A DNA stretch of 64,000 bases from Nocardioides sp. WS12 (GTDB lineage Bacteria; Actinomycetota; Actinomycetes; Propionibacteriales; Nocardioidaceae): the NCBI RefSeq assembly GCF_014108865.1, contig NZ_CP053928.1, positions 1,364,001 to 1,428,000 on the forward strand, given 5' to 3'. A program made the position numbers and the translations under genes. The first letter of the stretch is position 1, and each line of letters begins with the position of its first letter. Shown one piece after another: positions 1 to 64,000 of the stretch. The notes beneath the pieces were generated by a model. It was not told where the DNA came from. It did not search any database and saw nothing but the letters and a program-made list of their open reading frames with translations.

Positions 1-853
1 GGCGGGCGCCGATCGTCGTACCGTCGGCCAGGCGGACGCCGCGTGCCGCTCCCTGCTCGACGACCACCTCGGTGACCTCGACTCCGGTGCGGAACTGCAC
101 GCCCAGCGATCGGGCCCGGCCCTCGAGGGAGCCGGAGATCGAGCGCATGCCGCCGCGTGGTCGCTGCACGCCGGGCCTGCTGTGGACCGCTGCCAGCCCG
201 ACGCAGTAGAAGCCGCCACCGTCGGCGTCGATCGGGCCGATCATGCTGCCCCAGTAGGTCGCCAGCGAGCGCATCTTGTCGCTCTCGAAGGTGTCGGCCA
301 TCAGCTCGACGAGGTTGCTCGTCATGATCTGGCCGAGTCGCCGACGGGTGGCGCGGTCGGGCGCGAGGCGCAACAGGTGGCGCCCGAGCTCGCGCTTGGG
401 CAGGGCAGCGGGGTGGCGCGACATCACGCTCACCAGGGCGCGGAAGATCCACGACAGCGCCGGCTGCAGCTCGGCGTACGTGCGGGCGTCGGCCGTCGAG
501 AACCGGCGGATCTCAGCGAGCGTGCGCTCGAGGTCGGCGAACAGCAACAGGGTCTCGCCGTCGGGCCCGAGCCATCCGTACGGGGCAGGCACGGTGATCG
601 TGGAGAACCCGTGGTCGCGCAGGCGCAGGTCGTCGACGATCGAGGTGCAGGACATGAACATGTCGTCCATCGCGCCGAGGCTCAACCAGTGGTCCGGTGC
701 GGCGGGGAGATGGGGGTGGCTGGTCGAGAGCCCGCCCAGGATCGGCTGTTGTTCGAGGACCAGGACGGAAGCGCCGGCAGCGCCCAGCGTGCAGGCGGCG
801 CTGAGGCCGTTGTGTCCGCCTCCGATGATCACGAAGTCGTGACTCGATGCCAT
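1..853 (-). CDS. CrtI/PYROXD2-like FAD-dependent oxidoreductase, partial (3' end outside window)
   Basis: The gene runs off the left edge, so only about 284 N-terminal residues are visible. It opens with a Rossmann FAD-binding fold (GGGHNGLSAA at about residues 11-20), followed by a VLEQ segment where the adenosine ribose would bind and a GGLS motif typical of phytoene-desaturase/PYROXD2-type flavoproteins. These enzymes desaturate or isomerise hydrophobic polyene or lipid substrates at the membrane; the substrate here is unknown. The start at 853 is supported by an AGGAGG ribosome site 5 nt upstream. A clear paralogue lies at 41656-43290, sharing the LSLGAMDDMFM and GSMIGP blocks. The gene is divergent from the membrane-protein gene at 968, with an operator-like palindrome between them. 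Family assignment is secure; specific function is not. Confidence 0.85.
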   Translation of the reverse strand, partial: MASSHDFVIIGGGHNGLSAACTLGAAGASVLVLEQQPILGGLSTSHPHLPAAPDHWLSLGAMDDMFMSCTSIVDDLRLRDHGFSTITVPAPYGWLGPDGETLLLFADLERTLAEIRRFSTADARTYAELQPALSWIFRALVSVMSRHPAALPKRELGRHLLRLAPDRATRRRLGQIMTSNLVELMADTFESDKMRSLATYWGSMIGPIDADGGGFYCVGLAAVHSRPGVQRPRGGMRSISGSLEGRARSLGVQFRTGVEVTEVVVEQGAARGVRLADGTTIGAR

Positions 854-909
854 GTGGTCCTCCTGAAGTGATGCGGCGTCAGAACGACAGATCCTGTACA
901 AGTGACGCC

Positions 910-934
910 TTTCTGACTAGTCTCGTCTCAGAAA
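910..934. promoter_or_regulatory. Regulon palindrome, site A
   Basis: TTTCTGA and TCAGAAA arms flank an 11-bp centre containing GTCTC. Read on the minus strand it gives CTGAGAC followed by GTCAGAAA, matching the site at 5677. It lies 33 bp before the start at 968 and 56 bp before the divergent start at 853. Confidence 0.55.
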
Positions 935-967
935 TGTCACCTGTCCACCCCTGGAAAGAAGATCGCC

Positions 968-1672
968 ATGGAAGCGCGCGTGCACCGGGTCCTGATCTGG
1001 ACCGGTCCCCTGATGGTGGCCATCTGGTTCGCCACCTTCATCTTCGTGATGGGCTTCTTCCCGCCCTCAGCGCCCAGCGCCAGCGCCGAGGAGATCAAGC
1101 AGCTCTACGCCGACGACCCGACCCTGATCCGGCTCGGCCTCGTCGTCGTGATGGCCGCCTCGGCGCTGCTGGTGCCCTGGGCCGCTGCCATCTCGGGTCA
1201 GCTCAAGCGGATCGAGGGCGCCCGCGTCCTCGCGGCGACGCAGCTCGTGTCGTGCGGCCTGCTGTCCCTGGAGTTCATCACACCCATCGGCGTCTGGATG
1301 GCCGCGGCCTTCCGGTACGACGAGCGCCCTGCAGCCGTCACCCAGGCCCTGCACGACGTGGGCTGGATCCTCTTCGTCACCGTCATCTGGTCGCTGTGGA
1401 TGCAGATGTGGTGCATCGTCGCGGCGATCCTCATCGACCGTCGCGAGGAGCCGGTGCTGCCGCGCTGGCTCGCGTACCTGACGGCCTGGGCGGCGGTCCT
1501 GATCACCCCTGCCGGGCTGGTTCTCTTCTTCAAGGACGGACCCTTCGCGTGGGACGGCATCGTCGGGATTTACATCCCGCTGGCAGCGTTCGCGATCTGG
1601 ATGGTCTGCATCAGCCGCGAGGTGCACCGCGCGTTGACTCGCCAGATCGCCGAAGGCACCGAGCCCGGCTGA
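968..1672 (+). CDS. Six-TM membrane protein, seven-copy family (copy P1)
   Basis: 234 residues with about six hydrophobic spans (near 9-30, 57-76, 95-117, 130-155, 163-185, 193-215). I recognise no characterised family. Blocks shared with the paralogues in this window are FFPPSAPSASAEEI followed by an IRLG-like segment, an AAFRYDER...LHDVGW block, LPRW..Y, and FFKDGPFAWDG...IPL. The closest relative here is the protein at 37803-38549, which also begins MEAR..RVLIW.GPLMV. A GGAAAGAAG ribosome site precedes the ATG, and palindrome site A lies just upstream. No conserved histidine cluster or CxxC is seen, so it is not an obvious metal enzyme. Role unknown; other copies sit in operons with cytochrome-oxidase subunit III/IV-like genes. 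Confidence 0.8.
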   Translation: MEARVHRVLIWTGPLMVAIWFATFIFVMGFFPPSAPSASAEEIKQLYADDPTLIRLGLVVVMAASALLVPWAAAISGQLKRIEGARVLAATQLVSCGLLSLEFITPIGVWMAAAFRYDERPAAVTQALHDVGWILFVTVIWSLWMQMWCIVAAILIDRREEPVLPRWLAYLTAWAAVLITPAGLVLFFKDGPFAWDGIVGIYIPLAAFAIWMVCISREVHRALTRQIAEGTEPG

Positions 1673-1696
1673 GGCTGCAGGCCGAGGTCGGCTCAC

Positions 1697-1702
1697 TAGG
1701 CT
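1697..1702 (+). promoter_or_regulatory. -10 element of a leaderless promoter
   Basis: TAGGCT ends 7 nt before the ATG at 1710 and there is no ribosome site between them. The same arrangement precedes the TetR genes at 41076 and 49313. Confidence 0.5.
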
Positions 1703-1709
1703 CCGCACC

Positions 1710-2273
1710 ATGGATGCGCCCACCGCCCGCCTGGTCCGCGGCGCGCGTGATGCCTTCCTCGACCACGGGATCGAGGCGACCACGATGGCGGATGTCGCCC
1801 GGGCCGCGGGCGTCGTCCGGCAGACCGTCTACAAGTCGGTCTCGAACCGCGATGACCTCGTCGAGCTCGCCATGGTCCAGGTGTGCGAGGAGCTCCAGGC
1901 GAGGGTGGACGCCTTCGACCACGCGGCGTACGACGACCTCGGGGACCGGCTCGCCGAGTTCCTCGCTAGTGCGGTCGAGGTGACCGCCGGATCCGGCGAG
2001 CTCGCCGCACTGTCCGCTGCGTTGCCCGAGGAGAGGGTGCAGTCCGTCTTCGCCGGGTCGCGGCCGCTGGAGGTCCTGATCGGCCAGAGCCTGCACCCGA
2101 TTCTCGACGCGGCCGCAGCGACCGGCCGCCTGCGTCCCGGGGCCAGCGTGGATCTCGCGTCCCGCTGGCTGCAGGGCGTGCTGGCCCTGTTCCTGCTCGG
2201 GGAGTACGACGACCCGGGACGCCTGCGCCGGGAGCTGCGACGGTTCGCGGTGCCCTCGGTGCTGGTGGACTGA
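1710..2273 (+). CDS. TetR-family transcriptional regulator
   Basis: 187 residues. The N-terminal helix-turn-helix (about residues 8-55) contains TMADVARAAGVVRQTVY, a typical TetR DNA-binding domain. The C-terminal ligand domain is short and ends AVPSVLVD. It is a close paralogue of the regulators at 48738-49313 and 37206-37793, which share the GVVRQT(V/L)Y recognition helix, so the three may bind similar sites. The start is chosen because a -10-like TAGGCT lies 7 nt upstream without a Shine-Dalgarno, which fits a leaderless mRNA. It is convergent with the hydrolase gene and separated from it by 4 bp. It is a candidate regulator of the TTGAGAC palindromes seen across the window; the ligand is unknown. 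Confidence 0.88.
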   Translation: MDAPTARLVRGARDAFLDHGIEATTMADVARAAGVVRQTVYKSVSNRDDLVELAMVQVCEELQARVDAFDHAAYDDLGDRLAEFLASAVEVTAGSGELAALSAALPEERVQSVFAGSRPLEVLIGQSLHPILDAAAATGRLRPGASVDLASRWLQGVLALFLLGEYDDPGRLRRELRRFAVPSVLVD

Positions 2274-2277
2274 GGGC

Positions 2278-3090
2278 TCAGTCGGCGAGGAACTCGAGCA
2301 GGTGCTCGTCCAGCGCTGCCGGTGCTTCGAACATCGGGTAGTGCCCGCACGCGGGGATCGCCAGCAGGCGGGTGTCGGCCAGGTGCTCGGCCAGCCACCG
2401 GGCGCCGCGGGCCGAGTGCACCGGGTCGTCCTCGCCGATGACCTGCAGGACCGGCATCGTGACGGCTGGCAGGTCGTCGACCAGGTCCGCGCTGAGCATC
2501 GAGCGGTAGCAGGCCACGGCTGCCCAGGACGGCATCTGCAGCGACTGGGCGACCATCCAGTCAACTAGTGCCGGGGACGGCTCTGTGCCGAATCCGCCCG
2601 CGATCGTCGTACGACGGGCGGCGAAGCGGTCGCGGGTCTCCAGGTCGACCATCGCGGCGATCGTCGGCCCGGGCGGGGCGCCGAAGGGGAAGGCCTCGCT
2701 GCGGCTCGCCCGCACGGCGTTGGAGCCGACGAGCACGAGGCGGTGCACCCGGTTCGGGGCTGCCGCGGCGGTCCGGAAGGCCACCTGGCCCCCGAAGGAC
2801 CAGCCGACCAGCGAGCACCGTTCCACGCCGAGTGCGTCGAGCACGGCCATGAGGTCGTCGCTGAGCCCCTGTGCGTCGTACCCGGTCAGTGGCTTGTCGG
2901 ACCGGCCGTGGCCGCGCTGGTCGATGGCGATCACTCGGTGCCCGGCGGCGCAGAGCACCCGCACCTGGCGGTCCCAGGCCTCGTGGGTCATTCCGAACCC
3001 GGGCACGAGAACGACCGGCGGCCGGGTGGACGGCGTGCCGAGGTCCTGGATGAAGACCCGGACGCCGGGCTCGACCTCGATCAGCGTCAT
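2278..3090 (-). CDS. Alpha/beta-fold hydrolase
   Basis: 270 residues with a complete alpha/beta-hydrolase core: a PGFGMTHEAW oxyanion region near residue 30, DQRGHGRSDKP, the nucleophile elbow GWSFGG (Ser near residue 96), an acidic EDDPVH near the C-terminal third and the catalytic His in ACGHYP. It is probably a soluble esterase, lactonase or C-C bond hydrolase acting on a product of the surrounding oxidation pathway, for example opening a lactone from a Baeyer-Villiger reaction, which is inference. Its ATG overlaps the stop of the thioesterase gene (ATGA), so the two are probably translated together. The exact substrate is not predictable. Confidence 0.88.
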   Translation of the reverse strand: MTLIEVEPGVRVFIQDLGTPSTRPPVVLVPGFGMTHEAWDRQVRVLCAAGHRVIAIDQRGHGRSDKPLTGYDAQGLSDDLMAVLDALGVERCSLVGWSFGGQVAFRTAAAAPNRVHRLVLVGSNAVRASRSEAFPFGAPPGPTIAAMVDLETRDRFAARRTTIAGGFGTEPSPALVDWMVAQSLQMPSWAAVACYRSMLSADLVDDLPAVTMPVLQVIGEDDPVHSARGARWLAEHLADTRLLAIPACGHYPMFEAPAALDEHLLEFLAD

Positions 3091-3557
3091 GACTTCACTG
3101 CCGGGGCGATCCGCTGCTCGAGCGTGCCGACCGCCATCGTCCCGGTGGCCGTGCTGCATCGACGGCCCCGGGCGTCGTGGACGACGACTTCGATGGTCTG
3201 GAGGTTGCGTCCGCTGTGGATCGCTGACGCGGTCATCGTCAGGGGCTCGATGGCAGGCCGGTGGTAGTGCACCTGCAGCACGGCGGTGACCGGCATGCTG
3301 CCGGTCGGGGCGATGCGGGCACCCATGACGCCCATGATCTGGTCGACGGCGAGGGCCACGATGCCGCCGTTGACCGCACCGTTCGGGTTCAGGGGGAAGG
3401 GCGTCCCGACGAAGTCGAACGCGGCTTCGGTGAGTCCCATCGACCGACAGTGCAGCCCGGCGGCCGAGAACGTGGGGTAGGCATCCGCCCACGTGATCCA
3501 GGCGTCGTCCGGGTCCTCGTGGCGGGGAAGGGTGCGCATCTGGGCCGTCGTGTCCAT
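3087..3557 (-). CDS. Hotdog-fold (PaaI-type) acyl-CoA thioesterase
   Basis: 156 residues. The central segment PNGAVNGGIVALAVDQIMGVMG is the hotdog helix of PaaI/YdiI-like thioesterases: the N/HGG-type turn with a following Asp is present as NGG...D. Further strands such as TAVLQVHYHRPA follow. These proteins hydrolyse acyl-CoA thioesters in the cytoplasm and often rescue CoA in catabolic pathways. A GGGAG site precedes the start at 3557. It is the first gene of a two-gene operon with the alpha/beta hydrolase. The promoter lies in the 90-bp gap to the divergent crotonase gene, where an imperfect TTATTG...CAATAA dyad is seen. Confidence 0.8.
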   Translation of the reverse strand: MDTTAQMRTLPRHEDPDDAWITWADAYPTFSAAGLHCRSMGLTEAAFDFVGTPFPLNPNGAVNGGIVALAVDQIMGVMGARIAPTGSMPVTAVLQVHYHRPAIEPLTMTASAIHSGRNLQTIEVVVHDARGRRCSTATGTMAVGTLEQRIAPAVKS

Positions 3558-3579
3558 GGGGGCTCCCGCTCGCGGTTGC

Positions 3580-3604
3580 TTATTGATCCTTGTCGTCGCA
3601 ATAA
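3580..3604. promoter_or_regulatory. Dyad in a divergent promoter region (weak)
   Basis: TTATTG and CAATAA arms are separated by 13 bp between the divergent thioesterase and crotonase genes. It resembles the outer arms of the regulon palindrome but lacks the GAGAC core, so it may be a degenerate site or bind another regulator. Confidence 0.3.
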
Positions 3605-3647
3605 TAGCGGATCGATGGTCCTCCCGGGCCGGACGAAGGAGAACCCG

Positions 3648-4445
3648 ATGAGTGATGTCCACCAGACCCTCCGGCTCACGACCGACGCCGAGGGCGTCTG
3701 CGAGATCGTGTTGTCGCGGCCCGAGGTGATGAACCGGTTCGACCCCGAGCTCCACCACGAGCTGACCCGGGTGCTGCGCGAGATCGCAGCGGACACCTCG
3801 ATCCGCGCCGTCGTGCTGGCCTCCACGGGCAAGGCATTCTCCGCAGGCGGCGACTTCGAGCTGATGGAGGCCGCGCACAAGGACGCAGCCGTACGGCGCG
3901 AGATCATCGGCGACGCCCGGCATCTCCTCGACGCCTTCCTCGCCCTGCCGCAGCCGATCGTGGTTGCCGTCCAGGGACCTGCGATCGGTCTGGGCGCGAC
4001 CGTCGCGATGCTGTGTGACGCAGTGGTGGCCGCCCGGTCCGCGGTGTTGGCCGACACCCACGTCGCCATCGGCCTGGTTGCAGGGGACGGCGGCTGCCTG
4101 GTGTGGCCGCAGGCGATGGGCATGACGCGCGCTCGACGCCACCTGCTGACAGGGGATCCGCTGGACGCCGAGACGGCGCTCCGGGTCGGGGTCGTCACCG
4201 ACCTCGTCGAGACCCCCGAGGAGGCCCACCCGGCCGCGACCGAGATCGCCCGGCGGATGGCGCGACTCGCGCCGCTCGCCGTACAAGGCACCAAGCGGGC
4301 CCTCAACCAGGTCTCGCGTCAGCGGGCCGACGAGGTCGTCGACCTCGCCCTGGCCTTCGAGGAGCAGACCCTCGGCAGCGAGGACCTGCTGGAGGGGATC
4401 GCGTCGTTCAGGGAGCGGCGCAGCCCGCGCTTCGCGGGCCGCTGA
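3648..4445 (+). CDS. Crotonase-fold protein (enoyl-CoA hydratase/isomerase family)
   Basis: 265 residues with the crotonase fold: the CoA-binding AFSAGGDF oxyanion-hole segment near residue 65, then AIGLGATVAMLCDAVVA. Both glutamates used by classical enoyl-CoA hydratases appear to be missing. The GCEL-type position reads GATV, and the second reads DTHVAIG. The protein is therefore more likely an isomerase, hydrolase or other crotonase-fold enzyme than a hydratase. A GAAGGAG ribosome site lies 6 nt before the ATG, which fixes the start against longer in-frame extensions. It is divergent from the thioesterase operon and converges on the acyl-CoA dehydrogenase gene across a strong hairpin. It probably acts on a CoA thioester of the same pathway. 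Confidence 0.83.
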   Translation: MSDVHQTLRLTTDAEGVCEIVLSRPEVMNRFDPELHHELTRVLREIAADTSIRAVVLASTGKAFSAGGDFELMEAAHKDAAVRREIIGDARHLLDAFLALPQPIVVAVQGPAIGLGATVAMLCDAVVAARSAVLADTHVAIGLVAGDGGCLVWPQAMGMTRARRHLLTGDPLDAETALRVGVVTDLVETPEEAHPAATEIARRMARLAPLAVQGTKRALNQVSRQRADEVVDLALAFEEQTLGSEDLLEGIASFRERRSPRFAGR

Positions 4446-4449
4446 AGCC

Positions 4450-4491
4450 CCGTCGTGGCGTGGTGCCGGGGTGGCTGCCGCGCCACGACGG
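4450..4491. terminator. Bidirectional intrinsic terminator
   Basis: An 11-bp perfect stem (CCGTCGTGGCG / CGCCACGACGG) with a 20-nt loop lies exactly between two convergent genes. There is no U tract. Confidence 0.65.
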
Positions 4492-5619
4492 TCAGAGGCC
4501 GAGCTGTTGGGCGACGATGACCTTCATGATCTCGCTCGACCCGGCGTAGATCCGGCTGACCCGTCCGTCGAGGTAGGCGTTGCCGATCTTTGATTCGACG
4601 GAGTATGCCGTTCGCGGGTCGGAGATGGAGAGGCAACGGTCGACCACCCTGCCCTGGAGTTCGGTGCAGAACAGCTTGACCAGGGCGGCGTCCGCCACGC
4701 TGAGCCGGTCGGCGACGTGGTCCGTGATCGCGTGGTCGACGAGCGACTGACCGGCCGCGACCTCGGTGGCGCAGGCCGCGAGGACGAATTTCGCCTCTTG
4801 GCCGGCTCCGGTCCCGCGAAGGGCGGACGCCGTCCATTCCAAGGCGGCGACCGCTGCGGCCTGAGAGTTGGCGGCAACGGACAGCCGCTCGTGGGCCAGG
4901 TTGGAGGACAAGTAGCGAAAGCCCTGGTTCTCCTCGCCGAGGAGGCACTCGACAGGAACGCGCATCTCGGTGAAGGACAATTCGGCGAGGTCCTGGGCTG
5001 CGACGCCGAGCTTGTCCAGCTTTCGCCCGCGTGCGAAGCCTGGAGTTGTTGTGTCGACGAGCAGCAGGCTGATGCCGTCGCGACCCGCCGCGGGGTCCGT
5101 CTTCGCCGCGAGGATCAGCAAGTCGGTGGCCGCGCCGTTGGAGATGAACGTCTTGGCGCCATTGACGACAAAGTGGTCGCCGTCGCGCTCGGCCCTTGTT
5201 GTGATGGCCTTGACGTCGGAGCCGGCGCCCGGTTCCGATATGCCCAGCGCGACGACGACGTCACCGGCGCACATTCGCGGGAGCCATTGCTGCCGCTGCT
5301 CGTGCGAGGCGTGGTGCAACAGGTAGGGCACGCAGATGTCGGTGTGCACCCGAAGGCCGCCGATGGCCAGGCCCAGGCGCTGGATCTCTTCTGTCACGAC
5401 GACGCTGTGCCGGAAGTCGGAGCCCGGCGTGCCGCCGTATTCCTCCGGCACGCCGATGCCGAGGACACCCAGTGCGCCCATGCCCTTCCAGAAGCCGTCG
5501 GACGGTCGGCCGGTTGAAATCCAGGCGGGATACTCCGGGACGACCTCCTCCTCGAGGAAAGCGCGAACGGTCGCGCGGAAGGTCTCGTGCTCGGTGCCGA
5601 GGACGGTACGGGTCAGCAT
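4492..5619 (-). CDS. Acyl-CoA dehydrogenase
   Basis: 375 residues, normal for the family. It has an N-terminal helical domain, the FAD/substrate motif ISEPGAGSDVKAI near residue 130, FISNG in the beta domain, and a C-terminal RIYAGSSEIMK segment. The enzyme should introduce an alpha-beta double bond into an acyl-CoA and pass electrons to ETF. The catalytic Glu of the medium-chain type (YEGT) is Ala here (YAGS), as in long-chain and isovaleryl-type enzymes whose base sits on another helix. AGGAGG upstream of the ATG at 5619 fixes the start. It is divergent from the crotonase gene at 5751, with a regulon palindrome between the two promoters. Confidence 0.92.
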   Translation of the reverse strand: MLTRTVLGTEHETFRATVRAFLEEEVVPEYPAWISTGRPSDGFWKGMGALGVLGIGVPEEYGGTPGSDFRHSVVVTEEIQRLGLAIGGLRVHTDICVPYLLHHASHEQRQQWLPRMCAGDVVVALGISEPGAGSDVKAITTRAERDGDHFVVNGAKTFISNGAATDLLILAAKTDPAAGRDGISLLLVDTTTPGFARGRKLDKLGVAAQDLAELSFTEMRVPVECLLGEENQGFRYLSSNLAHERLSVAANSQAAAVAALEWTASALRGTGAGQEAKFVLAACATEVAAGQSLVDHAITDHVADRLSVADAALVKLFCTELQGRVVDRCLSISDPRTAYSVESKIGNAYLDGRVSRIYAGSSEIMKVIVAQQLGL

Positions 5620-5676
5620 GGCGCTCCTCCTTTGAAATCGGGGCGCTGGTTGACGTGCGTCCCGACGACTTCCTAG

Positions 5677-5700
5677 TATTGAGACAAGCAGGTTCAGAAA
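5677..5700. promoter_or_regulatory. Regulon palindrome, site B
   Basis: TATTGAGAC and GTTCAGAAA half-sites are separated by 6 bp. The site lies midway between two divergent genes (57 bp from the start at 5619, 50 bp from 5751), so one regulator could control both. Confidence 0.65.
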
Positions 5701-5750
5701 CAAGTCGTGCGGTCACCTGGATCGTTCGGTGTGGGCCTGGAGGGAGCGCC

Positions 5751-6536
5751 ATGTCGAGTCAGTCGGATGCACCTGGTGTCCTGGTCGAACGCCACGGCCG
5801 TGTCGTCGTCGCTCAGCTCAACCGGCCCGAACAGCTCAATGCTCTGTCGCCGGCGCTGATGGACGAGTTGCTCGCTACCCTGCGGATGCTCGATGCGGAC
5901 AGCACTGTCGGAGCGGTCGTGATCGCTGGCCACGAGCGTGCGTTCGTTGCCGGCGCCGACATCAAGGGCATGCGCTCGCGAACCCTTCACGAGGTGCTCG
6001 CCGCACCTGCGAGTCGCTTCTGGATGCGCCTTGCTGACATCGAGGCGCCGCTCGTCGCTGCTGTGTCCGGGCCAGCCTTCGGCGGCGGCTGTGAGCTGGC
6101 GCTCGCCTGTGACCTCGTCGTGGCCTCGGAGACCGCCCGGTTCTCCCAGGCCGAGATCAAGGTCGGCATCCTGCCCGGCGGCGGCGGGACCCAGCGTCTG
6201 GCTCGCACGATCGGCAAGCACCGCGCGATGGAGATGGTCCTCACCGGCCGCCCGGTCTCGGCGCAGGAAGCCTGCACCCTCGGTTTCGTGAACCGCGTGG
6301 TCGCCCCCGCCGACTGGCGTGACGAGGCGATTGCGCTGGCCCAGGAGGTTGCTGCAGGACCGCCGATCGCGATCCGGCTCGCGAAGAGGGCGGTGCTGGC
6401 GGCCGAGGAGAGCGCCCTGTCGCTGGGGATGCTCGCCGAACGAAAGCTGATGGAGCTGGCATTCGCCAGTGAAGACCGCGTGGAGGGCATGACGGCGTTC
6501 GTTGAGCGCCGACCTCCCCGGTGGTCCGGACGATGA
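5751..6536 (+). CDS. Enoyl-CoA hydratase
   Basis: 261 residues. Crotonase fold with both catalytic glutamates in place: the first in FGGGCELALACD near residue 113, the second in QAEIKVGILPGGGGTQ near residue 136. The AFVAGADIKGM oxyanion-hole segment is also present. It should hydrate trans-2-enoyl-CoA to 3-hydroxyacyl-CoA. The start follows GGAGGGAG. The stop overlaps a possible start of the following acyl-CoA dehydrogenase, so the two form one operon. Of the crotonase-fold genes in this window, this and the one at 29797 look most like true hydratases. Confidence 0.92.
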   Translation: MSSQSDAPGVLVERHGRVVVAQLNRPEQLNALSPALMDELLATLRMLDADSTVGAVVIAGHERAFVAGADIKGMRSRTLHEVLAAPASRFWMRLADIEAPLVAAVSGPAFGGGCELALACDLVVASETARFSQAEIKVGILPGGGGTQRLARTIGKHRAMEMVLTGRPVSAQEACTLGFVNRVVAPADWRDEAIALAQEVAAGPPIAIRLAKRAVLAAEESALSLGMLAERKLMELAFASEDRVEGMTAFVERRPPRWSGR

Positions 6537-6559
6537 AGACGGAGAAGGCGGAGACAGAC

Positions 6560-7732
6560 ATGAGCGCACGAGGTTTCACCGAGGAGCAGGAGGAGTTCGC
6601 GGCGGCTGTCCGTCAGTTCGCGGCGAAGGAGTGCGGGACCCGGGAGCAGCGTTCGGCTCTGACGGACGACAACCGGGAGCAGCACCACGACTCGGTCTAC
6701 GCAAAGCTCGCCGCCGCCGGATACCTCGGCGTCTCGATTCCTGAGGAGTACGGCGGGAGCGGAGGCGGGATCATCGAGCAGGTCATCCTGTTCGAGGAGT
6801 TGTGGCGGGGCATGGTCCCGGTGCACGGTGCCGGCACGTCCCACACCGTCGCCGGCGTCTACAAGCGTTACGCCTCCGAGCAGCAGAAGAAGGACGTCCT
6901 CGGGGCGATCTGCTCGGGCGAGGTCATGTCGATCAGCATCTCCGAGCCGGGGGCAGGCTCGGACGCAGCGGCTGTCTCCTGCAGGGCCGTCCGCGACGGC
7001 GACGTCTTCCGGATCAACGGTCAGAAGACCTGGTGTTCCGACGCGCAGTTCGCCGCGAAGATCCTTCTCGTCGCCCGCACTGGTCGCGGTGACCGTCCGC
7101 ACGACGGGCTCACCATGTTCGAGATCCCGACCTCCACCCCGGGCCTGGAGATCAGGCCGATCCGGACAATGGGCGGTGGCGCTGAGGTCAACGACCTGTT
7201 CTTCACCGACGTGGAGGTTCCGGTGTCGGCGGTCATTGGTGAGGAGGGCGGCGCTTGGAAGCAGGTCATGTCCGGGCTCAACGGGGAGCGCATCGTCTGC
7301 GCCGCTCAGGGACTGGGGATGGCGCAGCGCTCCTTCGATGATGTGTTGGGCTATCTGCGCGAGCGTGAGCAGTTCGGCGCTCCCATCGGGTCCTTCCAAG
7401 CAGTCCGCCACCGCATGGCCGACCTCGCCATCGAGATCGAGGCGGCTCGCGCCCTCACCTACGCGACCGCGCACCGCGTTGCCGCCGGTGACGGGCCTCC
7501 CGAGCAACTGATCCGTGCGACGTCGATGGCCAAGGTCAAGGTCACCGAGACGGCCAAACGGGTGGCGCTGGAGGGAATCCAGTTGATGGGTGGCTACGGC
7601 TACACGCTGGAGTTCGACATGGAGCGCCACCTCCGACTGGCCATTCCCGCGACCATCTACGCCGGCACGAACGAGATCCAGCGCGACATCATCTCGGCCA
7701 CCTTCGGTCTGCGGCCACCCCGAGACAGATAA
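6560..7732 (+). CDS. Acyl-CoA dehydrogenase
   Basis: 390 residues. Family motifs in order: EEYGGSGGG, SISEPGAGSDAAAVS, the flavin-contacting NGERIVCAAQGLGMAQ and REREQFGAPI, and C-terminal QLMGGYGYTLEFDMERH followed by YAGTNEIQRDII. It oxidises an acyl-CoA with ETF as acceptor. As in the neighbour at 4492, the YEGT glutamate is Ala, pointing to a base on helix G. I chose the ATG at 6560, which has GGAG 6 nt upstream. An ATG at 6533, coupled to the previous stop, would add nine residues. A palindromic CCGTCT/AGACGG hairpin follows the stop. Confidence 0.92.
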   Translation: MSARGFTEEQEEFAAAVRQFAAKECGTREQRSALTDDNREQHHDSVYAKLAAAGYLGVSIPEEYGGSGGGIIEQVILFEELWRGMVPVHGAGTSHTVAGVYKRYASEQQKKDVLGAICSGEVMSISISEPGAGSDAAAVSCRAVRDGDVFRINGQKTWCSDAQFAAKILLVARTGRGDRPHDGLTMFEIPTSTPGLEIRPIRTMGGGAEVNDLFFTDVEVPVSAVIGEEGGAWKQVMSGLNGERIVCAAQGLGMAQRSFDDVLGYLREREQFGAPIGSFQAVRHRMADLAIEIEAARALTYATAHRVAAGDGPPEQLIRATSMAKVKVTETAKRVALEGIQLMGGYGYTLEFDMERHLRLAIPATIYAGTNEIQRDIISATFGLRPPRDR

Positions 7733-7742
7733 AAAATGCTGC

Positions 7743-7760
7743 CCGTCTCAAAAAAGACGG
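7743..7760 (+). terminator. Short hairpin after acyl-CoA dehydrogenase gene
   Basis: A 6-bp stem CCGTCT/AGACGG with a CAAAAA loop, 10 nt after the stop codon. It could be a weak terminator or, because it contains GTCTC, a degenerate operator. Confidence 0.35.
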
Positions 7761-7796
7761 TAGCGAGAGTAACCGGGATCACACTTCGTCGTTTAC

Positions 7797-7820
7797 TATT
7801 GAGTTATACAGTTCTATAAA
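7797..7820. promoter_or_regulatory. Regulon palindrome, site C (mce operon)
   Basis: TATTGAG and a GTTCTATAAA-like arm lie 17 bp before the first mce-operon start codon. The left half is well conserved; the right half is weaker. Confidence 0.55.
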
Positions 7821-7837
7821 TGTAGGGGAGTTGAGGA

Positions 7838-8623
7838 ATGGCCACCACTGTCAGGCCACCCAAGGCCACTCCGGTGCGCGCAAAGTTCGTGCCGTTAGGT
7901 GGGTTCTTTGCTCTAGCGGGCGATTCGCTGCGTGCGATGTTCCGTCGCCCATTCGCCGTGGGGGAGTTCCTCGAGCAAACGGTCTTCATCGCAAGCGTGT
8001 CCTTCCTGCCGGCGATCTTCGTGACGATCCCGTTCACGGTCGTCGTCCAGTTCTTCATCAACCAGCTCCTTCAGGAGATCGGCGCCACGGACCTCTCGGG
8101 TGCCGGCGCCGGTCTGGTCGTCATCCAGGAGCTCGGCCCGTTCTGCAGTGTCCTGGTGGTCGCAGGCGCTGGCGCCACAGCGGTGTGCGCCGACCTCGGC
8201 GCGCGCAAGATTCGCGAGGAACTGGACGCGATGGAGGTGCTCGGCCTCGACCCCATGCAGCGCCTGGTTGCTCCCCGAATCCTTGCCTTTGTCGTGGTTT
8301 CCCTCGGTCTCTACGGGATCGTCTGTGTGGTCGGATTGATCGGCACCTACATCTTCGCGGTCACACTTGGCGGCGCCAGCCCCGGCCTGTTCGTCGCCAA
8401 CCTGACCCTGGTCACGGGCACCGGTGCCTTCATCACAGCTCTGATCAAGACAGCGCTCTTCGGAGTCGCCGCCGCCCTTGTCGCCTGCTACCTCGGCATG
8501 AACGCCAAGGGCGGGCCCAAGGGCGTGGGTGAAGCCGTGAATCAGACCGTGGTCCTGACTCTCATGGTGCTGCTGGTCATCAACTCGACGATCACCACTG
8601 TCTACTTGCAGCTGGGAGGCTGA
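7838..8623 (+). CDS. yrbEA: YrbE-type Mce ABC transporter permease A
   Basis: 261 residues with about five or six membrane spans. It belongs to the MlaE/YrbE permease family: the EQTVFIASVSFLPAIF segment, the conserved ELDAMEVLGLDP EQ-loop-like coupling motif that contacts the ATPase, and a C-terminal NAKGGPKGVGEAVNQ block. It should sit in the plasma membrane, pair with the second YrbE permease and work with MceG (44793-45749) to move lipid delivered by the Mce needle. A GGGGAG site precedes the ATG. It is the first gene of a ten-gene operon in which most junctions overlap or nearly touch. A regulon palindrome lies immediately upstream. Confidence 0.93.
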   Translation: MATTVRPPKATPVRAKFVPLGGFFALAGDSLRAMFRRPFAVGEFLEQTVFIASVSFLPAIFVTIPFTVVVQFFINQLLQEIGATDLSGAGAGLVVIQELGPFCSVLVVAGAGATAVCADLGARKIREELDAMEVLGLDPMQRLVAPRILAFVVVSLGLYGIVCVVGLIGTYIFAVTLGGASPGLFVANLTLVTGTGAFITALIKTALFGVAAALVACYLGMNAKGGPKGVGEAVNQTVVLTLMVLLVINSTITTVYLQLGG

Positions 8624-8624
8624 C

Positions 8625-9515
8625 ATGGCACTCGCCGGTATGACCGAGGAGCGTACGGCGCTCAGCGCGGAGATCCGGGCGCGTCAGGTGGCAGCTCTCA
8701 AGCGCATCGTCACCACGCCTGGCCGAACCCTGTTCCACAGCGGTGAGCAAGTGCGGTTCTATGCCGCCGCGTTCAGGGGCATTCCGTACGCGCTGATGCA
8801 CTACCGACGCGAGGTCCTGCGGCTCATCTCGACGGTCGCCTTCGGCAGCGGCGCGATCGCGTTGGTCGGAGGCACGATCGTGGTTGTTTCCTTCCTCACC
8901 GCCTTCGCCGGCATCGAGCTCGGGCTCCAGGGCTACTCCCAGCTCAGCAACATTGGGGTGGAGGCGCTCAGCGGGTTCATCTCCGCCTACATCAACACCA
9001 GGTTGGCCGCACCGGCGCTGGCGGGCATCGCCCTGACCGCGACCGTCGGGGCCGGTTTCACTGCCCAGCTCGGCGCGATGCGGGTCAGCGAGGAGATCGA
9101 CGCCCTCGAGGTCATGTCCATCAAGTCGATTCCGTACCTGGTGAGCACCCGGATCGTCGCGGGACTCGTCTCGATCGTCCCGCTCTACGCTGTGGCGCTG
9201 CTGGCGTCTTATGCCGCTACGCGGCTGGTGGTGACCATCGGTTTCGGCCAGTCCAGCGGTGCATACCAGCACTACTTCAACACCTTCCTGATCCCGGGAG
9301 ACATCGTGCTCTCATTCGTGAAGGTGATGTGCATGTCCGTCGTGATCATGGCTGTCTGCTGCTACTACGGGTACACAGCAAAGGGCGGCCCAGCCGGCGT
9401 CGGGCAAGCAGTCGGGAGCGCCGTCCGGCTCTCCCTCATCGCCATCCTGTTCGCGGACATGCTGCTGAGCTTCGCGCTCTACGGCTCGTCCAACAGCCTC
9501 AACATCACCGGGTGA
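8625..9515 (+). CDS. yrbEB: YrbE-type Mce ABC transporter permease B
   Basis: 296 residues. MlaE/YrbE family with an N-terminal cytosolic extension of about 60 residues before the first membrane span. It carries the EEIDALEVMSIKSIPYL coupling motif and the C-terminal TAKGGPAGVGQAVG block also seen in the A permease. The two form the membrane channel of the Mce importer. It starts 1 nt after the stop of yrbEA with GGGAGG upstream, so expression is tightly linked. Assignment is firm; the transported lipid is unknown. Confidence 0.93.
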   Translation: MALAGMTEERTALSAEIRARQVAALKRIVTTPGRTLFHSGEQVRFYAAAFRGIPYALMHYRREVLRLISTVAFGSGAIALVGGTIVVVSFLTAFAGIELGLQGYSQLSNIGVEALSGFISAYINTRLAAPALAGIALTATVGAGFTAQLGAMRVSEEIDALEVMSIKSIPYLVSTRIVAGLVSIVPLYAVALLASYAATRLVVTIGFGQSSGAYQHYFNTFLIPGDIVLSFVKVMCMSVVIMAVCCYYGYTAKGGPAGVGQAVGSAVRLSLIAILFADMLLSFALYGSSNSLNITG

Positions 9516-9522
9516 TCCAGCA

Positions 9523-10776
9523 ATGACGTCCTCTCGCACAGTCCATGCGCGCCATCACACGCAGTTCCTCGGAGCCCTCGGCCTCGCGGTGATCATCATG
9601 GTGTCTGCCTTCCTGATCGCGACCTACCAGCGAGTCTTCGCCGACGTGGTGACCGTGACGGTCCAGACCGATCGCGGTGGCCTGCTGCTCGACAAGGGTG
9701 CCCGCGTCCGCATGTCCGGGGTCCCGGTCGGTGCGGTGACCAGCACCAAGGTCCAGGAGGACGGAACAGTCGCGGTCGGGGTGTCCCTCGACGCCGACAA
9801 GGCGGCTCTGGTGCCAGCTGATGCCGTCGCGACCATCCGCGCCACGACAGCTTTCGGGTCGAAGTTCGTCGACTTGCGCACGCCAGCCGAGCGCACGGCC
9901 AAGGGAGCGATCGCCGATGGCGATGTCATCAAGGCCAGCGGCGTTACCGTCGAGGTGAATGACGTGTTCCAGCACGGGCTCTCAGTGCTGGAAGCGGTCG
10001 ATCCCGTGAAGCTCAATTCCACCCTGACCGCGGCCGCGACCGCACTGGAGGGGCGTGGCGAGAAGTTCGGGCAGTTCTTCACTGACTGGGACAGCTACCT
10101 CACGGCGGTCGAACCCCACCTCGACGAGCTCGAGACCGACCTGTCCGCTTCCCCGGATGTGTTTCGGACGTACGCCGATGTCGCCCCCCAGTTCATCGAG
10201 ACCGGCGACAACTTCGCCACGACGAGTGAGACGCTGGTTGCTGACCAGGCGAAGTTCGATGCCCTCCTCAAGGAGACGCCGAAGGCCGCCGACTCCATCT
10301 CGCGGTTCCTCAATGCGGTCGAGCGCCCACTGGGTGCTTTCAACACCCAGTTGCTCCCGTTCTCCGCTCTGGGCGCTGAATACGCCCCGGAGTTCGGGTG
10401 CCTGATCAAGTCGGTTCGTACGCACATCGAGATCATCGACAAGGCCTTCGGCAAGACGGTCGATGGAGAGCACTACCTCTATGCCAAGACGGGGTTCCTG
10501 CCGAGCATCAACCCGTACACCTTGGAGAAGAACCGGCCCAAGCTTGTGACCGATGTCGGTCCACTCTGTTATCGAGAGGCAACGGCTGAGCGTCCGACGG
10601 TGCCGCATGTCGACTTTGACGACGGGACCGCGGGAACGTACTCCGAGGCCAACACCGCTAAGCCGGTCGGGGTCGGCGACAACCCCCTCCAGCTCTATTC
10701 GAACCTGGTCGATGACTGGTTCGGCAGCGAGGTCCTTGCGAAGCTCTTCGAGGCGCGGAATGGAGTAGACCAGTGA
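9523..10776 (+). CDS. mceA: Mce-family protein, MceA position
   Basis: 417 residues. An N-terminal membrane anchor (about 18-38) is followed by the MCE domain (VTVQTDRGGLLLDKGARVRMSGVPVG region, about 43-120) and a long helical tail. MCE proteins assemble a hexameric periplasmic tube that carries lipids to the YrbE permeases. The position as first of six consecutive mce genes after two yrbE genes is the standard actinobacterial order. Its stop overlaps the next start by 4 nt. Cysteines in FGCLI and GPLCYR near the end may form a disulfide outside the cell. Confidence 0.93.
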   Translation: MTSSRTVHARHHTQFLGALGLAVIIMVSAFLIATYQRVFADVVTVTVQTDRGGLLLDKGARVRMSGVPVGAVTSTKVQEDGTVAVGVSLDADKAALVPADAVATIRATTAFGSKFVDLRTPAERTAKGAIADGDVIKASGVTVEVNDVFQHGLSVLEAVDPVKLNSTLTAAATALEGRGEKFGQFFTDWDSYLTAVEPHLDELETDLSASPDVFRTYADVAPQFIETGDNFATTSETLVADQAKFDALLKETPKAADSISRFLNAVERPLGAFNTQLLPFSALGAEYAPEFGCLIKSVRTHIEIIDKAFGKTVDGEHYLYAKTGFLPSINPYTLEKNRPKLVTDVGPLCYREATAERPTVPHVDFDDGTAGTYSEANTAKPVGVGDNPLQLYSNLVDDWFGSEVLAKLFEARNGVDQ

Positions 10777-11807
10777 GGATCACCAGGGGACCGCTGATCA
10801 AGGTTCTGGCCTTCGTCCTGACGATGGGCTTCCTGATCAGCATGGTCGGGATCGTCTTCGGCCGAGTCAGGATCCAGCCGAGCAACGAGTTCGACGCGCT
10901 CTTCACCGACGCGTCGGGCATCAGTGCCGGGAGCGACGTGCGCGGCAACGGTGTTGCGGTGGGCACCGTCAAGGCGATCGCGCTCGATGATGACGGCCGG
11001 GCGCGGGTCACCTTCACCGTCGCCGAGGACGTCGCGTTGAACGAAGCCACCGATGCCCGTATCCGGTACGCGAACCTCACGGGTGACCGTTACCTCGACC
11101 TGACGCCAGGTGCCGAGGGCGCTGCGCCGCTGGAGCCGGGCGCGACGATCCCGCTTGAGCGGACCCAGCCGGCACTCGATCTGGACCAGTTCTTCCAGGG
11201 CTTCGACCCGCTGATGCGGGCCCTCGACGCTGACGAGGTCAATGAGCTCGCCACCAACGTCATCAACGTTACCCAAGGACAGTCGGGCGCCGTGGAATCG
11301 ATGCTGGCCAACGTTGGGTCATTCACCAGCCGCCTGGCTGAGCGCGACGAGCTGATCGGTTCAACGATCACCAACCTCTCAGCAGCGCTCACCGTCATCG
11401 ATGGGCACCACGAGGAGCTCGACAACCTCGTTGTCGGCCTGGCCGGCCTGATGGACGGGTTCGCGAAGGACCGAGAGGCAATCGGGTCGTCGTTGGCGTC
11501 GATCAACAAGGGTGCGGCTGCCACGGCTGACCTGCTTGAACGGATCCGGCCCGGGGTGAAGGCCAATATCGACCAGATCGGCCGACTGGCCAGGTCGATC
11601 AACGACAACGAGAACGACGTTCGCGAGGTGCTGGACATCTATCCGCGAGTGGTCAAGAAGCTCGGACGACTCGGTGCCTACGGCTCCTTCTTCAACTTCT
11701 ACCTGTGCGGGGTCAAGCTCAAGCTCGATCTGCCGGGTGAGGACCTCGACGTCTACACGCCGTGGGTCATCGACAACACCGGACGATGTGGCGGGGAGCA
11801 ACGCTGA
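10773..11807 (+). CDS. mceB: Mce-family protein, MceB position
   Basis: 344 residues, likely GTG start (GTGAGG) overlapping the mceA stop. N-terminal anchor about residues 10-30, then an MCE domain starting near FDALFTDASGISAGSDVRGNG (split: FDALFTDASG, then ISAGSDVRGNG), then a helical region ending with a CGVKLKLDLPG segment. The second of six Mce subunits expected to form the heterohexameric lipid tunnel. The stop shares bases with the mceC start (TGATG). Confidence 0.92.
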   Translation: MRITRGPLIKVLAFVLTMGFLISMVGIVFGRVRIQPSNEFDALFTDASGISAGSDVRGNGVAVGTVKAIALDDDGRARVTFTVAEDVALNEATDARIRYANLTGDRYLDLTPGAEGAAPLEPGATIPLERTQPALDLDQFFQGFDPLMRALDADEVNELATNVINVTQGQSGAVESMLANVGSFTSRLAERDELIGSTITNLSAALTVIDGHHEELDNLVVGLAGLMDGFAKDREAIGSSLASINKGAAATADLLERIRPGVKANIDQIGRLARSINDNENDVREVLDIYPRVVKKLGRLGAYGSFFNFYLCGVKLKLDLPGEDLDVYTPWVIDNTGRCGGEQR

Positions 11808-12841
11808 TGGCAACGCGGAAGAAGTCCAATGGCAAGGTTCGCCCGATGCGCCTGGCCTTCAGCGAGATGGACCTGGGCAAGATCGGCCTCGTCGGGCTGA
11901 TCCTTACCGTGGCGATCCTCGCTGGTGCACTGAACATCGGCAAGGTGCTGTCCCTGGTGGGCAACGCCACCTACACCGCTGACATGACCGAGGCAGGTGG
12001 CCTGCGCTCGGGCGACGACGTACGGGTCGCCGGCATCAAGGTCGGGAAGGTCAACGGCGTCGAACTGGCGGACGACCATGTGGTCGTGACCTTCGGTATC
12101 GAGGACATCGACCTCGGCGACAAGACCCGGGCAACGGTCAAGAGTGACAACGCGCTCGGCAGCAAGTTCCTCGCGGTCGAACCCCTGGGCTCCGGTGACA
12201 TCGACCACATCGCGATCGAGCGCACCGACGCGGGCTTCGCAGTCAACGAGGAGCTGGGCAAGCTGACGACTGCGACCGCCGAGATTGACGAGGATGCGCT
12301 GGCAAAGTCGTTCGAGTCGGTGAGCGCCGTGCTCAACGCGACCCCGACGGAGTTCCGATCTGCCCTTGAGGGGGTGAGCGCACTGTCGACCACGCTCAGC
12401 TCGCGGGACTCGGACCTGGCTGCGCTCCTGGACAAGGCCAGCAACGTTTCCTCGATCCTGGCCGAGCGCAACAAGGACATCACGTCGATCCTCGGTGACG
12501 GCAGCTTGCTGTTCGACGAGCTCCGTCAGCGTCGGGAAGTACTGGGCAACTTGTTGCGCAACGTGCAGAAGGCGACGGTCCAGTTGAATGGGCTGGCCAC
12601 GGACAACAAGAGCTCCCTGAAGCCGGCTCTCACCGAACTGCGGCAGACGGCGACCTTGCTGACGGAGTACAGGAGCACGCTCAAGCTGGCGCTCAAGGCG
12701 ACTGGTGGTTACATCCGGTCGTTGGGTGAGTCCGTCGCCGGTGGCCCGTTCTTCCAGGCTTACGTCGCCAACATCGGTTCTCCCGAGGACCTCGGCACCG
12801 GCGGCCTCGCCGGACTCCTCGAAGGGCAAGGTGCGTTCTGA
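11807..12841 (+). CDS. mceC: Mce-family protein, MceC position
   Basis: 344 residues. A basic N-terminus (MATRKKSNGK) precedes one membrane span (about 24-45). The MCE domain includes YTADMTEAGGLRSGDDVRVAG (in two parts: YTADMTEAGG and LRSGDDVRVAG) and is followed by a helical coiled stretch rich in SERNKD-like repeats. Start chosen at the ATG overlapping the mceB stop. Third subunit of the Mce tube. Confidence 0.92.
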   Translation: MATRKKSNGKVRPMRLAFSEMDLGKIGLVGLILTVAILAGALNIGKVLSLVGNATYTADMTEAGGLRSGDDVRVAGIKVGKVNGVELADDHVVVTFGIEDIDLGDKTRATVKSDNALGSKFLAVEPLGSGDIDHIAIERTDAGFAVNEELGKLTTATAEIDEDALAKSFESVSAVLNATPTEFRSALEGVSALSTTLSSRDSDLAALLDKASNVSSILAERNKDITSILGDGSLLFDELRQRREVLGNLLRNVQKATVQLNGLATDNKSSLKPALTELRQTATLLTEYRSTLKLALKATGGYIRSLGESVAGGPFFQAYVANIGSPEDLGTGGLAGLLEGQGAF

Positions 12842-14073
12842 TGAGCAGCAAGATGGTCAAGATCGGCTTGGCAATCGCGGTCGCCCTCACCTTCGGAGGC
12901 TTCCTGTTCGCGGACCAGAGCAAGGTGCACGTCACGGCGTACTTCGCGCAGTTCAAGGGGATCTACGTCGGCGACGACGTCACCGCATTGGGCGTGCCGA
13001 TCGGCACCGTCACCTCGGTCGAGCCGCAGGCCGATCGGGTGAAGGTCGAGCTGGAGATCGATCCTGATCACCCTGTTCCTGCCGACGTCCGTGCAGCGGT
13101 CGTCGCGTCCTCGCTCGTGTCGGTGCGTTCCATCGTGCTCGGTCCCGTCGGGGCCGACGGGGAGGAACTGGAGGATGGCGCGACCATCCCTTTGGCACGC
13201 ACGGCGATCCCTGTCGAGTGGGACGACATCAAGGATCAGTTGGTCGACCTTTCGTCTGCCCTGGGTCCCAGTGGGGCCAACAAGAATGGCGCCACGAGTG
13301 ACCTCATCTCCTCCGGGGCGAAGTGGCTCGAGGGCACGGGCGACACCCTGAACCAGACGATCACCGACGTCTCTGAGGCGATGAGCACGTTGTCGGACAA
13401 CGGCGGCGACCTCTTCGCCACCGTTCGAAATCTGCAGGTGTTCGTCACCGCGATCAAGGGCAGCGACACGCAGGTGCGTCAGTTCGCCGAGAGGCTGGCC
13501 GAGGTCGCGTCGATCCTGGATGCCGACCGGCTGGTGCTGGACGGGGCGCTCAGCGGTCTCAACTCCGCGTTCAAGAACGTCAACAGGTTCTTGAGGGAGA
13601 ACAAGGACCTCACGATCTCGACGATCGAGGAGTTGCGGTCGACGACGTCCCTGTTGGCCACGAATCGGCAGGAGATCGCTGACATTCTGCAGGCAGCGCC
13701 GACCGCCGTCTCGAACTTCTACCAGATCCTCGACCCACGCGGCGGGTCGGGAACGCTGGTCACCGGTGAACTGGCAGTCAACAACCTGCAGGCACCGGCC
13801 CAGATCATCTGCGGTGCGCTCCTGGCGGCTGGCGGCGACCGCTCGACTTGTCAGACCGCGCTCACCCCGCTCCTCAAATATTTCGCTCTCAATGCGCCGC
13901 CCGTCGGGATTGGCCCTGTGACCAACAACGGGGCGGGTGACGGTGGTGTCGTGGATCCGGGCGACCCCGATTCTCAAGCGTCCTCCGGTTCCTCGGGAGG
14001 TGGGGGATCGTCGAGCTCCACTGACGACGCCGATCTGCTGGCACAGCTCGACAAGCTCTTGGGAGGGAACTGA
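12841..14073 (+). CDS. mceD: Mce-family protein, MceD position
   Basis: 410 residues. Short N-terminal anchor (about 5-22), MCE domain beginning AYFAQFKGIYVGDDVTALG, a long helical tail and a low-complexity C-terminus (Gly/Ser-rich SSGSSGGGGSSSS, then an acidic DDADLLAQLDKLLGG). The Ser/Gly tail probably extends through the cell envelope. TGATG overlap with mceC. Two cysteines (IICGALL, STCQTAL) could pair. Confidence 0.92.
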   Translation: MSSKMVKIGLAIAVALTFGGFLFADQSKVHVTAYFAQFKGIYVGDDVTALGVPIGTVTSVEPQADRVKVELEIDPDHPVPADVRAAVVASSLVSVRSIVLGPVGADGEELEDGATIPLARTAIPVEWDDIKDQLVDLSSALGPSGANKNGATSDLISSGAKWLEGTGDTLNQTITDVSEAMSTLSDNGGDLFATVRNLQVFVTAIKGSDTQVRQFAERLAEVASILDADRLVLDGALSGLNSAFKNVNRFLRENKDLTISTIEELRSTTSLLATNRQEIADILQAAPTAVSNFYQILDPRGGSGTLVTGELAVNNLQAPAQIICGALLAAGGDRSTCQTALTPLLKYFALNAPPVGIGPVTNNGAGDGGVVDPGDPDSQASSGSSGGGGSSSSTDDADLLAQLDKLLGGN

Positions 14074-14074
14074 C

Positions 14075-15322
14075 ATGGCGACGGTGGCGAAAGTGCGATC
14101 GCTCAGCCTGGGCGCAATGATCGCGTTGCTGCTGTCCGGCTGCAGTTGGACGGGTCTGAACTCGGTGTCGTTGCCGTTCACCAAGGGTGGTGGTGACGAC
14201 AACATCGAGATCACCGTTGAGCTCGAGAACGCGGCGAACCTGGTGCCCAACTCGGAGGTCAAGTACGACGAGGTCACCATCGGGTCGGTCCGCAAGATCG
14301 AGCTGAAGGACTGGGTCGCGACACTGACTGTCGGGCTCGAGGGTGATGTGAAGCTCCCGGCCGACGTCACGGCGTCGGTCGCCCAGAAGAGCCTCCTCGG
14401 CGCGGAGTATCTCGAACTCAAGGATCCGGACGCGGAGTCGACGTCGGCGCAGGTGGAGTATCTGGCGTCTGGTGACGTGATCGACCGGAGCCGGACGGGC
14501 CGCTACCCCGAGACCGAAGAGGTGCTGTCGGCGGCGTCCCTGCTGCTCAACGGCGGGGGCCTTCCGCAGTTGCGCACGATCGCCCACGAGCTCAACAACG
14601 CTCTCGGTGGCCGCGACCAGGACGTCCGTTCGTTCATGCGCACCGTTAGCCGTTTCACCTCGCGCCTCGACCGGCAGCGTGACAACATCGCGTCGACGCT
14701 CACTCAGCTGAACCGTCTCTCGCGAACCGTGGTGAACGACCGCAACAAGGTTGACCGATTCCTCGAGGAAGTGCCCGGAGGGCTGCAGGCACTGACCGAG
14801 GAACGACGTCAGTTGGTTCGCGCCCTTCGCGCCGTCGATGACTTCGGTGATGTGGCCCACCGGGTGATCAACGGGACCAAACGGGATTTCCAGGAGAACC
14901 TGGACAACCTGGCGGTGATCACCAAGTCGCTGGCGAAGCATGGTGACAATCTGGCCAAGAGCGTTGAAGCGCTGACATACCCGTTCAACACCCGAGCGGC
15001 TGACCAGGTGGTGCACGGTGACTACCTCAACCTGATCACCGAGATCGAGGTCAGCCCTGGCAACTTGACCAAGTACTGGCTCGGTGGCACACCTCTCGAC
15101 GGCCTGTTCCCGGCCATCATCGAGGGCGCTCCCACGGGACCAGCCACGGACGCGGGTAATCCCTTGTCCATCGACCCGCTGGAAGGCCTGCTCGACGGTG
15201 TAGGGGACGTCCTCGGTGGTCTCACCCAGGACAAGTCGGGTGCCAAGAAGAGCTCGTCGGCGACGTCTAGCGGCGACGACCTGCTTTCCAACCTGCTCGG
15301 GCCGCTCTTGGGAGGTAGCTGA
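14075..15322 (+). CDS. mceE: Mce-family lipoprotein, MceE position
   Basis: 415 residues. The N-terminus is a lipoprotein signal peptide: a basic start, a hydrophobic stretch and lipobox LLLSGC with the lipidated Cys near residue 23. The MCE domain (ITVELENAANLVPNSEVKYD region) follows, then helices and a Ser-rich C-terminus. A lipobox at the E position is characteristic of actinobacterial mce operons and helps fix the order. The start at 14075 is favoured over in-frame upstream codons because it puts the signal peptide at the N-terminus. It overlaps mceF by TGATG. Confidence 0.93.
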   Translation: MATVAKVRSLSLGAMIALLLSGCSWTGLNSVSLPFTKGGGDDNIEITVELENAANLVPNSEVKYDEVTIGSVRKIELKDWVATLTVGLEGDVKLPADVTASVAQKSLLGAEYLELKDPDAESTSAQVEYLASGDVIDRSRTGRYPETEEVLSAASLLLNGGGLPQLRTIAHELNNALGGRDQDVRSFMRTVSRFTSRLDRQRDNIASTLTQLNRLSRTVVNDRNKVDRFLEEVPGGLQALTEERRQLVRALRAVDDFGDVAHRVINGTKRDFQENLDNLAVITKSLAKHGDNLAKSVEALTYPFNTRAADQVVHGDYLNLITEIEVSPGNLTKYWLGGTPLDGLFPAIIEGAPTGPATDAGNPLSIDPLEGLLDGVGDVLGGLTQDKSGAKKSSSATSSGDDLLSNLLGPLLGGS

Positions 15323-16656
15323 TGCTGTCCCGCGTCACGAAGACCAAACTGCTTGCGTTCGTCACCATCACGGCGATCACCCTGATGGTCACCGCCCTCT
15401 ACTACGTCAAGCTGCCCCAGCAGGTCGGCATCGGGCGCTACGACCTGAGGGTCGAGCTGACCAACGCGGGCGGTCTCTACCCGCAGGCCATGGTCAACTA
15501 CCGGGGGGTCGAAGTCGGCAAGGTCACGGCCGTCGACCTGCAGGAAGACGGATCGGTTCTGGCATCTCTCCAGGTGAATGACGGCGTCGACATTCCGGCG
15601 AACTCCATCGTCGAGGTGCGCAGCGCCTCGGTCATCGGCGAGCAGTACGTCAACTTCCTGCCTCCATCGGAGCCGAGCCGCGAGATCCTTGCGGACGGTG
15701 CCCGGATCCCGTCGCAGCAGACCGTGCTTCCGACGACGACCAACGACCTGCTCTCTTCGGTGGATGGCCTGTTGAAGTCCATCCCGGTCGGGGACCTGCG
15801 GACTGTTGTCGACGAACTCGGCAAGGCACTCGAGGGTGCGGGTGACGACCTCGGGCTCTTCGTGGACGCCAGCAGTACTTTCCAGGACGCTGCGCAGAAG
15901 AACCTGCCGGAGACGCTCAAGCTGATCGATGACTCCACCACGGTCCTAGGGACCCAGCAGGACCTCGATCCAGCAATCCGGTCCTTGGCGGGCAGTCTTG
16001 AGTCCTTCACTGGCCAACTCGAGGCGAGCAACGGGGAGCTGGAAGGCCTGATCGCAGCCGGGCAGCCCTTCATGGATGCCATTGGCGGCTTCGCCCTGGA
16101 CCTCACCGGGGTCGCTCCCGGCATGCTCTCGGAACTGGCAGACGTCGGGGAGGTGCTGAAGGTGTACCGCGACGGCATCGAGCACATTCTCATCGTGTTC
16201 CCCGCCGTGACGGCGGCGTTCAACGCCGGTACTCCGGTAGATCGTCGGGCCGGACCTCGGGCACCGGTCAATCTCTGGTTCAAGCTGGGCTTTGACCCTC
16301 CGACCTGCACCAAGGGCTTCGAGCATGCCCAGAGCTTGCGCAACCCCGATGACATCTCGCCGGCTGACGCTCCGAGCGATTCCTGGTGCAAGGTCAAGCC
16401 GGATGATGTCCGAGCCTCGCGTGGCGCGCGCAACAGCCCCTGCCCGAACGGTGGCACTGGCGCCACCGCCAAGATCTGTGGCCTGGAGTTCACCAAGAGC
16501 GTGGTCTCGCGCGGCAAGGGCGACGAGCCTCGCGGCGCCGATCCTTTGCCCCTCTCCGGCTCCCTGGACCTCGGACTGACTTCGTTCCTGCTCAGTGGCG
16601 ACATTCCCGGCGCCACGACGTGGCAGGACCTTCTGACAGGACTGGTGGCGCAATGA
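15322..16656 (+). CDS. mceF: Mce-family protein, MceF position
   Basis: 444 residues. N-terminal anchor (about 9-28), MCE domain starting DLRVELTNAGGLYPQAMVNY, helical region, and a C-terminal extension containing five cysteines (PPTCTKGF, SWCKVK, NSPCPNG, AKICGLE among them), probably disulfide bonded outside the membrane. It completes the six-subunit set. The stop overlaps the start of the first Mce-associated gene (ATGA). Confidence 0.92.
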   Translation: MLSRVTKTKLLAFVTITAITLMVTALYYVKLPQQVGIGRYDLRVELTNAGGLYPQAMVNYRGVEVGKVTAVDLQEDGSVLASLQVNDGVDIPANSIVEVRSASVIGEQYVNFLPPSEPSREILADGARIPSQQTVLPTTTNDLLSSVDGLLKSIPVGDLRTVVDELGKALEGAGDDLGLFVDASSTFQDAAQKNLPETLKLIDDSTTVLGTQQDLDPAIRSLAGSLESFTGQLEASNGELEGLIAAGQPFMDAIGGFALDLTGVAPGMLSELADVGEVLKVYRDGIEHILIVFPAVTAAFNAGTPVDRRAGPRAPVNLWFKLGFDPPTCTKGFEHAQSLRNPDDISPADAPSDSWCKVKPDDVRASRGARNSPCPNGGTGATAKICGLEFTKSVVSRGKGDEPRGADPLPLSGSLDLGLTSFLLSGDIPGATTWQDLLTGLVAQ

Positions 16657-17159
16657 GATTGCCCGACAGAACCCGGATCTCCCGCGCGATGGCGGGCACG
16701 CGAGTTGCAGTGGTGGTTGGTCTGATTGCCGCCGCGGTGCTCGCCTGGCAGGCCGTCGTCTGGTTCGGTGACCGTCAGGACGAGGACCGACGTGACGAGG
16801 CGATCGCGGTCGCCCGTGCCCAGGTGCTCGACCTCACCACGCTCGATTCGGAGACCATCGACGCCAAGCTTGACGCGATGGGCAAGCGGCTCAGCGGAGC
16901 CTTCAAGCGTCAGTTCGAAGGTTTTGCACAGACATTCTCCGACGTCGTCAACGACGACAAGATCAGGGCCACGGGCGAACTGAAGTCGGTCGCCGTCGAC
17001 CAATACGACGGCGAGGCGGCGTCCATACTGGTCGCGACCTCTGCGGAGGTCACGCACGGCGACGCCAAGAGGGCCACCACGAAGGACTACCGGATGAAGG
17101 TCGATCTGGAACACAAGGACGCCGGCTGGTTGATCACGGGCATGGAGTTCGTCGGATGA
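16653..17159 (+). CDS. Mce-associated membrane protein
   Basis: 168 residues: one N-terminal membrane span (about 17-38) and an extracytoplasmic domain of NTF2-like character typical of actinobacterial Mce-associated (Mas) proteins encoded after mceF. They stabilise or assemble the Mce complex. It starts inside the mceF stop codon and overlaps the next gene by ATGA, so it is translationally coupled on both sides. Family assignment rests mainly on position and architecture. Confidence 0.82.
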   Translation: MRLPDRTRISRAMAGTRVAVVVGLIAAAVLAWQAVVWFGDRQDEDRRDEAIAVARAQVLDLTTLDSETIDAKLDAMGKRLSGAFKRQFEGFAQTFSDVVNDDKIRATGELKSVAVDQYDGEAASILVATSAEVTHGDAKRATTKDYRMKVDLEHKDAGWLITGMEFVG

Positions 17160-17728
17160 GTGCGACGACAGCGTCGGCAGCGGAGGAGAATGTCGTGGAA
17201 GATGAGACCCCGACAAGGCAGTCGCACCTTCGGCGTCTGCGGAACCCGCTGGCTGGGCGGACGCTCGGCCCGAGGATCTGGCTGGTCCCCGTGGTCCTGC
17301 TCGTCGGCGCCGGAGTCCTGGCTTTCGTCAACGATCGCAATGCTGACAACGCCCACGGCGCAAGCGACGCCCGCAAGGTGGTCACCACCCACGTGGAGGA
17401 ACTCCTGAGCTACGACTTCCGGGAGCTCGAGAGTGATCTCGCGCGGGAGTCGAAATGGTTGACCGGGTCCTTCGCCGAGGAGTACCGGTCCCTGGTGACG
17501 GACAAGATCGCGCCGGCTGCGACCAAGGCACAGGTGGTGACCGACGCGAAGGTCTCCGCAAGCGGGGTGATCGATGCCCGCCATCACAAAGTTGAGCTGC
17601 TGCTGTTCGTCAACGTGACCACGCGGAGCAGCGAGCTCGCAGACGCCCGGACTGCCGGCAGCCGCCTCGTCGTCAAGGCCTCCTGGGTGGATGGTTCGTG
17701 GCGGATCAGTTCCCTCAAGCCCGTCTGA
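17156..17728 (+). CDS. Mce-associated membrane protein
   Basis: 190 residues. A charged cytoplasmic N-terminus of about 40 residues, one membrane span (WLVPVVLLVGAGVLAFV near 42-58) and an extracytoplasmic domain that ends with the KASWVDGSWRISSLKPV pattern usual for Mas proteins. It is the last gene of the coupled mce operon and pairs with the previous one. A small ACGCCGC/GCGGCGT hairpin at 17760-17787 separates it from the SCP2-like gene and may reduce read-through. Confidence 0.82.
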   Translation: MSATTASAAEENVVEDETPTRQSHLRRLRNPLAGRTLGPRIWLVPVVLLVGAGVLAFVNDRNADNAHGASDARKVVTTHVEELLSYDFRELESDLARESKWLTGSFAEEYRSLVTDKIAPAATKAQVVTDAKVSASGVIDARHHKVELLLFVNVTTRSSELADARTAGSRLVVKASWVDGSWRISSLKPV

Positions 17729-17815
17729 TCCACCTCTACTGACCCTCGATTCCCGTTCGACGCCGCTACTCGCTGCGTCGGCGGCGTAGTACCCAACCCT
17801 CCGAAAGGATTACCG

Positions 17816-18223
17816 ATGTCAGTCTTCACCTCGTCCGACGAGATGTATGAGGTCTTCACCCCGTTCATGCAGAGCCTGACGACCGACCCGGTGGTGGGCA
17901 AGAAGTTCTCTTCTGCGAACACGTCGTTCCGTGTCATCCACGAGGACCCCGACGGCGTCTTCCTGCTCGACGCCACGGTCGACCCTCCGGTTCTTTACGT
18001 CGGAGCGGATGCAGACGGTCGGGAGGCTGAGGTGGACCTGACGATGTCAGCCGAGGATGGCCACAAGTTCTGGCTGGGGCAGCTCAATCTGCCGGTTGCT
18101 CTCGCTCGTCGCAAGATCAAGGTGAACGGCGGTGTGGCCAAGCTGATGGGTCTCGTCCCTGCCCTCCAGCCGGCTTACGGGCTCTACCGAGAGCACCTGT
18201 CCGCCATTGGCCGTGAGATCTGA
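17816..18223 (+). CDS. SCP2-like sterol/lipid-binding domain protein
   Basis: 135 residues, about the size of a single SCP2 domain. The central VDLTMSAEDGHKFWLGQLNLPVALARRKIKVNG pattern (strand, helix, strand with KVNG; described in parts: VDLTMSAED, GHKFWLGQLN, RRKIKVNG) and KLMGLVPAL fit SCP2 proteins, which bind sterols, fatty acids or acyl-CoAs in a hydrophobic tunnel. No signal peptide is visible, so it is probably cytosolic and could receive the imported lipid. GAAAGGA precedes the ATG. It lies 88 bp after the mce operon and 100 bp before the P450 gene. Confidence 0.75.
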   Translation: MSVFTSSDEMYEVFTPFMQSLTTDPVVGKKFSSANTSFRVIHEDPDGVFLLDATVDPPVLYVGADADGREAEVDLTMSAEDGHKFWLGQLNLPVALARRKIKVNGGVAKLMGLVPALQPAYGLYREHLSAIGREI

Positions 18224-18277
18224 CGTCTCGAAAATGTGCTGCCGATCATTGACACCCTTTCGTCGCGCCCCGTAACA

Positions 18278-18302
18278 TTTTGAGACAGCGCGGCTTATTA
18301 AT
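18278..18302. promoter_or_regulatory. Regulon palindrome, site D (P450 gene)
   Basis: TTTTGAGAC is followed after 6 bp by GCTTATTAA. The left half matches the other sites exactly; the dyad is imperfect. It ends 24 bp before the P450 start codon. Confidence 0.5.
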
Positions 18303-18326
18303 GCGTACGGCAGCGAAAGGTACATG

Positions 18327-19574
18327 ATGACCACCACGGCACCGGAACTCCGGATCTTCGACTACGACACCTATGCCCAGGGAGACCCGACGACCTTCGG
18401 CCTGCCTCTCGAACAGTATCGCCACCTCCGTGACGAGGAGCCCTGCTTCCTGCAGGAGTTCGATGACCCGATGCTGATCGACCGGGCATGGGTGGTCAGC
18501 CGCAATGAGGACATCTGGGAGGTGGATCGCAACACGGAGCTTTACGCAGCCGACCGCGGCTACGTGAACATCTGGCAGGTCGTTCCCATCGACCCGAAGA
18601 ACGGCGGCCTGCCGGCCATGCTGACCACCGACGGTCCCCGTCACCGTGAGCAGCGGCAGGTCCTCGCGAAGGCGTTCACGCCCGGGATGGTGCGCAAGCT
18701 GGAAGGCAAGTTCCGCAAGTACGCGAAGGACGTTGTCGACGACGCGCTCGAGAAGGGCACCTTCAACTTCGTTCACACCATCGCCCACAACATGCCGATG
18801 GAGGCGCTGGGCGATGTTCTCGGTGTCCCTCAGGAGGACCGGGCCAAATTCTTCGGCTGGGTCGACAAGTTCGCAGCTCCGTTCGACACCCGGATCACGG
18901 CGTCCTTCGACGAGGTGATGGAGGCTATTGGCAACCTCATGGTCTACTCCGAGGAACTCGCCGAGTTGAAGAGGGCGAACCCGGCCGACGACGTGATGTC
19001 TCGGTTGGTGGCCTCCGGTGAGGGCGGCAACCCGCTGATGTCGGCCGACGAGATCGTCGGCAACGTGGCGCTGCTTGCCAGCGGTGCGGCTGAGAGCACG
19101 CGCACGGCCATGTCGCACGGCATGCACGAGTTGATGCGCAACGAGAAGGCGATGGCCTGGATGCGTACGCACCAGGACAACCTCCCGCCGACCGTCATCC
19201 AGGAGATGGTGCGCATCGCGTCGCCCTTCACCCACCTGGTCCGCACCGCCACTCGCGATCACGAACTCCATGGCAAGCAGATCAAGGAAGGCGACATCGT
19301 CGCCATGCTGTTCGCTGCCGGGAACTTCGACGAGCGCGCCTTCGACCGGCCCGACGAGTTCCAGCCCGACCGAATCGAGAACCCGCACGTCAGCTTCGGT
19401 CGCGGCGCGCACAAGTGCCTCGGCCAGCACGTCGCCGCGCTCGAGATGAAGATCCTCTTCGAGGAGCTCTTCCAGCGGACCTCCAGCATCGAGCCGGCCG
19501 GTCCCATCAGCTACGTGCGTGACGCCTACTCGCGTGGCGTCTACGAACTGCCCGTCACGATCACCCCGGCCTGA
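18327..19574 (+). CDS. Cytochrome P450 monooxygenase
   Basis: 415 residues, usual for a bacterial class I P450. The heme-ligand motif FGRGAHKCLG lies near residue 355, a K-helix ExxR (EMVR) near 292 and the I-helix LLASGAAESTRTAMSHG near 250. The I-helix acid-alcohol pair is Glu-Ser instead of Glu-Thr, and the usual Gly is Ala. It hydroxylates a substrate with electrons from the ferredoxin and reductase encoded directly downstream. Given the mce, SCP2 and alpha-methylacyl-CoA racemase genes, a branched lipid or terpenoid chain is a reasonable guess. Two ATGs are adjacent; the second (18327) has the better spacing (6 nt) to the GAAAGG ribosome site. Confidence 0.93.
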   Translation: MTTTAPELRIFDYDTYAQGDPTTFGLPLEQYRHLRDEEPCFLQEFDDPMLIDRAWVVSRNEDIWEVDRNTELYAADRGYVNIWQVVPIDPKNGGLPAMLTTDGPRHREQRQVLAKAFTPGMVRKLEGKFRKYAKDVVDDALEKGTFNFVHTIAHNMPMEALGDVLGVPQEDRAKFFGWVDKFAAPFDTRITASFDEVMEAIGNLMVYSEELAELKRANPADDVMSRLVASGEGGNPLMSADEIVGNVALLASGAAESTRTAMSHGMHELMRNEKAMAWMRTHQDNLPPTVIQEMVRIASPFTHLVRTATRDHELHGKQIKEGDIVAMLFAAGNFDERAFDRPDEFQPDRIENPHVSFGRGAHKCLGQHVAALEMKILFEELFQRTSSIEPAGPISYVRDAYSRGVYELPVTITPA

Positions 19575-19602
19575 CCGCACCACGGATTCCCAGGAGAACA
19601 CC

Positions 19603-19797
19603 ATGAAGATCACCGTGGACACTGACCTCTGCGAGGTGCACGGCGACTGTGTCGTCGCCGCACCCGACATCTTCGACATCGGTGAGGACGACGACGTCGT
19701 CCAGATCCTCAATGCCGAGCCGGGCGAGGAGTACCGCAAGGCCATCGTCCAGGCCGTCAAGATGTGCCCGGTCGCCGCGATCCGGATCGAAGGCTGA
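19603..19797 (+). CDS. [3Fe-4S]-type ferredoxin
   Basis: 64 residues. Cluster ligands are Cys10, Cys16 and Cys55 in CEVHGDC...CPVAA, with His13 replacing the second Cys of a 4Fe motif, as in P450-partner ferredoxins. It carries electrons one at a time from the reductase at 19801 to the P450 at 18327. AGGAG lies upstream of the ATG. The three genes are consecutive with short gaps, so they form a complete class I P450 electron chain. Confidence 0.93.
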   Translation: MKITVDTDLCEVHGDCVVAAPDIFDIGEDDDVVQILNAEPGEEYRKAIVQAVKMCPVAAIRIEG

Positions 19798-19800
19798 GTG

Positions 19801-20991
19801 ATGCAGGACGTCGTGGCTGTCGGAGGCGGCCTCGCTGGCTTCCGGTTTGCGCAGGGTCTGCGTGAGGCCGGCTACGACGGTCGGGTCACCATCGTTTCCG
19901 ACGAGAAGCACCTGCCCTACGACCGGCCGCCCCTGTCCAAGCAGTTGCTGGCCGGCACGTACACCGAGGAGCAGTGCGCCCTGCCGGGCGACGCACCGGA
20001 CGTGACCTGGGTGATGGGGCGCCGAGCCGAGCGGCTCGATCGTGAGCGTCGCGTCGTCGTCCTCGATGACGGCGCCGAGGTGGCCTACGACGGCCTGCTG
20101 ATCGCGACCGGTCGGCGGGCTCGCACCTGGAACGGGCCGATGCCTGCTTCCGGCGTGCACACCCTGCGCGACCTCGAGGACACTGCAGCATTCAGGTCTG
20201 CGATCGACGCCGACGCCAAGGTCGTCATCGTCGGAGCCGGCTTCATCGGGTGCGAGGTCGCAGCGACCCTGCGCAAGGAGGGTGTCTCCGTCACCGTCGT
20301 GGACGTGGCCGCCTACCCGATGCCGGTCATGGGCTCCGAAGTCGGTGCCCGTGCGGCCGCCATCCACGAGGCGCAGGGAGTCCGCTTCCGACTCGGACGT
20401 GGAGTCGCCGGCTTCGAGGGCGAGGAGCGAGTGACCGGCGTGCGTCTGGAGGACGGCGAACTGCTCGAAGCCACCGTCGTGCTGGTGGCGGTCGGCTCGG
20501 TCCCGAACTCGGAGTGGTTCGAGGACGCCGGACTAAGCATGGATCGGAGCGTCGTGGTCTGCGACGCGACCTGCACGGTGATCGACGCGAGCGGCCAGCC
20601 CGTGCCCGAGATCGTGGCGGCCGGAGACATCGCCGCCTGGCCGCACCACCACGGCGACGGTGCCGCGGTCTGCATCGAGCACTGGTCGAATGCCCGCGAC
20701 ATGGCCGACCTGGCCGCTGTCAATCTGCTGCTCCCGATCAGCGACCGGTCGCCGATGGCCGCAACGGCCTCGGTCCCGACCTTCTGGTCCGACCAGTACG
20801 ACGTGAAGATCAAGTCCGCCGGATTCCTGCGGGCCGCCGACTCGTGGACGATCGTCGCGGAGGACCCCGAGAAACCGTCGCTCCTGGTCGAGGGACACCG
20901 CAACGGCGAGCTCGTCGGCGCCATCGCGTTCAACATGAACCGGAGCATCATCGGCTACCAGCGCCAGCTGGCGGCACCCGCTCCTTCCTGA
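19801..20991 (+). CDS. NAD(P)H:ferredoxin reductase (FAD, rubredoxin-reductase type)
   Basis: 396 residues. FAD-binding GGGLAGF near the N-terminus, PYDRPPLSK, the NAD(P)H-binding GAGFIGCEVA near residue 145, GDIA near 275 and a C-terminal dimerisation/ferredoxin-facing domain with FWSDQY. It oxidises NAD(P)H and reduces the ferredoxin encoded 3 nt upstream. The ATG at 19801 is preferred over the GTG one codon earlier. An unambiguous family assignment; the P450 system is the likely client. Confidence 0.93.
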   Translation: MQDVVAVGGGLAGFRFAQGLREAGYDGRVTIVSDEKHLPYDRPPLSKQLLAGTYTEEQCALPGDAPDVTWVMGRRAERLDRERRVVVLDDGAEVAYDGLLIATGRRARTWNGPMPASGVHTLRDLEDTAAFRSAIDADAKVVIVGAGFIGCEVAATLRKEGVSVTVVDVAAYPMPVMGSEVGARAAAIHEAQGVRFRLGRGVAGFEGEERVTGVRLEDGELLEATVVLVAVGSVPNSEWFEDAGLSMDRSVVVCDATCTVIDASGQPVPEIVAAGDIAAWPHHHGDGAAVCIEHWSNARDMADLAAVNLLLPISDRSPMAATASVPTFWSDQYDVKIKSAGFLRAADSWTIVAEDPEKPSLLVEGHRNGELVGAIAFNMNRSIIGYQRQLAAPAPS

Positions 20992-21062
20992 CCTGTTTCA
21001 CCCCTGACTCTCACCGTGCGATGGCGCACGAAGTCCTGAACTCGAAAAAGATGGAGCCTGAC

Positions 21063-22718
21063 ATGGCCAAGCGCCCGACCTCTAGGAATTTGCGTGCCAA
21101 CGAAGCCGACTACGTGGTCGTGGGCTCCGGCAGCTCCGGCGCGGTCGTCGCCAGCCGGCTCGCCCAGTCGGGCGCCAGCGTGATCATGCTGGAGGCCGGA
21201 AAGTCCGACAACAAGGGCATGCACGGCTACTTCACGAAGAAGCCGGGCATGGTGGCGCCGATGCACTTCGAGGCGCGCCTGGAGAAGGGCTTCGACTGGG
21301 GCTACAAGTCGACGCCCCAGGTCAGCGCCGGTGGCCGCGAGATGCTGGTGACCCGCGGCAAGGTCATGGGTGGGTCGAGCTCGGTCAACGGCATGGTCTA
21401 CGTGCGCGGCAACCGCGCCAACTTCGACTCGTGGGCTGCCGAGGGCAACACCGGCTGGTCCGCCGACGAGGTCAATGCCGCCTACAAGCGGTCCGAGGAC
21501 TTCGAGGACGGCGAGGACGAGTTCCGCGGCTCCGGTGGACCGATCAAGGTCACCCGCAACAAGATCGCCCAGGAGGGCACGCATCAGTTCATCCAGGCGA
21601 CCTCCGACACCCTCGGCGTCAAGATCAACGACGACTACAACGGGGCTGAGCAGGAGGGCATCTCCCTCATGCAGGAGAACGTCAAGGACGGCGTGCGCTA
21701 CTCCTCCACCCGGGGTTACGTCCACGACCTCGCTCCCCGCACGCTCGACGTCCAGACCGAGGTGCTGGCGACCCGGATCGTCATCGAGGGCAACCGCGCC
21801 GTGGGCGTCGAGGTCATCGACCAGGGGAAGGGCGGTGGCCGCCGGACGATCCGTGCGGCCAAGGAGGTCATCGTCTCCGGCGGCTTCGTCAACAGCCCGC
21901 AGTTGCTGATGCTCTCGGGCATCGGTCCTGCCGCGCACCTCGCCAGCCTCGGCATCGAGTGCATCGCTGACCTCCCGGTCGGCGACAACCTGCACGACCA
22001 CCTGTTCCACCCACTCTCGTTCCACACGACGTCGATCAGCCACAAGTCGACGCCGGGGTTCTTCCTCAAGGGGATGGCCAGGAACCTCATGGGCAAGGAC
22101 ACGTTCCTGAACCACTCGATCTTCGAGTCCGTCGGCTTCGTGCGCAGCTCCCTGGCCACGGTCGCGCCCGACATCCAGCTGCACGCGATTCCGTGGAGCT
22201 ACCCGGACCCGGGTGCGGGTGACCACGGCAAGCAGAAGCCGGACCCGCGACCGTCCCTGGGCGTCTTCGCCACGCTGATCTATCCCAAGAGCCGCGGAAC
22301 ACTGCGGCTGGCGTCGGCAGACCCGACGGTCGCCCCGCTCATCGACTACGGCTACCTCAACGAGCCCGACGACCTGAAGGTTCTGGCTGAGGGCACCGAG
22401 ATGGCTCGCGCCATCATGGCGGCCGCGGCGTTCGGTGGCGCGGTCAAGGAGGAGATCTATCCCGGCGCTGACGCGCCGAACGGCAACATGAACGATGCCC
22501 TGCGCCGTCGCGTCGTCTCGGTCATGCACGCCGTCGGCACCTGCCGGATGGGTGTCGACGATCGTGCCGTGGTCGGCCCCGATCTCAAGGTTCGCGGCAT
22601 CGAGGGCCTGCGGGTGGCCGACGCCTCGATCATGCCGAGCATCACTGGCGGCAACACGAACGCGCCGTGCTACATGATCGGTGAGCGAGCCTCGGACTTC
22701 ATCCTCGGGAGGGCCTGA
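21063..22718 (+). CDS. GMC-family FAD alcohol dehydrogenase/oxidase
   Basis: 551 residues. Rossmann VVVGSGSSGAVVASRLA at the N-terminus, GMC signature 1 at RGKVMGGSSSVNGMVYVRG near residue 100, signature 2 at GGFVNSPQLLMLSGIGP near 275, and the catalytic His/Asn pair in MHAVGTCRMG and GGNTNAPCYMIG near the C-terminus. Such enzymes (choline or long-chain alcohol dehydrogenases) oxidise alcohols to aldehydes. Following the P450, it could oxidise the hydroxylated product, with the downstream aldehyde dehydrogenase finishing to the acid. Start at 21063 uses GGAG 6 nt upstream; an in-frame ATG at 21051 has no such site. Confidence 0.93.
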   Translation: MAKRPTSRNLRANEADYVVVGSGSSGAVVASRLAQSGASVIMLEAGKSDNKGMHGYFTKKPGMVAPMHFEARLEKGFDWGYKSTPQVSAGGREMLVTRGKVMGGSSSVNGMVYVRGNRANFDSWAAEGNTGWSADEVNAAYKRSEDFEDGEDEFRGSGGPIKVTRNKIAQEGTHQFIQATSDTLGVKINDDYNGAEQEGISLMQENVKDGVRYSSTRGYVHDLAPRTLDVQTEVLATRIVIEGNRAVGVEVIDQGKGGGRRTIRAAKEVIVSGGFVNSPQLLMLSGIGPAAHLASLGIECIADLPVGDNLHDHLFHPLSFHTTSISHKSTPGFFLKGMARNLMGKDTFLNHSIFESVGFVRSSLATVAPDIQLHAIPWSYPDPGAGDHGKQKPDPRPSLGVFATLIYPKSRGTLRLASADPTVAPLIDYGYLNEPDDLKVLAEGTEMARAIMAAAAFGGAVKEEIYPGADAPNGNMNDALRRRVVSVMHAVGTCRMGVDDRAVVGPDLKVRGIEGLRVADASIMPSITGGNTNAPCYMIGERASDFILGRA

Positions 22719-22731
22719 CCGCGCACAGCGC

Positions 22732-22750
22732 CCGGCAACAGCGGTTGCCC
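22732..22750. terminator. Hairpin between convergent genes
   Basis: GGCAAC/GTTGCC with a 4-nt AGCG loop, extended by C/G pairs, lies between the GMC and TetR stop codons. Confidence 0.5.
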
Positions 22751-22763
22751 GGCCGGGCTGCTG

Positions 22764-23360
22764 TTAGTTCTGCGGCTTCTTCGCGGCGGTCTTCTTCGCC
22801 GGCCTGGAGTCGGCCTTCGGGGCCTGCAGGGAGCGCACCATGTTGACGGCGATCTCGGTGATCTCGTCGGGGCTGTACTTCTCCTTGGGTCTGTACCACC
22901 GCGACACCCAGATGCACGAGCCGAGCAGCAGTCGCGCGGTGATCACGGGATCGGCGGGGGCCAGGATCCCGGCGTCCATGTTGTCCTTGATGACACTGAC
23001 CCAGATCTTCTCGAACTCGCGGCTCCACTTGTGCCAGCGCTCGAGCACCTCGGGGGGCAGGTCGCCGCCGCCGAAGAAGACCGGCATGTAGCGACGCATC
23101 CGGATCGCCGCGTCGACCTGCAGCCGAACCAGGCCCAGCAGTTGCTCGGCCGGGTCGTCAACCTCCTTGACCATGGCCCTGGCGTTCTCGGTGAGCTCGC
23201 CCGTGCTCCGTTCGAAGAGGATGCCGATCAGGTGTTCCTTGGTGGGAACGGTCCGGTAGAGGGTCGCGCGGCTGACCGAGAGCTTTTCGGCGGTGTCGAG
23301 GATGGAGACGGCTTCGAGGCCGCCCTCGGCGAAAAGCTCGGCGACGGCATGCGACGGCAT
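22764..23360 (-). CDS. TetR-family regulator, 5' end disrupted by a 10-bp duplication
   Basis: 198 residues if translation starts at 23360. The HTH region (TAEKLSVSRATLYRTVPTKEHL, in parts TAEKLSVSRATLYR and TVPTKEHL) and a TetR C-terminal domain with a Lys/Ala-rich tail (RPAKKTAAKKPQN) are intact. A better-looking start with an AGGGAG site lies at 23427 and encodes MTADPSPKAPRPRGRPRLD, the usual basic arm before helix 1. That frame is thrown out by a perfect 10-bp tandem duplication at 23341-23360. Removing one copy joins it in frame as DPDAVAELF. The gene is therefore either mutated (now starting inside the repeat as MPSHAVAELF) or slips between states. It is convergent with the GMC gene and divergent from the aldehyde dehydrogenase gene. 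Confidence 0.75.
   Translation of the reverse strand: MPSHAVAELFAEGGLEAVSILDTAEKLSVSRATLYRTVPTKEHLIGILFERSTGELTENARAMVKEVDDPAEQLLGLVRLQVDAAIRMRRYMPVFFGGGDLPPEVLERWHKWSREFEKIWVSVIKDNMDAGILAPADPVITARLLLGSCIWVSRWYRPKEKYSPDEITEIAVNMVRSLQAPKADSRPAKKTAAKKPQN
23341..23360 (-). repeat. Perfect 10-bp tandem duplication inside the TetR gene
   Basis: Two adjacent copies of ATGCCGTCGC (minus strand). One copy restores an unbroken reading frame from the ATG at 23427 through helix 1 of the TetR domain; two copies shift it. Confidence 0.9.
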
Positions 23361-23574
23361 CCGGGTCGATGTCCAGGCGGGGGCGGCCGCGGGGGCGGGG
23401 CGCCTTGGGGCTGGGATCTGCGGTCATGGCTGGCTCCCTGGCGTTCTCGCTGCATCGCCGCGGTGCGCGGCCGTGCTCCTAGATTACCGACGTCCTATCT
23501 CAAATCGTTGTTGGTGTCGACCTTCGCGGGGCGCGAACCCGCGATTCGTTGCCCAAGTCGACCTGATCCACTTG

Positions 23575-23597
23575 TATTGAGACGCCGGTTCTCATAA
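23575..23597. promoter_or_regulatory. Regulon palindrome, site E (aldehyde dehydrogenase)
   Basis: TTGAGAC and GTTCTCATAA are separated by 4 bp, with perfect TGAGA/TCTCA inner arms. It overlaps a likely -10 (TAACCT, 23595-23600) that is 6 nt from the ATG, so binding would block transcription and the mRNA would be leaderless. Confidence 0.65.
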
Positions 23598-23606
23598 CCT
23601 TTGCAC

Positions 23607-25178
23607 ATGAGCGCTTCCCCTGAGACGCCGGTCGAGACCCCGGACCGGTCCGCATTCCCGGAACCGTCGGTCGTCGTGGTCCGCAATCCCGCCGACGACA
23701 CCGTCGTCGGCACCGTGCCCGACATGACCGCGACCGAGGTCGCCGATCTTGCCGCGCGGCTGCGCGCCGCGCAGCCCGCGTGGGAGGCTCTCGGCCCTGA
23801 AGGCCGCAAGGTGCACCTGCTGCGGTGGCTCGACTGGATCGTCGACAACAAGGAGCACATCCTCGGCCTGGTCCATCGTGAGGCGGGCAAGAGCTGGGGC
23901 GACGCGCAGATCGAGCTCCTGGTCGCCGTCGAGGTGATCAACTATTACGCGAAGAACGGTGCCAGGTTCCTCGCCGACGAGACTCCTTCGCCGCACAACG
24001 TCTCGGCGATCACCAAGCGACTGCGCCTGATCCGGCGCCCGTACCAGCTGGTCGGCATCATCACGCCCTGGAACTATCCCCTCGCCATGCCGATGATGGA
24101 CGTGCCCGGCGCGCTCATGGCCGGCGCCGCGGTCATGACCAAGCCGTCCGAGGTCACCCCGCTCGCGTGGGCGGAGGTCGTTCGCGGGTGGAATGAGGAG
24201 ATCGGCGCGCCGCCGGTCCTCGGTCTCGCGTCCGGGCTCGGCCCGACCGGTGCGGCGGTGGTCGACGAGGTCGACATGGTCCAGTTCACCGGATCCACTG
24301 CGACCGGCCGCCGGATCGGTGTCCGCGCCGCAGAGCGGCTCATCCCGGCGAGCCTCGAGCTCGGCGGCAAGGACGCGATGGTCGTGCTCGCCGACGCCGA
24401 CCTCGACCGTGCGGTCGATGGAGCGGTGTGGGGCGGCCTGTTCAACGCCGGCCAGTCCTGCATCGCCGTCGAGCGTGTCTACGTCGAGGCGCCGGTGTAC
24501 GACGAGTTCGTCGAGCGACTGGTCAACGCAGTGGACCGGATCCGCGTCGGCCACGACGCCCAGGGCTCCTTCGACGCCGACTACGGCGCGATGGCCAACG
24601 AGCAGCAGATGGGCATCGTCGAGCGTCAGGTGGCCGACGCCCTCGAGCGGGGCGCTCGCGCGTTGACCGGCGGTCGCCGGCTCGCCAAGGGGCTCTTCTT
24701 CCCGCCGACCGTTCTCGTCGACGTCGACCACTCGATGCTGGCGATGACCGAGGAGACCTTCGGCCCGTTGCTGCCCGTGATGAAGGTGGCCGACGAGGAC
24801 GAGGCCGTGCGCCTCGCCAACGACTCGCCGTACGGCCTTGCCGGGAGCATCTGGACGAGCGATGCCGAGCGCGGTCTCCGCGTCGGACGGCGCATCGAGA
24901 CCGGCGGCATGAACGTCAACAACGCGATGACGAACGTCTTCCAGTTCCCGCTGCCGATGGGTGGCTGGAAGTCCTCGGGACTCGGCCACCGCTTCGGCGG
25001 TGCCTACGGCATCCGGAAGTACTGCCGGCAGCAGGCGTTCGTGAGCGAGCGAGTGCATCTCAAGAAGGAGATCCACTGGTACCCGAACACGCGCCGGAAG
25101 GCCCAGGTGACCGACAAGGCACTCCGGCTGCTCGGCATGCACGACTGGCGCCGCCGTCTGGGACGCGCGGCCAAGTGA
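23607..25178 (+). CDS. Aldehyde dehydrogenase (NAD(P)+)
   Basis: 523 residues, normal for the superfamily. ITPWNYPLAMP near 155, the nucleotide-contacting FTGSTATGR near 230, the general-base Glu in LELGGKD near 252 and the catalytic Cys in FNAGQSC near 286 are all present, with PLPMGGWKSSGLG near the end. It converts an aldehyde to a carboxylic acid. In this context it would accept the aldehyde made by the P450 and GMC enzymes, just before CoA activation by the next gene. The ATG at 23607 is favoured over a TTG two codons upstream. Confidence 0.94.
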   Translation: MSASPETPVETPDRSAFPEPSVVVVRNPADDTVVGTVPDMTATEVADLAARLRAAQPAWEALGPEGRKVHLLRWLDWIVDNKEHILGLVHREAGKSWGDAQIELLVAVEVINYYAKNGARFLADETPSPHNVSAITKRLRLIRRPYQLVGIITPWNYPLAMPMMDVPGALMAGAAVMTKPSEVTPLAWAEVVRGWNEEIGAPPVLGLASGLGPTGAAVVDEVDMVQFTGSTATGRRIGVRAAERLIPASLELGGKDAMVVLADADLDRAVDGAVWGGLFNAGQSCIAVERVYVEAPVYDEFVERLVNAVDRIRVGHDAQGSFDADYGAMANEQQMGIVERQVADALERGARALTGGRRLAKGLFFPPTVLVDVDHSMLAMTEETFGPLLPVMKVADEDEAVRLANDSPYGLAGSIWTSDAERGLRVGRRIETGGMNVNNAMTNVFQFPLPMGGWKSSGLGHRFGGAYGIRKYCRQQAFVSERVHLKKEIHWYPNTRRKAQVTDKALRLLGMHDWRRRLGRAAK

Positions 25179-25201
25179 TCACCCAGGACCAGGAGACAGA
25201 A

Positions 25202-26998
25202 ATGAACGACACCGCAGCCCGCCCGCTCGATGCGGCGACCGTGCCGGAAGCCTTCCAGCGGACGGTGGCGGCGTACGGCGACAAGGTCGCCCTGCGCAGC
25301 ATCGACGGCTCGACCAGCCTGACCTGGTCCGAACTGGACACCCGGGTCCGCAGCATCGCTGCAGGGCTTGCCGGCATCGGCGTCGGACGGCAGGACACGA
25401 TCGCGATCATGCTGCCGAACACACCGGAGTGCCACATGATCGACTTCGGCGCCGTGCACCTCGGCGCCGTGCCCTTCGCGATCTTCAACAGCTCACCGGC
25501 CGAGCAGATCGCCCATCAGCTGGGCAACGCCGACGCCCGCTTCGTCGTGACGGAACTGGCCTTCCTCCCGAAGGTCCTCGACGCCGTCGCGCGTCTCGAG
25601 GGCCAGGTGGAGAAGGTGGTCGTCGTCGATGGCGAGGCCGACGGTGTCGTGACGCTCGCTGCCGTCGAGGCCGCCGGCGACCCGGACCACGACTTCGAGG
25701 CGGCCTGGCGCGCCGTCGACAAGGCCGATCTGGCGACCCTGATCTACACCTCGGGCACCACGGGACCGCCGAAGGGCGCCCAGTGGTCGCACAACACGGT
25801 CATGGCCGAGCAGCGAGCGCTGGATGCGGCGCTGCCGATGCCGGTCGACGGCATCATCTCGTTCCTGCCGATGGCGCACGCCGGCGGCCGGATCACTGCT
25901 CACTACATGTCGTTGGGCTACGGCGCGACGATCACGGCCTGCCCCGACATGAAGGAGGTGCCGCTGGCGCTGGGCACCAGTCACCCGGATGCCTTCTTCT
26001 CGGTCCCGCGGCTGTGGGAGAAGCTCCAGGTCGCCATCGAGGCGATGATCGCCGGGCAGCCCGACGAACAGCGCGCGGCCCTGCAGGAGGTCGTCCACCT
26101 CGGTCTCGAGCGGGTCAACGCGGTCGAGGCCGGCAGTGGGGTGCCCGCCGAGGTGGCGGCTGAGCTGGTTGCGCGCCACGACGCGATCCTCGACCGGATC
26201 GCGCCGCTGCTCGCCCGACTCGGCCTGGACAACATCAAGGCCGCCTTCGTCGGTGGAGCGCCGTCGAGCCCGGAGTTGTCCCAGTTCTTCCGCGCCGTCG
26301 GCGTACCGATGCTCGAGGCCTACGGCCTGACCGAGGGCTCGCTCAACGTCTTCAACCGGGTGGACGACTACAAGACCGGGACGGCCGGCAAGGCGCTGCC
26401 CGGCGTCGAGGTACGTCTCGCCGAGGATGGCGAACTGCTTTGTCGCGGTGAGCTCAACTTTGCTGGCTACCGCAAGCAGCCCGAGGCAACCGCGGAGGCA
26501 CTCGACGCCGAGGGGTGGCTGCACACCGGCGACATCGCGACCATCGACGAGCACGGCTTCATCGCGATCGTCGACCGCAAGAAGGAGATCATCATCAACT
26601 CGGCCGGCAAGAACATGTCGCCGGCCAACATCGAGTCGACAGTGCGGGGAGAGAGCTCCCTGGTCGGGCAGGTCGTCGCCATCGGTGATGCGCGCAAGTT
26701 CGTCAGTGCGCTGATCACCCTCGATCCGGAAGCCGCTCCGGTGCACGCGAAGAACCTCGGACTCGAGGGGTTGGATCTCGACGACCTGGTCGCCTCACCC
26801 GTGCTGCAGGCCGAGATCGCCTCGATCGTGGAGCGTGCCAACAAGCGGCTCCACGGCAACGAGCAGATCAAGAAGTTCACGGTGCTGGGCTCGGCCTGGT
26901 TGCCGGACTCCGACGAGCTCACTCCGACCGCGAAGCTCAAGCGCCGGGTCATCCACGTGAAGTACGCCGACGCGATCGAGGGGATGTACGCCGAGTGA
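25202..26998 (+). CDS. Long-chain acyl-CoA synthetase (AMP-forming)
   Basis: 598 residues, ANL superfamily. P-loop YTSGTTGPPKG near residue 185, AYGLTEG near 365, GWLHTGD near 445, DRKKEIIINSAGKN near 463 and the C-terminal catalytic Lys in LTPTAKLKRR. It activates a free acid to acyl-AMP and then acyl-CoA. The length and the helical insertion between A4 and A5 fit the long-chain (FadD15-like) branch. It follows the aldehyde dehydrogenase by 23 bp with a GGAG site, and its stop overlaps the start of the racemase gene, so the two act in one coupled operon. Confidence 0.93.
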   Translation: MNDTAARPLDAATVPEAFQRTVAAYGDKVALRSIDGSTSLTWSELDTRVRSIAAGLAGIGVGRQDTIAIMLPNTPECHMIDFGAVHLGAVPFAIFNSSPAEQIAHQLGNADARFVVTELAFLPKVLDAVARLEGQVEKVVVVDGEADGVVTLAAVEAAGDPDHDFEAAWRAVDKADLATLIYTSGTTGPPKGAQWSHNTVMAEQRALDAALPMPVDGIISFLPMAHAGGRITAHYMSLGYGATITACPDMKEVPLALGTSHPDAFFSVPRLWEKLQVAIEAMIAGQPDEQRAALQEVVHLGLERVNAVEAGSGVPAEVAAELVARHDAILDRIAPLLARLGLDNIKAAFVGGAPSSPELSQFFRAVGVPMLEAYGLTEGSLNVFNRVDDYKTGTAGKALPGVEVRLAEDGELLCRGELNFAGYRKQPEATAEALDAEGWLHTGDIATIDEHGFIAIVDRKKEIIINSAGKNMSPANIESTVRGESSLVGQVVAIGDARKFVSALITLDPEAAPVHAKNLGLEGLDLDDLVASPVLQAEIASIVERANKRLHGNEQIKKFTVLGSAWLPDSDELTPTAKLKRRVIHVKYADAIEGMYAE

Positions 26999-28143
26999 TG
27001 CACGATTCTCCCGGTCCGCTCGCGGGCCTGAAGGTCGTGGAGCTGGCCGGCATCGGGCCGGGTCCCTACGCCGCGATGCTGCTGGCGGACATGGGGGCCG
27101 AGGTGGTCCGTGTCGAGAGGCCCGGGCCGCAGGGCAGTTCGGTGCCTCCGGAGAAGGACGTGCTGCGACGCAACCGTCGTTCCGTCGTGCTCGACCTCCG
27201 TGACCCGCGCGGCGTGGCGGCGGTGCTCGAACTGGTCGCTGGGGCCGACGTACTGCTCGAAGGCTTTCGTCCGGGGGTCACCGAGCGGTTGGGCCTGGGG
27301 CCCGACGACTGCCGGGCCGTCAACCCTCGCCTGGTCTACGGCCGGATGACCGGATGGGGCCAGGAGGGACCGCTCGCCAGTGCGGCGGGGCACGACATCG
27401 GCTACATCGCCATCACCGGCGCGCTCGGTGCGATCGGCGACGCGGACGGACGACCGGTTCCGCCGGTCAACCTGGTCGGCGACTTCGGTGGCGGCTCGAC
27501 CTTCCTGGTGATGGGCGTGCTCGCGGCCTGCTGGGAAGCGGCACGCTCGGGACGCGGCCAGGTGGTGGACGCTGCGATCGTCGACGGCGCCGCCTCCCTG
27601 ACCGGCCTGCTGCACGGGATGATGGCGGGCGGTCTGTGGCGCGACCGGCGCGGGGTGAACATGCTCGACGGCGGCCAGCCCTGGTATGACACCTACGCGA
27701 CCTCCGACGGTCGCTGGATGGCCGTCGGGGCGCTGGAGCCCCAGTTCTACGCCGAGCTGGTCCGGCTGCTGGGGCTCGACCCGGCCGTGGCCGACCGCTC
27801 CGACCCGGAGCGCTGGCCCGCGCTGCGCACCGCCATCGCCGAGGCGTTCCTCGGCCGGACCCAGGTCGAGTGGACCGACGTCTTCGAGGGTACCGATGCC
27901 TGCGTCGCGCCGGTGCTCTCGCTCACCGAGGCCGCCGACCACCCGCACCTGGCGAAGCGCGACACGTTCGTCGAGGTCGGGGGAGTCACGCAGCCGGCTC
28001 CGGCCCCGCGGTTCAGCAGGACGTCCTCGGGCATTCCGCATGCGCCGCCCTCCATCGGACAGGACACCCGCGAGGTGCTCGAGCAGTGGGGCGTCGCGGA
28101 CGTCGGCGCGCTGATCGCCGACGGGGTCGCGGTCCAGAGCTGA
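26998..28143 (+). CDS. Alpha-methylacyl-CoA racemase-like CoA transferase family III protein
   Basis: 381 residues. N-terminal GIGPGPYAAMLLADMGAEVVRVE is the family III (CaiB/BaiF) signature (read as GIGPGPYAAMLLADMG then AEVVRVE). The catalytic His of racemases lies in AAGHDIGYI near residue 132 and the matching Asp in NLVGDFGGG near 162, the pattern of alpha-methylacyl-CoA racemase, not a transferase. This enzyme epimerises 2-methyl-branched acyl-CoAs so that (S)-specific acyl-CoA dehydrogenases can use them, as in sterol side-chain or isoprenoid degradation. It implies a methyl-branched substrate. Start overlaps the ligase stop (TGATG). Confidence 0.85.
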   Translation: MHDSPGPLAGLKVVELAGIGPGPYAAMLLADMGAEVVRVERPGPQGSSVPPEKDVLRRNRRSVVLDLRDPRGVAAVLELVAGADVLLEGFRPGVTERLGLGPDDCRAVNPRLVYGRMTGWGQEGPLASAAGHDIGYIAITGALGAIGDADGRPVPPVNLVGDFGGGSTFLVMGVLAACWEAARSGRGQVVDAAIVDGAASLTGLLHGMMAGGLWRDRRGVNMLDGGQPWYDTYATSDGRWMAVGALEPQFYAELVRLLGLDPAVADRSDPERWPALRTAIAEAFLGRTQVEWTDVFEGTDACVAPVLSLTEAADHPHLAKRDTFVEVGGVTQPAPAPRFSRTSSGIPHAPPSIGQDTREVLEQWGVADVGALIADGVAVQS

Positions 28144-28166
28144 CCGGACCTCGTCCGGGGCCGCGC

Positions 28167-28931
28167 TCACCAGAAGCGGGGTGCCCGCTTCTCGACGAAT
28201 GCCTGCTTGGCCTCCTCGAAGTGCGGGTGCTGTTGGGCGCGCCCCTGGGCGGTCGCCTCGGCGTCGAGCTGGGTCGCGAGGTCGACGTGCTGACCGGCCC
28301 GGAGAAGTCGCCGGATCGGGCCCACGGATGCGGACAGCGCGGCCACCTCGGCCGCGAGCAGCGTGGCCCGCCGCAGCAGGTCGTCGGCCGGGACGAGCTC
28401 GCTGACGAGTCCCCAGGCCAGGGCCTGCTCGGCCGTGACCTTGCGGCCCAACAGGGCGATCTCGGTGGCGCGGGTGGCACCGACGATGCGGGTCAGGTGC
28501 CAGGTCGCACCGACGTCCGGCACGAGTCCGACTTTGACGAAGGACATGGTGAAGGACGCCGTGGTCGCGGCCATCCGGAAGTCGGCGTTGAGGGCCAGTG
28601 AGAAGCCGGCTCCTGCGGCCGGACCGTTGACGGCGGCGATGAGCGGGGTGTCCATGGCGGCGATCTGCTCGACCAGCGGGACGTAGAGCCTGCGGATCAC
28701 GTCCTCGACGTCGCTGGGTCCCGCGCTGAGGTCGGCGCCGGCGCAGAAGGCACGACCGGCCCCGGTGAGCACGATGGCGCGGACGTCGTCCTCGGCCTCG
28801 AGCTTCTCCAGCTGCGCGCGCAGGTCGGCCACGAGGGCGTGGTTGAGCGCGTTGAACCGTTCGGGGCGGTTGAGCGTGACGACGGCGTACCCGTCGCGTC
28901 GCTCGCAGAGCAGGTGCTCGGTCGACTGCAT
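28167..28931 (-). CDS. Enoyl-CoA isomerase-type crotonase (PaaG/ECI-like)
   Basis: 254 residues. Oxyanion-hole AFCAGADLS near residue 64. The first hydratase Glu is absent (AAGAGFSLALNAD). The second region reads FVKVGLVPDVGATWHL, where an Asp in the PDxG turn is the catalytic acid of PaaG and delta3-delta2-enoyl-CoA isomerases. So a double-bond isomerase is more likely than a hydratase. It is convergent with the racemase gene (23 bp apart) and divergent from the SDR gene, with a regulon palindrome in between. Confidence 0.83.
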   Translation of the reverse strand: MQSTEHLLCERRDGYAVVTLNRPERFNALNHALVADLRAQLEKLEAEDDVRAIVLTGAGRAFCAGADLSAGPSDVEDVIRRLYVPLVEQIAAMDTPLIAAVNGPAAGAGFSLALNADFRMAATTASFTMSFVKVGLVPDVGATWHLTRIVGATRATEIALLGRKVTAEQALAWGLVSELVPADDLLRRATLLAAEVAALSASVGPIRRLLRAGQHVDLATQLDAEATAQGRAQQHPHFEEAKQAFVEKRAPRFW

Positions 28932-28992
28932 GGGGTGTCCTCTCGCCGGCCGCGGCCGCTCGTCGTTGACCCGGAGGTCCGGGTCCTTCTAA

Positions 28993-29015
28993 TATAGAGA
29001 CAGTATCTCTCAAAA
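28993..29015. promoter_or_regulatory. Regulon palindrome, site F
   Basis: AGAGA and TCTCT inner arms are separated by 5 bp, extended by TAT on the left and CAAAA on the right. It sits 17 bp before the SDR start (29033) and 61 bp before the divergent crotonase start (28931). Confidence 0.6.
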
Positions 29016-29032
29016 TCGAAAGGTGTGTCCAG

Positions 29033-29800
29033 ATGGACCTCTCAGGATCTTCAGCCGTCGTCACGGGCGGCGCGTCCGGTCTCGGCCTCGCCACCGTCAA
29101 GCGTCTCCTCGCTGCCGGTGCCCAGGGCGTCGTGATCGCCGACCTGGCTTCCTCCGACGGCAAGTCCGTCGTCGAGGACCTCGGCGACCGCGTCTCGTTC
29201 GTGCCGGCCGACGTCCGCAACGTCGAGGAGATGGAAGCCGTGTACGACGCCGCCGAGGCCATCGCGCCCGTGCGCGCGCTCGTGCACTGTGCCGGCCGGG
29301 GTGGCGCCGTACGCCTGGTGAACCGCGACGGGACGCCCGGCGACCTCGAGCTCTACTCGGAGGTGATCGGCATCAACTTGATCGGGACCTTCAATGTGCT
29401 GCGCCTCGCGGCGGCCCGGATGGCGCGCAACGAGCCCGTCGACGGGGACCGGGGTGTCTGCATCCTGACGTCGTCGGTCGCGGCCTTCGAGGGCCAGATC
29501 GGCCAGATTCCCTACGCGTCGGCCAAGGCCGGCATCGTGGGCATGACGATCGTCGCCGCGCGCGACCTGGCGGGCAAGCAGATCCGGGTCTGCACCATCG
29601 CCCCCGGCACCTTCGACACCCCGCTGCTGAACCGCCTCAGTGACGACGTCCGCGACTCGCTCGCGAAGATCGTTCCCCACCCGAGTCGGCTGGGCGAGCC
29701 CGACGAGTACGCCAAGCTCGCGCTGAGCATCATCGACAACGGCATGCTCAACGGCGAGACGATCCGGCTCGACGGCGCCATCCGGATGTCGCCGCGATGA
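29033..29800 (+). CDS. Short-chain dehydrogenase, 3-hydroxyacyl-CoA dehydrogenase type II-like
   Basis: 255 residues. [10 protein letters not shown] cofactor motif at the N-terminus, NNAG-equivalent HCAGRGG near 85, catalytic Ser in [12 protein letters not shown] and the YASAK (Tyr/Lys) motif near 160. The segment [21 protein letters not shown] closely matches HSD17B10/type II 3-hydroxyacyl-CoA dehydrogenases (in parts: [20 protein letters not shown]). It should oxidise a 3-hydroxyacyl-CoA or a hydroxysteroid-like alcohol with NAD+. An ATGA overlap couples it to the next crotonase gene. Of the genes here it is the best candidate for the third beta-oxidation step. Confidence 0.87.
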
Positions 29801-30564
29801 GTGACGCGGTCCTCTTCGAGGTCGCCGACGGGATCGCGACGATCACCCTCAATCGCCCCGAGGTGCGCAACGCGATCGACCTCCCGACGTCGCTGGCGAT
29901 TGCTGCCGCGCTGGACGAGGTCGACGACCGCAGTGACGTGACCGTCGCGGTCCTCACTGGCGCGGGCACGACCTTCTGCGCCGGCATGGACCTGAAGGCC
30001 TTTGCGGCGACCAGGGAGCGCCCGATCGACGAGCGCAGGGGCGCGTTCGGCATCGTGCGCAAGCCCTGCGACAAGCCGCTGATCGCTGCGATCGAGGGCA
30101 ACGCGCTGGGGGGTGGGCTGGAGATCGCTCTGGCCTGCGACCTGGTGGTCGCGACGGAGAGCTCGCGGCTGGGGCTGCCCGAGGTCAAGCGTGGTCTGGT
30201 GGCTGCTGCGGGCGGGGTGCTGCGGTTGCCGCGCCGGATCCCGCAGGCGGTCGCCCTCGAGCTGATCATGACCGGCGAACCGTTGACGGCCGAGGAGGCC
30301 CGGGGCTGGGGGCTGGTCAACCGGGTTGCCCCCGACGGGCAGGCGCTGGCGGTGGCCCGCCAGCTGGCGTTGGCGATCAGCGCCAATGCTCCGCTGGCGG
30401 TGCGTGCTGCGAAACGGATCGTCGTGGAGTCCGCCGACTGGAGCCTCGACGAGGGATTCGACCGTCAGGTCGAGCACACCGCTCCGGTGCGGGCCTCGGC
30501 CGATGCTGCCGAAGGCGCCCTGGCTTTCGTGGAGAAGCGCTCGCCGCGGTGGACAGGCGCATGA
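29797..30564 (+). CDS. Enoyl-CoA hydratase
   Basis: 255 residues. Crotonase fold with both catalytic glutamates apparently present: one in LGGGLEIALACD near 109, one in GLPEVKRGL near 130. FCAGMDLKAF forms the oxyanion hole. It starts inside the SDR stop codon, so the pair makes a hydratase/dehydrogenase operon. It probably hydrates an enoyl-CoA of the imported substrate. Its paralogue at 5751 has the same residues; substrate split between them is unknown. Confidence 0.9.
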   Translation: MSDAVLFEVADGIATITLNRPEVRNAIDLPTSLAIAAALDEVDDRSDVTVAVLTGAGTTFCAGMDLKAFAATRERPIDERRGAFGIVRKPCDKPLIAAIEGNALGGGLEIALACDLVVATESSRLGLPEVKRGLVAAAGGVLRLPRRIPQAVALELIMTGEPLTAEEARGWGLVNRVAPDGQALAVARQLALAISANAPLAVRAAKRIVVESADWSLDEGFDRQVEHTAPVRASADAAEGALAFVEKRSPRWTGA

Positions 30565-30576
30565 TCCGCGCGTTAA

Positions 30577-30599
30577 TATTGAGACATACACGTTCAATA
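30577..30599. promoter_or_regulatory. Regulon palindrome, site G (BVMO)
   Basis: TATTGA and TTCAATA arms with the GAC...G core between them. One of the cleanest dyads in the set, 56 bp before the GTG start of the monooxygenase. Confidence 0.7.
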
Positions 30600-30655
30600 A
30601 GATTCCAGGGTGCGTCGCGGTTGGCCTCGCGCTCGGGAGCACGAAGGGGAATCAC

Positions 30656-32596
30656 GTGACCCAGTTGATCAATCGCGTCGTCGAGGACGGCTCCGTCCCG
30701 GACCGTGACCGTCTGGCGGCAGCGCTCGAAGAAGCGAACATCCCCACCCTGCTCCTTGTCCTGACCCACCTCACCGGCGACGCCAAGTGGCTCGAGGAGC
30801 CCTACCGTCCCCAGCGCGGGCCGGTGCTCGACGACAACGACTCGGGCTCGCTGCCCGACGAGGTCCAGGCGGAGATTCGCGCGGCGGCGCTGGCCACCAT
30901 CCTCGACGCGGAGTCGGGCCTGATCGCCGAAAAGCCCCTGACGCCGACCGAAGTCACGCGGATGCTCGAGATCGCGCTGGTCGAGGAGATTCCCGCCGAG
31001 TACGGCGACCTGCTCGCCGAGGAACTCGGTGTCCTCTCCCGCGACATCGACGTGCCGCACCCGCTTCCCCCGGGATTCGAGGCCCTCATCATCGGCGCCG
31101 GGTTGTCGGGGATCGCGCTGGCGATCAAGCTCAAGGGCGCAGGCGTGCCGTTCACGATCATCGAGAAGAACGACGAGATCGGCGGCACCTGGTTCGAGAA
31201 CGTCTACCCCGGTTGCGGCGTCGACACCCCGAGCCACCTCTACTCGTTCTCCTTCGAGCCCAACGGGGAGTGGACCCGCTTCTTCGCGAAGCGCCCTGAG
31301 GTGCACCAGTACCTCGCCCGGCTCGTCGACACCTACGGCATCCGCGAGCACATCGTCTTCGGCCACGAGGTCAAGCGCGCTGCGTTCGATCCGGAGACCA
31401 CGACCTGGCAGCTCGATGTCGTCGACGCCGAGGGACGCGAGACGTCGTACTCGGCGCCGGTGCTCGCCACCGGCGTCGGCATGGTCAACCGTCCCTCGAT
31501 CCCGAACATCGCGGGAGCCGACTCCTTCGCTGGCCCGATCATGCACACCGCCGAGTGGGATCCCACCGTCGAGTACGCCGGCGAGACCGTGGCCGTGATC
31601 GGCACGGGAGCGAGCGCGATGCAGCTGGTGCCCTCGATCGCCGGGGTCGCGAAGAAGGTCGTCGTCTTCCAGCGGTCGAAGCAGTGGGCTGTGCCGCACC
31701 CCAACTACCACCGCGACGTGCCGACGGGCGTGCTGCACCTGATGGAGCGGCTTCCGCTCTACACGCGCTGGTACCGGCTCCGGGCGTTCTGGAACTTCAG
31801 CGACCGGTTGCACTCGTCGCTGCGGATCGACCCCGAGTGGACCAAGCCCGAGCTGTCGATCAACGACCAGAACGAGCGGCACCGCATCTACCTGACGAAG
31901 TACATCAAGGAGCAGCTGGGCGACCGGACCGACCTCCACGACGCCTGTATCCCGGAGTACCCGCCGTACGGCAAGCGGCCGTTGCTCGACAACGGTTGGT
32001 TCCGCACGGTGCAGCGTGACGACGTCGACCTGGTGACGACCGACGTCGAGCGGATCGTGCCCGAGGGCGTCGTGACGAAGGACGGCACGCTGCACGAGGC
32101 CGACATCGTCGTCTGGGCCACCGGCTTCAAGGCGCTTCAATTCCTGTGGCCGATGGAGATCCACGGCGTCTCGGGCAAGAGCCTGGCCGAGCAGTGGGGC
32201 GACCACGACGCCCGCGCCTACCTGGGCGTGACGGTGCCGGACTTCCCGAACATGTTCATCCTCAACGGGCCGAACACCAACGCCGGGCACGGCGGCAGCG
32301 CGATCCTCTCCTGCGAGTTCCAGGTCCGCTACATCATGCAGGCCGTGGCGCGGCTCGCCTCTGGCGAGGCGGCCAGCCTGGAGGTGGACGAGGACGTCTT
32401 CTGGGCCTACAACCACGAGCTCGACGCCGAGCTGGACCAGTGCATCTGGTCCCACCCGGGCATGACCACGTGGTATCGCAACGAGGCCGGCCGGATCGTG
32501 GTCAGCAGTCCGTGGACCTACCTGGACTCGTGGAACCGGATGCGCGAGCTCGACCTCGCGGACTACCACGAGACAACGGCGAACCCACGCGGATAG
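30656..32596 (+). CDS. Type I Baeyer-Villiger monooxygenase, N-terminally extended
   Basis: 646 residues. After an N-terminal extension of about 130 residues come the FAD Rossmann motif GAGLSGIALAIKLK, GGTWFENVYPGCGVDTPSHL (20 residues), the BVMO fingerprint FAGPIMHTAEWD and the NADPH-binding GTGASAMQLVPSIA. Family knowledge: such extended enzymes resemble 4-hydroxyacetophenone monooxygenase. The reaction inserts oxygen next to a ketone, giving an ester or lactone; the hydrolase at 2278 could then open it (inference). GTG start at 30656 is preceded by GAAGGGGA. Transcription ends in the strong hairpin at 32605. Confidence 0.92.
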   Translation: MTQLINRVVEDGSVPDRDRLAAALEEANIPTLLLVLTHLTGDAKWLEEPYRPQRGPVLDDNDSGSLPDEVQAEIRAAALATILDAESGLIAEKPLTPTEVTRMLEIALVEEIPAEYGDLLAEELGVLSRDIDVPHPLPPGFEALIIGAGLSGIALAIKLKGAGVPFTIIEKNDEIGGTWFENVYPGCGVDTPSHLYSFSFEPNGEWTRFFAKRPEVHQYLARLVDTYGIREHIVFGHEVKRAAFDPETTTWQLDVVDAEGRETSYSAPVLATGVGMVNRPSIPNIAGADSFAGPIMHTAEWDPTVEYAGETVAVIGTGASAMQLVPSIAGVAKKVVVFQRSKQWAVPHPNYHRDVPTGVLHLMERLPLYTRWYRLRAFWNFSDRLHSSLRIDPEWTKPELSINDQNERHRIYLTKYIKEQLGDRTDLHDACIPEYPPYGKRPLLDNGWFRTVQRDDVDLVTTDVERIVPEGVVTKDGTLHEADIVVWATGFKALQFLWPMEIHGVSGKSLAEQWGDHDARAYLGVTVPDFPNMFILNGPNTNAGHGGSAILSCEFQVRYIMQAVARLASGEAASLEVDEDVFWAYNHELDAELDQCIWSHPGMTTWYRNEAGRIVVSSPWTYLDSWNRMRELDLADYHETTANPRG

Positions 32597-32604
32597 CAGC
32601 GACC

Positions 32605-32643
32605 ACTGATGCCCGGACTCCCTCACGGGGTCCGGGCATCAGT
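32605..32643. terminator. Strong bidirectional hairpin terminator
   Basis: 14-bp perfect stem (ACTGATGCCCGGAC / GTCCGGGCATCAGT) with an 11-nt loop, between the convergent BVMO and NorQ-like genes. Confidence 0.8.
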
Positions 32644-32701
32644 ACTCCTGCGACCCGGTCCACGGCCTCATGGGGCGAGATGCTTCACGAGGGTTGCGCA
32701 G

Positions 32702-33541
32702 TCACCTGTTCCGGGAAGGCCGGCCGCCTGGCTCAGTTGGAGTCCGGTGCGCGAACTCCCGGACCAGGCCGCGCAGGCCATCGCGCAACTCCGGGTCGTC
32801 CGACAAGGGACCGGTGATTGCGGTGTGCGCGGCGGCTTCGAAGTCGAGACCTTCGGCCATCAGGCCTGCCGCGGCGACGACGGTGCGGGTCGACGCGACC
32901 TCGCGCAAGCCCGGGTGCTCGATGCGTCGGATTGCCTGTGCCAGCCGCAGCAGGTCACCGATCTCCTCGCCGGGCATGCCTGTTTCGTCAGTCACGATCT
33001 TCTGTTCGAGCTCGAAGGTCGGGAAGTCCAGTTCGATCGCGACCATCCGCTGACGCGTCGACGGCTTGAGGTCCTTGAGGATTGACTGGTAGCCGGGGTT
33101 GTACGACACGACCAGCTGAAATCCGGGCGCCGCCTGGATGCGCTGACCCCCGAGTCGCTCAAGGTTGAGCTCGCGCCGGTGGTCGGTCAGCGAGTGGATC
33201 GCCACGACGGCATCTGCCCGTGCTTCGACGACCTCGTCGAGATAGCAGATGCCTCCCTCGCGGGCTGCACGGGTGAGCGGCCCGTCGACCCATACGGTGT
33301 CGCCTCCGCGCAGGAGGAACCGGCCCAGCAAGTCTGAGGCGGTCATGTCCTCGTGGCACGACACGGTGTGCAGCGTGACGTCGAGGCGGTCGGCCATGTG
33401 CTCGACGAGGCGGGTCTTGCCACAGCCCGTGGGCCCCTTCAGCATGACCGCGAGCCCGCGCCGCCAAGCGGCTGCGAAGACCGAGACCTCGTTGCCGGCC
33501 GAGTGGTAGATGGGGCTGGTCATCGTCGGTGCGGTGGACAT
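32702..33541 (-). CDS. norQ: NorQ/CbbQ-type AAA+ ATPase (MoxR superfamily)
   Basis: 279 residues. Walker A GPTGCGKT near residues 36-43, Walker B ICYLDEVVEA near 100, a sensor Asn in VSYNPGY near 147 and an arginine-finger region in the C-terminal lid. CbbQ/NorQ proteins team with a von Willebrand-type NorD/CbbO partner to insert metals or activate enzymes such as nitric oxide reductase or Rubisco. Here the NorD partner is the next gene upstream (11-bp gap). No norB or norC is present, so the client is something else. Start at 33541; MTSPIYHS seven codons later is an alternative. Confidence 0.9.
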   Translation of the reverse strand: MSTAPTMTSPIYHSAGNEVSVFAAAWRRGLAVMLKGPTGCGKTRLVEHMADRLDVTLHTVSCHEDMTASDLLGRFLLRGGDTVWVDGPLTRAAREGGICYLDEVVEARADAVVAIHSLTDHRRELNLERLGGQRIQAAPGFQLVVSYNPGYQSILKDLKPSTRQRMVAIELDFPTFELEQKIVTDETGMPGEEIGDLLRLAQAIRRIEHPGLREVASTRTVVAAAGLMAEGLDFEAAAHTAITGPLSDDPELRDGLRGLVREFAHRTPTEPGGRPSRNR

Positions 33542-33552
33542 GATCGTCCCTT

Positions 33553-35181
33553 TCAGCCGGTTTGAAGGCGGGTGTGGTGGGTAGCGCGCTGGATCGCTCC
33601 GGCGAACAGGGGTTGCGCAAGAGTGGCGAGGGCAGCGCGATCGGATGCCCGGCCTTCGGCGTGAGCGGGCCAGAGAGACTGGCCGGACGGTGCGGTGGTG
33701 GACAGCCCCACGCAGGCGACGCCGAACGCACCGGCCTCTGTGATCGCTCGGCGCGCGTCCGCGACGGCGTAGGGCCCTTCATAACCATCGTCGTAGGGGA
33801 TGCCGTCACCGATCACGACCATCAGACGCCGGCGGGTGCCCGCCTGATGAACGAGAAGGTGGGTTCCGTGCCGGATCACGGCGCCGACGCGGGTGAAGCC
33901 CGCTGGCTCTACGGATTGCAGCCGGAGTCGTGCCCGGCCGCTCCAGGTCTCCTCGAAGTCCTTGCAACGCAGGACCTGCACACCGTGGCGTCCCCGCGTC
34001 TGAAACGCGTATGTCGCCACGCGTTGCCCGAGCTCGTCGAAGGCCGTCGTGAGCGCTGCCGCCAGGTCCCGTTGTGCCTCGAAGACGGACGAGGGCCCGT
34101 CTTCATCAGCGGTCGATCCGGTGGCGTCGAGGAGGAGTAGAACTCCGAGATCCGGCTCGGTACGGCGCTCGGCGCGGTGGACACGAGGTACGCCAGAGAA
34201 GCCGGCAGCGACATCGACCCGATGGTCGATCAGCCCCGACAGGTCGAGGTCGTCACCCTCGGTCTCCCGCGGGTTCAGGCGGTGACGCAGACCCAGCCTG
34301 GCGAGCGCGCCCAGCAGTGAGGCATCGGCGCTCGACGTGGCAAGCGGTCTGTCTGCCGGGGGAGGATCGAATTCGGCGACGGTGCACCAGGCGTCCCGAT
34401 AACCACCGAGGTTCTGATCCCACTCCGGGTAGCTCCGGCCCCTCACCTGCAGTCCGCTCATCATGACCGGGCCGATCGGCACGCCCAGTTCGGGAACCCG
34501 GGTCCCGTCGATGGTGCGCCGGCTGGCAGCGACGACCTCCTCGCCACCGTTGCTGCGATCGACGCGCCCGGCCGTCAGCCGCTGGCGCAGCCGCCGTCGG
34601 GCTCCTTGGCGACGTGCGGTCTGTCGATCCAGAAGTTCGGTCGAGGTCTTGCTGTCGCTGTCCGGGCTGTCGCTGTCGTGCATCTCGGCGGCGGCGCGCC
34701 GGAGGGCCTCCGCGACCTCGTTGGGGTCGAGAGCGGCTCGCGTGGAGGGCGCGCATGCCGCCCGTGGGCGCATCTCGCCGAACCACGGGGGAGGTGCCGA
34801 CACCGGTCCCCTGCCCAACGCGCGGGTGAGGGAATCGGTGGCCGACGTGGTCGGGTCTGCCTGACCCGCGTGTGCCTCGATGTCACGGACGATGCGGCGC
34901 GGAAGCACCGCGTCGAGTGTCCGGCACGCGCGTACCACCTCGAGGCTGAGGAACCGGGCTGCCGCAGGATCGCCAGCTCGTGCCAGACGCTTCATCGTGG
35001 TCGGGTCAAAGGATCCTGCACTGAGGAGAGCCGCCTGACACGCGACGGCCGCAACGATCTCGTCCCCGGTGCCTTCGGGAACGTGGATCGCCCGGCCGTC
35101 GGCGTACACGCCGTGCCGTGACATGCGCAGTTCGACCGTGCGGCCCGCAACGGCACTCGCGAGCAGAGCCAGGGTGTCCAT
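33553..35181 (-). CDS. norD: NorD/CbbO-type von Willebrand factor A protein
   Basis: 542 residues. A C-terminal VWA domain starts near residue 345 (GVLLLLDATGSTADE), where DATGST supplies the metal-ion-dependent adhesion site; a later Thr (GFTRVG) and the Asp in VVIGDGIPYDDG complete it. The N-terminal part is helical with a low-complexity acidic stretch (DSDSPDSDS). It is the usual partner of the NorQ ATPase and probably docks it onto a client enzyme. The gene sits between norQ and the AveC-like gene in one minus-strand operon that begins at 37048. The weak ribosome site makes the exact start uncertain. Confidence 0.88.
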   Translation of the reverse strand: MDTLALLASAVAGRTVELRMSRHGVYADGRAIHVPEGTGDEIVAAVACQAALLSAGSFDPTTMKRLARAGDPAAARFLSLEVVRACRTLDAVLPRRIVRDIEAHAGQADPTTSATDSLTRALGRGPVSAPPPWFGEMRPRAACAPSTRAALDPNEVAEALRRAAAEMHDSDSPDSDSKTSTELLDRQTARRQGARRRLRQRLTAGRVDRSNGGEEVVAASRRTIDGTRVPELGVPIGPVMMSGLQVRGRSYPEWDQNLGGYRDAWCTVAEFDPPPADRPLATSSADASLLGALARLGLRHRLNPRETEGDDLDLSGLIDHRVDVAAGFSGVPRVHRAERRTEPDLGVLLLLDATGSTADEDGPSSVFEAQRDLAAALTTAFDELGQRVATYAFQTRGRHGVQVLRCKDFEETWSGRARLRLQSVEPAGFTRVGAVIRHGTHLLVHQAGTRRRLMVVIGDGIPYDDGYEGPYAVADARRAITEAGAFGVACVGLSTTAPSGQSLWPAHAEGRASDRAALATLAQPLFAGAIQRATHHTRLQTG

Positions 35182-35204
35182 CGAAGGTCACGGGATCCGG
35201 CGGG

Positions 35205-36290
35205 TCAGGGGTTGCTGGCTGGACGTGGCATCGGCACGCCTGGACCGGGGCACTCGTCCTGGTCGGCGCCCGAGGCGCACATCCCGTTCTCAAGATACGA
35301 CGGGTAGTTGGCCGGGTGCGGGTCGGAGTGGGTAGACAACCATTGGTTGGGCACCGTGTACACGACGAAGAAGGACAGGTGGACGGCCCCGAAGATGGCG
35401 AAGAAGCGGACCCACTGCCGCTGCCGCTCCGAGACGGACAGTCGGTCGATGCCGCGCTCGGCGATCGTCTGGCCCTTGTCGTTGCGGAAGTGCATCAGCG
35501 CGGTGATGGCGCCCAGGCCGAGGCCACCGAAGAAGAAGGTCTCCGTCATGGGAATCTGGTAGGTCTCACCGGCCCAGAGGGTCACCTCACGGATGCCCCC
35601 GGGGTAGGCGTAGACGCCGGTGCGCAGGACAGCTCCCTCGATCACGGTGTCGAAGATGGTCAGTCCGACGATGATGATGGCGAAGGTTCGGTAGAAGCCC
35701 AGCTCTGGCCAGCGCTCCCGGGCCTTGCGCAGCAGCCAGAGCATGGCCATGACCTGGATGAAGACCAGGCAGGTGTAGGCAGGCGGGACGATCAGCAGCG
35801 GTTCTGGAAGCAGGTTGCCGTTCGGGCTGGTCCAACCGGGCCACGCGTCGTTGGCCCAAGCACCGCGGTTGAGCAGATGCGAGTTGTAGAACAGGGACAC
35901 CGATGTGTAGTTCATCGACATGTCCCAGAAGAACAACATCGCTCCCGAAAGCACGAACATGCTGGTTGTGTTGAGCCGGCGGTCGCGGCGCCACTGCCGA
36001 CCGACCCAGAACCACAGGCAGACCGCAGCACCGAGAGGGACGGCGATCTGGAGCCCGATGAGCATCGCTCGTTCGCCGGAGGGAAGGGGGTCCGGACCGG
36101 TCGGCGTACTCGTGAAATTTTCACCGGTGACCCAGCGCCCGAGGACGAAGATCATGAAGGCGAAGATCAGGACCCCGACCACCGCCAGCGCGACGGCCGG
36201 GCTGGGCGGCTGAGCGGACGCCCGGAGGGTGGGGCGCCCACCGGACAGCGGGTTCCCGCCTGTCCGATCGACGCCGCGCTGGATTGTCAC
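35205..36290 (-). CDS. AveC-like (spirocyclase family) integral membrane protein
   Basis: 361 residues with about six to seven hydrophobic spans. The segment NYTSVSLFYNSHLLNRGAW near 125-145, PGWTSPNGNLLPEPLL, TIFDTVIEGAVLRTGVYAYPG (parts TIFDTVIEG, YAYPG), ERGIDRL, and the C-terminal YTVPNQWLSTHSD...SYLENGMC resemble AveC-family proteins, named after the avermectin spiroketal enzyme. The assignment is from memory of the family pattern, not a search. Most family members have no known reaction. GTG start overlaps the stop of the membrane protein encoded upstream. Its presence in a norQ-norD operon suggests it may be part of, or the client of, that chaperone pair. Confidence 0.6.
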   Translation of the reverse strand: MTIQRGVDRTGGNPLSGGRPTLRASAQPPSPAVALAVVGVLIFAFMIFVLGRWVTGENFTSTPTGPDPLPSGERAMLIGLQIAVPLGAAVCLWFWVGRQWRRDRRLNTTSMFVLSGAMLFFWDMSMNYTSVSLFYNSHLLNRGAWANDAWPGWTSPNGNLLPEPLLIVPPAYTCLVFIQVMAMLWLLRKARERWPELGFYRTFAIIIVGLTIFDTVIEGAVLRTGVYAYPGGIREVTLWAGETYQIPMTETFFFGGLGLGAITALMHFRNDKGQTIAERGIDRLSVSERQRQWVRFFAIFGAVHLSFFVVYTVPNQWLSTHSDPHPANYPSYLENGMCASGADQDECPGPGVPMPRPASNP

Positions 36291-37048
36291 CGGGAGGCGC
36301 CTGTTGCAATGCGGGCCGGCTCGCGATCAGCGGCGGCGCGGACGGCAACTTCCTGGTTGACCGCCTTCAGCGTCAGGACGGAGAAGGTGATGATCCAGGC
36401 GAAGAACACGACCATCGGGACGTAGAACACCAGGGCGCCGTCCTGCGACATCGGGCCCGTCTTGAAGAACAGCAGCAGGCAGGCCTCGAACATGAAGACG
36501 CTGGTGAAGAGGTTGAAGTACGCCGACCAACGTGGGTAGGTCGCTTCTTTTCCAGCCAGGAACGTGGTCGCTGCGAGCGCGATCTGGAACAGCAGGAACG
36601 GTGCACCGGTGAACAGCACGCCCAGCCAGCCGAGGTCGTTGAACGCCTGGGTCACCTCAGGGCTGGTCTCACCGGGTCGCCACGCAGCGGCACCGAAGAA
36701 GAAGCCGATGAACATCACGACGACGACCTCGCAGGCGACCGCGACGACCATGATGTTGTAGAGAATCGGCCAGTCCTTCTCGCGGCGACGCACCATCTGG
36801 ATGATCGCCATGCTCCACGTCGTGTAGAGAACGCTGGAGAAGATGAAGATCACCGTGGCGATCCGGATCCCGGTCAGGTGCGCCTCGTAGTCGGCCACGA
36901 CCGTCGCCGCCGGGTCGGCGGCCGACGGCGGGAAGATGTACTGGCCCTGCGCGACGACGAACGCAGCGAAGGGCCAAAAGAACGCGAAGGCCAGGCCCGT
37001 CCAGGCACAGAACCTGATGACGCGGGGGTCGAAGCCGTCGTTGTGCAT
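36287..37048 (-). CDS. Six-TM membrane protein, seven-copy family (copy P2)
   Basis: 253 residues, six predicted spans. Family blocks: IFPPSAADPAAT and a GIRIAT segment, AAWRPGETSPEVTQAFNDLGWL, YPRW..Y, and LLFFKTGPMSQDG...YVPMVVFFAW. It is one of the more diverged copies (PFAWNG reads PMSQDG). GGGAG lies 7 nt before the ATG at 37048. First gene of the operon P2 - AveC-like - norD - norQ, with overlapping or near-touching junctions. A perfect 17-bp inverted repeat lies just upstream, next to the divergent TetR gene. Function unknown. Confidence 0.78.
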   Translation of the reverse strand: MHNDGFDPRVIRFCAWTGLAFAFFWPFAAFVVAQGQYIFPPSAADPAATVVADYEAHLTGIRIATVIFIFSSVLYTTWSMAIIQMVRRREKDWPILYNIMVVAVACEVVVVMFIGFFFGAAAWRPGETSPEVTQAFNDLGWLGVLFTGAPFLLFQIALAATTFLAGKEATYPRWSAYFNLFTSVFMFEACLLLFFKTGPMSQDGALVFYVPMVVFFAWIITFSVLTLKAVNQEVAVRAAADREPARIATGASR

Positions 37049-37067
37049 GCTGTGTCTCCCAAGGTGA

Positions 37068-37105
37068 GTCATAGGCGACAAACACCGATGTTTGTCGCCT
37101 ATGAC
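37068..37105. promoter_or_regulatory. Perfect 17-bp inverted repeat (candidate operator)
   Basis: GTCATAGGCGACAAACA and its exact reverse complement are separated by CCGA. It lies 20 bp upstream of the P2/AveC/norDQ operon start and 100 bp upstream of the divergent TetR gene. A partially matching version (GTCATACGACAA...TTTGTCG) occurs at 51105-51133 before another membrane-family operon. Confidence 0.75.
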
Positions 37106-37128
37106 TTTAGGGCCCGTGCGACTTTTGG

Positions 37129-37146
37129 TCAATAGAGTCTCATAAA
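37129..37146. promoter_or_regulatory. Half regulon site between divergent promoters
   Basis: On the minus strand TATGAGAC is followed by TCTATTGA. Only one half fits the TTGAGAC palindrome well, so this is a weak call. Confidence 0.3.
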
Positions 37147-37193
37147 GATGGGGTGGTGGCCCGGATGGTCGAGGTGGCCACCAACGGACCGTT

Positions 37194-37199
37194 TACGAT
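37194..37199 (+). promoter_or_regulatory. -10 element of a leaderless promoter
   Basis: TACGAT ends 6 nt before the TetR ATG at 37206, with no ribosome site between. Confidence 0.45.
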
Positions 37200-37205
37200 C
37201 GCGAG

Positions 37206-37793
37206 ATGGCTGAACTGTCTCTGAACGTCGAGACGCCGACTCAGGCCCGGATCCTGGAGGCAGCGCGCACATGCTTCCGTGCCAGAGGAGTGCGACGAAC
37301 CAGGATGAACGACATTGCTGAAGAGGCTGGCGTCGTGAGGCAGACCCTCTACGACTGGGTGCGCAGCCGCGATCATCTCGTTGACCTCGCTATGGCTGAG
37401 CGTTCGCGCGAGCTGGGAGAGATGATCAAGCGACGTCCTGTTCGCGATGATCTTGCGATTGAGGACCAGATCGTCGACGTCGTCGTAGCCATGGTCACGC
37501 TGTCGGGGAGTGACCCCGAGTTCACGCTGCTGGCGCAGTCCATGCCCGAGGAGCACGCCTTCGAGTTCATGGCGGGTCAGTCGGAACTGACCGAGGTGCT
37601 CGAAGGCGTGCTGAGGCCGTACTTCGATCGTGCTCGGGAACGAGGGATCCTTCGCGAAGAGTTGGGAACGCGCGCCTTGGCTCGCTGGATACAGGCTGTG
37701 CTGGCGTCACTTCGTCCGCGGCGCGGCCAACCGGTGGAGGTCACCGCCGCCGAACTGCGTTACTTCCTGATCCCTGCCCTCGTCACGGGTTGA
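37206..37793 (+). CDS. TetR-family transcriptional regulator
   Basis: 195 residues. HTH at about 15-60 with RMNDIAEEAGVVRQTLYDWV, close to the regulators at 1710 and 48738. The C-terminal domain ends RYFLIPALVTG, parallel to RFAVPSVLVD and RTFALPSVLTD in those paralogues. It is divergent from the P2/AveC/norDQ operon, with the perfect inverted repeat at 37068 in between, so autoregulation and control of that operon are likely. It converges on the P3 membrane-protein gene, 9 bp away. Confidence 0.88.
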   Translation: MAELSLNVETPTQARILEAARTCFRARGVRRTRMNDIAEEAGVVRQTLYDWVRSRDHLVDLAMAERSRELGEMIKRRPVRDDLAIEDQIVDVVVAMVTLSGSDPEFTLLAQSMPEEHAFEFMAGQSELTEVLEGVLRPYFDRARERGILREELGTRALARWIQAVLASLRPRRGQPVEVTAAELRYFLIPALVTG

Positions 37794-37802
37794 CGAGTGG
37801 TT

Positions 37803-38549
37803 TCATGCCTCTGGGCAACCGCAGGCGCACGCACCAGCGCGAAGGACGCCCGGCTCGGTGCCGTCCGCCACCTGCTTCTTGACGGCAACGAACACCGCCC
37901 AACTGGTCGAGAGCATCCAGCAGCAGAACGCCACGAGGGGAAGATAGAAGCCGATGGCGCCGTTCCAGGCAAACGGCCCGTCCCAGAAGAAGGGCACCAG
38001 GCCGGCCGGGAAGACGCCCGCGGCCGCCCACAGGCTAAGGTACCCGACCCACCGAGGGAGGACTGGGTCCTCGCGGTCATCGATCAGGATCGCCCAACCG
38101 ATGGCGACCATCTGGATGAACAACACCCAGACCACGCAGACGAACTGCAACCAGCCGATGTCGTGGAGGGTTTGCGTGACGTCGGCGCTCCGCTCGTCAT
38201 ACCGATAGGCGGCGCCGATCCACAAGGTGATGGGGATGATGAAGGTGAGCGCCCCCAGTGCAGAGGACAGCATCTGCGTGTCGGCCAGGGCTCGAGCGCC
38301 GCGGATCCGCTTGATCTGACCGCTGATGGCCACGCCCCAGGGGGTGAGCAGGGCGGAGCCGATCATCGCCAACACCATGCCGACCTTGATGCCGGTGTGC
38401 GAGCCGGCGTAAAGGTCGTAGGTGTCGGCCGCGGAATCACTCGGGCTCGAAGGCGGGATGAAGCCCGCCAGGAACAGGAACGAGATCAGGAACAAGAGCA
38501 CCATCAGGGGGCCGGACCAGATCAGGACGCGTTGGGTGCGTGCTTCCAT
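37803..38549 (-). CDS. Six-TM membrane protein, seven-copy family (copy P3)
   Basis: 248 residues with six spans. Very close to copy P1 at 968: MEARTQRVLIWSGPLMV, FIPPSSPSDSA, AAYRYDERSADVTQTLHDIGWL, DPVLPRWVGYLSLW and FFWDGPFAWNGAIGFYLPL. The C-terminus carries a small Cys cluster (GACACGCPEA) absent from the other copies; it might bind metal or form disulfides. It is the last gene of the minus-strand operon P5 - subunit III-like - subunit IV-like - P4 - P3. Function unknown. Confidence 0.8.
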   Translation of the reverse strand: MEARTQRVLIWSGPLMVLLFLISFLFLAGFIPPSSPSDSAADTYDLYAGSHTGIKVGMVLAMIGSALLTPWGVAISGQIKRIRGARALADTQMLSSALGALTFIIPITLWIGAAYRYDERSADVTQTLHDIGWLQFVCVVWVLFIQMVAIGWAILIDDREDPVLPRWVGYLSLWAAAGVFPAGLVPFFWDGPFAWNGAIGFYLPLVAFCCWMLSTSWAVFVAVKKQVADGTEPGVLRAGACACGCPEA

Positions 38550-38559
38550 GGAGATGTCC

Positions 38560-39261
38560 TCAGCTCTCGAGGTTGAGGTTGTGGGCGAATTGGTTGTTGA
38601 CGGCCTTGACGAGCACCGGAACGGACAGGCAAAGCCATGCCGCGAACATCACGATAGGGATCCAGAAGCCGGCGACGCCGTTCCAGGCGAACGGCCCGCT
38701 CTTGAAGTACACCGCAACGGCACCGCCCGAACCGGCGATCCCGACCCACAGGCAGAAGTACGCGTACCAGCGTGGGAAGGCGACCTGGTCGCGATCCATG
38801 AAACCCGCGACCGCGATGCAGATCATCTGCAGCACGTAGGTCGGAAACACCATGACGAAGATGAGCCAGGCCAGGTCATTCATCTGCTGGAGCGCCGCTG
38901 CGTCATAGGACCGGAAGGTCATTGCGATCCACAGCATGTGGCAGATGAAGAAGAACGCGATCAGGAAGACGGCAGCGCCGAATTGCAGCATGGCCAGAAT
39001 CGGGGAGCTTCCCTCGATCCGGGCGATCTGGATGGAGAAGGCTCCGAAGAACGGGAACAGCAGCGTGCAGAAGACCATCCCCAGCAACAGGCCGAGCCGG
39101 ATCCGTTGGCCGTCGTCCTCGAAGAGTTGCTGTACCTCGGCCGCGGACAGGGATGGCGACGGCGGGGGGAGGTATCCGGCGATGAGACCGAAGGCGATCA
39201 GGTACAGGACGAAGAACGCAGGCCCCGTCCAGATGGCCGTGAGGTGGATGGAGCGGCGCAC
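38560..39261 (-). CDS. Six-TM membrane protein, seven-copy family (copy P4)
   Basis: 233 residues from a GTG at 39261 with AAAGGA 8 nt upstream; longer in-frame extensions lack hydrophobic character and overlap the neighbour. Family blocks: AIWTGPAFF, YLPPPSPSLSAAEVQQLFEDD...IRLG, TFRSYDAAALQQMNDLAWL, FPRWYAYFCLW and YFKSGPFAWNGVAGFWIPI. It lies 10 bp upstream of P3 in the same operon. Having two different copies side by side suggests they form hetero-oligomers or serve different substrates. Confidence 0.78.
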   Translation of the reverse strand: MRRSIHLTAIWTGPAFFVLYLIAFGLIAGYLPPPSPSLSAAEVQQLFEDDGQRIRLGLLLGMVFCTLLFPFFGAFSIQIARIEGSSPILAMLQFGAAVFLIAFFFICHMLWIAMTFRSYDAAALQQMNDLAWLIFVMVFPTYVLQMICIAVAGFMDRDQVAFPRWYAYFCLWVGIAGSGGAVAVYFKSGPFAWNGVAGFWIPIVMFAAWLCLSVPVLVKAVNNQFAHNLNLES

Positions 39262-39311
39262 AGGAGGTGTCCTTTCGGCGAGGACGGCCGCGGCCGTCCG
39301 AGTCTGTTGGG

Positions 39312-39593
39312 TCAGAGAGTCACGTAGAGCACAACGAGCAGGGCGCAGACCAGGATGGTCCAGCCGTGCACGAAGGCCTTGAGCGGTCGTGGCGCGTGGT
39401 CGATTTCCATGAATGTCGACGTCACCATGGCGACCTTGACGAAGGCGATGGCCAGGACAGCGGCGGTTGCGAATTGCGGGCCACCCAGGAAGTTGTGGTC
39501 GGTGCCCAGCCACCACGAGGCGATGGTTGCGATCATGAGTGCCGCCCAGATGACGGTCGATCGGTGGCGCAACATGGTCCGTGCGTAAGTCAT
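39312..39593 (-). CDS. norF: NorF/cytochrome oxidase subunit IV-like small membrane protein
   Basis: 93 residues, three membrane spans. The pattern WWLGTDHNF...AFVKVAMVTSTFMEIDHAPRPLK is that of prokaryotic cytochrome c oxidase subunit IV/NorF proteins (parts: WWLGTDHNF, AFVKVAMV, FMEIDHAPRPLK). In nor clusters NorF accompanies NorE and supports nitric oxide reductase activity. The start at 39593 uses GGAG 5 nt upstream; a GTG two codons earlier is possible. It follows the subunit III-like gene by 10 bp. A second copy of this pair is at 49368-50286. Confidence 0.78.
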   Translation of the reverse strand: MTYARTMLRHRSTVIWAALMIATIASWWLGTDHNFLGGPQFATAAVLAIAFVKVAMVTSTFMEIDHAPRPLKAFVHGWTILVCALLVVLYVTL

Positions 39594-39603
39594 GGGCACT
39601 CCA

Positions 39604-40200
39604 TCAGGTCATCAGGTAGAGCAGTGCGAACAGGACGATCCAGAGCAAGTCCACGAGGTGCCAGTAAGTTGCCGCTGACTCGAGTGTGCCCATGTCCTGC
39701 TGGTCGAAGTCGGGCTGGGCGAGGAGCCATCGCATACGGCCGAGTACGCACAGGGCGACGAGCAGGTGCAGTGCGTGCAGCCCGGTGAAGCAGAAGTAGT
39801 AGGTGAAGAAGATGTTCGAGTCGGGTCCGTGGCCCGAGCTGATCTTGTCGGTGTACTCGACCACCTTGTTGATGCCGAACAGCACTCCGCAACCCATTGC
39901 CCAGGTCGTGAAGCGGGAAGCCTCGGGGAGCTTCCCGTCGCGCGCGGCGTGGACGGACCACACGACGAAGAGCGATCCGGTCAGCAACAGCAGGGTGTTG
40001 AGCGCCCCCCAGGAGATGTGGAGTTCGGCACGGGATGCGTCGAACAGGGCCGTCTCCTGCGACCTGTCGACGACGAAGGTCACGAAGAAAAGCGCAAAGA
40101 TGAAGAGGTCTCCGAGGATGAAGACCCAGATGCCCGCCTCTCCCGGGATTCGGCGTGGTCCACGAGCGGTCGCGGTCTTCGTGCGCAGGTCGACGGTCAC
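39604..40200 (-). CDS. norE: NorE/cytochrome oxidase subunit III-like protein
   Basis: 198 residues with five spans, the short form of subunit III. Motifs: PGEAGIWVFILGDLFIFALFF at the N-terminus (PGEAGIWVFILGD), GINKVVEYTDKI with the conserved Glu, FTGLHALHLLVAL with the conserved His pair, and YWHLVDLLWIVLF at the end. These are the hallmarks of heme-copper oxidase subunit III and NorE. No subunit I gene is in the window. GTG start overlaps the stop of the P5 gene (GTGA), so it is coupled to that membrane protein. Confidence 0.87.
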   Translation of the reverse strand: MTVDLRTKTATARGPRRIPGEAGIWVFILGDLFIFALFFVTFVVDRSQETALFDASRAELHISWGALNTLLLLTGSLFVVWSVHAARDGKLPEASRFTTWAMGCGVLFGINKVVEYTDKISSGHGPDSNIFFTYYFCFTGLHALHLLVALCVLGRMRWLLAQPDFDQQDMGTLESAATYWHLVDLLWIVLFALLYLMT

Positions 40201-41000
40201 GAGGCACCATCCGCTTCGATCGGGAAGCTCCGGACGTTGGGTTCGTCGGGATCCTCGGTCGTCAGGCTCCGACCCATCGCCCAGGTCACGGACTCAACCC
40301 AGACGAAGAAGACGATGAAGGGTACGAACATGCCCAGTACGCCGTCGTACGCCATCTCGGTTCCCTTGAAGAACAGGGGAAGTCCGGCGGGCGCGAACAG
40401 CAGCGCCGTGAGCAGGCTGACGTAGGCGACCCAGCGGGGGAAGGGCGGGTCCGTGCTCCGGTCGCGAAGGATGGCGATGGCCAGGCAGACACACAGAAAG
40501 CTCCACGGTGGCCATGGGAGCACGAACATCAGCCAGCCTGCATCGTTGAGCGTCATGGTGATGTCGGCGCTCACCTCGCCCGGACGGAAGGCCGCCAGCG
40601 CCCAGAAGAAGGCGCAGAGCACACCTACCATCTCGGCAATGGTCAGGCTGATGATCATTGCGATCGCCAACACGCGCCCACCGGAGATCCGGCGCCACAC
40701 CCAGGCGATGATCACCGCACCCCAGCCTGCCCACAGGGCGAAACTGGCGAACATCAGGGTGGCGCCGAGCCGGATACCGTCCTTGTCCTCGACATAGCGC
40801 TGGGCGATCTGTTCAGCCGACAGTTCGGGCGAGGGTGGCGGGAAGAACCGCGCCAGCAGGAACCATCCCACGAAGAACAGCACTGTGAGGGTGTGGCCGC
40901 CGGCAACCAGGAACCACCACTGCAGGCGGGAGACCGGCATCATCCGACGCCGCAGGAGGCCCGAGGTAGGAATCGGTGGCGTGGCCTGCGTCATGCTCAT
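40197..41000 (-). CDS. Six-TM membrane protein, seven-copy family (copy P5)
   Basis: 267 residues from the ATG at 41000; ATGs at 40994 and 41021 are also possible because no ribosome site is convincing. Family blocks: RFFPPPSPELSAEQIAQRY...IRLG, AAFRPGEVSADITMTLNDAGWL, FPRWVAYVSLL and LFFKGTEMAYDG...FVPFIVFFVW. First gene of the operon P5 - norE-like - norF-like - P4 - P3. A second operon at 49368-51056 repeats the order P - norE-like - norF-like. It is divergent from a TetR gene of a different type (41076). Confidence 0.75.
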   Translation of the reverse strand: MSMTQATPPIPTSGLLRRRMMPVSRLQWWFLVAGGHTLTVLFFVGWFLLARFFPPPSPELSAEQIAQRYVEDKDGIRLGATLMFASFALWAGWGAVIIAWVWRRISGGRVLAIAMIISLTIAEMVGVLCAFFWALAAFRPGEVSADITMTLNDAGWLMFVLPWPPWSFLCVCLAIAILRDRSTDPPFPRWVAYVSLLTALLFAPAGLPLFFKGTEMAYDGVLGMFVPFIVFFVWVESVTWAMGRSLTTEDPDEPNVRSFPIEADGAS

Positions 41001-41062
41001 ACATGAACGGTACACCATCATCCAGTGCGACTACACCATTTCTTTTGCGGGTGCCGTCGGCC

Positions 41063-41068
41063 TAGGGT
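41063..41068 (+). promoter_or_regulatory. -10 element of a leaderless promoter
   Basis: TAGGGT ends 7 nt before the TetR ATG at 41076. Confidence 0.45.
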
Positions 41069-41075
41069 GTGGCCG

Positions 41076-41765
41076 ATGAGCCAGCCCTCCCGAAAGCCCG
41101 CCAGTGTGGTCTGGGGACGCGGTCGCAACCTGCTCCTGACCGCGGCCCGCGACCTGTTCGCCGAGCACGGGTACGACTCCGTGACGACGCGCCAGATCGC
41201 TGAATCTGCGGGGGTTTCCGAGCAAATGGTGTTTCGCCATTTCGGATCCAAGGCCAATCTCTTCGAGGCCGCCGCCGTGGCTCCATTCGTCGAGCACCTC
41301 GATGCGTATGTCGCTGACTGGGAGCGACGGCCGACGGGAGAGCGTGACGCGGTGGAAGAAGCAGCGGACCTTTACCGCGGCATGTACGAAGTGTTCGCAG
41401 CGAACCGGGGCCTACTCGCGGCACTCCTGTCCTTCCAGGGCGACTCGCCCTCCGGGTCTGCTGAGGCGATCGGCGGGATCCTCGGGCCGGCCCTGGACCG
41501 ATTCGCCGATCTGTTGACCACGGAGCAGAAGCAACGCGGATTCCGGGATTTTGACACGCGGATCGTGGTTAGGCTCGTGGCCGGGTTGGTGATGTCGCAG
41601 ACCGCTTTCGGTGACCTGCTGTACGGCGATGACGCCCCTCCGCGGGCGGAGGCGATCATCCGTGAGATGGCGATGCTGACCATCTTTGGTGCGTGGCCGC
41701 CCGAGGCGTTCGGTCCTCTCGGTGAAGCGCGTGTTGTGCGGCCAGGCGACCCGGCCAGCCGGTGA
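41076..41765 (+). CDS. TetR-family transcriptional regulator
   Basis: 229 residues. HTH: VTTRQIAESAGVSEQMVFRHF (parts TTRQIAESAGVSEQ and MVFRHF) near residues 35-60. The recognition helix differs from the GVVRQT(V/L)Y trio, so it should bind another site. It is divergent from the P5 operon, its likely target. The last 110 nt overlap, tail to tail, the 3' end of the FAD oxidoreductase gene on the other strand. Start at 41076 is preferred over an upstream in-frame ATG because the HTH then has a normal N-terminal arm. Confidence 0.87.
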   Translation: MSQPSRKPASVVWGRGRNLLLTAARDLFAEHGYDSVTTRQIAESAGVSEQMVFRHFGSKANLFEAAAVAPFVEHLDAYVADWERRPTGERDAVEEAADLYRGMYEVFAANRGLLAALLSFQGDSPSGSAEAIGGILGPALDRFADLLTTEQKQRGFRDFDTRIVVRLVAGLVMSQTAFGDLLYGDDAPPRAEAIIREMAMLTIFGAWPPEAFGPLGEARVVRPGDPASR

Positions 41766-43290
41766 CACCGCCGCTCGGGTGGGCAGCGGCCCCCGCGAGG
41801 TAGAGGCCGGCCACGGGCGTGTCATAGCCGCCGAAGCCGCGGGCGGGACGCAGCGCGCCGAGCCGGTTGACCAGCATGTCGACGTGGAAGAAGGCGCCGG
41901 CTGGGGCGGCGAAGCGGCTCTCGAAGTCCGCAGGTGAGGTCACCACGCGGCCGATCTCGGTGTCCGTGCCGCCGAGGAAGCGTTGCGCCGATTTCCAGAC
42001 GGCGTCGGTGATCGAGTCCTTCGCGGTTTCCCAACCGCCGTCCGGGCGCAGCGGCACGTTGGAGTTCAGGTAGAGCACGTCGCCCCCCTCGGGAGCGATC
42101 GTCGGGTCGACCGCCGACAGGATCGCCATGTAGACCGGGGGATTCTCGGTGTTGAGGCCGACCCGCATGGCGCGCATCTGAGCGATGTGGTCCTCAAGAG
42201 TGCCCGTCATGAGCGTGGCCTTGCGTACGTCGGCGTCGTCGCGGCGCTTGCGGCGCAGCTCGGCAGCAGGGAACCCGATCCGCCCGCCGGTGGCCATGTC
42301 GATCTTGAAGGCCGCGACGTTGATCGAGTTGGACGGCACCATCGCCACGCGGTTGTGTTCGGTGCGGGTCAGGTGCTCGGGGGCCAGCAGGGGACCGAAG
42401 GTCACCTGCGGGGCGAGGTTCGACAGCACGCCGTGGCGGGCGTGCACGGTGCTCCCGTCCTGGAGTCGTACGCCGACCGCCCGGCCGCCCTCCACGAGGA
42501 TCTCTGCGACGGCTGACTCGAGGCGCAGCTCACCGCCGTTCTCCTCGAGGACCCCCTGCATCGCGCGGACCAGGCTGGTCATCCCACCTCGAGGGCGCAC
42601 CACTCCCGGACCGCGGTGCACGCCGGCGAAGCCGAGCACATAGGCGCCGCTGCCGATCGCGTCGGACGGCCCGATCATGCTCGACCAGTAGGCCCACAGG
42701 CCGCGCATCGCATCGGACTCGAAGGTCTCCGAGATCCACTCGAACGCATTCAGGGTGGCCAGCTGTCCCAGCAGGCGGCGGGTGGCGCGGTCGGGGCGGT
42801 GGCGCAGCAGGTAGCGGGCGAAGTCGCGCTTGCCCCAGGCCGACGGGTGCTGGATGAACAGCTGATCGACCAGGTCCATCACCCAGTTGATCGGACCCTG
42901 GAGGTCGGCGTAGGTGCGGGCGTCGGCGTGTGAGAAGTGCCGGATCTCCTCGACGGCGCGACGCGGGTCGCGCCACAGCAGGAGGGTCTCGCCGTCCTCG
43001 TCCACCCAGCCGTAGGGGTGGTCGAGCGGGATCGTTTCGTAGCCGTGGCGGCGCAGGCCGAGCTCGGCGGCCAGGGGCGTCTGTGCCATGAACATGTCGT
43101 CCATCGCGCCCAGGCTGAGCAGGTGATCCGGGGCCTCGGGCAAGTAGGCGTGGCTCGCGGAGAGGCCGCCCGGGATCGGAAGTTGCTCCAGCACGCAGAC
43201 GGTCCGGCCGCTCGCGGCGAGGGTCGCTCCCGCCGAGAGCCCGTTGTGACCGGCCCCGACGACGACGTAGTCGAAGGTCTGCGTCGTCAC
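41656..43290 (-). CDS. CrtI/PYROXD2-like FAD-dependent oxidoreductase
   Basis: 544 residues. FAD motif VVVGAGHNGLSAGATLAASG at residues 8-27, VLEQLPIPGGLS, then LSLGAMDDMFM and GSMIGPSDAIGSGAYV, and the C-terminal FAD-closing motif GLYLAGAAAHPSGGVTGWPG. This matches the phytoene desaturase/PYROXD2 group, flavoproteins of polyene or lipid metabolism. GTG start overlaps the stop of the membrane protein at 43287. The C-terminus extends about 20 residues past the family motif and overlaps the convergent TetR gene by 110 nt. It is paralogous to the partial gene at 1-853. With the carotenoid-type oxygenase nearby, an isoprenoid substrate is plausible. Confidence 0.87.
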   Translation of the reverse strand: MTTQTFDYVVVGAGHNGLSAGATLAASGRTVCVLEQLPIPGGLSASHAYLPEAPDHLLSLGAMDDMFMAQTPLAAELGLRRHGYETIPLDHPYGWVDEDGETLLLWRDPRRAVEEIRHFSHADARTYADLQGPINWVMDLVDQLFIQHPSAWGKRDFARYLLRHRPDRATRRLLGQLATLNAFEWISETFESDAMRGLWAYWSSMIGPSDAIGSGAYVLGFAGVHRGPGVVRPRGGMTSLVRAMQGVLEENGGELRLESAVAEILVEGGRAVGVRLQDGSTVHARHGVLSNLAPQVTFGPLLAPEHLTRTEHNRVAMVPSNSINVAAFKIDMATGGRIGFPAAELRRKRRDDADVRKATLMTGTLEDHIAQMRAMRVGLNTENPPVYMAILSAVDPTIAPEGGDVLYLNSNVPLRPDGGWETAKDSITDAVWKSAQRFLGGTDTEIGRVVTSPADFESRFAAPAGAFFHVDMLVNRLGALRPARGFGGYDTPVAGLYLAGAAAHPSGGVTGWPGRLAAQHALHREDRTPRAATHQRWSASPSHG

Positions 43291-44021
43291 GAAGCACTCG
43301 CGCCCAGGTCGTCGAGGCGTGGTGCGGGAGCACCCCGGTCGGCCCGGAGCCTGCTGACCCAGACGGCGACGCCGACCAGGCCCGCGAACGCGACGACACC
43401 GGACGAGAGGTACTGCCAAGTGCGGAAGGCATCGCCGTAAGCCCCTGCTGTGACGCCCCACCAGAGCGGGATCATGGCAGCGAAGCAGGCGTAGATGACG
43501 GGCGACTGGGAGATCGCCGACCGGCGACGCAGGATCAGCGGGACCACGGCCAGGGGAAGCGCGTAGAGAGTGGTCGCGGCCAGGGCCTGGTAGAGCGGGT
43601 CGTCCCAGATCGTCTTCTGGTACTCCCAGCAGAGCACGAACAGCGCGGCTCCGCCGAAGAGCAGCGCGCCCCACTGCCGCTGGCTGCCGTTCGGGAGGTA
43701 CTCCTTGCGTCCGACCCGCAATGCCTGGGCGAGGAAGACGAGCTCGAGGAGGAAGGCGGTCACCAGGCCGACCCAGAAGAGCTTGAGGAACCAGTGGTCG
43801 TAGGTGTTGAACCAGGTGTCGAAGCGGACGACGACGCCGAGGTCGTGGGCGAACCACAGGAACGTGCAGGGGAGCGGGATCGAGATCCAGCCCTCGCGCC
43901 TGGTCATCACGACCGCGGTGACCATGGCGACGTTCTGCAGCATCATGGCGAGGGTGAAGCCGATCATGATCGGCCAGGTGTGGTCGTCGATCGCGTCGAG
44001 GATGGTCTGTGGCTCGTACAC
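43287..44021 (-). CDS. Multi-pass membrane protein with HD/TYDHWF motifs (copy 1 of 2)
   Basis: 244 residues, about seven spans. I do not recognise the family. It shares with the next gene the block LWFAHDLGVVVRFDTWF-NTYDHWFLKLFW and a following Glu (FLLELVFLAQALRVGRKE). The conserved His-Asp, Asp-Trp and Tyr-Asp-His residues at the membrane edge look catalytic. Size and topology recall fungal Pyr4-type membrane terpene cyclases, but that is a guess without a search. GTG start with AGGA 6 nt upstream. In operon with MceG upstream and the desaturase-like flavoenzyme downstream (GTGA overlap). Confidence 0.72.
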   Translation of the reverse strand: MYEPQTILDAIDDHTWPIMIGFTLAMMLQNVAMVTAVVMTRREGWISIPLPCTFLWFAHDLGVVVRFDTWFNTYDHWFLKLFWVGLVTAFLLELVFLAQALRVGRKEYLPNGSQRQWGALLFGGAALFVLCWEYQKTIWDDPLYQALAATTLYALPLAVVPLILRRRSAISQSPVIYACFAAMIPLWWGVTAGAYGDAFRTWQYLSSGVVAFAGLVGVAVWVSRLRADRGAPAPRLDDLGASAS

Positions 44022-44043
44022 GGCTGGTCCTGTCGGGGGTGGG

Positions 44044-44787
44044 TCAGGCGACGGGCTCGAGCTCGCGGCGCGAGGTTCCGGTCCACGAACTTCGAACGGC
44101 TCCAGCAGCCCTCAGCTGTACGACGACCACGATGCTCCAGGCGCAGGCCGCTGAACAGATCCCGACGTAGGGCCAGGAGCGGAAGAAGTCGTCGCCGAAA
44201 AAGCCCACGGAGGCGATCGAGTAGCACCACGTCATCGCCGCGAATGCTTCGTACTCCAGGACCGACATGCCCGCCGGGCCACGCCGTCGCGCGAGGAGGG
44301 CCGCCGCGGAGGGCAGGCCCCACAGCAGCGTGCCCATGAAGGAGATCAAGAAGAGCGGGTCGTCGAGCGCGCCCTTGAGGAGCGACCAGCTGATCACTCC
44401 GGCGGCGAGCGCGCCCACCATCCTCAGCGTGTGCACACGCTGGGTCTGGCCGGGGGAGAGCTCGTCGCGTCCATAGCGGATCGTCTGGACGACGTACACC
44501 GACTCGGAGACGAAGGTGACGATGATCGCGAACCAGAACAGCTGCATGAACCAGTGGTCGTAGGTCTGGAACCAGTCCTCGTGGCGCAGCAGGTAGTTGC
44601 CGTCATGGGGCCACCACAACACGGTCATCCACAACGCCATCGGGGCCACCCGGTCGCGCCTGCTCATCCGCGCTGCCTCGATGAAGAATACCCACATGGC
44701 GACGATCGAGAGGCCACCGATCGCCACGATGGGGATCGCGTGGTCGGTGATGGAGGCCAGGGTCTCCGCCGCGTCGTAGCTCGCCAT
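44044..44787 (-). CDS. Multi-pass membrane protein with HD/TYDHWF motifs (copy 2 of 2)
   Basis: 247 residues, about seven spans. Paralogue of the next gene: LWWPHDGNYLLRHEDWF-QTYDHWFMQLFW, then SESVYVVQTIRYGRDEL. The conserved positions W..HD, R..DWF, TYDHWF, FW, E and R.GR.E line up without gaps, so the two probably form a heterodimer or act on related substrates. No known domain is recognised. It lies 5 bp downstream of mceG and 22 bp upstream of copy 1. The operon start is the regulon palindrome at 45772. Confidence 0.72.
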   Translation of the reverse strand: MASYDAAETLASITDHAIPIVAIGGLSIVAMWVFFIEAARMSRRDRVAPMALWMTVLWWPHDGNYLLRHEDWFQTYDHWFMQLFWFAIIVTFVSESVYVVQTIRYGRDELSPGQTQRVHTLRMVGALAAGVISWSLLKGALDDPLFLISFMGTLLWGLPSAAALLARRRGPAGMSVLEYEAFAAMTWCYSIASVGFFGDDFFRSWPYVGICSAACAWSIVVVVQLRAAGAVRSSWTGTSRRELEPVA

Positions 44788-44792
44788 GGAGC

Positions 44793-45749
44793 TCAGAGAC
44801 CAGCCGCGGCCAGGGGCTGAGCGTCGGTGAATGATCCCGGCGGGGGCGTGATGCCGTTGTCACGGCACCAGGCACCGGGTTCGCGCTGGCGGCGCCGGGG
44901 GATGCCGTTCGAGGGCAGCAGTTGGGACCCGATCGGCGGCAGAGGCGGGAGATCCATGCCCTTCTCCGCTGCCAGTTCATCGGCGTCCTTCTCCTCGGAC
45001 ATGCCGATCGGGCCGACCTTCTGGGCATTGAGGAACTGGCGGACGACGGGCTCCTCGGAGGAGAGGAGCATCTCGCGCGGGCCGAACATGGCCAGGTGCC
45101 GGTGGTAGAGCAGGCCGATGTTGTCGGGGATCGTGCGGGCCGTGTGGATGTCGTGGGTCACGATCAGGAAGGTGGCATCGATCTGCGCGTTGAGGTCGAC
45201 GAAGAGCTGGTTGATGAACGACGTGCGCACGGGGTCCAGGCCGGAGTCGGGCTCGTCGACCAGCAGGATCTCGGGCTCGAGCACGAGGGCGCGGGCCAGG
45301 CCTGCGCGCTTGCGCATGCCGCCCGAGATCTCGCCGGGGAGCTTGAGCTCGGCGCCGGTCAGGCCGACCAGTTCCATCTTCTCCATGACGATGCGGCGGA
45401 TCTCGGACTCGCCCTTGTTGGTGTGCTCGCGAAGGGGGAAGGCAACGTTGTCGTAGAGGTTCATTGAGCCGAACATCGCGCCGTCCTGGAAGAGCACCCC
45501 GAACATGCGGCGGATCTCGAACAGCTCTGCCTTGCGACACGTGGCAAGGTCGGTTCCCTCGATGATCACGGAGCCGCTGTCGGGCTTGAGCAGGCCGATC
45601 AGTGTCTTGAGGAGCACCGACTTGCCGGTGCCTGATGGGCCGAGCATCACCGAGAGCTCGCCCGCAGGCAGGGTCAGCGAGACGTCACCCCAGATCACCT
45701 GCCGTCCAAAACTCTTCGTCAGGTGCTCGATCTTGATCTCGACGCCCAT
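44793..45749 (-). CDS. mceG: Mce transporter ATPase (MceG/MlaF family)
   Basis: 318 residues. ABC ATPase with Walker A GPSGTGKS near 37-44, Q-loop LFQDGAMF, signature ISGGMRKRAGLARAL near 143, Walker B ILLVDEPDSGLDPVR and the H-loop THDIH. The C-terminal extension of about 70 residues after the ATPase core is a feature of actinobacterial MceG. It energises the YrbE/Mce importer encoded at 7838-17728. It is the first gene of an operon with two multi-pass membrane proteins and the flavoenzyme. Carrying the same palindrome as the mce operon suggests they are switched on together. Confidence 0.93.
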   Translation of the reverse strand: MGVEIKIEHLTKSFGRQVIWGDVSLTLPAGELSVMLGPSGTGKSVLLKTLIGLLKPDSGSVIIEGTDLATCRKAELFEIRRMFGVLFQDGAMFGSMNLYDNVAFPLREHTNKGESEIRRIVMEKMELVGLTGAELKLPGEISGGMRKRAGLARALVLEPEILLVDEPDSGLDPVRTSFINQLFVDLNAQIDATFLIVTHDIHTARTIPDNIGLLYHRHLAMFGPREMLLSSEEPVVRQFLNAQKVGPIGMSEEKDADELAAEKGMDLPPLPPIGSQLLPSNGIPRRRQREPGAWCRDNGITPPPGSFTDAQPLAAAGL

Positions 45750-45771
45750 GTCTTTTCCGCTTCCGTGACGA

Positions 45772-45797
45772 TTTATGAATCTTGCTGTCTAAATAAA
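45772..45797. promoter_or_regulatory. Regulon palindrome, site H (mceG operon)
   Basis: Read on the minus strand: TTTAGACAG...ATTCATAAA, with TTTA/TAAA outer arms. It lies 22 bp before the mceG start codon. Confidence 0.55.
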
Positions 45798-45879
45798 CCG
45801 CGTGAGGCGCGTCACGTCAACCGTCAGCGAAGGGTTGGCTGCCGCGGACATGCCTTGACCAGCGCGGACGCGGAAGATA

Positions 45880-45903
45880 AATTGAGACGAGCAAGTTCAG
45901 AAT
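45880..45903. promoter_or_regulatory. Regulon palindrome, site I (carotenoid oxygenase)
   Basis: AATTGAGAC and GTTCAGAAT half-sites are separated by 6 bp. Nearly identical to site B at 5677; 62 bp before the start at 45966. Confidence 0.65.
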
Positions 45904-45965
45904 GTTGCTCCTGGTGGATCGAACTCGTCCGGGAGCGGATGCTTGAGTCGAAACAAGGAGCAACG

Positions 45966-47459
45966 ATGAATTACAACCTCCCGACCGAGAACTCACTGCG
46001 AGGGCCGTTCCAGCCCATGCGGTTCGAGGCGACGGTCGACGAGTGCATCGTCACCCACGGCGAGATCCCCAAGGACCTGGCTGGAGGTTTCTACCGGGTG
46101 GGTCCCACGTGGAAGCGCCCCACGAAGCAGGGGCCGAACCCGCTCCTCAGCATGGACGGAATGGTCCAGGCGATCACGTTCGAGGACGGCGTTGCCAACT
46201 TCAAGAACCGCTGGGTGCGTACTCCCAAGTACGTCCTCGAGGAGGCCCGCAAGCAGGGCATGTTCGAGTGGCAGGACGGCGGCTTCGGTGATTGGCGCGA
46301 CACGGCTTACGGCGAGGTCAAGCGCGACGCTGGCAACCAGGGCGTCTCGCGCGGTGTCTCCAACATCAACATCTTTCCGTTCGCCGGCGAGATGCTCGCC
46401 TCGAGCGAGCAGGGCGGCCCACCGATCGCCATCGATCCGATCACCCTCGAGACGCGCGGCATTGTGCCCTGGTCGCCGAAGCTCTCTTCGGGGCTGCACA
46501 CCCCCGCCGCCTACGGCGACGCCACGTTCTCCGCCCACCCGAAGTGGGACCCGGACACAGGTGTCCTCTACGGCTGGACGTACAGCGACGAGGCGCCCTA
46601 CGTCGTCATGCACTACGTGAGCCCCGACGGCACCGTCGACACCCGTGAACTTTGGGACGCGCCGTACAACACCGTGGCCCACGACATCTGGCTGACTCCG
46701 GAGTGGGTCGTGATGCCCTTCCAGCCCTTCCTCGTCGACAAGAAGCGCTTCGAGAAGGACCTCAACATCTGGGAGTGGAACGAGGAGCTGCCGATCATCA
46801 TCGGCCTCATTCCGCGCCGCGACCTGCACGGTGAGATCCGCTGGATCAAGACCGACCTTCCGCCGCAGTACGTCATGCACACGATGTCGGCCAACGTGGT
46901 CGGCAACGAGCTCCAGCTCGACGGCCCGATCTTCAACCGGCCCCCGTTCCCGTTCGAGCAGGACTTCACTGCGGGCGACGACATTGCACTGTTCTTCTCG
47001 ATCGCGAAGAGCAACCTGGGTCGCTGGTGCATCGACCTGACGACGGGCAAGGCCCGTGCTGAGCAGCTCTCGGACCGACCTTCCGAACTCCCGAAGGTCG
47101 ACGAGCGTTTCTACGGCAAGGGTTACGAGTGGGGCTTCTCGGTCGGCGGCGTGGTCAAGCGCAGCGGCATGAAGATGAACAACCTCACCGTGACGAACAT
47201 GAAGACGCTGTCCGAGTCGACCTACCAGATCCGTGACAACGAGCCCGCCGCCGTGCTCGAGGCGACCTTCGCACCCCGCAAGATCGACTCGCCCGAGGGA
47301 GACGGCTACATCATCGTCCCCGTCTCGTGGTGGGCCGAGAAGCGCGGTGAGTACCTGATCTTCGACACCGACGACGTGAGCGACGGACCCATCTGTCGCA
47401 TCGAGCTGCCCTTCCAGATCGGCTGGACACCGCACGGACATTGGATGGACTTCCGCTGA
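45966..47459 (+). CDS. Carotenoid cleavage oxygenase-family protein (RPE65/CCD type)
   Basis: 497 residues, usual size. Four His ligands of the non-heme iron are visible: FSAHPKWD near residue 180, NTVAHDIWL near 238, YVMHTMSAN near 303 and the C-terminal TPHGHWMDFR. N-terminal GEIPKDLAGGFYRVGPTW is characteristic of the family. Members cleave a double bond in carotenoids, apocarotenoids or stilbenes with O2. The start at 45966 follows AAGGAG. It is divergent from the mceG operon, with a separate regulon palindrome. A perfect 12-bp hairpin follows the stop. Confidence 0.9.
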   Translation: MNYNLPTENSLRGPFQPMRFEATVDECIVTHGEIPKDLAGGFYRVGPTWKRPTKQGPNPLLSMDGMVQAITFEDGVANFKNRWVRTPKYVLEEARKQGMFEWQDGGFGDWRDTAYGEVKRDAGNQGVSRGVSNINIFPFAGEMLASSEQGGPPIAIDPITLETRGIVPWSPKLSSGLHTPAAYGDATFSAHPKWDPDTGVLYGWTYSDEAPYVVMHYVSPDGTVDTRELWDAPYNTVAHDIWLTPEWVVMPFQPFLVDKKRFEKDLNIWEWNEELPIIIGLIPRRDLHGEIRWIKTDLPPQYVMHTMSANVVGNELQLDGPIFNRPPFPFEQDFTAGDDIALFFSIAKSNLGRWCIDLTTGKARAEQLSDRPSELPKVDERFYGKGYEWGFSVGGVVKRSGMKMNNLTVTNMKTLSESTYQIRDNEPAAVLEATFAPRKIDSPEGDGYIIVPVSWWAEKRGEYLIFDTDDVSDGPICRIELPFQIGWTPHGHWMDFR

Positions 47460-47480
47460 TCGACGCAGCGGGTACGACGC

Positions 47481-47515
47481 CGGCGGCACCTCCTGGGGGA
47501 CTCGAGGTGCCGCCG
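47481..47515 (+). terminator. Intrinsic terminator hairpin
   Basis: Perfect 12-bp stem CGGCGGCACCTC / GAGGTGCCGCCG with an 11-nt loop, 21 nt after the carotenoid oxygenase stop. Confidence 0.75.
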
Positions 47516-47802
47516 GACTTCACGGCGGAGCGCGTGCTCGGGAGGCGTCCGCCGGATCCCGCCCGGTCTGGTCTGGTTTCAGGGGCAGGTCGACGCGGAT
47601 GGCAACGGCGAGGAGTTGTGGCGCCCGCTGGGTGGTGCCGGATTCCTTGGCACCCACCTCCCCCTGAGGAACAGGAGCGGTGCTGATTGCCTGCCCTCGC
47701 CTCCGGCTGCGAGCGGACCGGCGCGTTGCTCCGGGCCACGCCGTCGTTTCGAGTTGGCAAGGCCTATTCGAGGGTTCCCAACTGCATCACTGAGCACTAA
47801 TC
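47516..47802. other. Non-coding stretch, nothing recognised
   Basis: About 290 bp between the terminator and the next operator. I see no supported gene, RNA or repeat. Short open frames here lack ribosome sites and family motifs. Confidence 0.5.
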
Positions 47803-47823
47803 TAAGACGAATAGTCTCAAATC
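47803..47823. promoter_or_regulatory. Regulon palindrome, site J
   Basis: AGAC and GTCT inner arms are separated by 5 bp; the minus-strand reading begins TTTGAGAC. It lies 16 bp before the start at 47840. Confidence 0.6.
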
Positions 47824-47839
47824 TTTCGGAGGAAATGTC

Positions 47840-48601
47840 ATGGCCCCGTCGCAGTTCATCCACCACAGGGTCCAGCTCGGGATGTGGGCCTGTGGCATCG
47901 GATTCGGAGTCCTCTTCTTCGTCGGGCTCGCGCCCCTATCCGGGTTCATCCCACCGCCCTCGCCCGAGTTGTCTGGCGCCGAGTTGATGGCCAAGTACGG
48001 CGGCAACCTGAACATGGTCAAGTTGGGCATCGTCGTCGGACTCCTCGGGGCCACCCTGCTCGTCCCGTGGTCCGCGCTCGTCGCGATCCAGACTGCACGG
48101 CTGGAGGAAGGGCGACGTTTCCCGTTGTGGGCGATTTTCTCGGCGATGGCCGGAACCGTGAACGCGGTCGCTTTCATTCTGCCCTTCATCTTCTGGGCCG
48201 GGGCCTACTACCGGGCTGACCGCTCGCCCGAACTGGTCCAGTTGATCAGTGACATGACGTGGATCGAGTTCCTGCTCTTCTTTCCTACCTTCAGCATGCA
48301 ACTGTTCTGCCTTGCGATGGCAGGTCTCAGTCAGCGTGAGGGCCCCTCCGTGTTCCCGCGCTGGTTCTACTACCTCAACCTCTGGATGGCGCTCATCGGG
48401 TCGACCGGGATTCTGGCGATCTTTTTCTTCTCGGGCCCGTTCGCCTGGAACGGCGCGATCGGTTTCTACCTGCCGGTCGGTTCCTACGTGCCCTTCCTGC
48501 TCATCACCTGGTGGCAGTTCTACAAGGCGATCACGGCCGAGAAGCGCTACTACGAGACGCTCGAGTCGTCGAACTCGGGACGGCAGCCGATCGTTGTCTG
48601 A
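47840..48601 (+). CDS. Six-TM membrane protein, seven-copy family (copy P6)
   Basis: 253 residues with six spans. Family blocks: FIPPPSPELSGAELMAKYGGN, GAYYRADRSPELVQLISDMTWI, FPRWFYYLNLW and FFFSGPFAWNGAIGFYLPV. The PFAWNGAIGFYLP segment is identical to copy P3. It appears monocistronic, expressed from a promoter with a regulon palindrome. GGAGG lies before the ATG. Function unknown. Confidence 0.8.
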   Translation: MAPSQFIHHRVQLGMWACGIGFGVLFFVGLAPLSGFIPPPSPELSGAELMAKYGGNLNMVKLGIVVGLLGATLLVPWSALVAIQTARLEEGRRFPLWAIFSAMAGTVNAVAFILPFIFWAGAYYRADRSPELVQLISDMTWIEFLLFFPTFSMQLFCLAMAGLSQREGPSVFPRWFYYLNLWMALIGSTGILAIFFFSGPFAWNGAIGFYLPVGSYVPFLLITWWQFYKAITAEKRYYETLESSNSGRQPIVV

Positions 48602-48737
48602 CCGGTTGCCAGGGGTTGCCCGTGGCCGTTCGCCGAGAACGGAACAATCCGATCGGAGTTCCCTGTGGTGAGCTATGCCATCAGGATGGTCACCGCCGTG
48701 GTGTGCGTGCACGAGGTGCTGAACAGTCCGATCGCGT

Positions 48738-49313
48738 TCAGTCGTGTGCGACGTCGGTCAGTACCGACGGCAGGGCGAAGGTGCGCAGGACGTGCTCCAG
48801 TTGCCCACCCCGGGCGGCATCGTGGAGCAGGGCGAACGTCAGTACCCCCTGGATCCAGCGCCCGGCCTCGTCAACGGTCGTGTCGCCGCGCAGCCGCCCG
48901 GCCGACTTGGCTCGCTCCAGGACGGGGCGCGCCGTCTCGCGGATGAGCTCTTCGATGGGGTGCGAGTGGCCGAAGAGTTCCTTGACCCGATCAGCGGGCA
49001 GGGCCGCATTCAGTTCGTTGAGTTCGGTGTGAGTCGAAGCGGTGTCCACCGCGCGCATCAGGAAGGCCAGAAGTGCCTCGTCAACGTCGTCGGGATCGCC
49101 GGCGCCTGCAGTAGTCAGGTGCTCCTTGAGCTCTTCGCAGCACTGCACGATCGCGAGCTCAACGAGCTCGTCGCGGCTCGACACGGTGTTGTAGACGGTC
49201 TGTCGCACGACGCCGGCTGCCTTGGCCACGTCGGCCATCGTGGACCGTCGGACGCCGTAACGGGCGAAGGTCTCCCTGGCGGCACGCGTCAGGAGCGCCG
49301 CGGAGTGATCCAT
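48738..49313 (-). CDS. TetR-family transcriptional regulator
   Basis: 191 residues. HTH with RRSTMADVAKAAGVVRQTVY, nearly the same as the regulator at 1710, and a similar C-terminus (ALPSVLTD versus AVPSVLVD). Two starts are possible. I chose 49313 because TAGCCT sits 7 nt upstream, exactly as before the paralogue at 1710; the ATG at 49340 has AGGAGG at a long distance. It is upstream of the second P7 - norE-like - norF-like operon but on the same strand and downstream of it (55 bp), so it may be transcribed with it or alone. A candidate regulator of the TTGAGAC sites. Confidence 0.86.
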   Translation of the reverse strand: MDHSAALLTRAARETFARYGVRRSTMADVAKAAGVVRQTVYNTVSSRDELVELAIVQCCEELKEHLTTAGAGDPDDVDEALLAFLMRAVDTASTHTELNELNAALPADRVKELFGHSHPIEELIRETARPVLERAKSAGRLRGDTTVDEAGRWIQGVLTFALLHDAARGGQLEHVLRTFALPSVLTDVAHD

Positions 49314-49320
49314 GCCGGAA

Positions 49321-49326
49321 AGGCTA
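49321..49326 (-). promoter_or_regulatory. -10 element of a leaderless promoter
   Basis: TAGCCT on the minus strand ends 7 nt before the ATG at 49313. Confidence 0.45.
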
Positions 49327-49367
49327 GTGGTCGGTTGCATTCCGTTTGCTCGTCCCTCCTTGCGTGG

Positions 49368-49670
49368 TCATGCGGCGAAGTAGAACCCCAGCGTCGCTAG
49401 GCACACCACCAGGCACCAGACCTCGAGCAACAGCCGCAGAGCCAAGGGCGCGTGATTGAGCTCCATGAAGTACAGGCCCACGAACCGGACCTTGACGAAG
49501 GCGACGACCATGATGATGGTGCTTGCCGTGGTGTGGTCGTCGACGAACCCGTGATCAGTGCCGAGGGCCCAGGACAGGACCGTGGCGAGTATCAAGAAGA
49601 CCCAGACCACCGTGGCTTTGGAGCGGAACAGGTTGATGGTGGAGCGGGCGTTCGTGTCGAGAGTGCTCAT
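49368..49670 (-). CDS. norF: NorF/cytochrome oxidase subunit IV-like small membrane protein (second copy)
   Basis: 100 residues, three spans. SWALGTDHGF...VAFVKVRFVGLYFMELNHAPLALR is the subunit IV/NorF pattern (parts: SWALGTDHGF, AFVKVRFVGLYFMEL, NHAPLALR), clearly related to the protein at 39312. It lies 4 bp downstream of the subunit III-like gene. Together with that gene and P7 it repeats the P - NorE - NorF order found at 39312-41000. Confidence 0.78.
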   Translation of the reverse strand: MSTLDTNARSTINLFRSKATVVWVFLILATVLSWALGTDHGFVDDHTTASTIIMVVAFVKVRFVGLYFMELNHAPLALRLLLEVWCLVVCLATLGFYFAA

Positions 49671-49674
49671 GGGT

Positions 49675-50286
49675 TCACCTCACGAGGAAGATCAGCGGGA
49701 AGAGGACGAGCCAGAGCAGGTCGACCATGTGCCAGAAGCAGGCGCCGCCTTCGAAGAAGACGAACTGACCCCTGGACAGTGACGCCTTGCGTGCCATCAG
49801 GACCATCACGGTCAGCACGATCAGTCCGAGAATGAGATGGAAGGCGTGCAGGCCAGTCAGGACGAAGTAGTACATGTAGAAGTCGCTGGTTTGGGGCGTG
49901 ATCCCGTGGCTGATCTTCTCGGAGTACTCCAGCACCTTGACGCCCAGGAAGCCGGCGCCACAGAACCAGGCACCGATCAGGAGTCTCGGCGTCCAGGAGT
50001 GGTGGTCGGCCGAGCGGATCGAGCGCATCGCCAGGACGACGAGGAAGGAGCTGAGCAGCAGCAGGACCGTGTTGAGGGCCCCGTAGTTCTGATTGAGTTG
50101 GGCCTGGTCTGCAGCGAAACCGCTGGGGTCGGAGATCCGGGCTTGCAGGAAGACGCAGAAGAAGACAGCAAAGACGCACATGTCGCCGAAGATGAAGATC
50201 CAGGTCCCCTCCTCGCCAGGCACCCGGCGCTTCGGGTTGTCTTCGCCAGCGTCCGGCGCGAGCAGGTCAACCTCGAGGCCGGCCAT
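49675..50286 (-). CDS. norE: NorE/cytochrome oxidase subunit III-like protein (second copy)
   Basis: 203 residues, five spans. PGEEGTWIFIFGDMCVFAVFF (PGEEGTWIFIFGD), GVKVLEYSEKI with the conserved Glu, VLTGLHAFHLILGL, and FWHMVDLLWLVLFPLIF. It is a paralogue of the protein at 39604, diverged enough to suggest an old duplication. ATG overlaps the P7 stop (TGATG). As at the other locus, no catalytic oxidase subunit accompanies it. Confidence 0.87.
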   Translation of the reverse strand: MAGLEVDLLAPDAGEDNPKRRVPGEEGTWIFIFGDMCVFAVFFCVFLQARISDPSGFAADQAQLNQNYGALNTVLLLLSSFLVVLAMRSIRSADHHSWTPRLLIGAWFCGAGFLGVKVLEYSEKISHGITPQTSDFYMYYFVLTGLHAFHLILGLIVLTVMVLMARKASLSRGQFVFFEGGACFWHMVDLLWLVLFPLIFLVR

Positions 50287-51056
50287 CAGAGGAACGCCGT
50301 CTCGAGGTCGCGTTCTTTTGCGGCTCCGGAACGCTGGTCATCCTCCTGGCCGCGCAGCGCGCGGAAGAGGAGCCAGCACTGGATGGTGATCCAAACGCCG
50401 AACAGGGTCAGCGGTGACCAGAAGACGAGCAGGCCGTTCCATGCCAGGGGGCCGGTCTTCGGAATGAACGCGAACGCACCGGCTTCGAACATCACGGTGA
50501 TCCAGAGCGACAGGTAGCCCCACCAGCGGGGGAAGGGATTGTTTGACACCAACTGGGTCGCCGGTCGGAGGGCCAGGACGGTCACGCCGACCCACATGAA
50601 GATGTAGTACTGGTCGGTCGTAGTGAGGGTGAGCAGGCCGATCTGGTGTGCGAGAGCGGTGATCTCGGGCTCCCGGTCGGCGGTGAAGGCCGCCGCGCCC
50701 CAGAAGATCGGAGGCAGCGCGAGGAACAGGGACATCAGGGCACCGCTGACCAGGGACAGCGCGCTCCAGATCTTCGCTCCACCGGTCTCCACGCGGGCCA
50801 TCTGGATGGCCACGACAGCCAGGATCGGCATCATGAACGCGCCGGTCCAGCCGGAGATCACGGCGCCCCAGCGGATGCTCGTTGAATGGTCGCGATAGAA
50901 CTCCGAGACGCTCTCGGCAGACCAGTCGGCGCTCGGCGGCGGAACCATGCGCATCAGAAAGATCAGCGCGAGGGCGTAGGCGACGGCGAGCCCGATTCCC
51001 CACCACAGGATGGCGCGTTGGCTCTTCACTGAGAAGAGGGACGTCGTGGCGGACAT
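50286..51056 (-). CDS. Six-TM membrane protein, seven-copy family (copy P7)
   Basis: 256 residues with six spans. The most diverged copy but still recognisable: MVPPPSADWSAESVSEFYRD...IRWG, AAFTADREPEITALAHQIGLL, FPRWWGYLSLW and FIPKTGPLAWNGLLVFW. First gene of the second P - norE-like - norF-like operon. The divergent promoter region at 51105-51209 contains both a regulon palindrome and a partial copy of the 37068 inverted repeat. Function unknown. Confidence 0.77.
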   Translation of the reverse strand: MSATTSLFSVKSQRAILWWGIGLAVAYALALIFLMRMVPPPSADWSAESVSEFYRDHSTSIRWGAVISGWTGAFMMPILAVVAIQMARVETGGAKIWSALSLVSGALMSLFLALPPIFWGAAAFTADREPEITALAHQIGLLTLTTTDQYYIFMWVGVTVLALRPATQLVSNNPFPRWWGYLSLWITVMFEAGAFAFIPKTGPLAWNGLLVFWSPLTLFGVWITIQCWLLFRALRGQEDDQRSGAAKERDLETAFL

Positions 51057-51104
51057 GGGTGTGCTCCTCGGGAAGGCAGGACGTGGTGCTCGTCACGCTA
51101 ACAA

Positions 51105-51137
51105 GTCATACGACAATTGTACATAGTTTGTCGCGAC
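51105..51137. promoter_or_regulatory. Partial copy of the 37068 inverted repeat
   Basis: GTCATACGACAA and TTTGTCGCGAC flank 10 bp, close to the arms of the perfect repeat at 37068-37105. It lies 49 bp before the P7 start at 51056. Confidence 0.4.
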
Positions 51138-51184
51138 GTCGTATCTCAAAATCTTCAAAAGAAGGCGTGACGGCGCTCCGATAC

Positions 51185-51209
51185 TTATGAGACAGTGTGA
51201 CTCAAATAA
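51185..51209. promoter_or_regulatory. Regulon palindrome, site K
   Basis: TTATGAGAC and CTCAAATAA arms form a near-symmetric dyad with an AGTGTGA centre. It lies 17 bp before the lytic transglycosylase start. A second TTTTGAGAT half-site on the minus strand is at about 51141-51152. Confidence 0.6.
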
Positions 51210-51226
51210 CAAGTCCGGAGGTCACG

Positions 51227-52324
51227 ATGAACGCCCTGCACCGTCAAGCGCCCAGCCATCCGTGGGTGCGCAGAGGAGCCGCGTTGCTCCCGTTGGTCCT
51301 GGTCTCGGCGACGTGGACGGCCAACGTCAGTGGCGTCGGTGGTCCGTCCGCCGGGACATCAGTATCGAAGCACAATGTGTCGCGTGCCCCGGTGCAGGTG
51401 CCGGACGTCGAGGTGGAGCCCGCCGCAAGCGTGGCCCGGCCGATTGCCTCCGGGGGTCGGGGGCCGGGAGTGGTCCGGACCGCGGCCGCGGTGCAGATCC
51501 CGGCCGCTGCGCTCGCGGCTTACCAGCGGGCAGCGACGGTCATCGCCTCCGCTGACGAGAACTGCCATCTCGCGTGGCCGCTCCTCGCAGCGATCGGGCG
51601 GGTCGAATCCGACCATGGCCGCGCCGGGGGGAGCGTTCTCGATGACGAAGGCGTGGCGCGGCCGGCCATCGTCGGGATCCGTCTGGATGGCCGGCGAGGG
51701 ACGTCGCTCATCTCGGACACTGACGGCGGTCGGTACGACGGCGACCGCAGCTTCGACCGCGCCGTCGGTCCGCTGCAGTTCATCCCCACGACCTGGGGGG
51801 TCGTGGGGGTGGACGCTGACGGTGACGGCGCCCGCAACCCGCAGGACATCGACGATGCCGCGCTGGCGGCAGGGGTCCACCTCTGCTCCGGCACGGGCCA
51901 CCTGGGCCGAATGGCCGACCAGCGCCGGGCCCTTCTGCGCTACAACCATTCCGGCGCATACGTCCGGCTCGTGTTGTCGACTGTGCGCTCCTATGAGGCC
52001 TCAGCGGACAGCTCTGTTGCCGGCTACCTGGTTGCGCAGGGTTCCTCGCTGCGCGGGCACCGCAACGAGCGGTCGAACCCGACCCGAACCCGGGCAACGG
52101 CTGTGCTTGAACAACCCTCACCTGGCCGAGACGATCGGCCCGCCGAATCGTCAGGATCGCGGCCAGAACCTGTCGATCCGACTCCGAAGCCTGCCCCGAC
52201 CGCGCCGTCGAACGACCTGGTCACTCGTGTTGGGAAGGTCCTGGAGTGCGCGGTCCAGGGCTTGGTCTCGCTGCTCCAACGGACATCTGCGGGCAACTGT
52301 GTCGCCGGTGTCCTGACGCCATGA
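51227..52324 (+). CDS. Secreted lytic transglycosylase
   Basis: 365 residues. An N-terminal signal/anchor (about 13-33) is followed by a low-complexity linker, then a transglycosylase catalytic domain: the catalytic Glu in LLAAIGRVESDHGR near 123, GPLQFIPTTW near 190 and a DADGDGARNPQDIDDAA segment like those of MltB/actinobacterial peptidoglycan lytic enzymes. The C-terminus is Pro/Arg-rich. It cleaves peptidoglycan outside the membrane. GGAGG precedes the ATG. It carries a regulon palindrome right upstream, although cell-wall enzymes are not expected in a catabolic regulon; perhaps it opens the wall for assembly of the envelope-spanning importer. Confidence 0.85.
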   Translation: MNALHRQAPSHPWVRRGAALLPLVLVSATWTANVSGVGGPSAGTSVSKHNVSRAPVQVPDVEVEPAASVARPIASGGRGPGVVRTAAAVQIPAAALAAYQRAATVIASADENCHLAWPLLAAIGRVESDHGRAGGSVLDDEGVARPAIVGIRLDGRRGTSLISDTDGGRYDGDRSFDRAVGPLQFIPTTWGVVGVDADGDGARNPQDIDDAALAAGVHLCSGTGHLGRMADQRRALLRYNHSGAYVRLVLSTVRSYEASADSSVAGYLVAQGSSLRGHRNERSNPTRTRATAVLEQPSPGRDDRPAESSGSRPEPVDPTPKPAPTAPSNDLVTRVGKVLECAVQGLVSLLQRTSAGNCVAGVLTP

Positions 52325-52534
52325 TCCATCCCAACCCGATCCGCGAGGAGGGCTCGAGGCCAGCCGCCGCGTGGTGGTGCGGGGGACTCGAAAGAGGGCG
52401 CCGCCTCCATCGAGTTTTCACATAGGATTCCCATAGATCACTGGGGCGATTGGCCGTTGGCAGGGGATTCCCATACCTCAGACCGACCCGCCGCGACACG
52501 GTCCGACATCGAACGGCGGGGCGAGCACGATGAC
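52325..52534. other. Non-coding stretch with a short direct repeat
   Basis: No gene is supported. GGATTCCCATA occurs twice, at 52425-52435 and 52465-52475, 40 bp apart. Nothing else is recognised. Confidence 0.4.
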
Positions 52535-52579
52535 AAAAGCGCAGGTCACGAGCCGATTCGGCTCGCTCACCTGCGCTTC
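52535..52579 (-). terminator. Terminator of the tRNA-Arg gene, displaced by an IS element
   Basis: A 20-bp near-perfect stem with a GATTC loop; on the minus strand it ends in GCGCTTTTGTC, a U-rich tail. Read from the tRNA side it would lie a few nt past the tRNA 3' end, but the IS481 element now sits in between. Confidence 0.75.
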
Positions 52580-52593
52580 TGCTTCGGTGCCCC
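52578..52593. repeat. 16-bp direct repeat, left copy (target-site duplication)
   Basis: TCTGCTTCGGTGCCCC. The identical copy at 53977-53992 spans the 3' end of the tRNA-Arg gene. The two immediately flank the IS element. Confidence 0.85.
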
Positions 52594-53976
52594 TGAACAG
52601 CTTCGGTTGATGGGTGACAGATCAATGTCGGTTGATCGTTGACACTCAGTCTTGAACTTTACGGCGGCGTTGGCCGCCGGGGACTTGGGCTCGTTTGACT
52701 CTCACCTCCCCTGTGTTGGTCCGGGCTTGGGTGCGCAGGAGGTGGTCGCCGTCGTAGAACTGCAAGACGTCGTCGGTGACCCAGACGTCGATGTTGCGAC
52801 CTGCGGCTGCGACGCCGAGACAGACTTGTTGCCAGTTCACGCAGACCACGCCGAGCTTGCTGGCGCGCCGCGCTACCCAGGTCCCCTCACCGCGTCCGGT
52901 GTCGGGATGACCGGATTCCCTGGTCGTTCGGGTCGGACGGATCGTGATGGCCGGTGCGACCTGCTCACGGAAGAACCGCGACGAGGGGGTGGCCATGTCG
53001 AGTGCCTGATGTGGCCGGTTGGCGTTGTAGTCAGCGACCCACTCGTCCAGTTCGCCTTGGGCTTGCTCGAGGCTGGCAAAGGTCCGGTCGGTACGGAACT
53101 CGGTGCGCAACGCGCGGTGGAACCTCTCGATCTTCCCTGTGGTCGTGGGGGAGCGTGGCTGGGTCAGACGGTGGGTGATCCCGTTCTCGCGACAGATCCG
53201 GTCAAAGAGCACCTCGACCGGCGGCCGGTTGAACCGGCCGGTGAAGACCTTCCCGTTGTCGGTGAGGATCTCCTCAGGAACTCCGTAGGTGCGCAGGGCT
53301 AGGGCCAGGCCGTCGCACACCCGTTGGGAGGACTCGCGCAGCATCAAGAACGCGCTGACACAGAACCGGGAGTGGTCATCGACCCCGGTCAGTGCCTTTG
53401 CCCGGCGGCCATCGGCCAGCGCGAAGCCGCCGACCACGTCCATCTGCCACAGCTCCATCGGCTTGCCGCGTTCCCACCGTTTCCACTTCCGGTCCCGCGG
53501 ACGTCGGGCGGCCGGGTCGATCAGCGACATCCGGACCAGTGCCCGGTAGACCGCTGAGGCAGAGGGCAGCGGTTCCACGTCCCTCTTGTCGAGTTCGTAG
53601 ACCAGCCGTTTGGGTCCCCAGGTTGGATGCAAGCGCCGTAGTTCGGCGATGGCGACCTCGACGACTCCTGGCATCTGATGTGGGCATGACCTGGGTCGGT
53701 GCGAGGCATCGCCGAGGTTCTCCAGCCCGCCGGCTTCGTACTTGCCCAGCCAGGCATGCAGTGTCTGCCGCGAGACCCCGAACCGGGCCGCGACGTCCTT
53801 GACCGTTTCGCCGTCGCTGATCACTGCCAGCACGGCCTGATAACGCTGTTCAGCCACACTCATCTCCCGCATTCCGGGAGTGTCAAGCCTCAACCGGAGC
53901 AGCCGTCAAGCATCAGCCGAACATGTGTAAGGCCTCAGCCGAAGGCGAACTGTCAACCTTCAACCGATGCAACACA
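52594..53976 (-). mobile_element. IS481-family insertion sequence, complete (about 1.38 kb)
   Basis: One intact transposase gene is flanked by imperfect terminal inverted repeats of about 27 bp, both beginning TG and both containing TCGGTTGA. A motif like TCGGYTGANGSTTGACA occurs twice at the left end (52603-52620, 52628-52645) and four times at the right end (53880-53897, 53903-53920, 53925-53942, 53950-53967), spaced 22-25 bp, probably transposase-binding sites. It is bracketed by perfect 16-bp direct repeats. Exact ends are inferred from the alignment of the two termini and the abutting direct repeats. Confidence 0.85.
52646..53872 (-). CDS. IS481-family transposase
   Basis: 408 residues from the ATG at 53872. 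N-terminal helix-turn-helix (VKDVAARFGVSRQTLHAWL, residues about 25-45) and an rve integrase core with the DDE triad: first Asp in WQMDVVGGF near 143, second in TDNGKVF near 204, Glu in GKIERFHRAL near 243. It uses an RNase H-like fold to cut and join DNA at the element ends. There is no frameshift or stop, so it may be active. A start three codons downstream (MSVAEQ) is an alternative. Confidence 0.93.
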   Translation of the reverse strand: MREMSVAEQRYQAVLAVISDGETVKDVAARFGVSRQTLHAWLGKYEAGGLENLGDASHRPRSCPHQMPGVVEVAIAELRRLHPTWGPKRLVYELDKRDVEPLPSASAVYRALVRMSLIDPAARRPRDRKWKRWERGKPMELWQMDVVGGFALADGRRAKALTGVDDHSRFCVSAFLMLRESSQRVCDGLALALRTYGVPEEILTDNGKVFTGRFNRPPVEVLFDRICRENGITHRLTQPRSPTTTGKIERFHRALRTEFRTDRTFASLEQAQGELDEWVADYNANRPHQALDMATPSSRFFREQVAPAITIRPTRTTRESGHPDTGRGEGTWVARRASKLGVVCVNWQQVCLGVAAAGRNIDVWVTDDVLQFYDGDHLLRTQARTNTGEVRVKRAQVPGGQRRRKVQD

Positions 53977-53992
53977 TCTGCTTCGGTGCCCC
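53977..53992. repeat. 16-bp direct repeat, right copy (target-site duplication)
   Basis: Same sequence as 52578-52593. It covers the last five acceptor-stem bases, the discriminator and ten trailer bases of the tRNA gene. Confidence 0.85.
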
Positions 53993-54059
53993 AGGCAAGA
54001 GTCGAACTTGCGACCTTTCGCTTAGGAGGCGGCTGCTCTATCCACTGAGCTACTGGGGC
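53987..54059 (-). tRNA. tRNA-Arg (anticodon CCU)
   Basis: 73 nt cloverleaf: acceptor GCCCCAG/CTGGGGC, D-stem GCTC/GAGC, anticodon loop CTCCTAA (anticodon CCT), T-arm GCAAG-TTCGACT-CTTGC; CCA is not encoded. The anticodon stem pairs only its three inner positions (CGC side to GCG); positions 27-43 and 28-42 are G-A and C-A mismatches, which is unusual. It decodes AGG, a rare codon in high-GC genomes. An IS element sits at its 3' end. Confidence 0.88.
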
Positions 54060-54269
54060 TGGCGGTGGACCATCTTGTCAGGTCGAAGTGTTCTGCCGCG
54101 AAGCGGATTGGGCCCACGGCCGCCGAGCGGGGAGAATGGGTGGATCCACCGCCGGTCTTGGACCGGACCGTACGGTGGGCCAGGCGCGAGGAAGCGCTGT
54201 CGGTTGCTCTCGGAAGCACCGGAAGAATCCGCAGTCCCGCCCCGAGGCGGCCGCACGACCAGGTGATCG

Positions 54270-55583
54270 ATGACGCAGGACGAACGCACTCGCCCGATGG
54301 CGGGTGAGCAGAGCCCGCCGGGCGGAGCCCGCCGGGTCGCCACGTCACGCGCCGAACACCGTCCCAAGGCGGATCGCGGTGCTCGTGGTAGTGGCGCGCG
54401 CAACCGTGGTCGTCGCAAGGCCCCGCAGCCGGGCAAGACCGTCTTCAAGGTGATTGCCACCAGCCTGCTCGCGCTCGGCATGGCCACCGGTGTCGGCGTC
54501 GTCATGGTCTACAACAACTGGAACAGCAACCTCACCGTCGAGAGCCTCGCGGACCAGGTGAAGAACCGGCCCGAGAAGGTCGCCACCGGTCCCCTCGACA
54601 TCCTGGTGATGGGCGACGACACCCGCTCCGGTGAAGGCAACGACATCGACGGCGAAGGTGGTGGCGGGTCCGACACCACGATCCTGTTCCACCTCTCGGC
54701 CGACCGGAAGTTCGCCTACGGGATCTCGATCCCGCGCGACACGGTCGTTGACCGACCCGAGTGCTACAAGAAGAACGGGGACATCATCCCCGCCCAGCCG
54801 GCTGCCCAGTGGAACGCTGCCTATTCGGTCGGCGGACCGGCCTGCACCATCCAGCAGGTCGAGCAACTCACCGGCATCCGCGTCGACAACTACATCGTCG
54901 TCGACTTCAACGGCTTCAAGGACATGGTCGACGCCCTGGGTGGTGTCGAGGTCTGCATCCCCGAGGACATCGAGGACGAAGAGCACGGCATCACGCTGAA
55001 GGCCGGTACGCGCGAGATCAAGGGACAGCAGGCGCTCAGCTACGTCCGGGTCCGCCACATCGGCGACGGCACCGACCCGCAGCGGATCAAGCGCCAGCAG
55101 GCGTTCATGGCCTCCATGATCAGCAAGGCAGTCGCGGCCGACACCCTCGCGCAGCCGGTGAAGCTGACGAAGTTCGTCAACGCGACGACCAGCTCGCTCA
55201 AGACCGACTTCAAGAACATCGCCCAGCTCGCCGACATCGCTGCTTCGTTCAACGGCATCGGGCTGGACAACATCTCCTTCGTCACGACGCCGTGGGTCTA
55301 CTCCACGTCCCAGCCGGGCCGGGTCGAGTGGACCTCCGCGGTCAACAAGCTGTGGCGCCTGGCGCGCACCGACCGTCGCCTGACCAAGGAGTACCTCGGC
55401 GACTCGATCAGCGCCGGTGAGAACACCGACGGATCGTCGTCGGCCTCGGGCAGCGCGAGCCCCCCGGCTTCCGGGACGACCGATCCGACGGATCCCACGG
55501 ACACCGCGTCGCCGGGCGGCGAAGCGACCGACGTGCCCCAGGGCATGTCCGACGACGCCCGCGCCCGCGCAGGTCTGTGCTGA
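54270..55583 (+). CDS. LytR-CpsA-Psr (LCP) family cell-wall glycopolymer ligase
   Basis: 437 residues. A basic cytoplasmic N-terminus (about 1-57), one membrane span (about 58-78) and an extracellular LCP domain: DILVMGDDTRSGE near 110, SIPRDTVVDRP near 157, VVDFNGFKDMVDALGGV and GQQALSYVRVRH. LCP enzymes attach teichoic-acid-like or arabinogalactan polymers to peptidoglycan from lipid carriers. The C-terminal tail is Ser/Thr/Pro-rich. The stop overlaps the start of a 55-residue reading frame. Confidence 0.93.
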   Translation: MTQDERTRPMAGEQSPPGGARRVATSRAEHRPKADRGARGSGARNRGRRKAPQPGKTVFKVIATSLLALGMATGVGVVMVYNNWNSNLTVESLADQVKNRPEKVATGPLDILVMGDDTRSGEGNDIDGEGGGGSDTTILFHLSADRKFAYGISIPRDTVVDRPECYKKNGDIIPAQPAAQWNAAYSVGGPACTIQQVEQLTGIRVDNYIVVDFNGFKDMVDALGGVEVCIPEDIEDEEHGITLKAGTREIKGQQALSYVRVRHIGDGTDPQRIKRQQAFMASMISKAVAADTLAQPVKLTKFVNATTSSLKTDFKNIAQLADIAASFNGIGLDNISFVTTPWVYSTSQPGRVEWTSAVNKLWRLARTDRRLTKEYLGDSISAGENTDGSSSASGSASPPASGTTDPTDPTDTASPGGEATDVPQGMSDDARARAGLC

Positions 55584-55750
55584 TGGAGCCCGAGTGGAAG
55601 CGCAAGCAACGCCTCGCCGAGATCTTCGGTGATGTCCTGCCGACCGTGACCTCGGACGAGAAGGACCCGCCGTCACCCGTGAAGGACGGCGACGACACCG
55701 CGTCCGAACGCTGGCTGAAAGCACAGGTGCCGCCTCACCACGGAGGGTGA
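55583..55750 (+). CDS. Small hypothetical protein (55 aa)
   Basis: Begins in the LCP stop codon (TGATG) and encodes a 55-residue charged, soluble peptide: MEPEWKRKQRLAEIFGDVLP, then an acidic middle and SERWLKAQVPPHHGG at the end. No domain or membrane segment. The overlap, codon use like the neighbours and a terminator spanning its stop codon suggest it is a real last gene of the LCP operon. Function unknown; possibly a regulator or partner of the LCP enzyme. Confidence 0.6.
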   Translation: MEPEWKRKQRLAEIFGDVLPTVTSDEKDPPSPVKDGDDTASERWLKAQVPPHHGG

Positions 55751-55758
55751 GACGGCAC
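55727..55758 (+). terminator. Intrinsic terminator overlapping a stop codon
   Basis: GTGCCGCCTCACC / GGTGAGACGGCAC stem, 13 bp with one mismatch and a 6-nt loop. It includes the last codons and stop of the 55-aa gene. Confidence 0.65.
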
Positions 55759-55877
55759 GTGCGCAGAGTCTGCTGGTCGAGCGTGTCTTCGGTGTAGTGG
55801 GGAGCAGCAAGCTGCTCGGATGACACCTCCCGCCACGCTGCCGACAGGCTGGGTGCTGCGGGAGCTGACGCTCTCCG

Positions 55878-56213
55878 TCAGCGGGTGGCGAGCGAGTCGC
55901 GGATCTGCGTGAGCAGTTCGACCTCGCTCGGGCCGGCGGGCGCGTCCGGGAAGAAGCGCTCCTTGGCCTTGGTGTAGGGCGTCACGACCAGGAAGTAGAC
56001 GATCGCTGCGAGGATCACGAACGCGATGACCGAGTTCATGAACGCACCGAAGTAGGTCCTGTCGCTGAAGACGTCGTCCATGGCGTCGGGCAGCAGGTCG
56101 GTCAGCCAGGCGGTGAAGGTGGTGACGACCCTGCCGAACGCCGTGGCGATGATGAAGGCGACGGCGATGTCGACCAGGTTGCCCTGGAGCAGGAACTTTC
56201 TGAATCCAGCCAT
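55878..56213 (-). CDS. mscL: Large-conductance mechanosensitive channel
   Basis: 111 residues. MAGFRKFLLQGNLVDIAVAFI is the MscL N-terminal helix and TM1 (FLLQGNLVDIAVAFI), with the second span FMNSVIAFVILAAIVYFLVV and the cytosolic helix SEVELLTQIRDSLATR. It forms a pentamer that opens under membrane tension to release solutes. The periplasmic loop is short compared with E. coli MscL. Start at 56213 gives the normal N-terminus; an in-frame ATG upstream would add 24 unrelated residues. Confidence 0.93.
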   Translation of the reverse strand: MAGFRKFLLQGNLVDIAVAFIIATAFGRVVTTFTAWLTDLLPDAMDDVFSDRTYFGAFMNSVIAFVILAAIVYFLVVTPYTKAKERFFPDAPAGPSEVELLTQIRDSLATR

Positions 56214-56269
56214 TTGTGTCTCCTCTGTCCCGAGATCTCTTTGATGAGGCGTTCTGAGCAGACAGCAAC

Positions 56270-56938
56270 CTATCTGTGACACCACGTATAAGTCACGTAG
56301 GTCGCCACCGACGCTCCGGCGACCGTGGGGGCGTCGTTCGCGCTCACAGCGGCGACGATCAGGCGTCCGGGCAGGGCTCCGTCGCCTGAGATTCCGGCCT
56401 CGGGCACCGCCAGCACGGTGACCTCGCGGGCCAGTTCCTCGGTCGTTCCTGCCTGCGGATCGGTGGCCAGCAGGTCGATCCGGTCGCCCACGGTGAGCAG
56501 CGCTGCCTGGCCCGCATCGGACAGCCGGATCGGCACCACGACGGTGCCGGGAGGCGGCGATTGAGCGAGGCCCGCGCCCACCAGGCGTACGTCGGTCACC
56601 GGTTCGCCCTCGCGGAGCGGGGCGGCCAGCAGGCGCCCGGCCGGCGCCCCCACCACCCCCTCCGGTACGACGCCAGGAGCCACCTGTTGCTCGACGAGGT
56701 CCTCGATGCGCAGGAGTTGCCCGGCCGGCAGGTCACGCGCGGCGACGAGCATCGTGGTGGATGCCGGTGGTGGCGGCGCGAGGGTACGCAGCGAGGCAGC
56801 GACCGCCACCGCGATCAGCAGAACCGCGATCAGGCGGCGTCGGCGGAGCACGCGTCGTCGTACCTCGGCGAGGGCGTCAGCGAAGGACTGGGCGCGGGTG
56901 CGCGGCGGGCGCGCCGATGAGGGGTCCCAAGAATCCAT
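56270..56938 (-). CDS. SAF-domain protein (CpaB/FlgA-like)
   Basis: 222 residues: cytoplasmic N-terminus rich in Arg, one membrane span (about 36-53), then an SAF domain (TTMLVAARDLPAGQLLRIEDLV, read in parts TTMLVAARDLPAG and LLRIEDLV) and a C-terminal domain with VGDRIDLLAT as in CpaB/RcpC proteins of Flp pilus assembly. No other pilus genes are adjacent. It is probably an envelope protein. It ends 57 bp before mscL on the same strand. Confidence 0.8.
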   Translation of the reverse strand: MDSWDPSSARPPRTRAQSFADALAEVRRRVLRRRRLIAVLLIAVAVAASLRTLAPPPPASTTMLVAARDLPAGQLLRIEDLVEQQVAPGVVPEGVVGAPAGRLLAAPLREGEPVTDVRLVGAGLAQSPPPGTVVVPIRLSDAGQAALLTVGDRIDLLATDPQAGTTEELAREVTVLAVPEAGISGDGALPGRLIVAAVSANDAPTVAGASVATYVTYTWCHR

Positions 56939-56989
56939 GCCCGCGACGGTAGGTCGCTGGCGCCGGTCGTGCCGGCGTCCTCCACAGGC

Positions 56990-57319
56990 TCAGGCAGGAG
57001 AGGCGGCAGCGCCGCTGCTGGTGCTGCTGCTCGAGGTCGACTTCGCGGGCGCCGAGGAGCCCGAGTCCGAAGACGACGAGGAAGAAGAGGACGCCGCGGG
57101 CGCGCCCTCGGAGGACGCGGCCGGCGAGGACGCGGTCGTCGAGGAGCGGCTGTCGGTCTTGTAGAAGCCGGAGCCCTTGAACACGACACCGACGGAGTTG
57201 AACACCTTGCGGAGCTTGCCCTCGCACGCGGGGCACACCGTCAGCGCGTCGTCGCTGAAGCTCTGGACCTGCTCGAACGCGTGGCTGCAGGCGGTGCAGA
57301 GGTACTGGTAGGTCGGCAT
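56990..57319 (-). CDS. FmdB-family zinc-ribbon protein
   Basis: 109 residues. MPTYQYLCTACSHAFE and VCPACEGKLRKVFNSVGVVFKGSGFY show the FmdB/CxxC zinc ribbon (Cys pairs at residues 8/11 and 29/32). The rest is a Ser/Ala-rich tail. Its function in actinobacteria is not established. A perfect CIRCE-type operator lies 17 bp upstream, suggesting heat-shock control by HrcA, which is unusual for this family. Confidence 0.85.
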   Translation of the reverse strand: MPTYQYLCTACSHAFEQVQSFSDDALTVCPACEGKLRKVFNSVGVVFKGSGFYKTDSRSSTTASSPAASSEGAPAASSSSSSSSDSGSSAPAKSTSSSSTSSGAAASPA

Positions 57320-57335
57320 CGGTGGATTCTCCGGG

Positions 57336-57362
57336 TTGGCACTCTCGACTTTCGAGTGCCAA
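57336..57362. promoter_or_regulatory. CIRCE operator (HrcA-binding type)
   Basis: TTGGCACTC-N9-GAGTGCCAA, perfectly symmetric. It matches the CIRCE consensus TTAGCACTC-N9-GAGTGCTAA with A-to-G/T-to-C changes in both arms. It lies 17 bp before the FmdB-type start and 31 bp before the divergent penicillin-acylase-type start. Confidence 0.8.
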
Positions 57363-57392
57363 TGCTACGTCACGACCCCCACAGACGGCACA

Positions 57393-60098
57393 ATGACGCC
57401 CACCATGTCGGGAGCAGAGAACGTCGATCAGCACGCCAGCCCGGATTCGGGGTCCCGAAGGTGGTCGCGCTCAGTGCGCTGGCTGACCGTGATCGCCGTG
57501 TTGTGCACGATCGCGCTGGTGGCCAGCCTGACAACGGCATGGGTCGTCGCGCGCAAGCCCTGGCCGCAGACCAGCGGGGAGCTGGAGATCAGCGGTCTCG
57601 AGGGCGAAGTGCAGGTGATCCGTGACGAGGCCGGCATCCCGCAGATCTACGCCGACTCGATGCCGGACCTGATGCTCGCGCAGGGCTTTGTCCACGCCCA
57701 GGACCGCTTCTTCGAGATGGACGTACGACGCCATGCCACCGCCGGTCGGCTCTCGGAACTCTTCGGCGAAGCCGGGATCGAGAGCGACCTGGTGGTGCGG
57801 ACCCTCGGTTGGCGCGACGTCGCCGAGAAGGAACTGACCCTGCTTCGCCCGGCCACGCGCAGCGCGCTCGACGCCTACGCCGAGGGCGTCAACGCCTATC
57901 TCGCCGGCCGCTCACCCTCCGACATGTCGCTGGAGTACAGCCTGCTCGGTCTCAGCGGCCTCGACTACACCCCCGCGAAGTGGACCGCCGTCGACTCCAT
58001 CGCCTGGCTGAAGGCGATGGCGTGGGACCTGCGCGGCAACATGGAGGAGGAGATCGGGCGCGCCCTCACGGCCGCAACCGTCGGCACCCAGCGCATGGCC
58101 GACCTCTATCCCGGCTACCCCTACGCGAAGCACGACCCGATCGTCCAACAGGGCGGACTGCTCGGCGACGAGTTCGACCAGGACGTCAGCGGCGGCGGGC
58201 AAAGGCTGTTGCAACGTCCGCCCCTCGGCGATCCCGACGCGCTGGCGGCCCTCGCTGAGGTGCGCGGAGTCCTCGCCGGCGTACCGCCACTGCTCGGGCA
58301 GGGCGACGGCATCGGCAGCAACGCCTGGGTCGTCGACGGCAACCACACCAGCACCGGCGAGCCGATGCTCGCCAACGACCCGCACCTCGGGATCTCGCTC
58401 CCGGGTGTGTGGACACAGGTGGGGCTGCACTGCCGCACGGTCTCGACGGAGTGCCCGATGGACGTGGCCGGGTTCAGCTTCTCCGGCGTTCCGGGCGTGG
58501 TCATCGGACACAACGCCGACATCGCGTGGGGCTTCACCAACCTCAGCCCGGACGTCACCGACCTCTACGTCGAGCGGATCAAGGGCGACACGTGGGAGTC
58601 CGACGGCAAGGACCTGCCGCTCGTCGTACGCAAGGAAGTCATCAAGGTCCGCGACGGATCGTCGATCGACCTCGACGTGCGCTCGACGAGCCACGGGCCG
58701 TTGCTGTCCGACCTGGCCGAGCTGGACGACGAACTGGACGCGGTCGACCTGACCGAGGACGGCCTGGTCGACCAGCTCACCGACATCGCCTCGGAGCAGG
58801 GGCCGGAGAACTCCGGCGACGAGTCCTTCGAGGACCACATGAGCGACGTCCTGCAGCGGGAGTACGGCGTCTCGCTCGCCTGGACCGCACTCGAGCCGCG
58901 GCCCACGGCGGACGCACTCTTCGCGCTCAACACCGCCAGCGACTGGACGTCGTTCCGTGCCGCGCTCAGCGACTTCGCCGTACCCGGGCAGAACGTCGTG
59001 TACGCCGACACGAAGGGCCACATCGGCTACCAGGCGACCGGGCTCGTCCCGATCCGCAAGCCCGGCAACGACGGCCGGATGCCCGCTGCAGGGTGGAAGA
59101 GCGACACCGCCTGGACCGGCGAGTTCGTTCCGTACGACGCCCTTCCGAACGTGCTCGACCCGGACTCGGGGATCATCACGACCGCGAACCAGGCGGTGAT
59201 CGACCCGGAGCGGTACGCGCCGTTCCTCACCTCCGACTGGGACCTCGGCTACCGCTCGGCGCGGATCAACGAGCTCCTCGAGGCCGACGACGAACTGAGC
59301 GTGCGCAGCATGGGGGCGATCCAGCTCGACGACTGGAACGCCATCGGCGAGGTGCTGACGCCGTACCTGCTGCGGGTCGACCTGCCGCGCGGCTACTACT
59401 CCGACGGCCAGCGGTTGCTGCGTTCGTGGAACTACCGGCAGGGCCCGGAGAGCGGCGCGGCCGCCTACTTCAACGTCGTGTGGCGCGAGGTGCTGCAGCG
59501 GACCTTCGGCGACGAGTTGCCCGACGCCCTCGACCCCGACGGCAGCGACCGCTGGTTCGCCGTCCTCGCGTCGATCCTGCCCAAGGGATCGGCGAGCTGG
59601 TGGGACGACGTCGAGACCGACGGCGTCCGGGAAGGTCGCGACGACATCCTGCGCGCGTCCATGAAGGCCGCGCGCGACGAACTCACCGCACGCGAGTCAC
59701 CCAACGCCGAGGAGTGGACGTGGGGTGCACTGCACAAGCTCGAGCTCCGCTCGGCGACGCTGGGGGAGTCGGGCATCGGTGTCATTGAGCGGATCTTCAA
59801 CCGTGGCGGCTGGGAAGTCGGCGGCGGCGGTTCGCTCGTCAACGCGACCGGCTGGGACGCGACCGAGGGGTACGACGTCGTGACCGCCCCGTCGATGCGG
59901 ATGGTCGTGCCGATGGACGACCTGGACGCCGCGCGCTGGATCAACCTGACCGGCGTCTCCGGGCACGCGTACCACCCGAACTACACCGACCAGACCGACC
60001 GCTGGGCCCGCGGCGAGACCCTGCCGTGGGTGTTCTCCGACGGCGCCGTCGAGGATGCCGGCGAAGACGTGCTGACCCTGCTGCCCGCCGGCGGTTAG
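57393..60098 (+). CDS. Penicillin acylase-family Ntn hydrolase
   Basis: 901 residues. A membrane anchor near residues 28-53 and then the two-subunit precursor architecture: alpha part, spacer, and the autoprocessing nucleophile Ser in GIGSNAWVV near residue 306. VPGVVIGHNADIAWGFTN follows. Penicillin/AHL acylases hydrolyse amide bonds, such as those of beta-lactams, acyl-homoserine lactones or lipoamino acids. It is extracytoplasmic. Start at 57393 is favoured; the ATG at 57405 is also possible. Its last 4 bp overlap the convergent cyclo-ligase gene. Confidence 0.9.
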   Translation: MTPTMSGAENVDQHASPDSGSRRWSRSVRWLTVIAVLCTIALVASLTTAWVVARKPWPQTSGELEISGLEGEVQVIRDEAGIPQIYADSMPDLMLAQGFVHAQDRFFEMDVRRHATAGRLSELFGEAGIESDLVVRTLGWRDVAEKELTLLRPATRSALDAYAEGVNAYLAGRSPSDMSLEYSLLGLSGLDYTPAKWTAVDSIAWLKAMAWDLRGNMEEEIGRALTAATVGTQRMADLYPGYPYAKHDPIVQQGGLLGDEFDQDVSGGGQRLLQRPPLGDPDALAALAEVRGVLAGVPPLLGQGDGIGSNAWVVDGNHTSTGEPMLANDPHLGISLPGVWTQVGLHCRTVSTECPMDVAGFSFSGVPGVVIGHNADIAWGFTNLSPDVTDLYVERIKGDTWESDGKDLPLVVRKEVIKVRDGSSIDLDVRSTSHGPLLSDLAELDDELDAVDLTEDGLVDQLTDIASEQGPENSGDESFEDHMSDVLQREYGVSLAWTALEPRPTADALFALNTASDWTSFRAALSDFAVPGQNVVYADTKGHIGYQATGLVPIRKPGNDGRMPAAGWKSDTAWTGEFVPYDALPNVLDPDSGIITTANQAVIDPERYAPFLTSDWDLGYRSARINELLEADDELSVRSMGAIQLDDWNAIGEVLTPYLLRVDLPRGYYSDGQRLLRSWNYRQGPESGAAAYFNVVWREVLQRTFGDELPDALDPDGSDRWFAVLASILPKGSASWWDDVETDGVREGRDDILRASMKAARDELTARESPNAEEWTWGALHKLELRSATLGESGIGVIERIFNRGGWEVGGGGSLVNATGWDATEGYDVVTAPSMRMVVPMDDLDAARWINLTGVSGHAYHPNYTDQTDRWARGETLPWVFSDGAVEDAGEDVLTLLPAGG

Positions 60099-60688
60099 AA
60101 GCGGAGCAGCCCGCCTGGCGTCGCGGCGGCCGTGACCGGTCGGTCGTGCGGCTCGGCCGGTACGTCGGGGAGCACCTCGTCGTCGTACAAAAGGACACAG
60201 GTGAAGGTGCCCGCCGGCACGCGGCCGAGCGCGCGGTCGTAGGAGCCGCCGCCGCGGCCCAGGCGAATCCCGCCCTCCGACACGGCAACACCGGGCACCA
60301 GAACGACATCGGCGGTCGCCACGGCGTCGACGCCGAGGGACGGACCCACGGGTTCGAGAAGTCCGCGGCGAGCGGGCGCCAGGGACATCAGTCCCCGGTA
60401 GACCGCCCAGTCGAGGTCGTTGTCCGGCAGCAGGACGGGGAGGATCACCCGCTTGCCTGCGTCGGCCAGTCGGTCGAGCAGATCGGTCGTGCCGGGCTCG
60501 GTGCCGAGGGAGACGTAGCACGCGACGGTCGCGGCCCGTCGTACCTCATCGGTGGCCAGCAGGACGTCGGCAATGGCCCGCGCGGCTTCGCCGACCTCGG
60601 TCAGCGGTCGACGCCGCCGGCCGGTCAGGACCTGGTCCCGGACAGCGATCTTGCGTGTCGCCTCTTGGCGCGGTTGTGGACCGGTCAC
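60095..60688 (-). CDS. 5-formyltetrahydrofolate cyclo-ligase
   Basis: 197 residues. Conserved C-terminal RLGRGGGSYDRAL near 143 (substrate/Mg site) and VLVPGVAVSEGG in front of it; the N-terminal basic region supplies ATP contacts. It converts 5-formyl-THF to 5,10-methenyl-THF using ATP, returning the stored folate to the active pool. GTG start at 60688; divergent from the UGPase gene with only 22 bp between start codons. Confidence 0.9.
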   Translation of the reverse strand: MTGPQPRQEATRKIAVRDQVLTGRRRRPLTEVGEAARAIADVLLATDEVRRAATVACYVSLGTEPGTTDLLDRLADAGKRVILPVLLPDNDLDWAVYRGLMSLAPARRGLLEPVGPSLGVDAVATADVVLVPGVAVSEGGIRLGRGGGSYDRALGRVPAGTFTCVLLYDDEVLPDVPAEPHDRPVTAAATPGGLLRF

Positions 60689-60698
60689 CGGACAAGCC

Positions 60699-60704
60699 TA
60701 CGAT
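60699..60704 (+). promoter_or_regulatory. -10 element of a leaderless promoter
   Basis: TACGAT ends 6 nt before the UGPase ATG at 60711. Confidence 0.45.
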
Positions 60705-60710
60705 CGACTC

Positions 60711-62108
60711 ATGGGTATGACTGGACGTAGCGGTGGACTCGAGAAGGCGCGGGCAAAGATGCTGGCGGCGGGCGTGGACCCGGTGGCGATCGACACCTTC
60801 GCTCACTACTACCGACTGCTCGAGCACGGCGAGACCGGGATGATCCCTGAGTCGTCGATCGACCCCGTCGACATCGAGAGCCTTGCTGACGCGGACGTCC
60901 CCGCCGATGTCGCGGCCGACGCGATCGGCAAGACCGTCGCCATCAAGCTCAACGGCGGCCTCGGTACGTCGATGGGCATGGACCGCGCGAAGTCGCTGTT
61001 GTGCGTACGCCGCGGCCTGTCCTTCCTCGACATCATGGCCCGCCAGGCGCTCCACCTCCGCAAGGAGTACGACGCCCGGTTGCCCTTGATCCTGATGAAC
61101 TCCTTCCGCACCTCCGCGGACACGCTGCACGCACTCGGGCGCTACGAGGACCTGGCGGTCGACGGACTGCCCATCGAGTTCCTGCAGAACAAGGAGCCCA
61201 AGCTCCTCGCGTCCGACCTGACGCCGGTGTCGTGGCCGAAGGAGCCGGATCTCGAGTGGTGTCCGCCGGGCCACGGTGACGTCTACACCGCGCTGCGCGG
61301 CACCGGCCTGCTCGACCAGCTCATCGAGCACGGGTTCCGCTACGTGTTCGTCTCGAACTCCGACAATCTCGGTGCGGTGCCGGACCCGAAGGTGGCCGGC
61401 TGGTTCGCCGCGTCGGGTGCACCGTTCGCGATCGAGGCGGTTCGTCGTACGGCCTCGGACCGCAAGGGTGGCCACTTCGCCCGCCGCAAGACCGACGGCC
61501 GGATCGTCCTGCGCGAGACCGCGCAGACGGCGAAGGAGGACCTCGAGGCCCTCGCCGACCTGACCCGCCACCAGTTCTGTTCGACGAACAACCTGTGGTT
61601 CGACCTGCACGCGATGAAGGCCAAGCTCGACGAACGTGAGGGCATCCTCGGCCTGCCGCTGATTCGCAACAACAAGACCGTCGACCCGGCCGACCCCGAC
61701 AGCCCGGCGGTCGTGCAGATCGAGACCGCGATGGGTGCGGCGATCGAGGTGTTCGACGGTGCTCGCCTGATCGAGGTCGGGCGTGACCGGTTCATCCCGG
61801 TGAAGACCACCAACGACCTGCTGGTGCTGCGTTCCGACGTCTACGAGATCGGCGCCGACTTCGGCCTGACCCAGGTCGCCAGCGAGGTGCCGTTCGTCGA
61901 GCTCGACGCCGACCACTACAAGCTGGTCGACGACTTCGACCAGCGCTTCCCCGAGGGTGCGCCGTCGCTGGCGAAGGCGTCGTCCCTCAGCGTCGACGGC
62001 GACTGGACCTTCGGCCACGGCGTCCAGGTCGTCGGCTCGGTCGAGCTCTCGGGCAAGGGTGCGCAGCGGGTTGCTGCCGGCGAGGTACTCGCTGGTTCGG
62101 AAGGCTGA
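60711..62108 (+). CDS. UTP-glucose-1-phosphate uridylyltransferase (UDPGP family)
   Basis: 465 residues. The nucleotide-binding loop KLNGGLGTSMGMDRAKS near residue 80 is the hallmark of the eukaryotic-type UDPGP family, which is common in actinobacteria, as opposed to the GalU type. Other motifs: FVSNSDNLGAV near 218 (metal/UTP site) and FSTNNLWF-like FCSTNNLWFDL. It makes UDP-glucose for envelope and trehalose synthesis. ATG at 60711 has no ribosome site; a -10 element 6 nt upstream fits a leaderless transcript. Confidence 0.9.
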   Translation: MGMTGRSGGLEKARAKMLAAGVDPVAIDTFAHYYRLLEHGETGMIPESSIDPVDIESLADADVPADVAADAIGKTVAIKLNGGLGTSMGMDRAKSLLCVRRGLSFLDIMARQALHLRKEYDARLPLILMNSFRTSADTLHALGRYEDLAVDGLPIEFLQNKEPKLLASDLTPVSWPKEPDLEWCPPGHGDVYTALRGTGLLDQLIEHGFRYVFVSNSDNLGAVPDPKVAGWFAASGAPFAIEAVRRTASDRKGGHFARRKTDGRIVLRETAQTAKEDLEALADLTRHQFCSTNNLWFDLHAMKAKLDEREGILGLPLIRNNKTVDPADPDSPAVVQIETAMGAAIEVFDGARLIEVGRDRFIPVKTTNDLLVLRSDVYEIGADFGLTQVASEVPFVELDADHYKLVDDFDQRFPEGAPSLAKASSLSVDGDWTFGHGVQVVGSVELSGKGAQRVAAGEVLAGSEG

Positions 62109-62112
62109 CCCG

Positions 62113-63333
62113 TTGGCTGGATCGCCCGGGTCGACCGTGTCGGTCGAAGAGCACCGCGCCCGGATCCTTGGCACGGTCGCCCCGTTGACGCGCTTCGACA
62201 TGGTGGCGCTGGCCGACGCGATCGGTCGAGTACTGGCAGCCGATGTGACAGCCCTGCTGTCGGTACCGCCGTTCGACCATGCGGCGATGGACGGTTTCGC
62301 GGTCCGAGCCGCCGACGTCGTTGCCGCCTCCGAGGCGACGCCCGTCGACCTGCCCGTCGCCGGCGTGATCGCAGCAGGCGATCAGGTCCTGCCGCTTCCC
62401 GAGGGTGCGGCCATCCGGATCATGACCGGAGCTCCGGTGCCCCCGGGCACGGACGTGGTCATCCCCTTCGAGTGGACGACGGGCGCCGATCCGGTGCGGA
62501 TCCTGCGGACCGCCGCGACGGGTCGCCACATCCGCAAGGAGGGCGAGGACGTCGCCGCCGGCGAGATCGCGCTGCGCGCCGACACCCGCCTCGGTCCCCC
62601 GCAGATCGGCCTGCTCACGTCCGTTGGGGTGCGGGAGGTGCCGGTGCATCCGCGGCCCCTTCTCGCCGTCATCTCCACCGGCGCCGAACTGGTCGACGGC
62701 CAGATCCCCGACAGCAACACCGCGACCCTGGCCTCGGCCGGTCGCGCGACCGGCGCCGACGTCACAGCCTTCGGACCGGTGGCCGACGACCCGGCGATCT
62801 TCCGCGAGCAGTTGCAGAAGGCCGCCGAGGTGTCCGACCTGGTCGTGACGACGGGCGGCGTCTCCGCCGGCGACCACGACGTGGTGAAGGCCGCGCTGCG
62901 CGACGCCGACGGCTTCTGGTTCGGCCCCGTTGCCATGAAGCCCGGCCGTCCGCAGGGCTTCGGCGTCGTGCCGACGTCGGACGGGCGGCAGGTTCCGGTG
63001 GTCACCCTGCCGGGCACGCCCGTGGCCGCCTACGCCTCCTTCCTGTTGTACGTCGTCCCGGCGCTCCACGTCCTCGCTGGACGCGAGGTCGCGCGCCAGA
63101 CGGCCGCACTCGCTGCGCCGGTCGAGGGTGCCGATCGCACCGTCCTGCTGCCTGGCCTGTTCGACCACGAGGGCCGGATCGCCCCGCTGCCGGGGCACGC
63201 CGGCCACTCGCAACGGTTGCTCGCCGTGGCCGATGCATTGCTCGTCGTACCCGCGACCGGAAAGGTGGTGCCCGAGGGCACCACCGTCGAGGTCCTGCCG
63301 CTCCACCCCGAGGAGGACCGAGATGGCCGATGA
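62113..63333 (+). CDS. moeA: Molybdopterin molybdenumtransferase
   Basis: 406 residues from a TTG at 62113 preceded by GGAAGG; a GTG at 62137 is the alternative. PFDHAAMDGFAVRAADV near 55, TGAPVPPGTDVVIPFE near 100, TGAELV, GGVSAGDHDVV near 258 and MKPGRPQGFG near 278 are the MoeA signatures. It inserts molybdate into adenylated molybdopterin to finish molybdenum cofactor. It overlaps moaC by 11 nt. The three Moco genes here form one operon, possibly transcribed with the UGPase gene. Confidence 0.93.
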   Translation: MAGSPGSTVSVEEHRARILGTVAPLTRFDMVALADAIGRVLAADVTALLSVPPFDHAAMDGFAVRAADVVAASEATPVDLPVAGVIAAGDQVLPLPEGAAIRIMTGAPVPPGTDVVIPFEWTTGADPVRILRTAATGRHIRKEGEDVAAGEIALRADTRLGPPQIGLLTSVGVREVPVHPRPLLAVISTGAELVDGQIPDSNTATLASAGRATGADVTAFGPVADDPAIFREQLQKAAEVSDLVVTTGGVSAGDHDVVKAALRDADGFWFGPVAMKPGRPQGFGVVPTSDGRQVPVVTLPGTPVAAYASFLLYVVPALHVLAGREVARQTAALAAPVEGADRTVLLPGLFDHEGRIAPLPGHAGHSQRLLAVADALLVVPATGKVVPEGTTVEVLPLHPEEDRDGR

Positions 63334-63808
63334 CGCCACCCAGCCACGGTTGACCCATGTCGACGCCAGTGGCGCTGCGCGGATGGTCGACGTGTCCGCG
63401 AAGGACGTCACGCACAGGGTCGCGAGCGCGTCCGGCCGCGTCCTGGTCTCGGCCGAGGTCATCGGACTGCTGCGCGGCGAAGGCGTGCCGAAGGGCGACG
63501 CCCTGGCCGTCGCGCGGATCGCCGGGATCATGGGCGCCAAGCAGACGCCCGCGCTCATCCCGCTCTGCCACCCGCTCGCCATCTCCGGTGTCACCGTCGA
63601 CCTGTCCGTCGCCGACGACGCCGTCGAGATCCTGGCCACCGTGAAGACCACCGATCGGACGGGCGTCGAGATGGAGGCGCTCACCGCCGTCTCCGTCGCC
63701 GCGCTCACCGTCGTCGACATGGTCAAGGCCGTCGACAAGGCCGCGGTCATCACCGACATCCAGGTCGAGACCAAGTCCGGCGGCAAGTCCGGGGACTACA
63801 CCCGATGA
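63323..63808 (+). CDS. moaC: Cyclic pyranopterin monophosphate synthase
   Basis: 161 residues. IPLCHPLAISG (His in the active site) near 76 and TGVEMEALTAVSVAALTVVDMVKAVDK near 113 (MEALTAVSVA and DMVKAVDK) are the MoaC motifs. It catalyses the second half of the first step of molybdenum-cofactor synthesis, after MoaA. Ribosome site AGGAGG just upstream of the ATG at 63323, inside moeA. The stop overlaps the next start (ATGA). Confidence 0.94.
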   Translation: MADDATQPRLTHVDASGAARMVDVSAKDVTHRVASASGRVLVSAEVIGLLRGEGVPKGDALAVARIAGIMGAKQTPALIPLCHPLAISGVTVDLSVADDAVEILATVKTTDRTGVEMEALTAVSVAALTVVDMVKAVDKAAVITDIQVETKSGGKSGDYTR

Positions 63809-64000
63809 CTGGCCTGCCTGCGACGGTGATCGTTGCGTCGAACCGCGCCGCCGCTGGTGTGTACGACGACACGACCGGCCCGCTGATCGTCGATGCCTTG
63901 CAGGGACTGGGCTTTGTCGTCGCCGCGCCCGTGGTCTGCCCGGACGGGGAACCGGTCGGGGAAGCCATCGCCGCGGCGGTCGCTGCCGGCGCGCGCGTCG
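63805..64000 (+). CDS. MogA/MoaB-like molybdopterin-binding protein, partial
   Basis: Only the first 65 residues are in the window. TVIVASNRAAAGVYDDTTGP matches the MogA/MoaB N-terminus, where a Ser/Asn-Arg turn binds the pterin. The family adenylates molybdopterin before MoeA acts. It completes the moeA - moaC - mog gene set and is cut by the right edge. Confidence 0.85.
   Translation, partial: MTGLPATVIVASNRAAAGVYDDTTGPLIVDALQGLGFVVAAPVVCPDGEPVGEAIAAAVAAGARV

Follow-up and report, generated by a model that had tools for sequence, protein, structure and literature searches.

A multicopy family of six-TM membrane proteins encoded with COX3- and COX4-type subunits in Nocardioides sp. WS12 may belong to a heme-free complex

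INTRODUCTION

Textbooks present COX3 and COX4 as side-subunits of heme-copper oxidases; their role is still debated, and NorE/NorF and COX3 may stabilise or activate their oxidases. In the norEFCBQD system of the cytochrome c-dependent NO reductase, COX3-type and COX4-type small membrane subunits are likewise encoded by adjacent genes, and many relatives are named 'nitric oxide reductase NorE protein' at JGI.

Here, we analyzed a window (the whole stretch of 64,000 nucleotides under study) of the Nocardioides sp. WS12 genome, in which COX3-type (NorE-like) and COX4-type (NorF-like) genes adjoin members of a multicopy six-TM protein family. Their products correspond to subunits III and IV of the bo3- and aa3-type heme-copper oxidases, but no subunit I is encoded nearby. 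In the flanks examined, such loci also differ from norEFCBQD in lacking NorB/COX1, in rarely containing NorQ, and in a partner protein devoid of conserved His or Cys; the linkage of NorB with NorQ/NorD seen in NorEF-NorCB-NorQD was not found, although the window has NorQ/NorD-like genes. Our literature search found no paper on a six-TM/COX3/COX4 gene set. In passages of three articles, NorE as a whole word was absent (PMC12507874), 'nore' occurred only within a steroid name and 'cytochrome c oxidase' was absent (PMC6678751), and an AveC-like protein was merely named (PMC5819568).

THE SIX-TM FAMILY

An earlier note on this DNA had described seven paralogous genes starting at 968, 36287, 37803, 38560, 40197, 47840 and 50286. 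We confirmed their ORFs, coordinates and strands, and the similarity among them was far beyond chance. P1 (968–1672, + strand), P3 (37803–38549, –) and P6 (47840–48601, +) were supported by alignment and genome search, and P2 (36287–37048, –; start uncertain, longest ORF to 37132), P4 (38560–39261, –) and P7 (50286–51056, –) by alignment. P5 (40197–41021, –) was supported by alignment and by a model whose folded part spans 40200–40997. The seven proteins aligned end to end, with 27–58% identity to the 37803 copy and nine invariant columns. When the 37803 protein was used as the query, all 13 places in the genome, including the seven in the window, were recovered with E-values of 2.5e-22 or better, and 12 of the 13 copies lie inside 193 kb. 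The Mycobacterium triplex genome has 26 copies, and one search returned at least 782 matches to the family.

The predicted six-TM topology agreed with an AlphaFold2 model of one copy (pLDDT 89.6, pTM 0.84). Not every motif previously described as shared is present in every copy: the GPFAWNG position reads FFKGTEMAYDG in the 40197 copy and GPMSQDG in the 36287 copy, and the 50286 copy lacks ND.GWL. Among 149 family members, no well-filled column had a majority of His or Cys (the highest counts, at two positions, were Cys in 52/149 and His in 47/149), which bears out the original remark that no cofactor pattern is evident and distinguishes these proteins from the metal-binding subunits of heme-copper oxidases and NO reductases, with their conserved His ligands.

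No convincing Pfam or NCBIfam match was obtained for any of the seven window copies, and no profile search placed the six-TM proteins in a family with an assigned function. The designation 'unrecognised family' thus holds with respect to assigned function in the libraries searched but is worded too strongly, since 8 of 65 relatives matched DUF4386 (PF14329, function unknown) weakly at E ≤ 0.01 (best E 2.1e-6), and DUF4386 appears in the names of some UniRef relatives. Judging from these profile matches, the wider family may be distantly related to DUF4386, while none of the seven window proteins (0/7) matched it at E ≤ 1; no paper was found under the name DUF4386. A hhalign comparison showed no relation to COX3, and a sequence search against solved proteins returned no relative. 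A structure search with the six-TM model alone gave nothing above the helical-bundle background, and rows for rhodopsin and Ste2 were not taken as evidence of kinship.

ASSOCIATION WITH COX3- AND COX4-TYPE GENES

P7 is the first gene of a six-TM/COX3/COX4 run, in which it overlaps by one base a COX3-type gene (49675–50286, –; PF00510, E 1.3e-15) that is followed after a 4-base gap by a COX4_pro gene (49368–49670, –; PF03626, E 5.4e-14). P5 overlaps by four bases a second COX3-type gene (39604–40200, –; PF00510, E 1.5e-14), and between this gene and P4 lies a further COX4_pro gene (39312–39599, –; 52.7 bits) that the first reading had missed. Because this COX4-type gene occupies 39312–39599, the 38560 ORF is too long at its 5΄ end, and the start codon of P4 was placed downstream of it. 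Both partners scored above the profile cut-offs, and the COX3-type proteins also have the subunit III fold. In the whole genome, four of five COX3 matches and all four COX4_pro matches adjoin six-TM genes.

We then considered NorE-type COX3 loci from other genomes, using the best 79 of 570 confirmed matches. A six-TM gene accompanied COX3 in 63 of these 79 loci, within 600 bp in 57 and at 1.5–6.1 kb in six more; since the loci were selected via COX3, these values measure the presence of six-TM given COX3. The 79 loci are not independent, as several share a genome (L058/L060, L059/L071, the overlapping L065/L091, L068/L098, L100/L110 and L062/L096/L118/L119) or are near-identical (L073/L100 are close relatives). 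In the same best 79, NorB/COX1 was found in the flanks of 0/63 loci with a six-TM gene versus 6/16 loci with none in the examined flank (two of the six confirmed as PF00115). The other ten of these 16 loci also lacked NorB, and their genomes carry six-TM genes elsewhere; of the six NorB genomes, one has six-TM genes too.

COX4_pro showed the same association. Among 196 genomes of Propionibacteriales, COX4_pro and strong six-TM matches occurred in the same four genomes, and in a 296-genome survey scoring at most nine candidates per genome, all 16 COX4_pro matches in the eight genomes with strong six-TM matches were tied to six-TM genes. These results support the suggested link of the family to NorE/NorF, and genomes with strong matches provided no case of many six-TM copies that were never accompanied by NorE/NorF. 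Gene order is shared between Actinomycetota and Proteobacteria, with genes that overlap or nearly do so, and many runs consist of six-TM, COX3 and COX4 alone. Correlated trees of such linked genes are already expected from co-inheritance alone.

Six-TM copies outnumber NorE/NorF sets in WS12 (13 versus 4), an excess that fits the idea, put forward in the earlier note, of variable subunits of one membrane machine. Most WS12 copies have no COX3 of their own, and across the examined loci 71 of 153 six-TM genes are not beside a same-strand COX3. No clear residue difference between partnered and orphan copies was found at the 45 most conserved positions.

PREDICTED JOINT FOLD OF SIX-TM AND COX3

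A read-through chain of a neighbouring six-TM protein and COX3 folded as one unit with a pTM of 0.81, without a negative control; such a chain biases toward packing, and 6 of 106 alignment rows span both proteins. For an unplaced two-domain chain, a pTM near 0.5 would be expected, as an estimate only. The model predicts that the six-TM protein docks directly on COX3. This COX3 lacks the two N-terminal helices found in longer COX3 proteins, and the model suggests, but no more than suggests, that six-TM helices 3–4 lie near their place, because about half of the structural matches to longer subunit III chains show it (13 of 27 rows are extended). The docking place is weakly defined, because the remaining 14 of 27 rows align the COX3 half alone. 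Taken as a whole, the chain could not be matched to 2yev_A, in which subunits I and III are fused (rmsd of 12.8 for 306 residues); a pair of six-TM proteins as a 12-helix stand-in for COX1 is unsupported by this fit and is speculation only.

A PUTATIVE HEME-FREE COMPLEX

Paralogy, recurrent six-TM/COX3/COX4 sets, no adjacent heme-copper subunit I and no metal-ligand columns were observed, and a complex of the three proteins is likely. We propose, with a probability of about 0.5, that six-TM paralogs and COX3- and COX4-type subunits form a heme-free complex in which each paralog binds a different hydrophobic substrate and passes it to nearby oxidative enzymes. In such a complex, the NorE-like and NorF-like subunits would join the adjacent six-TM protein without heme, and six-TM helices 3–4 might close the lipid-holding cleft of COX3, which may hold an isoprenoid- or steroid-like substrate. 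Orphan six-TM copies might use one common COX3/COX4 pair, and the bound substrate would be passed to oxidative catabolic enzymes encoded nearby, so that the presumed role lies in the catabolism of hydrophobic substrates.

Specificity would be set by the six-TM paralogs, each possibly under its own TetR regulator. Four TetR genes (PF00440) are found in the window: adjoining P1 (1710–2273, +; E 1.7e-9), between P2 and P3 (37206–37793, +; E 3e-10), divergent from P5 (41025–41765, +; E 5.3e-19) and after the P7/COX3/COX4 run (48738–49340, –; E 3.3e-9).

More tentatively, and with odds against it, these sets may represent a widespread class of heme-free 'pseudo-oxidases', in which a COX3/COX4 base is combined with expandable six-TM receptors (13 here, 26 in M. 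triplex) or, in some genomes, with an invariant pair made up of two distinct six-TM proteins (12 helices), closing the COX3 lipid cleft round a steroid- or isoprenoid-like substrate and handing it to oxidative catabolism. If the proposal is true, subunits III and IV also act outside respiration, perhaps via the COX3 lipid cleft, and the purpose of subunit III becomes testable where oxidase activity is absent. It would also give a working frame to a large family without a name and change how actinobacterial and proteobacterial genes annotated as 'cytochrome c oxidase subunit 3 family' are understood.

NEIGHBOURING GENES AND ALTERNATIVE EXPLANATIONS

Oxygen-using and FAD enzymes are frequent neighbours of six-TM loci. 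In Mycobacteriales (31 cases picked, one from Gordonia; four under 15 kb dropped, leaving 27), P450 was present in 10/27 and CrtO-type FAD proteins in 11/27 loci. An amine-oxidase-type FAD domain was the commonest among scanned operon neighbours (11/60; NorB loci and ORFs of <60 residues were excluded, 62 of 97 were kept and two more short ones removed). Family labels of neighbours were first assigned by eye, and representatives were then checked with Pfam. The window itself encodes a CrtO/amine-oxidase-type FAD protein (41656–43338, –) and an RPE65-type carotenoid/stilbene oxygenase (45723–47459, +; PF03055, E 1.2e-86; ORF over-extended at its start). Such neighbours, together with the accessory role of NorE/NorF in denitrifiers, would also suit a maturation or protection factor, in which six-TM and COX3/COX4 stabilise or activate nearby oxygen-using enzymes (P450, FAD, RPE65 and Rieske types). 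We consider this unlikely: no one enzyme is present in all loci, many runs hold no other gene, and 13–26 copies better suit a diversity of substrates or partners than one general factor.

The six-TM proteins could instead be cofactor-free membrane enzymes of the isomerase or cyclase type, with COX3/COX4 as mere scaffolds. The family retains charged residues (R103, R138, D152, D179 and R188), its GPxAWxG loop is strongly conserved, and two other multi-TM families without known cofactors, the AveC-like spirocyclase family (PF17198) and the family of the gene at 44044, share loci with six-TM genes. AveC-like genes occurred in 7/27 Mycobacteriales loci versus 1/40 controls. However, hhalign detected no profile similarity of the six-TM family to either (probability about 0.7 for AveC-like and 3.0 for the 44044 family), and no catalytic residue set was found, which makes this explanation rather improbable.

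We also judged it improbable, and a little more so, that the additional COX3/COX4 pairs serve the single aa3-type oxidase as alternative subunits, with six-TM proteins regulating respiration. In both sequence and fold, the COX3-type proteins are an ordinary subunit III (E 2.7e-26 to that of bo3), and the genome has one COX1, at 2559265; however, it has a further COX3 at 2573965, subunit I adjoins none of the 63 sets described above (from the best 79 of 570 loci), and presence is patchy (4/196 genomes of Propionibacteriales). That the linkage reflects only a co-inherited accessory catabolic island with no common function, as this patchiness and the clustering of copies might imply, is very improbable given the gene order and overlaps kept across two phyla, the mutual exclusion of NorB and six-TM beside this COX3, and the high-confidence, albeit uncontrolled, joint fold.

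NorQ/NorD, which had been included in the proposed machine, did not hold up as a general part of the six-TM link: NorQ was present in 4/63 six-TM loci versus 6/6 NorB loci. In the eight six-TM genomes, 8 of 15 NorQ matches lay within 4 kb of an AveC-like match, and one of 15 lay within 4 kb of a six-TM gene on the same contig, that one being in the window. We therefore rejected a general link; NorQ/NorD track AveC-like genes instead. In the window, the AveC–NorQ–NorD set comprises an AveC-like membrane protein (35205–36290, –; PF17198, E 5.2e-46), a NorQ/CbbQ-type AAA ATPase (32702–33541, –) and a NorD-like VWA protein (33553–35181, –; PF13519, E 7.8e-4, below cut-off), homologs of which adjoin NorQ.

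In an enrichment test of 19 families, with family models built partly from case loci and controls from three genomes, 10 of 19, including Mce, RPE65, CaiB, NorQ, MlaF and Rieske, did not reach p < 0.05. Mce was discarded as a general partner, with no enrichment in Mycobacteriales loci (2/27 versus 1/40). As context, the window carries a MlaF/MceG-type ATPase gene (44793–45749, –) and a Mce operon (7838–17728, +) with two permease genes of the MlaE type, six genes assigned to the MlaD/Mce type by phmmer and two following genes; Pfam checks on 4 of the 10 genes gave MlaE twice, Mce4_CUP1/MlaD and MlaD. Elsewhere, Mce genes neighbour the six-TM loci L005, L041 and L072, and L002 has YrbE genes beside its six-TM gene.

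A six-TM family conserved beyond the window

The seven paralogous six-TM membrane-protein genes of the window (P1 to P7, at 968, 36287, 37803, 38560, 40197, 47840 and 50286) are present as the earlier note described and form one family, with nine invariant columns in their alignment and 27–58% identity to the 37803 copy (P3). The closest window relative of P3 (37803–38549) is P1 (968–1672), which is 58% identical and lies 36 kb away. The single-contig genome (5,171,066 bases, with the window at 1364001–1428000) contains 13 six-TM copies, of which 12 fall in the interval 1.365–1.558 Mb. In the Mycobacterium triplex genome of locus L071, the family is locally amplified to a very large extent, with 21 of 26 six-TM matches at 4.83–5.12 Mb.

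Modelled with AlphaFold2, the 40197 protein (pLDDT 89.6, pTM 0.84) displayed six transmembrane-length helical spans; a Foldseek search with the model gave no significant match to a solved structure, and sequence comparison with solved structures gave no match either. The family had been called unrecognised, which holds for the Pfam and NCBIfam scans of the window copies (no convincing match) but is weakened by a weak match to DUF4386 in 8 of 65 aligned members. A wide sequence search found at least 782 relatives among 7999 scored candidates; Nocardioides, Mycobacterium and Aeromicrobium are named among the 120 matches listed.

Association of six-TM genes with COX3 and COX4

In the Nocardioides sp. 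WS12 genome, P7 (50286) overlaps a COX3 (NorE-like) gene by one base and COX4_pro (NorF-like) follows after a four-base gap, and P5 (40197) has a four-base overlap with a second COX3 gene, which is followed by COX4_pro, P4 and P3. The two sets outside the window show the orders COX3-COX4-six-TM (L001) and six-TM-COX3-COX4 (L005). Genome-wide, all four COX4_pro matches and four of five COX3 matches adjoin six-TM genes; the fifth COX3, at 2573965 and away from six-TM genes, is presumably a respiratory subunit, and the sole COX1 match is at 2559265.

We then considered the best 79 of 570 matches found with an alignment of these COX3-type proteins, which came from Nocardioides, Aeromicrobium, Mycobacterium/Mycolicibacterium, Nocardia, Gordonia, Pseudonocardia, Frankia, gamma-, beta- and alphaproteobacteria and others. 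COX4 was present at all 79 loci and a six-TM profile match at 63, lying within 600 bp of COX3 at 57 (51 on the same strand) and 1.5–6.1 kb away at 6; the run six-TM-COX3-COX4 or COX3-COX4-six-TM was frequent and often stood alone. Of the 16 loci that lack six-TM, 6 have a NorB-type subunit I, against 0 of the 63 with six-TM (p = 2.9e-5); two of the six NorB genes were checked against Pfam and matched PF00115. The main local exceptions are 10 loci with COX3-COX4 and neither six-TM nor NorB, most of them among ACAD, ECH, CaiB, FAD or RPE65-type genes, with COX3-COX4 among unrelated genes at L090, L093 and L104. All 10 (L068 and L071 each come from a genome that supplied another of the loci) have six-TM matches elsewhere in their genomes, 2 to 26 each; among the genomes of the six NorB loci, one has six-TM (three copies). 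Sets at L063 and L066 (Calothrix records) and L126 (a record labelled Klebsiella pneumoniae MAG) carry unexpected organism labels, possibly through mis-binning or contamination.

Across 296 genomes of the phylum (at most nine six-TM candidates scored per genome), six-TM matches were found in 21 at E ≤ 0.001 and in 8 at E ≤ 1e-55, and COX4_pro in 102. In the 8 strong genomes, 16/16 COX4_pro matches lay within 0.81 kb of a six-TM match; the 13 weaker genomes showed no such tie in this survey. Within the window's class (26 genomes, a subset of the same draw, counted from those listed), COX4_pro occurred in 6 and its 12 matches all adjoined six-TM genes. Outside this class COX4_pro was frequent in the absence of six-TM genes; there it presumably serves as a normal subunit of an oxidase. 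Of 196 genomes of the order, four had COX4_pro, and six-TM matches at E ≤ 1e-50 occurred only in these four; two further genomes had a distant match near 1e-21. Eight of nine COX4_pro matches lay less than 0.8 kb from a six-TM match, and the remaining one 2.6 kb off.

NorQ and NorD accompany AveC-like genes

The earlier note had tied the paralogs to NorE/NorF/NorQ/NorD-like genes; the NorE/NorF part stands (63/79 loci with six-TM), but the NorQ/NorD part does not hold as a general link (NorQ in 4/63 six-TM loci). The window's NorQ/NorD genes are real. In the eight six-TM genomes, 8 of 15 NorQ matches lay within 4 kb of an AveC-like match, and only one, the window's, had a six-TM match within 4 kb on the same contig. 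The window is a meeting place of an AveC-NorQ-NorD set and six-TM-COX3-COX4 sets, with similar unions at L091, L118, L119 and L121.

NorQ/NorD-type genes stand beside AveC-like genes in the window (32702–36290) and in genomes G038, G050, G055, G074 and G096, and may form an AAA/VWA set that activates the AveC-like membrane proteins. These proteins (window 35205–36290; relatives in L060–L121) have conserved D..E and P..E residues, perhaps reminiscent of CrtYcd-type membrane lycopene cyclases.

Proposed complex and alternatives

We propose a heme-free membrane complex in which a common COX3/COX4 base would carry exchangeable six-TM subunits, each serving a different hydrophobic substrate; the complex and this role together have a probability of about one half. 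The complex itself is quite probable and, given the complex, substrate handling is likely. Among the alternatives, an accessory factor for oxygenases is unlikely, a role as membrane enzymes proper less likely still, a respiratory isoform role improbable, and mere co-inheritance of the linked genes the least probable. The observation of the earlier note was confirmed, and its interpretation as variable subunits or receptors of one membrane machine gained partial support.

Gene families around 27 Mycobacteriales loci were counted against 40 control segments drawn from three genomes, and 9 of 19 reached p < 0.05, uncorrected (ACAD, TetR, CrtO-type FAD, thiolase, P450, ECH, AveC, SDR and ALDH); NorQ, Mce, RPE65, CaiB, MlaF, Rieske and four others did not. 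Among 60 operon neighbours scanned, 11 had an amine-oxidase-type FAD domain and 10 were TetR. In the window, TetR genes adjoin P1 and P5, separate P2 from P3 and follow the P7 run; genes of the P450, acyl-CoA dehydrogenase, enoyl-CoA hydratase, SDR, CoA-transferase, aldehyde dehydrogenase and Mce types are present too. Such neighbours suggest that hydrophobic compounds are degraded by regulated oxidation and beta-oxidation; the class of compound, judged from neighbours of Mce, RPE65, CrtO and AveC types, is a guess.

No well-filled column of 149 six-TM sequences had His or Cys as its majority residue. This argues against an enzyme that uses a metal or heme, and bears out the earlier remark that no cofactor pattern is evident. 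Partnered and orphan copies were alike in their conserved positions, namely the PRW block, the GPxAWxG block and the charged residues R103, R138, D152, D179 and R188.

The gene set failed the tests that define oxidases and those that define the Nor system, and the literature searched yielded no description of it; we therefore rate the set as new in kind, with its function predicted only.

Six-TM and COX3 distances correlated across 56 adjacent sets (r = 0.69; 0/5000 permutations, also 0/5000 within taxon groups) and 20 mycobacterial sets (r = 0.87; 0/5000), and the nearest relative was the same for both proteins in 26/56. Because linked genes share history, these figures show joint travel of each set as a unit and do not show contact. 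At L037–L043 (seven loci, one actinobacterial family), COX3-COX4 is preceded by tandem six-TM pairs whose members belong to two distinct clades, first copies being nearest to first and second to second (7/7 each); the pairs at L060 and L061, outside this family, lacked this pattern. In the surveyed loci, 71 of 153 six-TM genes had no adjoining same-strand COX3.

Other features of the neighbourhood

At L005 (1–8286), L072 (2–9193) and L041 (4250–12873), a complete or partial Mce operon either immediately precedes or diverges from a six-TM/COX3/COX4 set. Between MlaF-type and CrtO-type genes, the window encodes a pair of paralogous membrane proteins (43287–44787) from a further unnamed family, in which positions H-D, W-F, E and Q are invariant; they also occur in L055–L057, L076, L079, L087, L091 and L118. 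A transposase/integrase-type ORF (52646–54059; rve and HTH domains) adjoins a tRNA-Arg gene at the gene cluster's edge, and may mark a mobile-element boundary.
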